From: Crossaster papposus | Lineage: Eukaryota; Echinodermata; Asteroidea; Velatida; Solasteridae | DNA length: 64,000 nt | NCBI GenBank assembly: GCA_037893245.1 | Contig: JBAIAA010000599.1 | Coordinates: forward strand, 372,001 to 436,000 | Reading direction: 5' to 3' | In this document: in pieces, positions 1-64,000 of the stretch | Position numbering within the stretch: the first letter of the stretch is position 1 | Layout: every line of letters begins with the position of its first letter | Position numbers and translations under genes: made by a program | The notes under the pieces: model-generated | The model's database searches: none | What the model saw: the letters and a program-made list of their open reading frames with translations, nothing else | Told to the model about the DNA's origin: nothing

Positions 1-277
1 TCACAGTGTGACTGCGAGAGCATTCACTGTGCAGAGCAGAATAGTGAGTATTCCCATCACAGTGTTACAGAGAGTAGTCACTGTGCTGAGCAGAATAGTG
101 AGTGTTCCCATCACAATGTGACTGTGAGAGCAGTCACTGTGCTGAGCAGAATAGTGAGTGTTCCCATCACTGTGTGACTGTGAGAGCATTCGCTGTGCTG
201 AGCAGAATAGTGAGTGTTCCCGTTACAGTGTGACTGAGAGCTCTCTCTGTGCTGAGCAAAATATTGAGTGTTCCCAT

Positions 278-305
278 CACAGTGTGACTGAGAGCAGTCA
301 CTGTG
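278..305. other. Imperfect inverted repeat spanning the monomer junction (representative)
   Basis: CACAGTG (278-284) pairs with CACTGTG (299-305), and ACTG (287-290) with CAGT (295-298). A TG bulge lies at 285-286 and the loop is AGAG (291-294). That gives an 11-bp stem with one 2-nt bulge. Because the motif lies in the consensus, it recurs in most 54-bp monomers with CAGTCACTGTG. CATTCACTG monomers weaken it by one pair and enlarge the loop through the TG insertion. Confidence 0.85.
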
Positions 306-334
306 CTGAACAGAATAGTGAGTGTTCCCATCAC
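281..334. repeat. Representative 54-bp monomer
   Basis: This is a consensus-like unit. It holds an imperfect inverted repeat at its left edge (CACAGTG-TG-ACTG / CAGT-CACTGTG, loop AGAG) and the hexamer GTGAGT at 318-323. The forward frame reads as an 18-residue unit starting SVTESSHCAEQ, and the reverse frames also lack stops. Neighbouring monomers are mostly within a few substitutions of it. Confidence 0.95.
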
Positions 335-604
335 AGTGTGACTGAGAGCTGTCATTGTGCTGAACAGAATAGTGAGTGTTCCCACAACAGTGTGACTGAG
401 AGCAGTCATTATGCTGAGCAGAATAGTGAGTGTTCCAATCACAGTATGGCTAAGAGCAGTCACTCTGCTGAGCAGAATATTGAGTGTTCCCATCACAGTG
501 TGACTGAGAGCTATCGTTGTGCTGAACAGAATAGTGAGTGTTCCCACCACAGTGTGACTGAGAGCAGTCACTGTGCTGAGCAGAATAGTAAGTGTTCCCA
601 TCAC
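335..604. repeat. Five-monomer block (TATCGTTG block), first copy
   Basis: Five 54-bp monomers in fixed order. The first has GCTGTCATTGTGCTGAACAG and ends CCACAAC. The second has CAGTCATTATGCTG and ends CCAATCAC. The third has AGTATGGCTAAGAGC with TCACTCTGCTG and AATATTGAG. The fourth has GCTATCGTTGTGCTG and ends CCACCAC. The fifth has AATAGTAAGTG. The order is nearly invariant; I count 38 copies in the window from the TATCGTTG monomer. Many occur as pairs 434 bp apart (seven 54-bp plus one 56-bp monomer). The block is missing between about 11.7 and 18.9 kb. Confidence 0.9.
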
Positions 605-988
605 AGTGTGACTGTGAGAGCATTCACTGTGCTGAGCAGAATAATGAGTGTTCCCGTCACAGTGTGACTGAGAGCTCTCATTGTGCTGAGCAGAATAGTG
701 AGTGTTCCCATCACAGTGTGACTGAGAGCAGTCACTGTGCTGAGCAAAATAGTGAGTGTTCCCATCACAGTGTGAGTGAGAGCAGTCACTGTGCTGGACA
801 GAATAGTGAGTGTTCCCATCACAGTGTGACTACAAGGGCATTCACTGTGCAGAGCAGAATACTGAGTGTTCCCATCACAGTGTGACTGAGAGCAGTCACT
901 GTGCTGAACATAATAGTGAGTGTTCCCATCACAGTGTGACTGTGAGAGCAGTCACTGTGCTGAGCAGAATAGTGAGTGTTCCCATCAC

Positions 989-1044
989 AGTGTGACTGTG
1001 AGAGCATTCACTGTGCTGAGCAGAATAGTGAGTGTTCCCGTTAC
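989..1044. repeat. Representative 56-bp monomer (TG insertion)
   Basis: This unit has AGTGTGACTGTGAGAGC where the 54-bp form has AGTGTGACTGAGAGC, i.e. two extra bases, and ends CCCGTTAC. Related 56-bp units have CTGCGAGAG, CTACGAGGG or CTATGAGAG at the same site. Each one shifts all reading frames by two, so open frames end shortly after every such monomer. They recur at 110, 164, 166 or 218 bp spacing, i.e. a 56-bp unit followed by one to three ordinary ones. Confidence 0.92.
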
Positions 1045-2192
1045 AGTGTGACTGAGAGCTCTCACTGTGCTGAGCAGAATAGTGAGTGTTCCCATCACAA
1101 TGTGACTGTGAGAGCAGTCACTGTGCTGAGCAGAATAGTGAGTGTTCCCATCACAGTGTGACTGTGAGAGCATTCACTGTGCTGAGCAGAATAGTGAGTG
1201 TTCCCGTTACAGTGTGACTGAGAGCTCTCACTGTGCTGAGCAGAAGAGTGAGTGTTCCCATCACAGTGTGACTGAGAGCAGTCACTGTGCTGAGCAAAAT
1301 AGTGAGTGTTCCCATCACAGTGTGACTGAGAGCAGTCACTGTGCTGAACGGAATAGTGAGTGTTCCAATCACAGTGTGACTGTGAGAGCATTCACTGTGC
1401 TGAGCAGAATAGTGAGTGTTCCCGTTACAGTGTGACTGAGAGCTCTCACTGTGCTGAGCAGAATAGTGAGTGTTCCCATCACAGTGTTACAGAGAGCAGT
1501 CACTGTGCTGAGCAGAATAGTGAGTGTGCCCATCACAGTGTGACTGAGAGCAGTCACTGTGCTGAACATAATAGTGAGTGTTCCCATCACAGTGTGACTG
1601 TGAGAGCAGTCACTGTGCTGAGCAGAATAGTGAGTGTTCCCATCACAGTGTGACTGTGAGAGCATTCACTGTGCTGAGCAGAATAGTGAGTGTTCCCGTT
1701 ACAGTGTGACTGAGAGCTCTCACTGTGTTGAGCAGAAGAGTGAGTGTTCCCATCACAGTGTGACTGAGAGCAGTCACTGTGCTGAGCAAAATAGTGAGTG
1801 TTCCCATCACAGTGTGACTGAGAGCAGTCACTGTGCTGAACAGAATAGTGAGTGTTCCAATCACAGTGTGACTGTGAGAGCATTCACTGTGCTGAGCAGA
1901 ATAGTGAGTGTTCCCGTTACAGTGTGACTGAGAGCTCTCACTGTGCTGAGCAGAATAGTGAGTGTTCCCATCACAGTGTTACAGAGAGCAGTCACTGTGC
2001 TGAGCAGAATAGTGAGTGTGCCCATCACAGTGTGACTATGAGAGCAGTCACTGTGCTGAGCAGAATAGTGAGTGTTCACATCACAGTGCGACTGAGAGCA
2101 GTCACTGTGCTGAACAGAATAGTGAGTGTTCCAATCACAGTGTGACTGAGAGCAGTCACTGTGCAGAGCAGAATAGTGAGTGTTCCCATCAC

Positions 2193-2246
2193 AGTGTGAC
2201 TGCGAGAGCATTCACTTTGTTGAGCAAAATAGTGTGTTCCAGTCAC
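2193..2246. repeat. Length-compensated monomer variant
   Basis: This monomer carries the CG insertion (CTGCGAGAGCATTC) but has lost two bases downstream (ATAGTGTGTTCC instead of ATAGTGAGTGTTCC), so its length is again 54. It also has the unusual CTTTGTTGAGCAAAATAG core. The same unit recurs, for example near 4,320, 7,154, 10,044, 20,840, 22,964, 25,798, 35,010 and 52,560. It marks one module of the higher-order repeat. Confidence 0.85.
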
Positions 2247-5200
2247 AGTATGACTAAGAGCAGTCACTGTGCTGAACAGAATAGTGAGTGTTCCCATCAC
2301 AGTGTGACTGCGAGAGCAGTCACTGTGCAGAGCAGAATAGTGAGTATTCCCATCACAGTGTTACAGAGAGCAGTCAATGTGCTGAGCAGAATAGCAAGTG
2401 TTCACATCACAGTGTGACTGAGAGCAGTCACTGTGCTGATCAGAATAGTGAGTGTTCACATCACTATGTGACTGAGAGCTGTCATTGTGCTGAAAAGAAT
2501 AGTGAGTGTTCCCACAACAGTGTGACTGAGAGCAGTCATTATGCTGAGCAGAACAGTGAGTGTTCCAATCACAGTATGGCTAAGAGCAGTCACTCTGCTG
2601 AGCAGAATATTGAGTGTTCCCATCACAGTGTGACTGAGAGCTATCGTTGTGCTGAACAGAATAGTGAGTGTTCCCACCACAGTGTGACTGAGAGCAGTCA
2701 CTGTGCTGAGCAGAATAGTAAGTGTTCCCATCACAGTGTGACTGTGAGAGCATTCACTGTGCTGAGCAGAATAGTGAGTGTTCCCGTTACAGTGTGACTG
2801 AGAGCTCTCTCTGTGCTGAGCAAAATATTGAGTGTTCCCATCACAGTGTGACTGAGAGCAGTCACTGTGCTGAACAGAATAGTGAGTGTTCCCATCACAG
2901 TGTGACTGAGAGCTGTCATTGTGCTGAACAGAATAGTGAGTGTTCCCACAACAGTGTGACTGAGAGCAGTCATTATGCTGAGCAGAATAGTGAGTGTTCC
3001 AATCACAGTATGGCTAAGAGCAGTCACTCTGCTGAGCAGAATATTGAGTGTTCCCATCACAGTGTGACTGAGAGCTATCGTTGTGCTGAACAGAATAGTG
3101 AGTGTTCCCACCACAGTGTGACTGACAGCAGTCACTGTGCTGAGCAGAATAGTAAGTGTTCCCATCACAGTGTGACTGTGAGAGCATTCACTGTGCTGAG
3201 CAGAATAATGAGTGTTCCCGTCACAGTGTGACTGAGAGCTCTCATTGTGCTGAGCAGAATAGTGAGTGTTCCCATCACAGTGTGACTGAGAGCAGTCACT
3301 GTGCTGAGCAAAATAGTGAGTGTTCCCATCACAGTGTGAGTGAGAGCAGTCACTGTGCTGGACAGAATAGTGAGTGTTCCCATCACAGTGTGACTGAGAG
3401 CTGTCAATGTGCTGAGCAGAATAGTAAGTGTTCACATCACAGTGTGGCTGAGAGCAGTCACTGTGCTGAGCAGAATAGTGAGTGTTCCCATCACAGTGTG
3501 ACTACGAGGGCATTCACTGTGCAGAGCAGAATAGTGAGTGTTCCCATCACAGTGTGACTGAGAGCAGTCACTGTGCTGAACATAATAGTGAGTGTTCCCA
3601 TCACAGTGTGACTGCGAGAGCATTCACTGTGCAGAGCAGAATAGTGAGTGTTCCCATCACAGTGTTACACAGAGCAGTCACTGTGCTGAGCAGAATAGTG
3701 AGTGTTCCCATCACAATGTGACTGTGAGAGCAGTCACTGTGCTGAGCAGAATAGTGAGTGTTCCCATCACAGTGTGACTGTGAGAGCATTCACTGTGCTG
3801 AGCAGAATAGTGAGTGTTCCCGTTACAGTGTGACTGAGAGCTCTCACTGTGCTGAGCAGAAGAGTGAGTGTTCCCATCACAGTGTGACTGAGAGCAGTCA
3901 CTGTGCTGAGCAAAATAGTGATTGTTCCCATCACAGTGTGACTGAGAGCAGTCACTGTGCTGAACGGAATAGTGAGTGTTCCAATCACAGTGTGACTGTG
4001 AGAGCATTCACTGTGCTGAGCAGAATAGTGAGTGTTCCCGTTACAGTGTGACTGAGAGCTCTCACTGTGCTGAGCAGAATAGTGAGTGTTCCCATCACAG
4101 TGTTACAGAGAGCAGTCACTGTGCTGAGCAGAATAGTGAGTGTGCCCATCACAGTGTGACTATGAGAGCAGTCACTGTGCTGAGCAGAATAGTGAGTGTT
4201 CACATCACAGTGCGACTGAGAGCAGTCACTGTGCTGAACAGAATAGTGAGTGTTCCAATCACAGTGTGACTGAGAGCAGTCACTGTGCAGAGCAGAATAG
4301 TGAGTGTTCCCATCACAGTGTGACTGCGAGAGCATTCACTTTGTTGAGCAAAATAGTGTGTTCCAGTCACAGTATGACTAAGAGCAGTCACTGTGCTGAA
4401 CAGAATAGTGAGTGTTCCCATCACAGTGTGACTGCGAGAGCAGTCACTGTGCAGAGCAGAATAGTGAGTATTCCCATCACAGTGTTACAGAGAGCAGTCA
4501 ATGTGCTGAGCAGAATAGCAAGTGTTCACATCACAGTGTGACTGAGAGCAGTCACTGTGCTGATCAGAATAGTGAGTGTTCCCATCACAGTGTTACACAG
4601 AGCAGTCACTGTGCTGAGCAGAATAGTGAGTGTTCCCATCACAATGTGACTGTGAGAGCAGTCACTGTGCTGAGCAGAATAGTGAGTGTTCCCATCACAG
4701 TGTGACTGTGAGAGCATTCACTGTGCTGAGCAGAATAGTGAGTGTTCCCGTTACAGTGTGACTGAGAGCTCTCACTGTGCTGAGCAGAAGAGTGAGTGTT
4801 CCCATCACAGTGTGACTGAGAGCAGTCACTGTGCTGAGCTAAATAGTGAGTGTTCCCATCACAGTGTGATTGAGAGCAGTCACTGTGCTGAACAGAATAG
4901 TGAGTGTTCCAATCACAGTGTGACTGTGAGAGCATTCACTGTGCTGAGCAGAATAGTGAGTGTTCCCGTTACAGTGTGACTGAGAGCTCTCACTGTGCTG
5001 AGCAGAATAGTGAGTGTTCCCATCACAGTGTTACAGAGAGCAGTCACTGTGCTGAGCAGAATAGTGAGTGTGCCCATCACAGTGTGACTATGAGAGCAGT
5101 CACTGTGCAGAGCAGAATAGTGAGTATTCCCATCACAGTGTTACAGAGAGCAGTCAATGTGCTGAGCAGAATAGCAAGTGTTCACATCACAGTGTGACTG

Positions 5201-5678
5201 AGAGCAGTCACTGTGCTGATCAGAATAGTGAGTGTTCACATCACTATGTGACTGAGAGCTGTCATTGTGCTGAACAGAATAGTGAGTGTTCCCACAACAG
5301 TGTGACTGAGAGCAGTCATTATGCTGAGCAGAATAGTGAGTGTTCCAATCACAGTATGGCTAAGAGCAGTCACTCTGCTGAGCAGAATATTGAGTGTTCC
5401 CATCACAGTGTGACTGAGAGCTATCGTTGTGCTGAACAGAATAGTGAGTGTTCCCACCACAGTGTGACTGAGAGCAGTCACTGTGCTGAGCAGAATAGTA
5501 AGTGTTCCCATCACAGTGTGACTGTGAGAGCATTCACTGTGCTGAGCAGAATAGTGAGTGTTCCCGTTACAGTGTGACTGAGAGCTCTCTCTGTGCTGAG
5601 CAAAATATTGAGTGTTCCCATCACAGTGTGACTGAGAGCAGTCACTGTGCTGAACAGAATAGTGAGTGTTCCCATCAC

Positions 5679-5786
5679 AGTGTGACTGAGAGCTGTCATT
5701 GTGCTGAACAGAATAGTGAGTGTTCCCACAACAGTGTGACTGAGAGCTGTCATTGTGCTGAACAGAATAGTGAGTGTTCCCACAAC
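5679..5786. repeat. Local tandem doubling of one monomer in the five-monomer block
   Basis: The first monomer of the five-monomer block (GCTGTCATTG... CCACAAC) is present twice in a row, at 5,679-5,732 and 5,733-5,786. The same doubling is at 24,319-24,426 and 38,489-38,596, so it arose before those module copies separated. All other copies of the block have one such monomer. Confidence 0.88.
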
Positions 5787-7240
5787 AGTGTGACTGAGAG
5801 CAGTCATTATGCTGAGCAGAATAGTGAGTGTTCCAATCACAGTATGGCTAAGAGCAGTCACTCTGCTGAGCAGAATATTGAGTGTTCCCATCACAGTGTG
5901 ACTGAGAGCTATCGTTGTGCTGAACAGAATAGTGAGTGTTCCCACCACAGTGTGACTGAGAGCAGTCACTGTGCTGAGCAGAATAGAAAGTGTTCCCATC
6001 ACAGTGTGACTGTGAGAGCATTCACTGTGCTGAGCAGAATAATGAGTGTTCCCGTCACAGTGTGACTGAGAGCTCTCATTGTGCTGAGCAGAATAGTGAG
6101 TGTTCCCATCACAGTGTGACTGAGAGCAGTCACTGTGCTGAGCAAAATAGTGAGTGTTCCCATCACAGTGTGAGTGAAAGCAGTCACTGTGCTGGACAGA
6201 ATAGTGAGTGTTCCCATCACAGTGTGACTGAGAGCTGTCAATGTGCTGAGCAGAATAGTAAGTGTTCACATCACAGTGTGGCTGAGAGCAGTCACTGTGC
6301 TGAGCAGAATAGTGAGTGTTCCCATCACAGTGTGACTACGAGGGCATTCACTGTGCAGAGCAGAATAGTGAGTGTTCCCATCACAGTGTGACTGAGAGCA
6401 GTCACTGTGCTGAACATAATAGTGAGTGTTCCCATCACAGTGTGACTGCGAGAGCATTCACTGTGCAGAGCAGAATAGTGAGTGTTCCCATCACAGTGTT
6501 ACACAGAGCAGTCACTGTGCTGAGCAGAATAGTGAGTGTTCCCATCACAATGTGACTGTGAGAGCAGTCACTGTGCTGAGCAGAATAGTGAGTGTTCCCA
6601 TCACAGTGTGACTGTGAGAGCATTCACTGTGCTGAGCAGAATAGTGAGTGTTCCCGTTACAGTGTGACTGAGAGCTGTCACTGTGCTGAGCAGAAGAGTG
6701 AGTGTTCCCATCACAGTGTGACTGAGAGCAGTCACTGTGCTGAGCAAAATAGTGAGTGTTCCCATCACAGTGTGACTGAGAGCATTCACTGTGCTGAACG
6801 GAATAGTGAGTGTTCCAATCACAGTGTGACTGTGAGAGCATTCACTGTGCTGAGCAGAATAGTGAGTGTTCCCGTTACAGTGTGACTGAGAGCTCTCACT
6901 GTGCTGAGCAGAATAGTGAGTGTTCCCATCACAGTGTTACAGAGAGCAGTCACTGTGCTGAGCAGAATAGTGAGTGTGCCCATCACAGTGTGACTATGAG
7001 AGCAGTCACTGTGCTGAGCAGAATAGTGAGTGTTCACATCACAGTGCGACTGAGAGCAGTCACTGTGCTGAACAGAATAGTGAGTGTTCCAATCACAGTG
7101 TGACTGAGAGCAGTCACTGTGCAGAGCAGAATAGTGAGTGTTCCCATCACAGTGTGACTGCGAGAGCATTCACTTTGTTGAGCAAAATAGTGTGTTCCAG
7201 TCACAGTATGACTAAGAGCAGTCACTGTGCTGAACAGAAT

Positions 7241-9990
7241 AGTGAGTGTTCCCATCACAGTGTGACTGCGAGAGCAGTCACTGTGCAGAGCAGAATAGTG
7301 AGTATTCCCATCACAGTGTTACAGAGAGCAGTCAATGTGCTGAGCAGAATAGCAAGTGTTCACATCACAGTGTGACTGAGAGCAGTCACTGTGCTGATCA
7401 GAATAGTGAGTGTTCCCATCACAGTGTTACACAGAGCAGTCACTGTGCTGAGCAGAATAGTGAGTGTTCCCATCACAATGTGACTGTGAGAGCAGTCACT
7501 GTGCTGAGCAGAATAGTGAGTGTTCCCATCACAGTGTGACTGTGAGAGCATTCACTGTGCTGAGCAGAATAGTGAGTGTTCCCGTTACAGTGTGACTGAG
7601 AGCTCTCACTGTGCTGAGCAGAAGAGTGAGTGTTCCCATCACAGTGTGACTGAGAGCAGTCACTGTGCTGAACAGAATAGTGAGTGTTCCAATCACAGTG
7701 TGACTGTGAGAGCATTCACTGTGCTGAGCAGAATAGTGAGTGTTCCCGTTACAGTGTGACTGAGAGCTCTCACTGTGCTGAGCAGAATAGTGAGTGTTCC
7801 CATCACAGTGTTACAGAGAGCAGTCACTGTGCTGAGCAGAATAGTGAGTGTGCCCATCACAGTGTGGCTATGAGAGCAGTCACTGTGCTGAGCAGAATAG
7901 TGAGTGTTCACATCACAGTGCGACTGAGAGCAGTCACTGTGCTGAACAGAATAGTGAGTGTTCCCATCACAGTGTGACTGCGAGAGCATTCACTTTGTTG
8001 AGCAAAATAGTGTGTTCCAGTCACAGTATGACTAAGAGCAGTCACTGTGCTGAACAGAATAGTGAGTGTTCCCATCACAGTGTGACTGCGAGAGCAGTCA
8101 CTGTGCAGAGCAGAATAGTGAGTATTCCCATCACAGTGTTACAGAGAGCAGTCAATGTGCTGAGCAGAATAGCAAGTGTTCACATCACAGTGTGACTGAG
8201 AGCAGTCACTGTGCTGATCAGAATAGTGAGTGTTCACATCACTATGTGACTGAGAGCTGTCATTGTGCTGAACAGAATAGTGAGTGTTCCCACAACAGTG
8301 TGACTGAGAGCAGTCATTATGCTGAGCAGAATAGTGAGTGTTCCAATCACAGTATGGCTAAGAGCAGTCACTCTGCTGAGCAGAATATTGAGTGTTCCTA
8401 TCACAGTGTGACTGAGAGCTATCGTTGTGCTGAACAGAATAGTGAGTGTTCCCACCACAGTGTGACTGAGAGCAGTCACTGTGCTGAGCAGAATAGTAAG
8501 TGTTCCCATCACAGTGTGACTGTGAGAGCATTCACTGTGCTAAGCAGAATAGTGAGTGTTCCCGTTACAGTGTGACTGAGAGCTCTCTCTGTGCTGAGCA
8601 AAATATTGAGTGTTCCCATCACAGTGTGACTGAGAGCAGTCACTGTGCTGAACAGAATAGTGAGTGTTCCCATCACAGTGTGACTGAGAGCTGTCATTGT
8701 GCTGAACAGAATAGTGAGTGTTCCCACAACAGTGTGACTGAGAGCAGTCATTATGCTGAGCAGAATAATGAGTGTTCCAATCACAGTATGGCTAAGAGCA
8801 GTCACTCTGCTGAGCAGAATATTGAGTGTTCCCATCACAGTGTGACTGAGAGCTATCGTTGTGCTGAACAGAATAGTGAGTGTTCCCACCACAGTGTGAC
8901 TGAGAGCAGTCACTGTGCTGAGCAGAATAGTAAGTGTTCCCATCACAGTGTGACTGTGAGAGCATTCACTGTGCTGAGCAGAATAATGAGTGTTCCCATC
9001 ACAGTGTGACTGAGAGCAGTCACTGTGCTGAGCAAAATAGTGAGTGTTCCCATCACAGTGTGAGTGAGAGCAGTCACTGTGCTGGACAGAATAGTGAGTG
9101 TTCCCATCACAGTGTGACTGAGAGCTGTCAATGTGCTGAGCAGAATAGTAAGTGTTCACATCACAGTGTGGCTGAGAGCAGTCACTGTGCTGAGCAGAAT
9201 AGTGAGTGTTCCCATCACAGTGTGACTACGAGGGCATTCACTGTGCAGAGCAGAATAGTGAGTGTTCCCATCACAGTGTGACTGAGAGCAGTCACTGTGC
9301 TGAACATAATAGTGAGTGTTCCCATCACAGTGTGACTGCGAGAGCATTCACTGTGCAGAGCAGAATAGTGAGTGTTCCCATCACAGTGTTACACAGAGCA
9401 GTCACTGTGCTGAGCAGAATAGTGAGTGTTCCCATCACAATGTGACTGTGAGAGCAGTCACTGTGCTGAGCAGAATAGTGAGTGTTCCCATCACAGTGTG
9501 ACTGTGAGAGCATTCACTGTGCTGAGCAGAATAGTCAGTTTTCCCGTTACAGTGTGACTGAGAGCTCTCACTGTGCTGAGCAGAAGAGTGAGTGTTCCCA
9601 TCACAGTGTGACTGAGAGCAGTCACTGTGCTGAGCAAAATAGTGAGTGTTCCCATCACAGTGTGACTGAGAGCAGTCACTGTGCTGAACGGAATAGTGAG
9701 TGTTCCAATCACAGTGTGACTGTGAGAGCATTCACTGTGCTGAGCAGAATAGTGAGTGTTCCCGTTACAGTGTGACTGAGAGCTCTCACTGTGCTGAGCA
9801 GAATAGTGAGTGTTCCCATCACAGTGTTACAGAGAGCAGTCACTGTGCTGAGCAGAATAGTGAGTGTGCCCATCACAGTGTGACTATGAGAGCAGTCACT
9901 GTGCTGAGCAGAATAGTGAGTGTTCACATCACAGTGCGACTGAGAGCAGTCACTGTGCTGAACAGAATAGTGAGTGTTCCAATCACAGTG
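7241..9990. repeat. Module C-like segment
   Basis: This stretch matches 28.66-31.4 kb, not the sequence that follows module A elsewhere. The shift is 21,418 bp up to about 8,990, then 21,472 bp after loss of one monomer. It shares the one-monomer-short unit at about 7,540-7,740 with 28,958-29,158 and 43,128-43,328, and CTAAGCAGAATAG near 8,540 with 29,958 and 44,128. Both boundaries are approximate because flanking modules are themselves similar. Confidence 0.7.
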
Positions 9991-12910
9991 TGACTGAGAG
10001 CAGTCACTGTGCAGAGCAGAATAGTGAGTGTTCCCATCACAGTGTGACTGCGAGAGCATTCACTTTGTTGAGCAAAATAGTGTGTTCCAGTCACAGTATG
10101 ACTAAGAGCAGTCACTGTGCTGAACAGAATAGTGAGTGTTCCCATCACAGTGTGACTGCGAGAGCAGTCACTGTGCAGAGCAGAATAGTGAGTATTCCCA
10201 TCACAGTGTTACAGAGAGCAGTCAATGTGCTGAGCAGTATAGCAAGTGTTCACATCACAGTGTGACTGAGAGCAGTCACTGTGCTGATCAGAATAGTGAG
10301 TGTTCCCATCACAGTGTTACACAGAGCAGTCACTGTGCTGAGCAGAATAGTGAGTGTTCCCATCACAATGTGACTGTGAGAGCAGTCACTGTGCTGAGCA
10401 GAATAGTGAGTGTTCCCATCACAGTGTGACTGTGAGAGCATTCACTGTGCTGAGCAGAATAGTGAGTGTTCCCGTTACAGTGTGACTGAGAGCTCTCACT
10501 GTGCTGAGCAGAAGAGTTTGTGTTCCCATCACAGTGTGACTGAGAGCAGTCACTGTGCTGAGCAAAATAGTGAGTGTTCCCATCACAGTGTGACTGAGAG
10601 CAGTCACTGTGCTGAACAGAATAGTGAGTGTTCCAATCACTGTGTGACTGTGAGAGCATTCACTGTGCTGAGCAGAATAGTGAGTGTTCCCGTTACAGTG
10701 TGACTGAGAGCTCTCACTGTGCTGAGCAGAATAGTGAGTGTTCACATCACAGTGTGACTGCGAGAGCATTCACTTTGTTGAGCAAAATAGTGTGTTCCAG
10801 TCACAGTATGACTAAGAGCAGTCACTGTGCTGAACAGAATAGTGAGTGTTCCCATCACAGTGTGACTGCGAGAGCAGTCACTGTGCAGAGCAGAATAGTG
10901 AGTATTCCCATCACAGTGTTACAGAGAGCAGTCAATGTGCTGAGCAGAATAGCAAGTGTTCACATCACAGTGTGACTGAGAGCAGTCACTGTGCTGATCA
11001 GAATAGTGAGTGTTCACATCACTATGTGACTGAGAGCTGTCATTGTGCTGAACAGAATAGTGAGTGTTCTCACAACAGTGTAACTGAGAGCAGTCATTAT
11101 GCTGAGCAGAATAGTGAGTGTTCCAATCACAGTATGGCTAAGAGCAGTCACTCTGCTGAGCAGAATATTGAGTGTTCCCATCACAGTGTGACTGAGAGCT
11201 ATCGTTGTGCTGAACAGAATAGTGAGTGTTCCCACCACAGTGTGACTGAGAGCAGTCACTGTGCTGAGCAGAATAGTGAGTGTTCCCGTTACAGTGTGAC
11301 TGAGAGCTCTCTCTGTGCTGAGCAAAATATTGAGTGTTCCCATCACAGTGTGACTGAGAGCAGTCACTGTGCTGAATAGAATAGTGAGTGTTCCCATCAC
11401 AGTGTGACTGAGAGCTGTCATTGTGCTGAACAGAATAGTGAGTGTTCCCACAACAGTGTGACTGAGAGCAGTCATTATGCTGAGCAGAATAGTGAGTGTT
11501 CCAATCACAGTATGGCTAAGAGCAGTCACTCTGCTGAGCAGAATATTGAGTGTTCCCATCACAGTGTGACTGAGAGCTATCGTTGTGCTGAACAGAATAG
11601 TGAGTGTTCCCACCACAGTGTGACTGAGAGCAGTCACTGTGCTGAGCAGAATAGTAAGTGTTCCCATCACAGTGTGACTGTGAGAGCATTCACTGTGCTG
11701 AGCAGAATAATGAGTGTTCCCGTCACAGTGTGACTAAGAGCTCTCATTGTGCTGAGCAGAATAGTGAGTGTTCCCATCACAGTGTGACTGAGAGCAGTCA
11801 CTGTGCTGAGCAAAATAGTGAGTGTTCCCATCACAGTGTGAGTGAGAGCAGTCACTGTGCTGGACAGAATAGTGAGTGTTCCCATCACAGTGTGACTGAG
11901 AGCTGTCAATGTGCTGAGCAGAATAGTAAGTGTTCACATCACAGTGTGGCTGAGAGCAGTCACTGTGCTGAGCAGAATAGTGAGTGTTCCCATCACAGTG
12001 TGACTACGAGGGCATTCACTGTGCAGAGCAGAATAGTGAGTGTTCCCATCACAGTGTGACTGAGAGCAGTCACTGTGCTGAACATAATAGTGAGTGTTCC
12101 CATCACAGTGTGACTGCGAGAGCATTCACTGTACAGAGCAGAATAGTGAGTGTTCCCATCACAGTGTTACACAGAGCAGTCACTGTGCTGAGCAGAATAG
12201 TGAGTGTTCCCATCACAATGTGACTGTGAGAGCAGTCACTGTGCTGAGCAGAATAGTGAGTGTTCCCATCACAGTGTGACTGTGAGAGCATTCACTGTGC
12301 TGAGCAGAATAGTGAGTGTTCCCGTTACAGTGTGACTGAGAGCTCTCACTGTGCTGAGCAGAATAGTGAGTGTTCCCATCACAGTGTTACAGAGAGCAGT
12401 CACTGTGCTGAGCAGAATAGTGAGTGTGCCCATCACAGTGTGACTATGAGAGCAGTCACTGTGCTGAGCAGAATAGTGAGTGTTCACATCACAGTGCGAC
12501 TGAGAGCAGTCACTGTGCTGAACAGAATAGTGAGTGTTCCAATCACAGTGTGACTGAGAGCAGTCACTGTGTAGAGCAGAATAGTGAGTGTTCCCATCAC
12601 AGTGTGACTGCGAGAGCATTCACTTTGTTGAGCAAAATAGTGTGTTCCAGTCACAGTATGACTAAGAGCAGTCACTGTGCTGAACAGAATAGTGAGTGTT
12701 CCCATCACAGTGTGACTGCGAGAGCAGTCACTGTGCAGAGCAGAATAGTGAGTATTCCCATCACAGTGTTACAGAGAGCAGTCAATGTGCTGAGCAGAAT
12801 AGCAAGTGTTCACATCACAGTGTGACTGAGAGCAGTCACTGTGCTGATCAGAATAGTGAGTGTTCCCATCACAGTGTTACACAGAGCAGTCACTGTGCTG
12901 AGCAGAATAG
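9991..12910. repeat. Module B-like segment
   Basis: This stretch matches 25.75-28.9 kb with a shift of 15,750 bp, then 15,968 bp after loss of four monomers (218 bp) near 10,750. Module-specific markers shared with 26.2-28.1 kb and 40.4-42.3 kb are GAAGAGTTTGTG near 10,511, CCAATCACTGTGTG near 10,632 and CACTGTACAGAGC near 12,126. A private C-to-T change at about 11,376 (GCTGAATAG) would stop the forward open frame, as expected for non-coding DNA. Confidence 0.72.
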
Positions 12911-15900
12911 TGAGTGTTCCCATCACAGTGTGACTGTGAGAGCAGTCACTGTGCTGAGCAGAATAGTGAGTGTTCCCGTTACAGTGTGACTGAGAGCTCT
13001 CACTGTGCTGAGCAGAAGAGTGAGTGTTCCCATCACAGTGTGACTGAGAGCAGTCACTGTGCTGAGCAAAATAGTGAGTGTTCCCATCACAGTGTGACTG
13101 AGAGCAGTCACTGTGCTGAACAGAATAGTGAGTGTTCCAATCACAGTGTGACTGTGAGAGCATTCACTGTGCTGAGCAGAATAGTGAGTGTTCCCGTTAC
13201 AGTGTGACTGAGAGCTCTCACTGTGCTGAGCAGAATAGTGAGTGTTCCCATCACAGTGTTACAGAGAGCAGTCACTGTGCTGAGCAGAATAGTGAGTGTG
13301 CCCATCACAGTGTGACTATGAGAGCAGTCACTGTGCTGAGCAGAATAGTGAGTGTTCACATCACAGTGCGACTGAGAGCAGTCACTGTGCTGAACAGAAT
13401 AGTGAGTGTTCCAATCACAGTGTGACTGAGAGCAGTCACTGTGCTGAGCAAAATAGTGAGTGTTCCCATCACAGTGTGAGTGAGAGCAGTCACTGTGCTG
13501 GACAGAATAGTGAGTGTTCCCATCACAGTGTGACTGAGAGCTGTCAATGTGCTGAGCAGAATAGTAAGTGTTCACATCACAGTGTGGCTGAGAGCAGTCA
13601 CTGTGCTGAGCAGAATAGTGAGTGTTCCCATCACAGTGTGACTACGAGGGCATTCACTGTGCAGAGCAGAATACTGAGTGTTCCCATCACAGTGTGACTG
13701 AGAGCAGTCACTGTGCTGAACATAATAGTGAGTGTTCCCATCACAGTGTGACTGTGAGAGCAGTCACTGTGCTGAGCAGAATAGTGAGTGTTCCCATCAC
13801 AGTGTGACTGTGAGAGCATTCACTGTGCTGAGCAGAATAGTGAGTGTTCCCGTTACAGTGTGACTGATAGCTCTCACTGTGCTGAGCAGAAGAGTGAGTG
13901 TTCCCATCACAGTGTGACTGAGAGCAGTAACTGTGCTGAGCAAAATAGTGAGTGTTCCCATCACAGTGTGACTGAGAGCAGTCACTGTGCTGAACAGAAT
14001 AGTGAGTGTTCCAATCACAGTGTGACTGTGAGAGCATTCACTGTGCTGAGCAGAATAGTGAGTGTTCCCGTTACAGTGTGACTGAGAGCTCTCACTGTGC
14101 TGAGCAGAATAGTGAGTGTTCCCATCACAGAGTTACAGAGAGCAGTCACTGTGCTGAGCAGAATAGTGAGTGTGCCCATCACAGTGTGACTATGAGAGCA
14201 GTCACTGTGCTGAGCAGAATAGTGAGTGTTCACATCACAGTGCGACTGAGAGCAGTCACTGTGCTGAACAGAATAGTGAGTGTTCCAATCACAGTGTGAC
14301 TGAGAGCAGTCACTGTGCAGAGCAGAATAGTGAGTGTTCCCATCACAGTGTGACTGCGAGAGCATTCACTTTGTTGAGCAAAATAGTGTGTTCCAGTCAC
14401 AGTATGACTAAGAGCAGTCACTGTGCTGAACAGAATAGTGAGTGTTCCCATCACAGTGTGACTGCGAGAGCAGTCACTGTGCAGAGCAGAATAGTGAGTA
14501 TTCCCATCACAGTGTTACAGAGAGCAGTCAATGTGCTGAGCAGAATAGCAAGTGTTCACATCACAGTGTGACTGAGAGCAGTCACTGTGCTGAACAGAAT
14601 AGTGACTGTTCCCATCACAGTGTGACTGAGAGCTGTCAATGTGCTGAGCAGAATAGTAAGTGTTCACAACACAGTGTGACTGAGAGCAGTCACTGTGCTG
14701 AGCAGAATAGTGAGTGTTCCCATCACAGTGTGACTGCTAGGGCATTCACTTTGCAGAGCAGAATAGTGAGTGTTCCCATCACAGTGTAACTGAGAGCAGT
14801 CATTGTGCTGAACAGAATAGTGAGTGTTCCAATCACAGTGTGACTGAGAGCAGTCACTGTGCTGAGCAGAATAGTGAGTGTTCCCATCACAGTGTGACTG
14901 TGAGAGCATTCACTGTGCTGAGCAGAATAGTGAGTGTTCCCATCACAGTGTGACTGAGAGCTGTCAATGTGCTGAGCAGAATAGTAAGTGTTCACATCAC
15001 AGTGTGACCGAGAGCAGTCACTGTGCTGATCAGAATAGTGAGTGTTCACATCACTATGTGACTGAGAGCAGTCACTGTGCTGAGCAGAATAGTAAATGTT
15101 CCCATCACAGTGTGACTGCGAGAGTATTCACTTTGTTGAGCAAAATAGTGTGTTGCGATCACAGTATGACTAAGAGCAGTCACTGTGCTGAACATAATAG
15201 TGAGTGTTCCCATCACAGTTGACTGCGAGAGCATTCACTGTGCAGAGCAGAATAGTGAGTGTTCCCATCACAGTGTTACACAGAGCAGTCACTGTGCTGA
15301 GCAGAATAGTGAGTGTTCCCATCACAATGTGACTGTGAGAGCAGTCACTGTGCTGAGCAGAATAGTGAGTGTTCCCGTTACAGTGTGACTGAGAGCTCTC
15401 ACTGTGCTGAGCAGAAGAGTGAGTGTTCCCATCACAGTGTGACTGAGAGCAGTCACTGTGCTGAGCAAAATAGTGAGTGTTCCCATCACAGTGTGACTGA
15501 GAGCAGTCACTGTGCTGAACAGAATAGTGAGTGTTCCAATCACAGTGTGACTGTGAGAGCATTCACTGTGCTGAGCAGAATAGTGAGTGTTCCCGTTACA
15601 GTGTGACTGAGAGCTCTCACTGTGCTGAGCAGAATAGTGAGTGTTCCCATCACAGTGTTACAGAGAGCAGTCACTGTGCTGAGCAGAATAGTGAGTGTGC
15701 CCATCACAGTGTGACTATGAGAGCAGTCACTGTGCTGAGCAGAATAGTGAGTGTCCACATCACAGTGCGACTGAGAGCAGTCACTGTGCTGAACAGAATA
15801 GTGAGTGTTCCAATCACAGTGTGACTGAGAGCAGTCACTGTGCAGAGCAGAATAGTGAGTGTTCCCATCACAGTGTGACTGCGAGAGCATTCACTTTGTT

Positions 15901-16815
15901 GAGCAAAATAGTGTGTTCCAGTCACAGTATGACTAAGAGCAGTCACTGTGCTGAACAGAATAGTGAGTGTTCCCATCACAGTGTGACTGCGAGAGCAGTC
16001 ACTGTGCAGAGCAGAATAGTGAGTATTCCCATCACAGTGTTACAGAGAGCAGTCAATGTGCTGAGCAGAATAGCAAGTGTTCACATCACAGTGTGACTGA
16101 GAGCAGTCACTGTGCTGAACAGAATAGTGACTGTTCCCATCACAGTGTGACTGAGAGCTGTCAATGTGCTGAGCAGAATAGTAAGTGTTCACAACACAGT
16201 GTGACTGAGAGCAGTCACTGTGCTGAGCAGAATAGTGAGTGTTCCCATCACAGTGTGACTGCTAGGGCATTCACTTTGCAGAGCAGAATAGTGAGTGTTC
16301 CCATCACAGTGTAACTGAGAGCAGTCATTGTGCTGAACAGAATAGTGAGTGTTCCAATCACAGTGTGACTGTGAGAGCATTCACTGTGCTGAGCAGAATA
16401 GTGAGTGTTCCCATCACAGTGTGACTGAGAGCTGTCAATGTGCTGAGCAGAATAGTAAGTGTTCACATCACAGTGTGACCGAGAGCAGTCACTGTGCTGA
16501 TCAGAATAGTGAGTGTTCACATCACTATGTGACTGAGAGCAGTCACTGTGCTGAGCAGAATAGTAAATGTTCCCATCACAGTGTGACTGCGAGAGTATTC
16601 ACTTTGTTGAGCAAAATAGTGTGTTGCGATCACAGTATGACTAAGAGCAGTCACTGTGCTGAACATAATAGTGAGTGTTCCCATCACAGTTGACTGCGAG
16701 AGCATTCACTGTGCAGAGCAGAATAGTGAGTGTTCCCATCACAGTGTTACACAGAGCAGTCACTGTGCTGAGCAGAATAGTGAGTGTTCCCATCACAATG
16801 TGACTGTGAGAGCAG
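12911..16815. repeat. Local ~1.5-kb tandem repeat family
   Basis: From about 13.82 kb the sequence repeats at 1,525 bp and then at 1,471 bp, so 13.8-15.3 kb, 15.3-16.8 kb and the first ~770 bp of the following segment are successive copies. The 54-bp difference is one extra monomer at about 14,837-14,890. Special monomers include TCACAACACAGTG and CTGCTAGGGCATTC. Identity with the next copy stops at about 16,118 / 17,589. The left part (12.9-13.8 kb) is a mosaic of module C-type monomers. The five-monomer block is absent. Confidence 0.75.
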
Positions 16816-19800
16816 TCACTGTGCTGAGCAGAATAGTGAGTGTTCCCGTTACAGTGTGACTGAGAGCTCTCACTGTGCTGAGCAGAAGAGTGAGTGTTCC
16901 CATCACAGTGTGACTGAGAGCAGTCACTGTGCTGAGCAAAATAGTGAGTGTTCCCATCACAGTGTGACTGAGAGCAGTCACTGTGCTGAACAGAATAGTG
17001 AGTGTTCCAATCACAGTGTGACTGTGAGAGCATTCACTGTGCTGAGCAGAATAGTGAGTGTTCCCGTTACAGTGTGACTGAGAGCTCTCACTGTGCTGAG
17101 CAGAATAGTGAGTGTTCCCATCACAGTGTTACAGAGAGCAGTCACTGTGCTGAGCAGAATATTGAGTGTGCCCATCACAGTGTGACTATGAGAGCAGTCA
17201 CTGTGCTGAGCAGAATAGTGAGTGTTCACATCACAGTGCGACTGAGAGCAGTCACTGTGCTGAACAGAATAGTGAGTGTTCCAATCACAGTGTGACTGAG
17301 AGCAGTCACTGTGCAGAGCAGAATAGTGAGTGTTCCCATCACAGTGTGACTGCGAGAGCATTCACTTTGTTGAGCAAAATAGTGTGTTCCAATCACAGTA
17401 TGACTAAGAGCAGTCACTGTGCTGAACAGAATAGTGAGTGTTCCCATCACAGTGTGACTGCGAGAGCAGTCACTGTGCAGAGCAGAATAGTGAGTATTCC
17501 CATCACAGTGTTACAGAGAGCAGTCAATGTGCTGAGCAGAATAGCAAGTGTTCACATCACAGTGTGACTGAGAGCAGTCACTGTGCTGATCAGAATAGTG
17601 AGTGTTCACATCACTATGTGACTGAGAGCAGTCACTGTGCTGAGCAGAATAGTGAGTGTTCCCATCACAGTGTGACTGAGAGCAGTCACCTGGCTGAGCA
17701 GAATAGTGAGTGTTTCCATTGCAGTGTGACTGTGAGAGCAGTCACTGTGCTGAGCAGAATAGTGAATGTTCCCGCCACAGTGTGACAGAGAGCAGTCACT
17801 TCGAAAAACAAAATAGTGAGTGTTCCAATCACAGTGTGACTGAGAGCAGTCACTGTGCTGAACAGAATAGTGACTGTTCACATCACAGTGTGACTGAGAG
17901 CTGTCAATGTGCTGAGCAGAATAGTAAGTGTTCACAACACAGTGTGACTGAGAGCAGTCACTGTGCTGAGCAGAATAGTGAGTGTTCCCATCACAGTGTG
18001 ACTGAGAGCAGTCACTGTGCTGAACAGAATAGTGAGTGTTCCAATCACAGTGTGACTGAGAGCTGTCAATGTGCTGACCAGAATATTAAGTGTTCCCATC
18101 ACAGTGTGACTGCGAGAGCATTCACTTTGTTGAGCAAAATAGTAAGTGTTCACAACACAGTGTGACTGAGAGCAGTCACTGTGCTGAGCAGAATAGTGAG
18201 TGTTCCCATCACAGTGAGACTGAGAGCTGTCAATGTGCTGAGCAGAATAGTAAGTGTTCACAACACAGTGTGACTGAGAGCAGTCACTGTGCTGAGCAGA
18301 ATAGTGAGTGTTCCCATCACAGTGTGACTGAGAGCAGTCACTGTGCTGAACAGAATAGTGAGTGTTCCAATCACAGTGTGACTGAGAGCAGTCACTGTGC
18401 AGAGCAGAATAGTGAGTGTTCCCATCACAGTGTGACTGCGAGAGCATTCACTTTGTTGAGCAAAATAGTGTGTTCCAATCACAGTATGACTAAGAGCAGT
18501 CACTGTGCTGAACAGAATAGTGAGTGTTCCCATCACAGTGTGACTGCGAGAGCATTCACTGTGCAGAGCAGAATAGTGAGTATTCCCATCACAGTGTTAC
18601 AGAGAGTAGTCACTGTGCTGAGCAGAATAGTGAGTGTTCCCATCACAATGTGACTGTGAGAGCAGTCACTGTGCTGAGCAGAATAGTGAGTGTTCCCATC
18701 ACTGTGTGACTGTGAGAGCATTCGCTGTGCTGAGCAGAATAGTGAGTGTTCCCGTTACAGTGTGACTGAGAGCTCTCTCTGTGCTGAGCAAAATATTGAG
18801 TGTTCCCATCACAGTGTGACTGAGAGCAGTCACTGTGCTGAACAGAATAGTGAGTGTTCCCATCACAGTGTGACTGAGAGCTGTCATTGTGCTGAACAGA
18901 ATAGTGAGTGTTCCCACAACAGTGTGACTGAGAGCAGTCATTATGCTGAGCAGAATAGTGAGTGTTCCAATCACAGTATGGCTAAGAGCAGTCACTCTGC
19001 TGAGCAGAATATTGAGTGTTCCCATCACAGTGTGACTGAGAGCTATCGTTGTGCTGAACAGAATAGTGAGTGTTCCCACCACAGTGTGACTGAGAGCAGT
19101 CACTGTGCTGAGCAGAATAGTAAGTGTTCCCATCACAGTGTGACTGTGAGAGCATTCACTGTGCTGAGCAGAATAATGAGTGTTCCCGTCACAGTGTGAC
19201 TGAGAGCTCTCATTGTGCTGAGCAGAATAGTGAGTGTTCCCATCACAGTGTGACTGAGAGCAGTCACTGTGCTAAGCAAAATAGTGAGTGTTCCCATCAC
19301 AGTGTGAGTGAGAGCAGTCACTGTGCTGGACAGAATAGTGAGTGTTCCCATCACAGTGTGACTGAGAGCTGTCAATGTGCTGAGCAGAATAGTAAGTGTT
19401 CACATCACAGTGTGGCTGAGAGCAGTCACTGTGCTGAGCAGAATAGTGAGTGTTCCCATCACAGTGTGACTACAAGGGCATTCACTGTGCAGAGCAGAAT
19501 ACTGAGTGTTCCCTTCACAGTGTGACTGAGAGCAGTCACTGTGCTGAACATAATAGTGAGTGTTCCCATCACAGTGTGACTGTGAGAGCAGTCACTGTGC
19601 TGAGCAGAATAGTGAGTGTTCCCATCACAGTGTGACTGTGAGAGCATTCACTGTGCTGAGCAGAATAGTGAGTGTTCCCGTTACAGTGTGACTGAGAGCT
19701 CTCACTGTGCTGAGCAGAATAGTGAGTGTTCCCATCACAATGTGACTGTGAGAGCAGTCACTGTGCTGAGCAGAATAGTGAGTGTTCCCATCACAGTGTG

Positions 19801-22800
19801 ACTGTGAGAGCATTCACTGTGCTGAGCAGAATAGTGAGTGTTCCCGTTACAGTGTGACTGAGAGCTCTCACTGTGCTGAGCAGAAGAGTGAGTGTTCCCA
19901 TCACAGTGTGACTGAGGGCAGTCACTGTGCTGAGCAAAATAGTGAGTGTTCCCATCACAGTGTGACTGAGAGCAGTCACTGTGCTGAACGGAATAGTGAG
20001 TGTTCCAATCACAGTGTGACTGTGAGAGCATTCACTGTGCTGAGCAGAATAGTGAGTGTTCCCGTTACAGTGTGACTGAGAGCTCTCACTGTGCTGAGCA
20101 GAATAGTGAGTGTTCCCATCACAGTGTTACAGAGAGCAGTCACTGTGCTGAGCAGAATAGTGAGTGTGCCCATCACAGTGTGACTGAGAGCAGTCACTGT
20201 GCTGAACATAATAGTGAGTGTTCCCATCACAGTGTGACTGTGAGAGCAGTCACTGTGCTGAGCAGAATAGTGAGTGTTCCCATCACAGTGTGACTGTGAG
20301 AGCATTCACTGTGCTGAGCAGAATAGTGAGTGTTCCCGTTACAGTGTGACTGAGAGCTCTCACTGTGCTGAGCAGAAGAGTGAGTGTTCCCATCACAGTG
20401 TGACTGAGAGCAGTCACTGTGCTGAGCAAAATAGTGAGTGTTCCCATCACAGTGTGACTGAGAGCAGTCACTGTGCTGAACAGAATAGTGAGTGTTCCAA
20501 TCACAGTGTGACTGTGAGAGCATTCACTGTGCTGAGCAGAATAGTGAGTGTTCCCGTTACAGTGTGACTGAGAGCTCTCACTGTGCTGAGCAGAATAGTG
20601 AGTGTTCCCATCACAGTGTTACAGAGAGCAGTCACTGTGCTGAGCAGAATAGTGAGTGTGCCCATCACAGTGTGACTATGAGAGCAGTCACTGTGCTGAG
20701 CAGAATAGTGAGTGTTCACATCACAGTGCGACTGAGAGCAGTCACTGTGCTGAACAGAATAGTGAGTGTTCCAATCACAGTGTGACTGAGAGCAGTCACT
20801 GTGCAGAGCAGAATAGTGAGTGTTCCCATCACAGTGTGACTGCGAGAGCATTCACTTTGTTGAGCAAAATAGTGTGTTCCAGTCACAGTATGACTAAGAG
20901 CAGTCACTGTGCTGAACAGAATAGTGAGTGTTCCCATCACAGTGTGACTGCGAGAGCAGTCACTGTGCAGAGCAGAATAGTGAGTATTCCCATCACAGTG
21001 TTACAGAGAGCAGTCAATGTGCTGAGCAGAATAGCAAGTGTTCACATCACAGTGTGACTGAGAGCAGTCACTGTGCTGATCAGAATAGTGAGTGTTCACA
21101 TCACTATGTGACTGAGAGCTGTCATTGTGCTGAACAGAATAGTGAGTGTTCCCACAACAGTGTGACTGAGAGCAGTCATTATGCTGAGCAGAACAGTGAG
21201 TGTTCCAATCACAGTATGGCTAAGAGCAGTCACTCTGCTGAGCAGAATATTGAGTGTTCCCATCACAGTGTGACTGAGAGCTATCGTTGTGCTGAACAGA
21301 ATAGTGAGTGTTCCCACCACAGTGTGACTGAGAGCAGTCACTGTGCTGAGCAGAATAGTAAGTGTTCCCATCACAGTGTGACTGTGAGAGCATTCACTGT
21401 GCTGAGCAGAATAGTGAGTGTTCCCGTTACAGTGTGACTGAGAGCTCTCTCTGTGCTGAGCAAAATATTGAGTGTTCCCATCACAGTGTGACTGAGAGCA
21501 GTCACTGTGCTGAACAGAATAGTGAGTGTTCCCATCACAGTGTGACTGAGAGCTGTCATTGTGCTGAACAGAATAGTGAGTGTTCCCACAACAGTGTGAC
21601 TGAGAGCAGTCATTATGCTGAGCAGAATAGTGAGTGTTCCAATCACAGTATGGCTAAGAGCAGTCACTCTGCTGAGCAGAATATTGAGTGTTCCCATCAC
21701 AGTGTGACTGAGAGCTATCGTTGTGCTGAACAGAATAGTGAGTGTTCCCACCACAGTGTGACTGACAGCAGTCACTGTGCTGAGCAGAATAGTAAGTGTT
21801 CCCATCACAGTGTGACTGTGAGAGCATTCACTGTGCTTAGCAGAATAATGAGTGTTCCCGTCACAGTGTGACTGAGAGCTCTCATTGTGCTGAGCAGAAT
21901 AGTGAGTGTTCCCATCACAGTGTGACTGAGAGCAGTCACTGTGCTGAGCAAAATAGTGAGTGTTCCCATCACAGTGTGAGTGAGAGCAGTCACTGTGCTG
22001 GACAGAATAGTGAGTGTTCCCATCACAGTGTGACTGAGAGCTGTCAATGTGCTGAGCAGAATAGTAAGTGTTCACATCACAGTGTGGCTGAGAGCAGTCA
22101 CTGTGCTGAGCAGAATAGTGAGTGTTCCCATCACAGTGTGACTACGAGGGCATTCACTGTGCAGAGCAGAATAGTGAGTGTTCCCATCACAGTGTGACTG
22201 AGAGCAGTCACTGTGCAGAACATAATAGTGAGTGTTCCCATCACAGTGTGACTGCGAGAGCATTCACTGTGCAGAGCAGAATAGTGAGTGTTCCCATCAC
22301 AGTGTTACACAGAGCAGTCACTGTGCTGAGCAGAATAGTGAGTGTTCCCATCACAATGTGACTGTGAGAGCAGTCACTGTGCTGAGCAGAATAGTGAGTG
22401 TTCCCATCACAATGTGACTGTGAGAGCATTCACTGTGCTGAGCAGAATAGTGAGTGTTCCCGTTACAGTGTGACTGAGAGCTCTCACTGTGCTGAGCAGA
22501 AGAGTGAGTGTTCCCATCACAGTGTGACTGAGAGCAGTCACTGTGCTGAGCAAAATAGTGAGTGTTCCCATCACAGTGTGACTGAGAGCAGTCACTGTGT
22601 TGAACGGAATAGTGAGTGTTCCAATCACAGTGTGACTGTGAGAGCATTCACTGTGCTGAGCAGAATAGTGAGTGTTCCCGTTACAGTGTGACTGAGAGCT
22701 CTCACTGTGCTGAGCAGAATAGTGAGTGTTCCCATCACAGTGTTACAGAGAGCAGTCACTGTGCTGAGCAGAATAGTGAGTGTGCCCATCACAGTGTGAC

Positions 22801-25800
22801 TATGAGAGCAGTCACTGTGCTGAGCAGAATAGTGAGTGTTCACATCACAGTGCGACTGAGAGCAGTCACTGTGCTGAACAGAATAGTGAGTGTTCCAATC
22901 ACAGTGTGAGTGAGAGCAGTCACTGTGCAGAGCAGAATAGTGAGTGTTCCCATCACAGTGTGACTGCGAGAGCATTCACTTTGTTGAGCAAAATAGTGTG
23001 TTCCAGTCACAGTATGACTAAGAGCAGTCACTGTGCTGAACAGAATAGTGAGTGTTCCCATCACAGTGTGACTGCGAGAGCAGTCACTGTGCAGAGCAGA
23101 ATAGTGAGTATTCCCATCACAGTGTTACAGAGAGCAGTCAATGTGCTGAGCAGAATAGCAAGTGTTCACATCACAGTGTGACTGAGAGCAGTCACTGTGC
23201 TGATCAGAATAGTGAGTGTTCCCATCACAGTGTTACACAGAGCAGTCACTGTGCTGAGCAGAATAGTGAGTGTTCCCATCACAATGTGACTGTGAGAGCA
23301 GTCACTGTGCTGAGCAGAATAGTGAGTGTTCCCATCACAGTGTGACTGTGAGAGCATTCACTGTGCTGAGCAGAATAGTGAGTGTTCCCGTTACAGTGTG
23401 ACTGAGAGCTCTCACTGTGCTGAGCAGAAGAGTGAGTGTTCCCATCACAGTGTGACTGAGAGCAGTCACTGTGCTGAGCTAAATAGTGAGTGTTCCCATC
23501 ACAGTGTGATTGAGAGCAGTCACTGTGCTGAACAGAATAGTGAGTGTTCCAATCACAGTGTGACTGTGAGAGCATTCACTGTGCTGAGCAGAATAGTGAG
23601 TGTTCCCGTTACAGTGTGACTGAGAGCTCTCACTGTGCTGAGCAGAATAGTGAGTGTTCCCATCACAGTGTTACAGAGAGCAGTCACTGTGCTGAGCAGA
23701 ATAGTGAGTGTGCCCATCACAGTGTGACTATGAGAGCAGTCACTGTGCAGAGCAGAATAGTGAGTGTTCCCATCACAGTGTTACAGAGAGCAGTCAATGT
23801 GCTGAGCAGAATAGCAAGTGTTCACATCACAGTGTGACTGAGAGCAGTCACTGTGCTGATCAGAATAGTGAGTGTTCACATCACTATGTGACTGAGAGCT
23901 GTCATTGTGCTGAACAGAATAGTGAGTGTTCCCACAACAGTGTGACTGAGAGCAGTCATTATGCTGAGCAGAATAGTGAGTGTTCCAATCACAGTATGGC
24001 TAAGAGCAGTCACTCTGCTGAGCAGAATATTGAGTGTTCCCATCACAGTGTGACTGAGAGCTATCGTTGTGCTGAACAGAATAGTGAGTGTTCCCACCAC
24101 AGTGTGACTGAGAGCAGTCACTGTGCTGAGCAGAATAGTAAGTGTTCCCATCACAGTGTGACTGTGAGAGCATTCACTGTGCTGAGCAGAATAGTGAGTG
24201 TTCCCGTTACAGTGTGACTGAGAGCTCTCTCTGTGCTGAGCAAAATATTGAGTGTTCCCATCACAGTGTGACTGAGAGCAGTCACTGTGCTGAACAGAAT
24301 AGTGAGTGTTCCCATCACAGTGTGACTGAGAGCTGTCATTGTGCTGAACAGAATAGTGAGTGTTCCCACAACAGTGTGACTGAGAGCTGTCATTGTGCTG
24401 AACAGAATAGTGAGTGTTCCCACAACAGTGTGACTGAGAGCAGTCATTATGCTGAGCAGAATAGTGAGTGTTCCAATCACAGTATGGCTAAGAGCAGTCA
24501 CTCTGCTGAGCAGAATATTGAGTGTTCCCATCACAGTGTGACTGAGAGCTATCGTTGTGCTGAACAGAATAGTGAGTGTTCCCACCACAGTGTGACTGAG
24601 AGCAGTCACTGTGCTGAGCAGAATAGTAAGTGTTCCCATCACAGTGTGACTGTGAGAGCATTCACTGTGCTGAGCAGAATAATGAGTGTTCCCGTCACAG
24701 TGTGACTGAGAGCTCTCATTGTGCTGAGCAGAATAGTGAGTGTTCCCATCACAGTGTGACTGAGAGCAGTCACTGTGCTGAGCAAAATAGTGAGTGTTCC
24801 CATCACAGTGTGAGTGAGAGCAGTCACTGTGCTGGACAGAATAGTGAGTGTTCCCATCACAGTGTGACTGAGAGCTGTCAATGTGCTGAGCAGAATAGTA
24901 AGTGTTCACATCACAGTGTGGCTGAGAGCAGTCACTGTGCTGAGCAGAATAGTGAGTGTTCCCATCACAGTGTGACTACGAGGGCATTCACTGTGCAGAG
25001 CACAATAGTGAGTGTTCCCATCACAGTGTGACTGAGAGCAGTCACTGTGCTGAACATAATAGTGAGTGTTCCCATCACAGTGTGACTGCGAGAGCATTCA
25101 CTGTGCAGAGCAGAATAGTGAGTGTTTCCATCACAGTGTTACACAGAGCAGTCACTGTGCTGAGCAGAATAGTGAGTGTTCCCATCACAATGTGACTGTG
25201 AGAGCAGTCACTGTGCTGAGCAGAATAGTGAGTGTTCCCATCACAGTGTGACTGTGAGAGCATTCACTGTGCTGAGCAGAATAGTGAGTGTTCCCGTTAC
25301 AGTGTGACTGAGAGCTCTCACTGTGCTGAGCAGAAGAGTGAGTGTTCCCATCACAGTGTGACTGAGAGCAGTCACTGTGCTGAGCAAAATAGTGAGTGTT
25401 CCCATCACAGTGTGACTGAGAGCAGTCACTGTGCTGAACGGAATAGTGAGTGTTCCAATCACAGTGTGACTGTGAGAGCATTCACTGTGCTGAGCAGAAT
25501 AGTGAGTGTTCCCGTTACAGTGTGACTGAGAGCTCTCACTGTGCTGAGCAGAATAGTGAGTGTTCCCATCACAGTGTTACAGAGAGCAGTCACTGTGCTG
25601 AGCAGAATAGTGAGTGTGCCCATCACAGTGTGACTATGAGAGCAGTCACTGTGCTGAGCAGAATAGTGAGTGTTCACATCACAGTGCGACTGAGAGCAGT
25701 CACTGTGCTGAACAGAATAGTGAGTGTTCCAATCACAGTGTGACTGAGAGCAGTCACTGTGCAGAGCAGAATAGTGAGTGTTCCCATCACAGTGTGACTG

Positions 25801-28800
25801 CGAGAGCATTCACTTTGTTGAGCAAAATAGTGTGTTCCAGTCACAGTATGACTAAGAGCAGTCACTGTGCTGAACAGAATAGTGAGTGTTCCCATCACAG
25901 TGTGACTGCGAGAGCAGTCACTGTGCAGAGCAGAATAGTGAGTATTCCCATCACAGTGTTACAGAGAGCAGTCAATGTGCTGAGCAGAATAGCAAGTGTT
26001 CACATCACAGTGTGACTGAGAGCAGTCACTGTGCTGATCAGAATAGTGAGTGTTCCCATCACAGTGTTACACAGAGCAGTCACTGTGCTGAGCAGAATAG
26101 TGAGTGTTCCCATCACAATGTGACTGTGAGAGCAGTCACTGTGCTGAGCAGAATAGTGAGTGTTCCCATCACAGTGTGACTGTGAGAGCATTCACTGTGC
26201 TGAGCAGAATAGTGAGTGTTCCCGTTACAGTGTGACTGAGAGCTCTCACTGTGCTGAGCAGAAGAGTTTGTGTTCCCATCACAGTGTGACTGAGAGCAGT
26301 CACTGTGCTGAGCAAAATAGTGAGTGTTCCCATCACAGTGTGACTGAGAGCAGTCACTGTGCTGAACAGAATAGTGAGTGTTCCAATCACTGTGTGACTG
26401 TGAGAGCATTCACTGTGCTGAGCAGAATAGTGAGTGTTCCCGTTACAGTGTGACTGAGAGCTCTCACTGTGCTGAGCAGAATAGTGAGTGTTCCCATCAC
26501 AGTGTTACAGAGAGCAGTCACTGTGCTGAGCAGAATAGTGAGTGTGCCCATCACAGTGTGACTATGAGAGCAGTCACTGTGCTGAGCAGAATAGTGAGTG
26601 TTCACATCACAGTGCGACTGAGAGCAGTCACTGTGCTGAACAGAATAGTGAGTGTTCCAATCACAGTGTGACTGAGAGCAGTCACTGTGCAGAGCAGAAT
26701 AGTGAGTGTTCCCATCACAGTGTGACTGCGAGAGCATTCACTTTGTTGAGCAAAATAGTGTGTTCCAGTCACAGTATGACTAAGAGCAGTCACTGTGCTG
26801 AACAGAATAGTGAGTGTTCCCATCACAGTGTGACTGCGAGAGCAGTCACTGTGCAGAGCAGAATAGTGAGTATTCCCATCACAGTGTTACAGAGAGCAGT
26901 CAATGTGCTGAGCAGAATAGCAAGTGTTCACATCACAGTGTGACTGAGAGCAGTCACTGTGCTGATCAGAATAGTGAGTGTTCACATCACTATGTGACTG
27001 AGAGCTGTCATTGTGCTGAACAGAATAGTGAGTGTTCCCACAACAGTGTAACTGAGAGCAGTCATTATGCTGAGCAGAATAGTGAGTGTTCCAATCACAG
27101 TATGGCTAAGAGCAGTCACTCTGCTGAGCAGAATATTGAGTGTTCCCATCACAGTGTGACTGAGAGCTATCGTTGTGCTGAACAGAATAGTGAGTGTTCC
27201 CACCACAGTGTGACTGAGAGCAGTCACTGTGCTGAGCAGAATAGTGAGTGTTCCCGTTACAGTGTGACTGAGAGCTCTCTTTGTGCTGAGCAAAATATTG
27301 AGTGTTCCCATCACAGTGTGACTGAGAGCAGTCACTGTGCTGAACAGAATAGTGAGTGTTCCCATCACAGTGTGACTGAGAGCTGTCATTGTGCTGAACA
27401 GAATAGTGAGTGTTCCCACAACAGTGTGACTGAGAGCAGTCATTATGCTGAGCAGAATAGTGAGTGTTCCAATCACAGTATGGCTAAGAGCAGTCACTCT
27501 GCTGAGCAGAATATTGAGTGTTCCCATCACAGTGTGACTGAGAGCTATCGTTGTGCTGAACAGAATAGTGAGTGTTCCCACCACAGTGTGACTGAGAGCA
27601 GTCACTGTGCTGAGCAGAATAGTAAGTGTTCCCATCACAGTGTGACTGTGAGAGCATTCACTGTGCTGAGCAGAATAATGAGTGTTCCCGTCACAGTGTG
27701 ACTAAGAGCTCTCATTGTGCTGAGCAGAATAGTGAGTGTTCCCATCACAGTGTGACTGAGAGCAGTCACTGTGCTGAGCAAAATAGTGAGTGTTCCCATC
27801 ACAGTGTGAGTGAGAGCAGTCACTGTGCTGGACAGAATAGTGAGTGTTCCCATCACAGTGTGACTGAGAGCTGTCAATGTGCTGAGCAGAATAGTAAGTG
27901 TTCACATCACAGTGTGGCTGAGAGCAGTCACTGTGCTGAGCAGAATAGTGAGTGTTCCCATCACAGTGTGACTACGAGGGCATTCACTGTGCAGAGCAGA
28001 ATAGTGAGTGTTCCCATCACAGTGTGACTGAGAGCAGTCACTGTGCTGAACATAATAGTGAGTGTTCCCATCACAGTGTGACTGCGAGAGCATTCACTGT
28101 ACAGAGCAGAATAGTGAGTGTTCCCATCACAGTGTTACACAGAGCAGTCACTGTGCTGAGCAGAATAGTGAGTGTTCCCATCACAATGTGACTGTGAGAG
28201 CAGTCACTGTGCTGAGCAGAATAGTGAGTGTTCCCATCACAGTGTGACTGTGAGAGCATTCACTGTGCTGAGCAGAATAGTGAGTGTTCCCGTTACAGTG
28301 TGACTGAGAGCTCTCACTGTGCTGAGCAGAATAGTGAGTGTTCCCATCACAGTGTTACAGAGAGCAGTCACTGTGCTGAGCAGAATAGTGAGTGTGCCCA
28401 TCACAGTGTGACTATGAGAGCAGTCACTGTGCTGAGCAGAATAGTGAGTGTTCACATCACAGTGCGACTGAGAGCAGTCACTGTGCTGAACAGAATAGTG
28501 AGTGTTCCAATCACAGTGTGACTGAGAGCAGTCACTGTGCAGAGCAGAATAGTGAGTGTTCCCATCACAGTGTGACTGCGAGAGCATTCACTTTGTTGAG
28601 CAAAATAGTGTGTTCCAGTCACAGTATGACTAAGAGCAGTCACTGTGCTGAACAGAATAGTGAGTGTTCCCATCACAGTGTGACTGCGAGAGCAGTCACT
28701 GTGCAGAGCAGAATAGTGAGTATTCCCATCACAGTGTTACAGAGAGCAGTCAATGTGCTGAGCAGAATAGCAAGTGTTCACATCACAGTGTGACTGAGAG

Positions 28801-30985
28801 CAGTCACTGTGCTGATCAGAATAGTGAGTGTTCCCATCACAGTGTTACACAGAGCAGTCACTGTGCTGAGCAGAATAGTGAGTGTTCCCATCACAATGTG
28901 ACTGTGAGAGCAGTCACTGTGCTGAGCAGAATAGTGAGTGTTCCCATCACAGTGTGACTGTGAGAGCATTCACTGTGCTGAGCAGAATAGTGAGTGTTCC
29001 CGTTACAGTGTGACTGAGAGCTCTCACTGTGCTGAGCAGAAGAGTGAGTGTTCCCATCACAGTGTGACTGAGAGCAGTCACTGTGCTGAACAGAATAGTG
29101 AGTGTTCCAATCACAGTGTGACTGTGAGAGCATTCACTGTGCTGAGCAGAATAGTGAGTGTTCCCGTTACAGTGTGACTGAGAGCTCTCACTGTGCTGAG
29201 CAGAATAGTGAGTGTTCCCATCACAGTGTTACAGAGAGCAGTCACTGTGCTGAGCAGAATAGTGAGTGTGCCCATCACAGTGTGGCTATGAGAGCAGTCA
29301 CTGTGCTGAGCAGAATAGTGAGTGTTCACATCACAGTGCGACTGAGAGCAGTCACTGTGCTGAACAGAATAGTGAGTGTTCCCATCACAGTGTGACTGCG
29401 AGAGCATTCACTTTGTTGAGCAAAATAGTGTGTTCCAGTCACAGTATGACTAAGAGCAGTCACTGTGCTGAACAGAATAGTGAGTGTTCCCATCACAGTG
29501 TGACTGCGAGAGCAGTCACTGTGCAGAGCAGAATAGTGAGTATTCCCATCACAGTGTTACAGAGAGCAGTCAATGTGCTGAGCAGAATAGCAAGTGTTCA
29601 CATCACAGTGTGACTGAGAGCAGTCACTGTGCTGATCAGAATAGTGAGTGTTCACATCACTATGTGACTGAGAGCTGTCATTGTGCTGAACAGAATAGTG
29701 AGTGTTCCCACAACAGTGTGACTGAGAGCAGTCATTATGCTGAGCAGAATAGTGAGTGTTCCAATCACAGTATGGCTAAGAGCAGTCACTCTGCTGAGCA
29801 GAATATTGAGTGTTCCCATCACAGTGTGACTGAGAGCTATCGTTGTGCTGAACAGAATAGTGAGTGTTCCCACCACAGTGTGACTGAGAGCAGTCACTGT
29901 GCTGAGCAGAATAGTAAGTGTTCCCATCACAGTGTGACTGTGAGAGCATTCACTGTGCTAAGCAGAATAGTGAGTGTTCCCGTTACAGTGTGACTGAGAG
30001 CTCTCTCTGTGCTGAGCAAAATATTGAGTGTTCCCATCACAGTGTGACTGAGAGCAGTCACTGTGCTGAACAGAATAGTGAGTGTTCCCATCACAGTGTG
30101 ACTGAGAGCTGTCATTGTGCTGAACAGAATAGTGAGTGTTCCCACAACAGTGTGACTGAGAGCAGTCATTATGCTGAGCAGAATAGTGAGTGTTCCAATC
30201 ACAGTATGGCTAAGAGCAGTCACTCTGCTGAGCAGAATATTGAGTGTTCCCATCACAGTGTGACTGAGAGCTATCGTTGTGCTGAACAGAATAGTGAGTG
30301 TTCCCACCACAGTGTGACTGAGAGCAGTCACTGTGCTGAGCAGAATAGTAAGTGTTCCCATCACAGTGTGACTGTGAGAGCATTCACTGTGCTGAGCAGA
30401 ATAATGAGTGTTCCCGTCACAGTGTGACTGAGAGCTCTCATTGTGCTGAGCAGAATAGTGAGTGTTCCCATCACAGTGTGACTGAGAGCAGTCACTGTGC
30501 TGAGCAAAATAGTGAGTGTTCCCATCACAGTGTGAGTGAGAGCAGTCACTGTGCTGGACAGAATAGTGAGTGTTCCCATCACAGTGTGACTGAGAGCTGT
30601 CAATGTGCTGAGCAGAATAGTAAGTGTTCACATCACAGTGTGGCTGAGAGCAGTCACTGTGCTGAGCAGAATAGTGAGTGTTCCCATCACAGTGTGACTA
30701 CGAGGACATTCACTGTGCAGAGCAGAATAGTGAGTGTTCCCATCACAGTGTGACTGAGAGCAGTCACTGTGCTGAACATAATAGTGAGTGTTCCCATCAC
30801 AGTGTGACTGCGAGAGCATTCACTGTGCAGAGCAGAATAGTGAGTGTTCCCATCACAGTGTTACACAGAGCAGTCACTGTGCTGAGCAGAATAGTGAGTG
30901 TTCCCATCACAATGTGACTGTGAGAGCAGTCACTGTGCTGAGCAGAATAGTGAGTGTTCCCATCACAGTGTGACTGTGAGAGCAT
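16816..30985. repeat. 14,170-bp higher-order repeat, copy 1
   Basis: The sequence from 16,816 reappears 14,170 bp downstream. I find only two base differences over the unit: T at 19,514 versus A at 33,684, and A at 22,412 versus G at 36,582. Internal order: D (16.8-18.5 kb, including the divergent TTCGAA monomer), A (18.5-25.5 kb), B (25.5-28.2 kb) and C (28.2-31.0 kb). Before 16,816 the match is lost because the preceding monomer is CAGTCACTG rather than CATTCACTG and the register changes by 56 bp. No gene is seen. Confidence 0.9.
17687..17820. repeat. Divergent monomer group (CACCTGG / TTCGAA)
   Basis: These are the most deviant monomers in the array. One has CACCTGGCTGAGCAG and GTTTCCATTGCAG; the next has GAATGTTCCCGCCACAG followed by GTGACAGAGAG; the third has CACTTCGAAAAACAAAATAG. 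The group recurs at 31,857-31,990, 56,167-56,300, 58,675-58,750 (continued at 60,900 beyond the LTR element) and 63,010-63,143. It marks the D module and the 2.5-kb units, and holds the LTR insertion target. Confidence 0.9.
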
Positions 30986-33900
30986 TCACTGTGCTGAGCA
31001 GAATAGTGAGTGTTCCCGTTACAGTGTGACTGAGAGCTCTCACTGTGCTGAGCAGAAGAGTGAGTGTTCCCATCACAGTGTGACTGAGAGCAGTCACTGT
31101 GCTGAGCAAAATAGTGAGTGTTCCCATCACAGTGTGACTGAGAGCAGTCACTGTGCTGAACAGAATAGTGAGTGTTCCAATCACAGTGTGACTGTGAGAG
31201 CATTCACTGTGCTGAGCAGAATAGTGAGTGTTCCCGTTACAGTGTGACTGAGAGCTCTCACTGTGCTGAGCAGAATAGTGAGTGTTCCCATCACAGTGTT
31301 ACAGAGAGCAGTCACTGTGCTGAGCAGAATATTGAGTGTGCCCATCACAGTGTGACTATGAGAGCAGTCACTGTGCTGAGCAGAATAGTGAGTGTTCACA
31401 TCACAGTGCGACTGAGAGCAGTCACTGTGCTGAACAGAATAGTGAGTGTTCCAATCACAGTGTGACTGAGAGCAGTCACTGTGCAGAGCAGAATAGTGAG
31501 TGTTCCCATCACAGTGTGACTGCGAGAGCATTCACTTTGTTGAGCAAAATAGTGTGTTCCAATCACAGTATGACTAAGAGCAGTCACTGTGCTGAACAGA
31601 ATAGTGAGTGTTCCCATCACAGTGTGACTGCGAGAGCAGTCACTGTGCAGAGCAGAATAGTGAGTATTCCCATCACAGTGTTACAGAGAGCAGTCAATGT
31701 GCTGAGCAGAATAGCAAGTGTTCACATCACAGTGTGACTGAGAGCAGTCACTGTGCTGATCAGAATAGTGAGTGTTCACATCACTATGTGACTGAGAGCA
31801 GTCACTGTGCTGAGCAGAATAGTGAGTGTTCCCATCACAGTGTGACTGAGAGCAGTCACCTGGCTGAGCAGAATAGTGAGTGTTTCCATTGCAGTGTGAC
31901 TGTGAGAGCAGTCACTGTGCTGAGCAGAATAGTGAATGTTCCCGCCACAGTGTGACAGAGAGCAGTCACTTCGAAAAACAAAATAGTGAGTGTTCCAATC
32001 ACAGTGTGACTGAGAGCAGTCACTGTGCTGAACAGAATAGTGACTGTTCACATCACAGTGTGACTGAGAGCTGTCAATGTGCTGAGCAGAATAGTAAGTG
32101 TTCACAACACAGTGTGACTGAGAGCAGTCACTGTGCTGAGCAGAATAGTGAGTGTTCCCATCACAGTGTGACTGAGAGCAGTCACTGTGCTGAACAGAAT
32201 AGTGAGTGTTCCAATCACAGTGTGACTGAGAGCTGTCAATGTGCTGACCAGAATATTAAGTGTTCCCATCACAGTGTGACTGCGAGAGCATTCACTTTGT
32301 TGAGCAAAATAGTAAGTGTTCACAACACAGTGTGACTGAGAGCAGTCACTGTGCTGAGCAGAATAGTGAGTGTTCCCATCACAGTGAGACTGAGAGCTGT
32401 CAATGTGCTGAGCAGAATAGTAAGTGTTCACAACACAGTGTGACTGAGAGCAGTCACTGTGCTGAGCAGAATAGTGAGTGTTCCCATCACAGTGTGACTG
32501 AGAGCAGTCACTGTGCTGAACAGAATAGTGAGTGTTCCAATCACAGTGTGACTGAGAGCAGTCACTGTGCAGAGCAGAATAGTGAGTGTTCCCATCACAG
32601 TGTGACTGCGAGAGCATTCACTTTGTTGAGCAAAATAGTGTGTTCCAATCACAGTATGACTAAGAGCAGTCACTGTGCTGAACAGAATAGTGAGTGTTCC
32701 CATCACAGTGTGACTGCGAGAGCATTCACTGTGCAGAGCAGAATAGTGAGTATTCCCATCACAGTGTTACAGAGAGTAGTCACTGTGCTGAGCAGAATAG
32801 TGAGTGTTCCCATCACAATGTGACTGTGAGAGCAGTCACTGTGCTGAGCAGAATAGTGAGTGTTCCCATCACTGTGTGACTGTGAGAGCATTCGCTGTGC
32901 TGAGCAGAATAGTGAGTGTTCCCGTTACAGTGTGACTGAGAGCTCTCTCTGTGCTGAGCAAAATATTGAGTGTTCCCATCACAGTGTGACTGAGAGCAGT
33001 CACTGTGCTGAACAGAATAGTGAGTGTTCCCATCACAGTGTGACTGAGAGCTGTCATTGTGCTGAACAGAATAGTGAGTGTTCCCACAACAGTGTGACTG
33101 AGAGCAGTCATTATGCTGAGCAGAATAGTGAGTGTTCCAATCACAGTATGGCTAAGAGCAGTCACTCTGCTGAGCAGAATATTGAGTGTTCCCATCACAG
33201 TGTGACTGAGAGCTATCGTTGTGCTGAACAGAATAGTGAGTGTTCCCACCACAGTGTGACTGAGAGCAGTCACTGTGCTGAGCAGAATAGTAAGTGTTCC
33301 CATCACAGTGTGACTGTGAGAGCATTCACTGTGCTGAGCAGAATAATGAGTGTTCCCGTCACAGTGTGACTGAGAGCTCTCATTGTGCTGAGCAGAATAG
33401 TGAGTGTTCCCATCACAGTGTGACTGAGAGCAGTCACTGTGCTAAGCAAAATAGTGAGTGTTCCCATCACAGTGTGAGTGAGAGCAGTCACTGTGCTGGA
33501 CAGAATAGTGAGTGTTCCCATCACAGTGTGACTGAGAGCTGTCAATGTGCTGAGCAGAATAGTAAGTGTTCACATCACAGTGTGGCTGAGAGCAGTCACT
33601 GTGCTGAGCAGAATAGTGAGTGTTCCCATCACAGTGTGACTACAAGGGCATTCACTGTGCAGAGCAGAATACTGAGTGTTCCCATCACAGTGTGACTGAG
33701 AGCAGTCACTGTGCTGAACATAATAGTGAGTGTTCCCATCACAGTGTGACTGTGAGAGCAGTCACTGTGCTGAGCAGAATAGTGAGTGTTCCCATCACAG
33801 TGTGACTGTGAGAGCATTCACTGTGCTGAGCAGAATAGTGAGTGTTCCCGTTACAGTGTGACTGAGAGCTCTCACTGTGCTGAGCAGAATAGTGAGTGTT

Positions 33901-36900
33901 CCCATCACAATGTGACTGTGAGAGCAGTCACTGTGCTGAGCAGAATAGTGAGTGTTCCCATCACAGTGTGACTGTGAGAGCATTCACTGTGCTGAGCAGA
34001 ATAGTGAGTGTTCCCGTTACAGTGTGACTGAGAGCTCTCACTGTGCTGAGCAGAAGAGTGAGTGTTCCCATCACAGTGTGACTGAGGGCAGTCACTGTGC
34101 TGAGCAAAATAGTGAGTGTTCCCATCACAGTGTGACTGAGAGCAGTCACTGTGCTGAACGGAATAGTGAGTGTTCCAATCACAGTGTGACTGTGAGAGCA
34201 TTCACTGTGCTGAGCAGAATAGTGAGTGTTCCCGTTACAGTGTGACTGAGAGCTCTCACTGTGCTGAGCAGAATAGTGAGTGTTCCCATCACAGTGTTAC
34301 AGAGAGCAGTCACTGTGCTGAGCAGAATAGTGAGTGTGCCCATCACAGTGTGACTGAGAGCAGTCACTGTGCTGAACATAATAGTGAGTGTTCCCATCAC
34401 AGTGTGACTGTGAGAGCAGTCACTGTGCTGAGCAGAATAGTGAGTGTTCCCATCACAGTGTGACTGTGAGAGCATTCACTGTGCTGAGCAGAATAGTGAG
34501 TGTTCCCGTTACAGTGTGACTGAGAGCTCTCACTGTGCTGAGCAGAAGAGTGAGTGTTCCCATCACAGTGTGACTGAGAGCAGTCACTGTGCTGAGCAAA
34601 ATAGTGAGTGTTCCCATCACAGTGTGACTGAGAGCAGTCACTGTGCTGAACAGAATAGTGAGTGTTCCAATCACAGTGTGACTGTGAGAGCATTCACTGT
34701 GCTGAGCAGAATAGTGAGTGTTCCCGTTACAGTGTGACTGAGAGCTCTCACTGTGCTGAGCAGAATAGTGAGTGTTCCCATCACAGTGTTACAGAGAGCA
34801 GTCACTGTGCTGAGCAGAATAGTGAGTGTGCCCATCACAGTGTGACTATGAGAGCAGTCACTGTGCTGAGCAGAATAGTGAGTGTTCACATCACAGTGCG
34901 ACTGAGAGCAGTCACTGTGCTGAACAGAATAGTGAGTGTTCCAATCACAGTGTGACTGAGAGCAGTCACTGTGCAGAGCAGAATAGTGAGTGTTCCCATC
35001 ACAGTGTGACTGCGAGAGCATTCACTTTGTTGAGCAAAATAGTGTGTTCCAGTCACAGTATGACTAAGAGCAGTCACTGTGCTGAACAGAATAGTGAGTG
35101 TTCCCATCACAGTGTGACTGCGAGAGCAGTCACTGTGCAGAGCAGAATAGTGAGTATTCCCATCACAGTGTTACAGAGAGCAGTCAATGTGCTGAGCAGA
35201 ATAGCAAGTGTTCACATCACAGTGTGACTGAGAGCAGTCACTGTGCTGATCAGAATAGTGAGTGTTCACATCACTATGTGACTGAGAGCTGTCATTGTGC
35301 TGAACAGAATAGTGAGTGTTCCCACAACAGTGTGACTGAGAGCAGTCATTATGCTGAGCAGAACAGTGAGTGTTCCAATCACAGTATGGCTAAGAGCAGT
35401 CACTCTGCTGAGCAGAATATTGAGTGTTCCCATCACAGTGTGACTGAGAGCTATCGTTGTGCTGAACAGAATAGTGAGTGTTCCCACCACAGTGTGACTG
35501 AGAGCAGTCACTGTGCTGAGCAGAATAGTAAGTGTTCCCATCACAGTGTGACTGTGAGAGCATTCACTGTGCTGAGCAGAATAGTGAGTGTTCCCGTTAC
35601 AGTGTGACTGAGAGCTCTCTCTGTGCTGAGCAAAATATTGAGTGTTCCCATCACAGTGTGACTGAGAGCAGTCACTGTGCTGAACAGAATAGTGAGTGTT
35701 CCCATCACAGTGTGACTGAGAGCTGTCATTGTGCTGAACAGAATAGTGAGTGTTCCCACAACAGTGTGACTGAGAGCAGTCATTATGCTGAGCAGAATAG
35801 TGAGTGTTCCAATCACAGTATGGCTAAGAGCAGTCACTCTGCTGAGCAGAATATTGAGTGTTCCCATCACAGTGTGACTGAGAGCTATCGTTGTGCTGAA
35901 CAGAATAGTGAGTGTTCCCACCACAGTGTGACTGACAGCAGTCACTGTGCTGAGCAGAATAGTAAGTGTTCCCATCACAGTGTGACTGTGAGAGCATTCA
36001 CTGTGCTTAGCAGAATAATGAGTGTTCCCGTCACAGTGTGACTGAGAGCTCTCATTGTGCTGAGCAGAATAGTGAGTGTTCCCATCACAGTGTGACTGAG
36101 AGCAGTCACTGTGCTGAGCAAAATAGTGAGTGTTCCCATCACAGTGTGAGTGAGAGCAGTCACTGTGCTGGACAGAATAGTGAGTGTTCCCATCACAGTG
36201 TGACTGAGAGCTGTCAATGTGCTGAGCAGAATAGTAAGTGTTCACATCACAGTGTGGCTGAGAGCAGTCACTGTGCTGAGCAGAATAGTGAGTGTTCCCA
36301 TCACAGTGTGACTACGAGGGCATTCACTGTGCAGAGCAGAATAGTGAGTGTTCCCATCACAGTGTGACTGAGAGCAGTCACTGTGCAGAACATAATAGTG
36401 AGTGTTCCCATCACAGTGTGACTGCGAGAGCATTCACTGTGCAGAGCAGAATAGTGAGTGTTCCCATCACAGTGTTACACAGAGCAGTCACTGTGCTGAG
36501 CAGAATAGTGAGTGTTCCCATCACAATGTGACTGTGAGAGCAGTCACTGTGCTGAGCAGAATAGTGAGTGTTCCCATCACAGTGTGACTGTGAGAGCATT
36601 CACTGTGCTGAGCAGAATAGTGAGTGTTCCCGTTACAGTGTGACTGAGAGCTCTCACTGTGCTGAGCAGAAGAGTGAGTGTTCCCATCACAGTGTGACTG
36701 AGAGCAGTCACTGTGCTGAGCAAAATAGTGAGTGTTCCCATCACAGTGTGACTGAGAGCAGTCACTGTGTTGAACGGAATAGTGAGTGTTCCAATCACAG
36801 TGTGACTGTGAGAGCATTCACTGTGCTGAGCAGAATAGTGAGTGTTCCCGTTACAGTGTGACTGAGAGCTCTCACTGTGCTGAGCAGAATAGTGAGTGTT

Positions 36901-39900
36901 CCCATCACAGTGTTACAGAGAGCAGTCACTGTGCTGAGCAGAATAGTGAGTGTGCCCATCACAGTGTGACTATGAGAGCAGTCACTGTGCTGAGCAGAAT
37001 AGTGAGTGTTCACATCACAGTGCGACTGAGAGCAGTCACTGTGCTGAACAGAATAGTGAGTGTTCCAATCACAGTGTGAGTGAGAGCAGTCACTGTGCAG
37101 AGCAGAATAGTGAGTGTTCCCATCACAGTGTGACTGCGAGAGCATTCACTTTGTTGAGCAAAATAGTGTGTTCCAGTCACAGTATGACTAAGAGCAGTCA
37201 CTGTGCTGAACAGAATAGTGAGTGTTCCCATCACAGTGTGACTGCGAGAGCAGTCACTGTGCAGAGCAGAATAGTGAGTATTCCCATCACAGTGTTACAG
37301 AGAGCAGTCAATGTGCTGAGCAGAATAGCAAGTGTTCACATCACAGTGTGACTGAGAGCAGTCACTGTGCTGATCAGAATAGTGAGTGTTCCCATCACAG
37401 TGTTACACAGAGCAGTCACTGTGCTGAGCAGAATAGTGAGTGTTCCCATCACAATGTGACTGTGAGAGCAGTCACTGTGCTGAGCAGAATAGTGAGTGTT
37501 CCCATCACAGTGTGACTGTGAGAGCATTCACTGTGCTGAGCAGAATAGTGAGTGTTCCCGTTACAGTGTGACTGAGAGCTCTCACTGTGCTGAGCAGAAG
37601 AGTGAGTGTTCCCATCACAGTGTGACTGAGAGCAGTCACTGTGCTGAGCTAAATAGTGAGTGTTCCCATCACAGTGTGATTGAGAGCAGTCACTGTGCTG
37701 AACAGAATAGTGAGTGTTCCAATCACAGTGTGACTGTGAGAGCATTCACTGTGCTGAGCAGAATAGTGAGTGTTCCCGTTACAGTGTGACTGAGAGCTCT
37801 CACTGTGCTGAGCAGAATAGTGAGTGTTCCCATCACAGTGTTACAGAGAGCAGTCACTGTGCTGAGCAGAATAGTGAGTGTGCCCATCACAGTGTGACTA
37901 TGAGAGCAGTCACTGTGCAGAGCAGAATAGTGAGTGTTCCCATCACAGTGTTACAGAGAGCAGTCAATGTGCTGAGCAGAATAGCAAGTGTTCACATCAC
38001 AGTGTGACTGAGAGCAGTCACTGTGCTGATCAGAATAGTGAGTGTTCACATCACTATGTGACTGAGAGCTGTCATTGTGCTGAACAGAATAGTGAGTGTT
38101 CCCACAACAGTGTGACTGAGAGCAGTCATTATGCTGAGCAGAATAGTGAGTGTTCCAATCACAGTATGGCTAAGAGCAGTCACTCTGCTGAGCAGAATAT
38201 TGAGTGTTCCCATCACAGTGTGACTGAGAGCTATCGTTGTGCTGAACAGAATAGTGAGTGTTCCCACCACAGTGTGACTGAGAGCAGTCACTGTGCTGAG
38301 CAGAATAGTAAGTGTTCCCATCACAGTGTGACTGTGAGAGCATTCACTGTGCTGAGCAGAATAGTGAGTGTTCCCGTTACAGTGTGACTGAGAGCTCTCT
38401 CTGTGCTGAGCAAAATATTGAGTGTTCCCATCACAGTGTGACTGAGAGCAGTCACTGTGCTGAACAGAATAGTGAGTGTTCCCATCACAGTGTGACTGAG
38501 AGCTGTCATTGTGCTGAACAGAATAGTGAGTGTTCCCACAACAGTGTGACTGAGAGCTGTCATTGTGCTGAACAGAATAGTGAGTGTTCCCACAACAGTG
38601 TGACTGAGAGCAGTCATTATGCTGAGCAGAATAGTGAGTGTTCCAATCACAGTATGGCTAAGAGCAGTCACTCTGCTGAGCAGAATATTGAGTGTTCCCA
38701 TCACAGTGTGACTGAGAGCTATCGTTGTGCTGAACAGAATAGTGAGTGTTCCCACCACAGTGTGACTGAGAGCAGTCACTGTGCTGAGCAGAATAGTAAG
38801 TGTTCCCATCACAGTGTGACTGTGAGAGCATTCACTGTGCTGAGCAGAATAATGAGTGTTCCCGTCACAGTGTGACTGAGAGCTCTCATTGTGCTGAGCA
38901 GAATAGTGAGTGTTCCCATCACAGTGTGACTGAGAGCAGTCACTGTGCTGAGCAAAATAGTGAGTGTTCCCATCACAGTGTGAGTGAGAGCAGTCACTGT
39001 GCTGGACAGAATAGTGAGTGTTCCCATCACAGTGTGACTGAGAGCTGTCAATGTGCTGAGCAGAATAGTAAGTGTTCACATCACAGTGTGGCTGAGAGCA
39101 GTCACTGTGCTGAGCAGAATAGTGAGTGTTCCCATCACAGTGTGACTACGAGGGCATTCACTGTGCAGAGCACAATAGTGAGTGTTCCCATCACAGTGTG
39201 ACTGAGAGCAGTCACTGTGCTGAACATAATAGTGAGTGTTCCCATCACAGTGTGACTGCGAGAGCATTCACTGTGCAGAGCAGAATAGTGAGTGTTTCCA
39301 TCACAGTGTTACACAGAGCAGTCACTGTGCTGAGCAGAATAGTGAGTGTTCCCATCACAATGTGACTGTGAGAGCAGTCACTGTGCTGAGCAGAATAGTG
39401 AGTGTTCCCATCACAGTGTGACTGTGAGAGCATTCACTGTGCTGAGCAGAATAGTGAGTGTTCCCGTTACAGTGTGACTGAGAGCTCTCACTGTGCTGAG
39501 CAGAAGAGTGAGTGTTCCCATCACAGTGTGACTGAGAGCAGTCACTGTGCTGAGCAAAATAGTGAGTGTTCCCATCACAGTGTGACTGAGAGCAGTCACT
39601 GTGCTGAACGGAATAGTGAGTGTTCCAATCACAGTGTGACTGTGAGAGCATTCACTGTGCTGAGCAGAATAGTGAGTGTTCCCGTTACAGTGTGACTGAG
39701 AGCTCTCACTGTGCTGAGCAGAATAGTGAGTGTTCCCATCACAGTGTTACAGAGAGCAGTCACTGTGCTGAGCAGAATAGTGAGTGTGCCCATCACAGTG
39801 TGACTATGAGAGCAGTCACTGTGCTGAGCAGAATAGTGAGTGTTCACATCACAGTGCGACTGAGAGCAGTCACTGTGCTGAACAGAATAGTGAGTGTTCC

Positions 39901-42900
39901 AATCACAGTGTGACTGAGAGCAGTCACTGTGCAGAGCAGAATAGTGAGTGTTCCCATCACAGTGTGACTGCGAGAGCATTCACTTTGTTGAGCAAAATAG
40001 TGTGTTCCAGTCACAGTATGACTAAGAGCAGTCACTGTGCTGAACAGAATAGTGAGTGTTCCCATCACAGTGTGACTGCGAGAGCAGTCACTGTGCAGAG
40101 CAGAATAGTGAGTATTCCCATCACAGTGTTACAGAGAGCAGTCAATGTGCTGAGCAGAATAGCAAGTGTTCACATCACAGTGTGACTGAGAGCAGTCACT
40201 GTGCTGATCAGAATAGTGAGTGTTCCCATCACAGTGTTACACAGAGCAGTCACTGTGCTGAGCAGAATAGTGAGTGTTCCCATCACAATGTGACTGTGAG
40301 AGCAGTCACTGTGCTGAGCAGAATAGTGAGTGTTCCCATCACAGTGTGACTGTGAGAGCATTCACTGTGCTGAGCAGAATAGTGAGTGTTCCCGTTACAG
40401 TGTGACTGAGAGCTCTCACTGTGCTGAGCAGAAGAGTTTGTGTTCCCATCACAGTGTGACTGAGAGCAGTCACTGTGCTGAGCAAAATAGTGAGTGTTCC
40501 CATCACAGTGTGACTGAGAGCAGTCACTGTGCTGAACAGAATAGTGAGTGTTCCAATCACTGTGTGACTGTGAGAGCATTCACTGTGCTGAGCAGAATAG
40601 TGAGTGTTCCCGTTACAGTGTGACTGAGAGCTCTCACTGTGCTGAGCAGAATAGTGAGTGTTCCCATCACAGTGTTACAGAGAGCAGTCACTGTGCTGAG
40701 CAGAATAGTGAGTGTGCCCATCACAGTGTGACTATGAGAGCAGTCACTGTGCTGAGCAGAATAGTGAGTGTTCACATCACAGTGCGACTGAGAGCAGTCA
40801 CTGTGCTGAACAGAATAGTGAGTGTTCCAATCACAGTGTGACTGAGAGCAGTCACTGTGCAGAGCAGAATAGTGAGTGTTCCCATCACAGTGTGACTGCG
40901 AGAGCATTCACTTTGTTGAGCAAAATAGTGTGTTCCAGTCACAGTATGACTAAGAGCAGTCACTGTGCTGAACAGAATAGTGAGTGTTCCCATCACAGTG
41001 TGACTGCGAGAGCAGTCACTGTGCAGAGCAGAATAGTGAGTATTCCCATCACAGTGTTACAGAGAGCAGTCAATGTGCTGAGCAGAATAGCAAGTGTTCA
41101 CATCACAGTGTGACTGAGAGCAGTCACTGTGCTGATCAGAATAGTGAGTGTTCACATCACTATGTGACTGAGAGCTGTCATTGTGCTGAACAGAATAGTG
41201 AGTGTTCCCACAACAGTGTAACTGAGAGCAGTCATTATGCTGAGCAGAATAGTGAGTGTTCCAATCACAGTATGGCTAAGAGCAGTCACTCTGCTGAGCA
41301 GAATATTGAGTGTTCCCATCACAGTGTGACTGAGAGCTATCGTTGTGCTGAACAGAATAGTGAGTGTTCCCACCACAGTGTGACTGAGAGCAGTCACTGT
41401 GCTGAGCAGAATAGTGAGTGTTCCCGTTACAGTGTGACTGAGAGCTCTCTTTGTGCTGAGCAAAATATTGAGTGTTCCCATCACAGTGTGACTGAGAGCA
41501 GTCACTGTGCTGAACAGAATAGTGAGTGTTCCCATCACAGTGTGACTGAGAGCTGTCATTGTGCTGAACAGAATAGTGAGTGTTCCCACAACAGTGTGAC
41601 TGAGAGCAGTCATTATGCTGAGCAGAATAGTGAGTGTTCCAATCACAGTATGGCTAAGAGCAGTCACTCTGCTGAGCAGAATATTGAGTGTTCCCATCAC
41701 AGTGTGACTGAGAGCTATCGTTGTGCTGAACAGAATAGTGAGTGTTCCCACCACAGTGTGACTGAGAGCAGTCACTGTGCTGAGCAGAATAGTAAGTGTT
41801 CCCATCACAGTGTGACTGTGAGAGCATTCACTGTGCTGAGCAGAATAATGAGTGTTCCCGTCACAGTGTGACTAAGAGCTCTCATTGTGCTGAGCAGAAT
41901 AGTGAGTGTTCCCATCACAGTGTGACTGAGAGCAGTCACTGTGCTGAGCAAAATAGTGAGTGTTCCCATCACAGTGTGAGTGAGAGCAGTCACTGTGCTG
42001 GACAGAATAGTGAGTGTTCCCATCACAGTGTGACTGAGAGCTGTCAATGTGCTGAGCAGAATAGTAAGTGTTCACATCACAGTGTGGCTGAGAGCAGTCA
42101 CTGTGCTGAGCAGAATAGTGAGTGTTCCCATCACAGTGTGACTACGAGGGCATTCACTGTGCAGAGCAGAATAGTGAGTGTTCCCATCACAGTGTGACTG
42201 AGAGCAGTCACTGTGCTGAACATAATAGTGAGTGTTCCCATCACAGTGTGACTGCGAGAGCATTCACTGTACAGAGCAGAATAGTGAGTGTTCCCATCAC
42301 AGTGTTACACAGAGCAGTCACTGTGCTGAGCAGAATAGTGAGTGTTCCCATCACAATGTGACTGTGAGAGCAGTCACTGTGCTGAGCAGAATAGTGAGTG
42401 TTCCCATCACAGTGTGACTGTGAGAGCATTCACTGTGCTGAGCAGAATAGTGAGTGTTCCCGTTACAGTGTGACTGAGAGCTCTCACTGTGCTGAGCAGA
42501 ATAGTGAGTGTTCCCATCACAGTGTTACAGAGAGCAGTCACTGTGCTGAGCAGAATAGTGAGTGTGCCCATCACAGTGTGACTATGAGAGCAGTCACTGT
42601 GCTGAGCAGAATAGTGAGTGTTCACATCACAGTGCGACTGAGAGCAGTCACTGTGCTGAACAGAATAGTGAGTGTTCCAATCACAGTGTGACTGAGAGCA
42701 GTCACTGTGCAGAGCAGAATAGTGAGTGTTCCCATCACAGTGTGACTGCGAGAGCATTCACTTTGTTGAGCAAAATAGTGTGTTCCAGTCACAGTATGAC
42801 TAAGAGCAGTCACTGTGCTGAACAGAATAGTGAGTGTTCCCATCACAGTGTGACTGCGAGAGCAGTCACTGTGCAGAGCAGAATAGTGAGTATTCCCATC

Positions 42901-45155
42901 ACAGTGTTACAGAGAGCAGTCAATGTGCTGAGCAGAATAGCAAGTGTTCACATCACAGTGTGACTGAGAGCAGTCACTGTGCTGATCAGAATAGTGAGTG
43001 TTCCCATCACAGTGTTACACAGAGCAGTCACTGTGCTGAGCAGAATAGTGAGTGTTCCCATCACAATGTGACTGTGAGAGCAGTCACTGTGCTGAGCAGA
43101 ATAGTGAGTGTTCCCATCACAGTGTGACTGTGAGAGCATTCACTGTGCTGAGCAGAATAGTGAGTGTTCCCGTTACAGTGTGACTGAGAGCTCTCACTGT
43201 GCTGAGCAGAAGAGTGAGTGTTCCCATCACAGTGTGACTGAGAGCAGTCACTGTGCTGAACAGAATAGTGAGTGTTCCAATCACAGTGTGACTGTGAGAG
43301 CATTCACTGTGCTGAGCAGAATAGTGAGTGTTCCCGTTACAGTGTGACTGAGAGCTCTCACTGTGCTGAGCAGAATAGTGAGTGTTCCCATCACAGTGTT
43401 ACAGAGAGCAGTCACTGTGCTGAGCAGAATAGTGAGTGTGCCCATCACAGTGTGGCTATGAGAGCAGTCACTGTGCTGAGCAGAATAGTGAGTGTTCACA
43501 TCACAGTGCGACTGAGAGCAGTCACTGTGCTGAACAGAATAGTGAGTGTTCCCATCACAGTGTGACTGCGAGAGCATTCACTTTGTTGAGCAAAATAGTG
43601 TGTTCCAGTCACAGTATGACTAAGAGCAGTCACTGTGCTGAACAGAATAGTGAGTGTTCCCATCACAGTGTGACTGCGAGAGCAGTCACTGTGCAGAGCA
43701 GAATAGTGAGTATTCCCATCACAGTGTTACAGAGAGCAGTCAATGTGCTGAGCAGAATAGCAAGTGTTCACATCACAGTGTGACTGAGAGCAGTCACTGT
43801 GCTGATCAGAATAGTGAGTGTTCACATCACTATGTGACTGAGAGCTGTCATTGTGCTGAACAGAATAGTGAGTGTTCCCACAACAGTGTGACTGAGAGCA
43901 GTCATTATGCTGAGCAGAATAGTGAGTGTTCCAATCACAGTATGGCTAAGAGCAGTCACTCTGCTGAGCAGAATATTGAGTGTTCCCATCACAGTGTGAC
44001 TGAGAGCTATCGTTGTGCTGAACAGAATAGTGAGTGTTCCCACCACAGTGTGACTGAGAGCAGTCACTGTGCTGAGCAGAATAGTAAGTGTTCCCATCAC
44101 AGTGTGACTGTGAGAGCATTCACTGTGCTAAGCAGAATAGTGAGTGTTCCCGTTACAGTGTGACTGAGAGCTCTCTCTGTGCTGAGCAAAATATTGAGTG
44201 TTCCCATCACAGTGTGACTGAGAGCAGTCACTGTGCTGAACAGAATAGTGAGTGTTCCCATCACAGTGTGACTGAGAGCTGTCATTGTGCTGAACAGAAT
44301 AGTGAGTGTTCCCACAACAGTGTGACTGAGAGCAGTCATTATGCTGAGCAGAATAGTGAGTGTTCCAATCACAGTATGGCTAAGAGCAGTCACTCTGCTG
44401 AGCAGAATATTGAGTGTTCCCATCACAGTGTGACTGAGAGCTATCGTTGTGCTGAACAGAATAGTGAGTGTTCCCACCACAGTGTGACTGAGAGCAGTCA
44501 CTGTGCTGAGCAGAATAGTAAGTGTTCCCATCACAGTGTGACTGTGAGAGCATTCACTGTGCTGAGCAGAATAATGAGTGTTCCCGTCACAGTGTGACTG
44601 AGAGCTCTCATTGTGCTGAGCAGAATAGTGAGTGTTCCCATCACAGTGTGACTGAGAGCAGTCACTGTGCTGAGCAAAATAGTGAGTGTTCCCATCACAG
44701 TGTGAGTGAGAGCAGTCACTGTGCTGGACAGAATAGTGAGTGTTCCCATCACAGTGTGACTGAGAGCTGTCAATGTGCTGAGCAGAATAGTAAGTGTTCA
44801 CATCACAGTGTGGCTGAGAGCAGTCACTGTGCTGAGCAGAATAGTGAGTGTTCCCATCACAGTGTGACTACGAGGACATTCACTGTGCAGAGCAGAATAG
44901 TGAGTGTTCCCATCACAGTGTGACTGAGAGCAGTCACTGTGCTGAACATAATAGTGAGTGTTCCCATCACAGTGTGACTGCGAGAGCATTCACTGTGCAG
45001 AGCAGAATAGTGAGTGTTCCCATCACAGTGTTACACAGAGCAGTCACTGTGCTGAGCAGAATAGTGAGTGTTCCCATCACAATGTGACTGTGAGAGCAGT
45101 CACTGTGCTGAGCAGAATAGTGAGTGTTCCCATCACAGTGTGACTGTGAGAGCAT
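30986..45155. repeat. 14,170-bp higher-order repeat, copy 2
   Basis: This is the second tandem copy, starting directly where copy 1 ends and carrying the same rare variants at +14,170. Examples are the ATTCGCTGTG monomer at 32,891, GAGGGCAGTC near 34,084, CTTAGCAG near 36,006, AGCACAATAG near 39,169, the doubled monomer at 38,489-38,596 and ACGAGGACATTC near 44,869. The period fades at its right end: from about 45,331 the sequence follows the module A/B version (CTGAACGGAATAG) rather than a third copy of D, and all 14,170-bp register ends at 45,948. Confidence 0.9.
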
Positions 45156-46810
45156 TCACTGTGCTGAGCAGAATAGTGAGTGTTCCCGTTACAGTGTGAC
45201 TGAGAGCTCTCACTGTGCTGAGCAGAAGAGTGAGTGTTCCCATCACAGTGTGACTGAGAGCAGTCACTGTGCTGAGCAAAATAGTGAGTGTTCCCATCAC
45301 AGTGTGACTGAGAGCAGTCACTGTGCTGAACGGAATAGTGAGTGTTCCAATCACAGTGTGACTGTGAGAGCATTCACTGTGCTGAGCAGAATAGTGAGTG
45401 TTCCCGTTACAGTGTGACTGAGAGCTCTCACTGTGCTGAGCAGAATAGTGAGTGTTCCCATCACAGTGTTACAGAGAGCAGTCACTGTGCTGAGCAGAAT
45501 AGTGAGTGTGCCCATCACAGTGTGACTATGAGAGCAGTCACTGTGCTGAGCAGAATAGTGAGTGTTCACATCACAGTGCGACTGAGAGCAGTCACTGTGC
45601 TGAACAGAATAGTGAGTGTTCCAATCACAGTGTGACTGAGAGCAGTCACTGTGCAGAGCAGAATAGTGAGTGTTCCCATCACAGTGTGACTGCGAGAGCA
45701 TTCACTTTGTTGAGCAAAATAGTGTGTTCCAGTCACAGTATGACTAAGAGCAGTCACTGTGCTGAACAGAATAGTGAGTGTTCCCATCACAGTGTGACTG
45801 CGAGAGCAGTCACTGTGCAGAGCAGAATAGTGAGTATTCCCATCACAGTGTTACAGAGAGCAGTCAATGTGCTGAGCAGAATAGCAAGTGTTCACATCAC
45901 AGTGTGACTGAGAGCAGTCACTGTGCTGATCAGAATAGTGAGTGTTCCCATCACAGTGTTACACAGAGCAGTCACTGTGCTGAGCAGAATAGTGAGTGTT
46001 CCCATCACAATGTGACTGTGAGAGCAGTCACTGTGCTGAGCAGAATAGTGAGTGTTCCCATCACAGTGTGACTGTGAGAGCATTCACTGTGCTGAGCAGA
46101 ATAGTGAGTGTTCCCGTTACAGTGTGACTGAGAGCTCTCACTGTGCTGAGCAGAAGAGTTTGTGTTCCCATCACAGTGTGACTGAGAGCAGTCACTGTGC
46201 TGAGCAAAATAGTGAGTGTTCCCATCACAGTGTGACTGAGAGCAGTCACTGTGCTGAACAGAATAGTGAGTGTTCCAATCACTGTGTGACTGTGAGAGCA
46301 TTCACTGTGCTGAGCAGAATAGTGAGTGTTCCCGTTACAGTGTGACTGAGAGCTCTCACTGTGCTGAGCAGAATAGTGAGTGTTCCCATCACAGTGTTAC
46401 AGAGAGCAGTCACTGTGCTGAGCAGAATAGTGAGTGTGCCCATCACAGTGTGACTATGAGAGCAGTCACTGTGCTGAGCAGAATAGTGAGTGTTCACATC
46501 ACAGTGCGACTGAGAGCAGTCACTGTGCTGAACAGAATAGTGAGTGTTCCAATCACAGTGTGACTGAGAGCAGTCACTGTGCAGAGCAGAATAGTGAGTG
46601 TTCCCATCACAGTGTGACTGCGAGAGCATTCACTTTGTTGAGCAAAATAGTGTGTTCCAGTCACAGTATGACTAAGAGCAGTCACTGTGCTGAACAGAAT
46701 AGTGAGTGTTCCCATCACAGTGTGACTGCGAGAGCAGTCACTGTGCAGAGCAGAATAGTGAGTATTCCCATCACAGTGTTACAGAGAGCAGTCAATGTGC
46801 TGAGCAGAAT
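45156..46810. repeat. Partial module A/B re-copy (shift 5,722 bp)
   Basis: This stretch matches 39.43-41.09 kb at a shift of 5,722 bp, and the equivalent part of copy 1 at 19,892 bp. It contains the fourth GAAGAGTTTGTG marker (near 46,151) followed by CCAATCACTGTGTG (near 46,272), both otherwise confined to module B. It breaks off at about 46,812, where AATAGTGAGTGTTCCCG replaces the expected AATAGCAAGTGTTCACA. Confidence 0.78.
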
Positions 46811-49800
46811 AGTGAGTGTTCCCGTTACAGTGTGACTGAGAGCAGTCACTGTGCTGAGCAAAATAGTGAGTGTTCCCATCACAGTGTGAGTGAGAGCAGT
46901 CACTGTGCTGGACAGAATAGTGAGTGTTCCCATCACAGTGTGACTGAGAGCTGTCAATGTGCTGAGCAGAATAGTAAGTGTTCACATCACAGTGTGGCTG
47001 AGAGCAGTCACTGTGCTGAGCAGAATAGTGAGTGTTCCCATCACAGTGTGACTACGAGGGCATTCACTGTGCAGAGCAGAATAGTGAGTGTTCCCATCAC
47101 AGTGTGACTGAGAGCAGTCACTGTGCTGAACATAATAGTGAGTGTTCCCATCACAGTGTGACTGCGAGAGCATTCACTGTGCAGAGCAGAATAGTGAGTG
47201 TTCCCATCACAGTGTTACACAGAGCAGTCACTGTGCTGAGCAGAATAGTGAGTGTTCCCATCACAATGTGACTGTGAGAGCAGTCACTGTGCTGAGCAGA
47301 ATAGTGAGTGTTCCCATCACAGTGTGACTGTGAGAGCATTCACTGTGCTGAGCAGAATAGTGAGTGTTCCCGTTACAGTGTGACTGAGAGCTCTCACTGT
47401 GCTGAGCAGAAGAGTGAGTGTTCCCATCACAGTGTGACTGAGAGCAGTCACTGTGCTGAGCAAAATAGCTAGTGTTCCCATCACAGTGTGACTGAGAGCA
47501 GTCACTGTGCTGAACAGAATAGTGAGTGTTCCAATCACAGTGTGACTGTGAGAGCATTCACTGTGCTGAGCAGAATAGTGAGTGTTCCCATCACAGTGTG
47601 ACTGATAGCTGTCATTGTGCTGAACAGAATAGTGAGTGTTCCCACAACAGTGTGACTGAGAGCAGTCATTATGCTGAGCAGAATAGTGAGTGTTCCAATC
47701 ACAGTATGGCTAAGAGCAGTCACTCTGCTGAGCAGAATATTGAGTGTTCCCATCACAGTGTGACTGAGAGCTATCGTTGTGCTGAACAGAATAGTGAGTG
47801 TTCCCACCACAGTGTGACTGAGAGCAGTCACTGTGCTGAGCAGAATAGTAAGTGTTCCCATCACAGTGTGACTGTGAGAGCATTCACTGTGCTGAGCAGA
47901 ATAATGAGTGTTCCCGTCACAGTGTGACTGAGAGCTCTCATTGTGCTGAGCAGAATAGTGAGTGTTCCCATCACAGTGTGACTGAGAGCAGTCACTGTGC
48001 TGAGCAAAATAGTGAGTGTTCCCATCACAGTGTGAGTGAGAGCAGTCACTGTGCTGGACAGAATAGTGAGTGTTCCCATCACAGTGTGACTGAGAGCTGT
48101 CAATGTGCTGAGCAGAATAGTAAGTGTTCACATCACAGTGTGGCTGAGAGCAGTCACTGTGTTGAACATAATAGTGAGTGTTCCCATCACAGTGTGACTG
48201 CGAGAGCATTCACTGTGCAGAGCAGAATAGTGAGTGTTCCCATCACAGTGTTACACAGAGCAGTCACTGTGCTGAGCAGAATAGTGAGTGTTCCCATCAC
48301 AATGTGACTGTGAGAGCAGTCACTGTGCTGAGCAGAATAGTGAGTGTTCCCATCACAGTGTGACTGTGAGAGCATTCACTGTGCTGAGCAGAATAGTGAG
48401 TGTTCCCGTTACAGTGTGACTGAGAGCTCTCACTGTGCTGAGCAGAAGAGTGAGTGTTCCCATCACAGTGTGACTGAGAGCAGTCACTGTGCTGAGCAAA
48501 ATAGTGAGTGTTCCCATCACAGTGTGACTGAGAGCAGTCACTGTGCTGAACAGAATAGTGAGTGTTCCAATCACAGTGTGACTGTGAGAGCATTCACTGT
48601 GCTGAGCAGAATAGTGAGTGTTCCCGTTACAGTGTGACTGAGAGCTCTCACTGTGCTGAGCAGAATAGTGAGTGTTCCCATCACAGTGTTACAGAGAGCA
48701 GTCACTGTGCTGAGCAGAATAGTGAGTGTGCCCATCACAGTGTGACTATGAGAGCAGTCACTGTGCTGAGCAGAATAGTGAGTGTTCACATCACAGTGCG
48801 ACTGAGAGCAGTCACTGTGCTGAACAGAATAGTGAGTGTTCCAATCACAGTGTGACTGAGAGCAGTCACTGTGCAGAGCAGAATAGTGAGTGTTCCCATC
48901 ACAGTGTGACTGCGAGAGCAGTCACTGTGCAGAGCAGAATAGTGAGTATTCCCATCACAGTGTTACAGAGAGCAGTCAATGTGCTGAGCAGAATAGCAAG
49001 TGTTCACATCACAGTGTGACTGAGAGCAGTCACTGTGCTAATCAGAATAGTGAGTGTTCACATCACTATGTGACTGAGAGCTGTCATTGTGCTGAACAGA
49101 ATAGTGAGTGTTCCCACAACAGTGTGACTGAGAGCAATCATTATGCTGAGCAGAATAGTGAGTGTTCCAATCCCAGTATGGCTAAGAGCAGTCACTCTGC
49201 TGAGCAGAATATTGAGTGTTCCCATCACAGTGTGACTGAGAGCTATCGTTGTGCTGAACAGAATAGTGAGTGTTCCCACCACAGTGTGACTGAGAGCAGT
49301 CACTGTGCTGAGCAGAATAGTAAGTGTTCCCATCACAGTGTGACTGTGAGAGCATTCACTGTGCTGAGCAGAATAGTGAGTGTTCCCGTTACAGTGTGAC
49401 TGAGAGCTCTCTCTGTGCTGAGCAAAATATTGAGTGTTCCCATCACAGTGTGACTGAGAGCAGTCACTGTGCTGAACAGAATAGTGAGTGTTCCCATCAC
49501 AGTGTGACTGCGAGAGCAGTCACTGTGCAGAGCAGAATAGTGAGTATTCCCATTACAGTGTTACAGAGAGCAGTCAATGTGCTGAGCAGAATAGCAAGTG
49601 TTCACATCACAGTGTGACTGAGAGCAGTCACTGTGCTGATCAGAATAGTGAGTGTTCACATCACTATGTGACTGAGAGCTGTCACTGTGCTGAACAGAAT
49701 AGTGAGTGTTCCCACAACAGTGTGACTGAGAGCAGTCATTATGCTGAGCAGAATAGTGAGTGTTCCAATCACAGTATGGCTAAGAGCAGTCACTCTGCTG

Positions 49801-49880
49801 AGCAGAATATTGAGTGTTCCCATCACAGTGTGACTGAGAGCTATCGTTGTGCTGAACAGAATAGTGAGTGTTCCCACCAC
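46811..49880. repeat. Mosaic satellite segment
   Basis: Monomers and small modules from A, B and C are joined in new combinations. Part of it (about 47.53-48.13 kb) matches 51.07-51.67 kb at a shift of 3,540 bp. Private variants include AAAATAGCTAGTG near 47,463, GTGTTGAACATAATAG near 48,159 and CCAATCCCAGTATGG near 49,168. No longer period covers the whole segment. No gene is seen. Confidence 0.7.
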
Positions 49881-52800
49881 AGTGTGACTGAGAGCTCTCT
49901 CTGTGCTGAGCAAAATATTGAGTGTTCCCATTACAGTGTGACTGAGAGCAGTCACTGTGCTGAACAGAATAGTGAGTGTTCCCATCACAGTGTGACTGAG
50001 AGCTGTCATTGTGCTGAACAGAATAGTGAGTGTTCCCACAACAGTGTGACTGAGAGCAGTCATTATGCTGAGCAGAATAGTGAGTGTTCCAATCACAGTA
50101 TGGCTAAGAGCAGTCACTCTGCTGAGCAGAATATTGAGTGTTCCCATCACAGTGTGACTGAGAGCTATCGTTGTGCTGAACAGAATAGTGAGTGTTCCCA
50201 CCACAGTGTGACTGAGAGCAGTCACTGTGCTGAGCAGAATAGTAAGTGTTCCCATCACAGTGTGACTGTGAGAGCATTCACTGTGCTGAGCAGAATAATG
50301 AGTGTTCCCGTCACAGTGTGACTGAGAGCTCTCATTGTGCTGAGCAAAATAGTGAGTGTTCCCATCACAGTGTGACTGAGAGCAGTCACTGTGCTGAGCA
50401 AAATAGTGAGTGTTCCCATCACAGTGTGAGTGAGAGCAGTCACTGTGCTGGACAGAATAGTGAGTGTTCCCATCACAGTGTGACTGAGAGCTGTCAATGT
50501 GCTGAGCAGAATAGTAAGTGTTCACATCACAGTGTGGCTGAGAGCAGTCACTGTGCTGAGCAGAATAGTGAGTGTTCCCATCACAGTGTGACTACGAGGG
50601 CATTCACTGTGCAGAGCAGAATAGTGAGTGTTCCCATCACAGTGTGACTGAGAGCAGTCACTGTGCTGAACATAATAGTGAGTGTTCCCATCACAGTGTG
50701 ACTGCGAGAGCATTCACTGTGCAGAGCAGAATAGTGAGTGTTCCCATCACAGTGTTACACAGAGCAGTCACTGTGCTGAGCAGAATAGTGAGTGTTCCCA
50801 TCACAATGTGACTGTGAGAGCAGTCACTGTGCTGAGCAGAATAGTGAGTGTTCCCATCACAGTGTGACTGTGAGAGCATTCACTGTGCTGAGCAGAATAG
50901 TGAGTGTTCCCGTTACAGTGTGACTGAGAGCTCTCACTGTGCTGAGCAGAAGAGTGAGTGTTCCCATCACAGTGTGACTGAGAGCAGTCACTGTGCTGAG
51001 CAAAATAGTGAGTGTTCCCATCACAGTGTGAATGAGAGCAGTCACTGTGCTGAACAGAATAGTGAGTGTTCCAATCACAGTGTGACTGTGAGAGCATTGA
51101 CTGTGCTGAGCAGAATAGTGAGTGTTCCCATCACAGTGTGACTGAGAGCTGTCATTGTGCTGAACAGAATAGTGAGTGTTCCCACAACAGTGTGACTGAG
51201 AGCAGTCATTATGCTGAGCAGAATAGTGAGTGTTCCAATCACAGTATGGCTAAGAGCAGTCACTCTGCTGAGCAGAATATTGAGTGTTCCCATCACAGTG
51301 TGACTGAGAGCTATCGTTGTGCTGAACAGAATAGTGAGTGTTCCCACCACAGTGTGACTGAGAGCAGTCACTGTGCTGAGCAGAATAGTAAGTGTTCCCA
51401 TCACAGTGTGACTGTGAGAGCATTCACTGTGCTGAGCAGAATAATGAGTGTTCCCGTCACAGTGTGACTGAGAGCTCTCATTGTGCTGAGCAGAATAGTG
51501 AGTGTTCCCATCACAGTGTGACTGAGAGCAGTCACTGTGCTGAGCAAAATAGTGAGTGTTCCCATCACAGTGTGAGTGAGAGCAGTCACTGTGCTGGACA
51601 GAATAGTGAGTGTTCCCATCACAGTGTGACTGAGAGCTGTCAATGTGCTGAGCAGAATAGTAAGTGTTCACATCACAGTGTGGCTGAGAGCAGTCACTGT
51701 GATGAGCAGAATAGTGAGTGTTCCCATCACAGTGTGACTACGAGGGCATTCACTGTGCAGAGCAGAATAGTGAGTGTTCCCATCACAGTGTGACTGAGAG
51801 CAGTCACTGTGCTGAACATAATAGTGAGTGTTCCCATCACAGTGTGACTGCGAGAGCATTCACTGTGCAGAGCAGAATAGTGAGTGTTCCCATCACAGTG
51901 TTACACAGAGCAGTCACTGTGCTGATCAGAATAGTGAGTGTTCCCATCACAATGTGACTGTGAGAGCAGTCACTGTGCTGAGCAGAATAGTGAGTGTTCC
52001 CATCACAGTGTGACTGTGAGAGCATTCACTGTGCTGAGCAGAATAGTGAGTTTTCCCGTTACAGTGTGACTGAGAGCTCTCACTGTGCTGAGCAGAAGAG
52101 TGAGTGTTCCCATCACAGTGTGACTGAGAGCAGTCACTGTGCTGAGCAAAATAGTGAGTGTTCCCATCACAGTGTGACTGAGAGCAGTCACTGTGCTGAA
52201 CAGAATAGTGAGTGTTCCAATCACAGTGTGACTGTGAGAGCATTCACTGTGCTGAGCAGAATAGTGAGTGTTCCCGTTACAGTGTGACTGAGAGCTCTCA
52301 CTGTGCTGAGCAGAATAGTGAGTGTTCCCATTACAGTGTTACAGAGAGCAGTCACTGTGCTGAGCAGAATAGTGAGTGTGCCCATCACAGTGTGACTATG
52401 AGAGCAGTCACTGTGCTGAGCAGAATAGTGAGTGTTCACATCACAGTGCGACTGAGAGCAGTCACTGTGCTGAACAGAATAGTGAGTGTTCCAATCACAG
52501 TGTGACTGAGAGCAGTCACTGTGCAGAGCAGAATAGTGAGTGTTCCCATCACAGTGTGACTGCGAGAGCATTCACTTTGTTGAGCAAAATAGTGTGTTCC
52601 AGTCACAGTATGACTAAGAGCAGTCACTGTGCTGAACAGAATAGTGAGTGTTCCCATCACAGTGTGACTGCGAGAGCAGTCACTGTGCAGAGCAGAATAG
52701 TGAGTATTCCCATCACAGTGTTACAGAGAGCAGTCAATGTGCTGAGCAGAATAGCAAGTGTTCACATCACAGTGTGACTGAGAGCAGTCACTGTGCTGAT

Positions 52801-53150
52801 CAGAATAGTGAGTGTTCACATCACTATGTGACTGAGAGCAGTCACTGTGCTGAGCAGAATAGTGAGTGTTCCAACAACAGTGTGACTGAGAGCAGTCATT
52901 ATGCTGAGCAGAATAGTGAGTGTTCCAATCACAGTAAGGCTAAGAGCAGTCACTCTGCTGAGCAGAATATTGAGTGTTCCCATCACAGTGTGACTGAGAG
53001 CTATCGTTGTGCTGAACAGAATAGTGAGTGTTCCCACCACAGTGTGACTGAGAGCAGTCACTGTGCTGAGCAGAATAGTAAGTGTTCCCATCACAGTGTG
53101 ACTGTGAGAGCATTCACTGTGCTGAGCAGAATAGTGAGTGTTCCCGTTAC
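49881..53150. repeat. 3,270-bp tandem unit, copy 1
   Basis: From about 49.88 to 52.86 kb the sequence matches 53.15-56.13 kb at a constant shift of 3,270 bp. Shared landmarks are GAGAGCATTGACTG near 51,095 and 54,365, and the order of 56-bp monomers. The copies differ by scattered substitutions. The match ends where 52.86 kb continues with CCAACAACAG while 56.13 kb enters the divergent CACCTGG monomer. Confidence 0.75.
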
Positions 53151-54335
53151 AGTGTGACTGAGAGCTCTCTCTGTGCTGAGCAAAATATTGAGTGTTCCCA
53201 TCACAGTGTGACTGAGAGCAGTCACTGTGCTGAACAGAATAGTGAGTGTTCCCATCACAGTGTGACTGAGAGCTGTCATTGTGCTGAACAGAATAGTGAG
53301 TGTTCCCACAACAGTGTGACTGAGAGCAGTCATTATGCTGAGCAGAATAGTGAGTGTTCCAATCACAGTATGGCTAAGAGCAGTCACTCTGCTGAGCAGA
53401 ATATTGAGTGTTCCCATCACAGTGTGACTGAGAGCTATCGTTGTGCTGAACAGAATAGTGAGTGTTCCCACCACAGTGTGACTGAGAGCAGTCACTGTGC
53501 TGAGCAGAATAGTAAGTGTTCCCATCACAGTGTGACTGTGAGAGCATTCACTGTGCTGAGCAGAATAATGAGTGTTCCCGTCACAGTGTGACTGAGAGCT
53601 CTCATTGTGCTGAGCAGAATAGTGAGTGTTCCCATCACAGTGTGACTGAGAGCAGTCACTGTGCTGAGCAAAATAGTGAGTGTTCCCATCACAGTGTGAG
53701 TGAGAGCAGTCACTGTGCTGGACAGAATAGTGAGTGTTCCCATCACAGTGTGACTGAGAGCTGTCAATGTGCTTAGCAGATTAGTAAGTGTTCACATCAC
53801 AGTGTGGCTGAGAGCAGTCACTGTGCTGAGCAGAATAATGAGTGTTCCCATCACAGTGTGACTACGAGGGCATTCACTGTGCAGATCAGAATAGTGAGTG
53901 TTCCCATCACAGTGTGACTGAGAGCAGTCACTGTGCTGAACATAATAGTGAGTGTTCCCATCACAGTGTGACTGCGAGAGCATTCACTGTGCAGAGCAGA
54001 ATAGTGAGTGTTCCCATCACAGTGTTACACAGAGCAGTCACTGTGCTGAGCAGAATAGTGAGTGTTCCCATCACAATGTGACTGTGAGAGCAGTCACTGT
54101 GCTGAGCAGAATAGTGAGTGTTCCCATCACAGTGTGACTGTGAGAGCATTCACTGTGCTGAGCAGAATAGTGAGTGTTCCCGTTACAGTGTGACTGAGAG
54201 CTCTCACTGTGCTGAGCAGAAGAGTGAGTGTTCCCATCACAGTGTGACTGAGAGCAGTCACTGTGCTGAGCAAAATAGTGAGTGTTCCTATCACAGTGTG
54301 ACTGAGAGCAGTCACTGTGCTGAACAGAATAGTGA
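53151..54335. repeat. Start of 3,270-bp unit copy 2; source-like segment for the window end
   Basis: This part carries two linked private variants: GTGCTTAGCAGATTAG near 53,769, and AGAATAATGAGTG near 53,832. Both recur near 63,884 and 63,947. The stretch 53.03-53.885 kb therefore matches 63.14-64.0 kb at a shift of 10,115 bp. Subtracting the LTR insertion and its duplicated target (2,153 bp) gives an underlying array period of 7,962 bp. Confidence 0.72.
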
Positions 54336-56843
54336 GTGTTCCAATCACAGTGTGACTGTGAGAGCATTGACTGTGCTGAGCAGAATAGTGAGTGTTCCCA
54401 TCACAGTGTGACTGAGAGCTGTCATTGTGCTGAACAGAATAGTGAGTGTTCCCACAACAGTGTGACTGAGAGCAGTCATTATGCTGAGCAGAATAGTGAG
54501 TGTTCCAATCACAGTATGGCTAAGAGCAGTCACTCTGCTGAGCAGAATATTGAGTGTTCCCATCACAGTGTGACTGAGAGCTATCGTTGTGCTGAACAGA
54601 ATAGTGAGTGTTCCCACCACAGTGTGACTGAGAGCAGTCACTGTGCTGAGCAGAATAGTAAGTGTTCCCATCACAGTGTGACTGTGAGAGCATTCACTGT
54701 GCTGAGTAGAATAATGAGTGTTCCCGTCACAGTGTGACTGAGAGCTCTCATTGTGCTGAGCAGAATAGTGAGTGTTCCCATCACAGTGTGACTGAGAGCA
54801 GTCACTGTGCTGGGCAAAATAGTGAGTGTTCCCATCACAGTGTGAGTGAGAGCAGTCACTGTGCTGGACAGAATAGTGAGTGTTCCCATCACAGGGTGAC
54901 TGAGAGCTGTCAATGTGCTGAGCAGAATAGTAAGTGTTCACATCACAGTGTGGCTGAGAGCAGTCACTGTGCTGAGCAGAATAGTGAGTGTTCCCATCAC
55001 AGTGTGACTACGAGGGCATTCACTGTGCAGAGCAGAATAGTGAGTGTTCCCATCACAGTGTGACTGAGAGCAGTCACTGTGCTGAACATAATAGTGAGTG
55101 TTCCCATCACAGTGTGACTGCGAGAGCATTCACTGTGCAGAGCAGAATAGTGAGTGTTCCCATCACAGTGTTACACAGAGCAGTCACTGTGCTGAGCAGA
55201 ATAGTGAGTGTTCCCATCACAATGTGACTGTGAGAGCAGTCACTGTGCTGAGCAGAATAGTGAGTGTTCCCATCACAGTGTGACTGTGAGAGCATTCACT
55301 GTGCTGAGCAGAATAGTGAGTGTTCCCGTTACAGTGTGACTGAGAGCTCTCACTGTGCTGAGCAGAAGAGTGAGTGTTCCCATCACAGTGTGACTGAGAG
55401 CAGTCACCGTGCTGAGCAAAATAGTGAGTGTTCCCATCACAGTGTGACTGAGAGCAGTCACTGTGTTGAACAGAATAGTGAGTGTTCCAATCACAGTGTG
55501 ACTGTGAGAGCATTCACTGTGCTGAGCAGAATAGTGAGTGTTTCCGTTACAGTGTGACTGAGAGCTCTCACTGTGCTGAGCAGAATAGTGAGTGTTCCCA
55601 TCACAGTGTTACAGAGAGCAGTCACTGTGCTGAGCAGAATAGTGAGTGTGCCCATCACAGTGTGACTATGAGAGCAGTCACTGTGCTGAGCAGAATAGTG
55701 AGTGTTCACATCACAGTTCGACTGAGAGCAGTCACTGTGCTGAACAGAATAGTGAGTGTTCCAATCACAGTGTGACTGAGAGCAGTCACTGTGCAGAGCA
55801 GAATAGTGAGTGTTCCCATCACAGTGTGACTGCGAGAGCATTCACTTTGTTGAGCAAAATAGTGTGTTCCAATCACAGTATGACTAAGAGCAGTCACTGT
55901 GCTGAACAGAATAGTGAGTGTTCCCATCACAGTGTGACTGCGAGAGCAGTCACTGTGCAGAGCAGAATAGTGAGTATTCCCATCACAGTGTTACAGAGAG
56001 CAGTCAATGTGCTGAGCAGAATAGCAAGTGTTCACATCACAGTGTGACTGAGAGCAGTCACTGTGCTGATCAGAATAGTGAGTGTTCACATCACTATGTG
56101 ACTGAGAGCAGTCACTGTGCTGAGCAGAATAGTGAGTGTTCCCATCACAGTGTGACTGAGAGCAGTCACCTGGCTGAGCAGAATAGTGAGTGTTTCCATT
56201 GCAGTGTGACTGTGAGAGCAGTCACTGTGCTGAGCAGAATAGTGAATGTTCCCGCCACAGTGTGACAGAGAGCAGTCACTTCGAAAAACAAAATAGTGAG
56301 TGTTCCAATCACAGTGTGACTGAGAGCAGTCACTGTGCTGAGCAGAATAGTGAGTGTTCCCGTTACAGTGTTGCTGAGAGCTCTCACTGTGCTGAGCAGA
56401 ATAGTGAGTGTTCCCATCACAGTGTGACTGAGAGCAGTCACTGTGCTGAACAAACTAGTGAGTGTTCCCATCACAGTGTAACTGAGAGCAGTCACTGTGC
56501 TGAACAGAATAGTGAGTGTACCCATCACAGTGTGACTTAGAGCAGTCACTGTGCTGAGCAGAATAGTGAGTGTTCCCATCACAATGTGACTGTGAGAGCA
56601 GTCACTGTGCTGAGCAGAATAGTGAGTGTTCCCATCACAGTGTGACTGTGAGAGCATTCTCTGTGCTGAGCAGAATAGTGAGTGTTCCCGTTACAGTGTG
56701 ACTGAGAGCTCTCACTGTGCTGAGCAGAAGAGTGAGTGTTCCCATCACAGTGTGACTGAGAGCAGTCACTGTGCTGAGCAAAATAGTGAGTGTTCCCATC
56801 ACAGTGTGACTGAGAGCAGTCACTGTGCTGAACAGAATAGTGA
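54336..56843. repeat. 2,508-bp tandem unit, copy 1
   Basis: The sequence repeats at a shift of 2,508 bp into 56,844-58,750, with shared private variants. Examples are GAGTAGAATAATGAG near 54,704 and 57,212, CACAGGGTGACTG near 54,891 and 57,399, GTGTTTCCGTTAC near 55,538 and 58,046, and CACAGTTCGACTG near 55,712 and 58,220. A segment at 56.30-56.55 kb is private to this copy, with CAAACTAGTG near 56,451 and a GTGACTTAGAG near 56,531. Confidence 0.82.
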
Positions 56844-58750
56844 GTGTTCCAATCACAGTGTGACTGTGAGAGCATTGACTGTGCTGAGCAGAATAGTGAG
56901 TGTTCCCATCACAGTGTGACTGAGAGCTGTCATTGTGCTGAACAGAATAGTGAGTGTTCCCACAACAGTGTGACTGAGAGCAGTCATTATGCTGAGCAGA
57001 ATAGTGAGTGTTCCAATCACAGTATGGCTAAGAGCAGTCACTCTGCTGAGCAGAATATTGAGTGTTCCCATCACAGTGTGACTGAGAGCTATCGTTGTGC
57101 TGAACAGAATAGTGAGTGTTCCCACCACAGTGTGACTGAGAGCAGTCACTGTGCTGAGCAGAATAGTAAGTGTTCCCATCACAGTGTGACTGTGAGAGCA
57201 TTCACTGTGCTGAGTAGAATAATGAGTGTTCCCGTCACAGTGTGACTGAGAGCTCTCATTGTGCTGAGCAGAATAATGAGTGTTCCCATCACAGTGTGAC
57301 TGAGAGCAGTCACTGTGCTGAGCAAAATAGTGAGTGTTCCCATCACAGTGTGAGTGAGAGCAGTCACTGTGCTGGACAGAATAGTGAGTGTTCCCATCAC
57401 AGGGTGACTGAGAGCTGTCAATGTGCTGAGCAGAATAGTAAGTGTTCACATCACAGTGTGGCTGAGAGCAGTCACTGTGCTGAGCAGAATAGTGAGTGTT
57501 CCCATCACAGTGTGACTACGAGGGCATTCACTGTGCAGAGCAGAATAGTGAGTGTTCCCATCACAGTGTGACTGAGAGCAGTCACTGTGCTGAACATAAT
57601 AGTGAGTGTTCCCATCACAGTGTGACTGCGAGAGCATTCACTGTGCAGAGCAGAATAGTGAGTGTTCCCATCACAGTGTTACACAGAGCAGTCACTGTGC
57701 TGAGCAGAATAGTGAGTGTTCCCATCACAATGTGACTGTGAGAGCAGTCACTGTGCTGAGCAGAATAGTGAGTGTTCCCATCACAGTGTGACTGTGAGAG
57801 CATTCACTGTGCTGAGCAGAATAGTGAGTGTTCCCGTTACAGTGTGACTGAGAGCTCTCACTGTGCTGAGCAGAAGAGTGAGTGTTCCCATCACAGTGTG
57901 ACTGAGAGCAGTCACTGTGCTGAGCAAAATAGTGAGTGTTCCCATCACAGTGTGACTGAGAGCAGTCACTGTGTTGAACAGAATAGTGAGTGTTCCAATC
58001 ACAGTGTGACTGTGAGAGCATTCACTGTGCTGAGCAGAATAGTGAGTGTTTCCGTTACAGTGTGACTGAGAGCTCTCACTGTGCTGAGCAGAATAGTGAG
58101 TGTTCCCATCACAGTGTTACAGAGAGCAGTCACTGTGCTGAGCAGAATAGTGAGTGTGCCCATCACAGTGTGACTATGAGAGCAGTCACTGTGCTGAGCA
58201 GAATAGTGAGTGTTCACATCACAGTTCGACTGAGAGCAGTCACTGTGCTGAACAGAATAGTGAGTGTTCCAATCACAGTGTGACTGAGAGCAGTCACTGT
58301 GCAGAGCAGAATAGTGAGTGTTCCCATCACAGTGTGACTGCGAGAGCATTCACTTTGTTGAGCAAAATAGTGTGTTCCAATCACAGTATGACTAAGAGCA
58401 GTCACTGTGCTGAACAGAATAGTGAGTGTTCCCATCACAGTGTGACTGCGAGAGCAGTCACTGTGCAGAGCAGAATAGTGAGTATTCCCATCACAGTGTT
58501 ACAGAGAGCAGTCAATGTGCTGAGCAGAATAGCAAGTGTTCACATCACAGTGTGACTGAGAGCAGTCACTGTGCTGATCAGAATAGTGAGTGTTCACATC
58601 ACTATGTGACTGAGAGCAGTCACTGTGCTGAGCAGAATAGTGAGTGTTCCCATCACAGTGTGACTGAGAGCAGTCACCTGGCTGAGCAGAATAGTGAGTG
58701 TTTCCATTGCAGTGTGACTGTGAGAGCAGTCACTGTGCTGAGCAGAATAG
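56844..58750. repeat. 2,508-bp tandem unit, copy 2, interrupted by the LTR element
   Basis: It matches 54,336-56,242 closely and ends within the divergent monomer that follows CACCTGGCTGAGCAG. The last four bases, ATAG, are the left copy of the insertion target. The interrupted monomer continues at 60,900. Confidence 0.85.
58747..58750. repeat. Target-site duplication, left copy (ATAG)
   Basis: ATAG precedes the 5' LTR and recurs at 60,900-60,903 after the 3' LTR. Uninterrupted paralogous sites read GCAGAATAGTGAATG at about 17,755, 31,925, 56,235 and 63,078, which confirms a single ATAG before insertion. A 5-bp duplication (AATAG) cannot be excluded because the LTR itself ends in A. Confidence 0.9.
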
Positions 58751-59015
58751 TGTAACGCCCGTGCCGGTTGGGCGGTAGAGGGCGCTGGAGCGATTCCACG
58801 GTGGTGGGATCGCCCCGGAAACCCGCCTTGGATTGCGCAAGCGCCGAACTGGTTCTGACCAGTTCTGGGGGCCGCGTGATTGTGTGAGCCTGAAGTCCAT
58901 GTTTGGTAGGCGAGAGTCCACAATAAACGGCAGAGAACCACAGGAAATAGAGGAACACTTGTGTCAGGAGTCCTTCTTGTGTGTGTAGTCGACCCCAGAG
59001 AAATCTATCGTTACA
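58751..59015 (+). repeat. 5' LTR
   Basis: This 265-bp sequence is repeated at 60,636-60,899. It begins TGTAACGCCCGTGCC and ends CTATCGTTACA. The two copies differ at 58,997 (A; G at 60,882) and by one extra base near 59,006. It contains an AATAAA at 58,922-58,927. I see no clear TATA box. Confidence 0.95.
58922..58927 (+). promoter_or_regulatory. Polyadenylation signal in 5' LTR
   Basis: AATAAA within CCACAATAAACGG, at the position equivalent to the signal in the 3' LTR. In LTR elements this marks the approximate R/U5 region; the transcription start is not visible. Confidence 0.55.
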
Positions 59016-59016
59016 T

Positions 59017-59032
59017 TGGTGGCAGCGGTCGG
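59017..59032 (+). promoter_or_regulatory. Primer-binding site, tRNA-Leu type
   Basis: TGGTGGCAGCGGTCGG lies one base after the 5' LTR. It is complementary, at 15 of 16 positions, to the mature 3' end of vertebrate tRNA-Leu (AAG/TAG type, ending CCCACCGCTGCCACCA). The mismatch is at the fourteenth base. Identification of the tRNA rests on my recollection of that acceptor stem and should be checked against a tRNA set. Confidence 0.8.
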
Positions 59033-59373
59033 CATACAGAAGGACGGGAAAAGACCAGGTGAAGTGTTCAGGTTTTCAGGAAACCACGATAACACGGCAG
59101 CCAACTCGCCCCACGGCGAGAGGGCAGGCCGGGGCGTGGGCCCGGGGAGCGGGGACCAGTCCGGGAGGCTTTCAGGCACTCCGTGCATGACGCCAGGGGA
59201 ACTCTAGGGAGGTTATGGGGACTTGGGAGTCTGGGGTTTCCTGGGGGAGGAGTTGGAGAAGGATAGCGGGGAATTTCGGGACATGCGCCAATGGCTGGGG
59301 GCTTCAGTGCGTCCACTCCGATTTGGAGAGAGGGCGCCCTTCTCCATATTTGTCCGGGTCCGCTACCAGGTCT
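59033..59373 (+). other. LTR element internal leader, no gene recognised
   Basis: GC-rich sequence between the primer-binding site and the first internal direct repeat. Short open frames exist on both strands, but none resembles Gag: there is no CCHC zinc knuckle and no conserved capsid motif. It is probably an untranslated leader remnant, including any packaging signal, though none is identifiable by eye. Confidence 0.5.
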
Positions 59374-59485
59374 GTCGGGGGGCCGCCCCATGCTGTAGAC
59401 GGCGGCGCAGCAGACGGATGGTTCCTCGCGGAACAATCCAAAGCTGTGCCCGTGGATGCAGTGGGGGGCGGGGCCTCGTCGAGAC
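59374..59485 (+). repeat. GC-rich internal direct repeat, copy 1
   Basis: Starts GTCGGGGGGCCGCCCC, continues ATGCTGTAGACGGCGGCGC, and ends GGGGCCTCGTCGAGAC. A diverged second copy lies at 59,518-59,630 with the same landmarks. The central parts differ (GGATGGTTCCTCGCGG versus GGCTCGCAACACTCGG), indicating an old internal duplication. Confidence 0.75.
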
Positions 59486-59517
59486 ATTCTCTGGATCTTC
59501 TGCAGGAATGAAACCGA

Positions 59518-59630
59518 GTCGGGGGGGCCCGGCCCATGCTGTAGACGGCGGCGCGGCAGACGGCTCGCAACACTCGGAGCGAGCCCGAGCCGTGCCCGTC
59601 GGCGCAGCGGGGGCGGGGCCTCGCCGGGAC
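59518..59630 (+). repeat. GC-rich internal direct repeat, copy 2
   Basis: Second copy of the 112-bp GC-rich unit, ending GGGGCCTCGCCGGGAC. The 32 bp between the copies (CTGCAGGAATGAAACCG) are not repeated. Confidence 0.75.
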
Positions 59631-59644
59631 GCCCATGCTCTCTA

Positions 59645-60343
59645 AGCCAGTCGCAAGAATCAGTCGCAGTCGCAAGAATCAGTCGCAGTCGCAAGAGGCA
59701 GTCACAGTCGCGGCCACAGGAGCCAGTCGCAGTCGGAGGAGCCAGTCGCAGTTGCAGGAGCCAAGCGCAGTCGCAGTCGCAGTCGCAAGAGCCAGTCGCA
59801 GTCGCAGGCACCAGATACAGGAGCCAGTCGCAGTCGCAGGAGCCAGTCGCTGTCGCGGGAGCCAGCCGCAGATGCAGTCGCAGGAACCACAGTCGCAGTC
59901 GCAAGAGCCAGCCGCAGTCGAAGGCACCAGTCGCAGTCAGAGGAGCCAGTCGCAAGAATCAGTCGCAGTCGCAAGAATCAGTCGCAGTCGCAAGAGGCAG
60001 TCACAGTCGCGGCCACAGGAGCCAGTCGCAGTCGGAGGAGCCAGTCGCAGTTGCAGGAGCCAAGCGCAGTCGCAGTCGCAGTCGCAAGAGCCAGTCGCAG
60101 TCGCAGGCACCAGATACAGGAGCCAGTCGCAGTCGGAGGAGCCAGTCGCAGTTGCAGGAGCCAAGCGCAGTCGCAGTCGCAGTCGCAAGAGCCAGTCGCA
60201 GTCGCAGGCACCAGATACAGGAGCCAGTCGCAGTCGCAGGAGCCAGTCGCTGTCGCGGGAGCCAGCCGCAGATGCAGTCGCAGGAACCACAGTCGCAGTC
60301 GCAAGAGCCAGCCGCAGTCGAAGGCACCAGTCGCAGTCAGAGC
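59645..60343 (+). repeat. CAGTCG-rich nested tandem repeats
   Basis: Low-complexity DNA dominated by CAGTCG and CAGGAGC words. A 299-bp unit (59,645-59,943) recurs from 59,944, and within the second copy a 101-bp segment (about 60,020-60,120) is itself tandemly doubled (60,121-60,221). Both lengths are two more than a multiple of three, so the duplications change reading frame. Because the hexamer has no stop codon in any frame, a long open frame (59,456-60,640) survives anyway, reading Ser-Gln, Ser-Arg and Val-Ala runs in turn. This points to DNA-level expansion, not protein selection. Confidence 0.85.
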
Positions 60344-60385
60344 AGCCAGTCGCAGTCACAGTCGCAGTCAAGTTTAACATTTAGA

Positions 60386-60438
60386 GGGGTGTGCCGGGGC
60401 CAGGGGTGTGCCGGGGCCAGGGGTGTGTCCTGGGGCCA
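60386..60438 (+). repeat. 17-19-bp GC-rich minisatellite, three units
   Basis: GGGGTGTGCCGGGGCCA occurs at 60,386-60,402 and 60,403-60,419, with a 19-bp variant (GGGGTGTGTCCTGGGGCCA) at 60,420-60,438. Confidence 0.85.
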
Positions 60439-60450
60439 GGGGCTTACCCC

Positions 60451-60540
60451 AAATTGTTGTAATGAAAATTGTTGTAATGAAAATTGTTGTAATGTAAATT
60501 GTTGTAATGTAAATTGTTGGAATGTAAATTGTTGTGTAAT
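60451..60540 (+). repeat. 15-bp AT-rich minisatellite, six units
   Basis: AAATTGTTGTAATGA/T is repeated six times without gaps. Units 1-2 end in A, 3-5 in T. The fifth has TTGGAATG and the sixth is AAATTGTTGTGTAAT. It is the only AT-rich patch of the element. Confidence 0.9.
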
Positions 60541-60635
60541 GTTGGCGTTATGCGTTTTCCAGGGCGGTTGGCCGGGGTGCGGCAGCAGCGCCCATGGTCT
60601 TGTTTGGGGGCAAACAAGGTCTTCGTGGGGGGCTG
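60541..60635 (+). other. LTR element 3' internal segment
   Basis: 95 bp of unique GC-rich sequence between the AT-rich minisatellite and the 3' LTR. It has no recognisable coding content and ends with the possible polypurine tract. Confidence 0.6.
60627..60632 (+). promoter_or_regulatory. Possible polypurine tract
   Basis: GGGGGG, three bases before the 3' LTR (GTGGGGGGCTG then TGTAACG). It is short and followed by CTG, so it is a weak match to a plus-strand priming tract. GGGGGCAAACAAGG at 60,606-60,619 is an alternative. Confidence 0.35.
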
Positions 60636-60899
60636 TGTAACGCCCGTGCCGGTTGGGCGGTAGAGGGCGCTGGAGCGATTCCACGGTGGTGGGATCGCCC
60701 CGGAAACCCGCCTTGGATTGCGCAAGCGCCGAACTGGTTCTGACCAGTTCTGGGGGCCGCGTGATTGTGTGAGCCTGAAGTCCATGTTTGGTAGGCGAGA
60801 GTCCACAATAAACGGCAGAGAACCACAGGAAATAGAGGAACACTTGTGTCAGGAGTCCTTCTTGTGTGTGTAGTCGACCCCGGAGAAATCTTCGTTACA
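60636..60899 (+). repeat. 3' LTR
   Basis: 264 bp, nearly identical to the 5' LTR, beginning TGTAACGCCCGTGCC and ending CTTCGTTACA. AATAAA at 60,807-60,812 is the likely 3'-end signal of the element's transcript. The sequence passes straight into satellite at ATAGTGAATG. Confidence 0.95.
60807..60812 (+). terminator. Polyadenylation signal in 3' LTR
   Basis: AATAAA about 90 bp before the end of the 3' LTR. It would end the element's transcript. I saw no AATAAA hexamer in the satellite stretches I read. Confidence 0.6.
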
Positions 60900-60903
60900 A
60901 TAG
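60900..60903. repeat. Target-site duplication, right copy (ATAG)
   Basis: This is the second copy of the 4-bp target, joining the 3' LTR end GTTACA to the interrupted monomer (TGAATGTTCCCGCCAC). Confidence 0.9.
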
Positions 60904-63085
60904 TGAATGTTCCCGCCACAGTGTGACAGAGAGCAGTCACTTCGAAAAACAAAATAGTGAGTGTTCCCACCACAGTGTGACTGAGAGCAGTCACTGTGCT
61001 GAGCAGAATAGTAAGTGTTCCCATCACAGTGTGACTGTGAGAGCATTCACTGTGCTGAGCAGAATAGTGAGTGTTCCCGTTACAGTGTGACTGAGAGCTC
61101 TCTCTGTGCTGAGCAAAATATTGAGTGTTCCCATCACAGTGTGACTGAGAGCAGTCACTGTGCTGAACAGAATAGTGAGTGTTCCAATCACAGTGTGACT
61201 GTGAGAGCATTGACTGTGCTGAGCAGAATAGTGAGTGTTCCCATCACAGTGTGACTGAGAGCTGTCATTGTGCTGAACAGAATAGTGAGTGTTCCCACAA
61301 CAGTGTGACTGAGAGCAGTCATTATGCTGAGCAGAATAGTGAGTGTTCCAATCACAGTATGGCTAAGAGCAGTCACTCTGCTGAGCAGAATATTGAGTGT
61401 TCCCATCACAGTGTGACTGAGAGCTATCGTTGTGCTGAACAGAATAGTGAGTGTTCCCACCACAGTGTGACTGAGAGCAGTCACTGTGCTGAGCAGAATA
61501 GTAAGTGTTCCCATCACAGTGTGACTGTGAGAGCATTCACTGTGCTGAGTAGAATAATGAGTGTTCCCGTCACAGTGTGACTGAGAGCTCTCATTGTGCT
61601 GAGCAGAATAATGAGTGTTCCCATCACAGTGTGACTGAGAGCAGTCACTGTGCTGAGCAAAATAGTGAGTGTTCCCATCACAGTGTGAGTGAGAGCAGTC
61701 ACTGTGCTGGACAGAATAGTGAGTGTTCCCATCACAGGGTGACTGAGAGCTGTCAATGTGCTGAGCAGAATAGTAAGTGTTCACATCACAGTGTGGCTGA
61801 GAGCAGTCACTGTGCTGAGCAGAATAGTGAGTGTTCCCATCACAGTGTGACTACGAGGGCATTCACTGTGCAGAGCAGAATAGTGAGTGTTCCCATCACA
61901 GTGTGACTGAGAGCAGTCACTGTGCTGAACATAATAGTGAGTGTTCCCATCACAGTGTGACTGCGAGAGCATTCACTGTGCAGAGCAGAATAGTGAGTGT
62001 TCCCATCACAGTGTTACACAGAGCAGTCACTGTGCTGAGCAGAATAGTGAGTGTTCCCATCACAATGTGACTGTGAGAGCAGTCACTGTGCTGAGCAGAA
62101 TAGTGAGTGTTCCCATCACAGTGTGACTGTGAGAGCATTCACTGTGCTGAGCAGAATAGTGAGTGTTCCCGTTACAGTGTGACTGAGAGCTCTCACTGTG
62201 CTGAGCAGAAGAGTGAGTGTTCCCATCACAGTGTGACTGAGAGCAGTCACTGTGCTGAGCAAAATAGTGAGTGTTCCCATCACAGTGTGACTGAGAGCAG
62301 TCACTGTGTTGAACAGAATAGTGAGTGTTCCAATCACAGTGTGACTGTGAGAGCATTCACTGTGCTGAGCAGAATAGTGAGTGTTTCCGTTACAGTGTGA
62401 CTGAGAGCTCTCACTGTGCTGAGCAGAATAGTGAGTGTTCCCATCACAGTGTTACAGAGAGCAGTCACTGTGCTGAGCAGAATAGTGAGTGTGCCCATCA
62501 CAGTGTGACTATGAGAGCAGTCACTGTGCTGAGCAGAATAGTGAGTGTTCACATCACAGTTCGACTGAGAGCAGTCACTGTGCTGAACAGAATAGTGAGT
62601 GTTCCAATCACAGTGTGACTGAGAGCAGTCACTGTGCAGAGCAGAATAGTGAGTGTTCCCATCACAGTGTGACTGCGAGAGCATTCACTTTGTTGAGCAA
62701 AATAGTGTGTTCCAATCACAGTATGACTAAGAGCAGTCACTGTGCTGAACAGAATAGTGAGTGTTCCCATCACAGTGTGACTGCGAGAGCAGTCACTGTG
62801 CAGAGCAGAATAGTGAGTATTCCCATCACAGTGTTACAGAGAGCAGTCAATGTGCTGAGCAGAATAGCAAGTGTTCACATCACAGTGTGACTGAGAGCAG
62901 TCACTGTGCTGATCAGAATAGTGAGTGTTCACATCACTATGTGACTGAGAGCAGTCACTGTGCTGAGCAGAATAGTGAGTGTTCCCATCACAGTGTGACT
63001 GAGAGCAGTCACCTGGCTGAGCAGAATAGTGAGTGTTTCCATTGCAGTGTGACTGTGAGAGCAGTCACTGTGCTGAGCAGAATAG
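60904..63085. repeat. 2,182-bp variant of the 2.5-kb unit
   Basis: 61,179-63,081 matches 56,844-58,746 at a shift of 4,335 bp; removing the LTR insertion leaves 2,182 bp. After the divergent TTCGAAAAAC monomer the sequence goes to CCCACCACAG, as it does again at 63.15 kb, not to CCAATCACAG as at 56.31 kb. This unit is thus a shortened form of the 2,508-bp unit. It shares the GAGTAGAATAATGAG, CACAGGGTGACTG and CACAGTTCGACTG variants. Confidence 0.78.
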
Positions 63086-64000
63086 TGAATGTTCCCGCCA
63101 CAGTGTGACAGAGAGCAGTCACTTCGAAAAACAAAATAGTGAGTGTTCCCACCACAGTGTGACTGAGAGCAGTCACTGTGCTGAGCAGAATAGTAAGTGT
63201 TCCCATCACAGTGTGACTGTGAGAGCATTCACTGTGCTGAGCAGAATAGTGAGTGTTCCCGTTACAGTGTGACTGAGAGCTCTCTCTGTGCTGAGCAAAA
63301 TATTGAGTGTTCCCATCACAGTGTGACTGAGAGCAGTCACTGTGCTGAACAGAATAGTGAGTGTTCCCATCACAGTGTGACTGAGAGCTGTCATTGTGCT
63401 GAACAGAATAGTGAGTGTTTCCACAACAGTGTGACTGAGAGCAGTCATTATGCTGAGCAGAATAGTGAGTGTTCCAATCACAGTATGGCTAAGAGCAGTC
63501 ACTCTGCTGAGCAGAATATTGAGTGTTCCCATCACAGTGTGACTGAGAGCTATCGTTGTGCTGAACAGAATAGTGAGTGTTCCCACCACAGTGTGACTGA
63601 GAGCAGTCACTGTGCTGAGCAGAATAGTAAGTGTTCCCATCACAGTGTGACTGTGAGAGCATTCACTGTGCTGAGCAGAATAATGAGTGTTCCCGTCACA
63701 GTGTGACTGAGAGCTCTCATTGTGCTGAGCAGAATAGTGAGTGTTCCCATCACAGTGTGACTGAGAGCAGTCACTGTGCTGAGCAAAATAGTGAGTGTTC
63801 CCATCACAGTGTGAGTGAGAGCAGTCACTGTGCTGGACAGAATAGTGAGTGTTCCCATCACAGTGTGACTGAGAGCTGTCAATGTGCTTAGCAGATTAGT
63901 AAGTGTTCACATCACAGTGTGGCTGAGAGCAGTCACTGTGCTGAGCAGAATAATGAGTGTTCCCATCACAGTGTGACTACGAGGGCATTCACTGTGCAGA

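Follow-up and report, generated by a model that had tools for sequence, protein, structure and literature searches.

A 14,170-bp tandem pair with two base differences, a probable recent duplication in a 54/56-bp satellite array of Crossaster papposus

Introduction

Parts of a 2022 review (PMC8997354) describe unequal exchange and break-induced replication (BIR), and state that the first of these models, although long accepted, has come into question. In human alpha-satellite arrays, as described in parts of another study (PMC11062924), monomers are ~171 bp long and blocks of distinct monomers are copied together within tandem arrays of megabase scale. Clean, polarised recent duplications allow the mode of satellite growth, unequal exchange or BIR, to be asked about. 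The locus described here is a satellite array in which a block of 14,170 bp occurs twice in tandem; its breakpoints can be narrowed to a short zone, an outgroup copy is at hand, and two derived bases serve as markers. Judged on its sequence features, the pair is very probably a real, recent, single-event tandem duplication inside a megabase-scale satellite array.

Results

Organization of the satellite array

The window, i.e., the whole stretch of DNA analysed, comprises 64,000 nt of contig JBAIAA010000599.1 (hereafter C599; positions 372,001-436,000), which belongs to a genome assembly of 1.02 Gb in 1,841 contigs. In the mitochondrial cox1 of the assembly (contig C1841, 16,330 bp), Trp is encoded by TGA (13 TGA, no TGG). 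Six of the seven AAA codons stand at positions where Asn is usual (e.g., in GGFGNW and RMNNMSFW), and one stands at a Lys position (GKKEPFG), which is contrary evidence; on balance, the gene fits the echinoderm/flatworm mitochondrial code. C599:262,001-526,000 (264 kb, ~258 kb of which are array) was covered in full, and the extent of the satellite beyond it, on C599 and on the contig C117, was judged from sparse samples. Positions without a contig name are those of the window, in which the following segments were distinguished.

1-58,750, + strand: left part, in the window, of the 54/56-bp satellite array (TRF period 54, 87% matches)
58,751-60,899, no strand assigned: LTR-bearing insertion in the satellite, with LTRs of ~264 bp and ATAG on both sides
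60,900-64,000, + strand: satellite resumes and runs past the window end (TRF; samples up to C599:1,190,200)

TRF placed the period-54 array at 1-58,752 and again at 60,899-63,997, and the consensus of the 54-bp unit is TCACAGTGTGACTGAGAGCAGTCACTGTGCTGAGCAGAATAGTGAGTGTTCCCA. The 87% matches between adjacent 54-bp units represent the background divergence of the array. Spacings of 54 bp account for 3,313 and spacings of 56 bp for 1,053 of the 4,545 anchor intervals found in the 264 kb, the satellite part of which has a single orientation throughout, as evidenced by the k-mer profile.

On C599, sparse samples place satellite from base 1, so that the contig begins inside the array, to a point between 1,190,200 and 1,200,001. 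Satellite was present in 18/18 samples of a first set, in 6/20 of a second set, the other 14 being position 258,001 plus positions from 1,200,001 on, and in 10/10 C599 samples of a third set. The array is interrupted by at least one island of other DNA, between 250,400 and ~267,600. A second array starts at ~C117:3,145,450; five of the eight C117 samples contain satellite (3.23-3.80 Mb) and three do not (4.0 Mb, 4.2 Mb and the contig end). Genome-wide, an exact satellite 39-mer occurs 10,228 times in forward and 315 times in reverse orientation, and extrapolation at the density of the 264-kb part gives a rough total of ~5.2 Mb of satellite. The array is satellite DNA: monomers are arranged head to tail over at least tens of kb, in one orientation, and occur in more than one genomic place. 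The exact 39-mer had no match in either of two sequence collections, viral_contigs and genome_contigs, a result of little weight since neither is a collection of animal genomes. No echinoderm 54-bp satellite was named in the titles or abstract openings of the papers matched in a literature search, and the satellite is not claimed to be unpublished.

A coding function was considered and rejected. By eye, one reading frame of the consensus monomer is open, but 56-bp monomers shift the frame; no continuous open frame runs through the array, the longest satellite ORF in the window having 295 aa (translation table 11). In a Pfam scan of two satellite ORFs, one matched PF21009 (suprabasin GxHH repeat; 40.6 bits, cut-off 31) and the other matched PF09383 below the cut-off (22.3 versus 24 bits); both matches are probably compositional. 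Rfam gave no match at the gathering score in the window. The LTRs of the insertion align over 263 columns with one substitution and one gap, and a tandem pair of 2,182 bp has the uninterrupted insertion site in its second copy.

Two copies of a 14,170-bp block

The following segments are relevant to the pair.

16,816-30,985, + strand: copy 1 of the 14,170-bp block, carrying both derived bases (19,514 T and 22,412 A; offset comparison and outgroup at -18,640)
30,986-45,155, + strand: copy 2 of the 14,170-bp block (33,684 A and 36,582 G; offset comparison)
799-7,671 (C599:372,799-379,671), + strand: older paralogous segment, used as outgroup (ungapped self-comparison)

The first-pass annotation had described two near-identical tandem copies of 14,170 bp that differ at two bases, and base-by-base alignment bears this out. 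At an offset of 14,170, positions 16,816-31,161 and 30,986-45,331 align over 14,346 bases without indels and differ by two substitutions, a level of identity far above the 87% background. The two sites already named, 19,514 T versus 33,684 A and 22,412 A versus 36,582 G, are the sole differences, and they divide the pair into exact runs of 8,749, 2,897 and 2,698 bp. Identity extends 176 bp past the right end of the block; the first mismatching positions are 16,815 (left) and 31,162 (right). As the length of the identical tract is close to the offset, the copies abut. The block consists of about 260 monomers, and its 251 anchor intervals include 78 distinct strings. Within the 264 kb, the array is not organized as a higher-order repeat, as the block has two copies at the locus and the other offsets vary widely.

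The outgroup segment shows 19 mismatches in 6,873 bp to copy 1 (offset 18,640) and 17 mismatches to copy 2 (offset 32,810). At the two differing sites it has A and G, which makes copy 1 the carrier of both derived bases. The 19,514 T lies in a 41-mer that is found nowhere else in the 264 kb. The 22,412 A is a frequent variant in short context (its 31-mer is present 99 times in the 264 kb) and may derive from conversion of a short tract. If 1e-8 substitutions per base and generation are assumed, the two changes over 2 x 14,170 bp would date the duplication to ~7,100 generations ago (95% interval, about 860-25,500), an estimate that varies inversely with the assumed rate.

Other duplications in the array

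In the self-comparison, exact matches of 300 bp or longer served as seeds and were extended without gaps (3,280 diagonals), and the resulting segments were kept when they reached 800 bp (1,781 segments). Segments were called tandem when their length reached the offset. This criterion misses duplications broken by indels or insertions, such as the 2,182-bp pair that the LTR insertion interrupts. In the 258 kb of array covered in full, 30 ungapped tandem pairs were identified, with 23 distinct offsets ranging from 816 to 14,170 bp. The 14,170-bp pair is the largest; the next offsets are 3,927, 3,104, 3,004, 2,775 and 2,556 bp. No exact repeat in the 264 kb is longer than its 8,749-bp run, and the next unrelated one measures 4,127 bp. 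Exact second copies were found for 9/14 of the 2-kb tiles inside the pair versus 4/114 outside, and for 23/28 versus 41/229 of the 1-kb tiles.

Near-perfection is not limited to this pair, as five tandem pairs of 984-2,584 bp have no mismatch. The earlier statement that module copies elsewhere in the window differ far more holds only in part, as a 1,966-bp exact pair (56,787-58,752; offset 4,335) and further pairs of 0.8-1.8 kb are found in the window. Older and larger paralogies are present as well, for example, besides the outgroup comparison at offset 18,640, segments of 6,514 bp (offset 9,089) and 6,080 bp (offset 13,056), with 19 mismatches each. Gapped repeat chains were rejected as duplication events because chaining was too permissive; they serve only to suggest that older repeats of ~10 kb may be present at C599:275-305 kb. 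The array thus holds layers of differing age, among which the 14,170-bp duplication appears to be a young and large one.

A comparable tandem pair of ~12.9 kb is present on C117 (3,189,350-3,202,304 versus 3,202,288-3,214,860). Its copies show 1 mismatch in 4,974 bp and 5 in 7,602 bp (6/12,576), one gap of ~380 bp, and a breakpoint overlap of 17 bp. The C117 pair is not called older, since the difference from the C599 pair (2/14,346) is not significant (p 0.16).

Breakpoints of the pair

The edges of the two copies are marked by three paralogous zones.

16,816-16,991, + strand: P1, left edge paralogue of the exchange zone, identical to 30,986-31,161 and inside a wider 855-bp ungapped paralogy
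30,986-31,161, + strand: P2, junction zone, 176 bp identical in P1, P2 and P3 (diagnostic sites)
45,156-45,331, + strand: P3, right edge paralogue of the exchange zone (offset comparison, diagnostic sites)

On its left side, the 176-bp zone is flanked in P2 by the diagnostic bases of P3 (G, T; P1 has A, G), and on its right side by those of P1 (A, T, A; P3 has G, G, G). A junction that is P3-like on the left and P1-like on the right is expected of any tandem duplication, and what is informative is the length of the homology and its register. Within the 855-bp paralogous stretch that contains the zone, P1 and P3 show five differences. All three boundaries fall at monomer phase 43 (of the 56-bp unit). 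Exact runs of at least 176 bp were found in 1.9% of 30,000 random in-phase pairs taken 180-360 anchor intervals apart, and in 1.3% of 18,096 random pairs under a fixed-phase null. Thus, the copies of the 14,170-bp pair abut, monomer phase is kept and breakpoint identity is above random, as in out-of-register exchange; identity, adjacency, phase and breakpoint homology are all directly observed. Counts in the 264 kb are 10 for the 195-bp junction haplotype, 8 for that of P1 and 4 for that of P3. Since such mosaics are common in the array, the crossover site is located only under a single-event model.

Breakpoint statistics were computed with one pair per offset (n=23), which drops 7/30 rows, including a 69-bp zone at offset 924. 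The median breakpoint identity over the 23 offsets is 20 bp versus a null median of 16, a modest excess (p 0.008-0.009, or 0.04 without null zeros). Four zones are long (140, 176, 200 and 317 bp) and belong to the three largest ungapped pairs (3.1, 3.9 and 14.2 kb) and to one 1.0-kb pair; at the other 19/23 offsets, identity is 0-28 bp, near the in-phase background. Long breakpoint homology is therefore not general in the arrays: smaller pairs mostly have ~20 bp, and the large C117 pair has 17 bp.

Discussion

Out-of-register homologous recombination within the array, either unequal sister exchange or BIR, would account for the pair. Such an exchange would have laid down the 14,170-bp block twice, and copy 1 would subsequently have gained its two substitutions. 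From the features of the pair we infer a recombination pathway, an age and the absence of an assembly fault. Duplication is a known process of satellite growth, and this case is ordinary but unusually clean and caught early. A similar process has operated elsewhere, as seen in the 30 ungapped tandem pairs of the C599 part and in the ~12.9-kb pair on C117. The first-pass annotation had left the choice between duplication or conversion and an assembly artefact; on sequence grounds, duplication is favoured, conversion is disfavoured and an artefact is less likely.

A sub-case that overlaps with this explanation is that the block was copied by BIR, i.e., by one-sided restart behind a stalled fork, and not by reciprocal exchange. 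We regard it as a tentative possibility, somewhat less probable than not. Parts of the 2022 review present a BIR model for nested satellite structures less easily explained by unequal exchange (PMC8997354), many duplications of the array have short breakpoint identity, and the monomers contain an imperfect inverted repeat (DNA folding of three monomers gave z-scores of -1.28, -2.68 and -1.08, only one of them clearly beyond shuffles). However, the breakpoint identity of the 14,170-bp pair is long, and one duplicated product cannot discriminate BIR from reciprocal exchange. As a separate candidate, hairpin-driven expansion was rejected, these z-scores being too weak.

A related and rather doubtful suggestion is that the array records two duplication classes, long-homology exchange and short-homology restart, both building one satellite. 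If true, the 14,170-bp duplication would be a datable example of the long-homology class. The C117 pair, with its 17 bp of identity, breaks a simple size rule for two such classes.

An assembly artefact, in which one block was walked twice or two haplotypes of a single block were strung in tandem, is unlikely. In its favour are the near-identity of the copies, the known difficulty of satellites for assemblers, as noted in parts of the HiCanu paper (PMC7545148), and the position of the first base of C599 within satellite. Yet even a false repeat needs a molecule that carries the junction of block end and block start, where the shared identity is only 176 bp (855 bp with five differences), which would be little for a spurious overlap, and the two differences between the copies are substitutions, not homopolymer length changes. 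Neighbouring markers in each copy are linked over 2,699, 2,898 and 8,750 bp, so that even the longest link would fit within the HiFi fragments of up to 25 kbp reported in the same paper, if reads of that type were used for this assembly. The need for real adjacency at the junction, the marker links of at most 8,750 bp and the comparable pair in the C117 array make an artefact less likely. Conversely, a true copy number above two that was collapsed to two would be as possible as a false second copy.

It is highly improbable that gene conversion homogenised two older 14-kb blocks that were already in tandem. The array does contain conversion-like mosaics, and the diagnostic combinations of the junction occur at several places, but the converted tract would have to span 14.3 kb or more and, by coincidence, to match the block length to within 176 bp, whereas a single duplication accounts for this without any coincidence. 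Duplication is favoured over conversion because the identical tract (14,346 bp) is close to the offset (14,170 bp) and ends in monomer phase. The least probable alternative, a 14,170-bp extrachromosomal circle of the array that was re-inserted or co-assembled, would produce a tandem copy that abuts in phase and has the same junction, but there is no independent sign of a circle, only circles roughly as abundant as the chromosome would be expected to enter a contig, and the copies carry different bases.

The recent tandem duplication favoured here can be compared with three described situations. As in the unequal-exchange model (Smith 1976, as presented in parts of PMC8997354), the C599 array features an in-phase multi-monomer duplication between near-identical stretches, and layers of age. 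In contrast to that model, most of the smaller C599 events have ~20 bp of breakpoint identity, and a reciprocal deletion is not visible in one assembly. False duplications and collapsed repeats in assemblies, as described in parts of PMC7545148, would have the same appearance in a contig as the C599 pair; here, however, junction identity is short and markers are at most 8,750 bp apart, which lowers the probability of a false join. Human alpha-satellite higher-order repeat arrays, to judge from the parts of PMC11062924 cited above, are similar in their megabase scale and in the copying of blocks of distinct monomers together. They differ in having monomers of ~171 bp, versus 54/56 bp in the C599 array, and a regular high-copy higher-order unit, whereas the C599 block is present in two copies only.

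An LTR-bearing insertion in a duplicated satellite segment

Near the right end of the window, the satellite, a tandem array of 54/56-bp monomers, contains an exact tandem duplication that is interrupted by an insertion bearing long terminal repeats (LTRs):

56787-58750 plus 60904-61185, versus 61122-63085 and on: exact tandem duplication with a period of 2,182 bp, interrupted by the LTR insertion
58751-60899: LTR-bearing insertion of ~2.15 kb within the satellite

To the left of the insertion, the two copies align at an offset (the distance between matching positions) of 4,335 over 1,964 bp, with 0 mismatches. To the right, they match exactly over 282 bp at an offset of 2,182. Because the second copy lacks the insertion, the LTR element most likely arrived after the 2,182-bp duplication.

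The inserted sequence appears to be a young LTR element of a non-autonomous kind. The LTRs, ~264 bp each, differ from one another by 1 substitution and 1 gap, and ATAG flanks the insertion on both sides. The interior contains tandem repeats of the CAGTCGCAG type and a 15-bp AAATTGTTGTAATGT array, and a Pfam search of its 394-aa open frame at a threshold of 0.001 returned 0 matches.

Other tandem blocks of the satellite

A second large and recent tandem duplication of the same satellite, of ~12.9 kb, is found in a separate array on another contig (C117:3,189,350-3,214,860; loci L068-L070), and its copies feature 6 mismatches over 12,576 aligned bp, plus one gap of ~380 bp. On C599, the contig containing the window, repeats at 275-305 kb (loci L010-L013), chained permissively, span 21 kb at offsets of ~8.5-10.4 kb, which suggests an older block in about three tandem copies.

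Other DNA is also embedded in the C599 satellite:

C599:322,652-324,197 (locus L015): truncated non-LTR retroelement-like insertion of ~1.5 kb, terminating in an ATT-repeat tail
C599: about 258,000-267,600, left bound approximate (loci L053, L009): island of ordinary AT-rich DNA, with satellite on either side

cox1-family frames on contig C8

In addition to the mitochondrial cox1 on contig C1841, uninterrupted cox1-family frames of 682, 331 and 274 aa are present on contig C8 of the same assembly (G000):

C8:5,208,663-5,210,009 and C8:2,872,001-2,873,343: cox1-family frames

C8 may represent a bacterial symbiont or a contaminant within the assembly.
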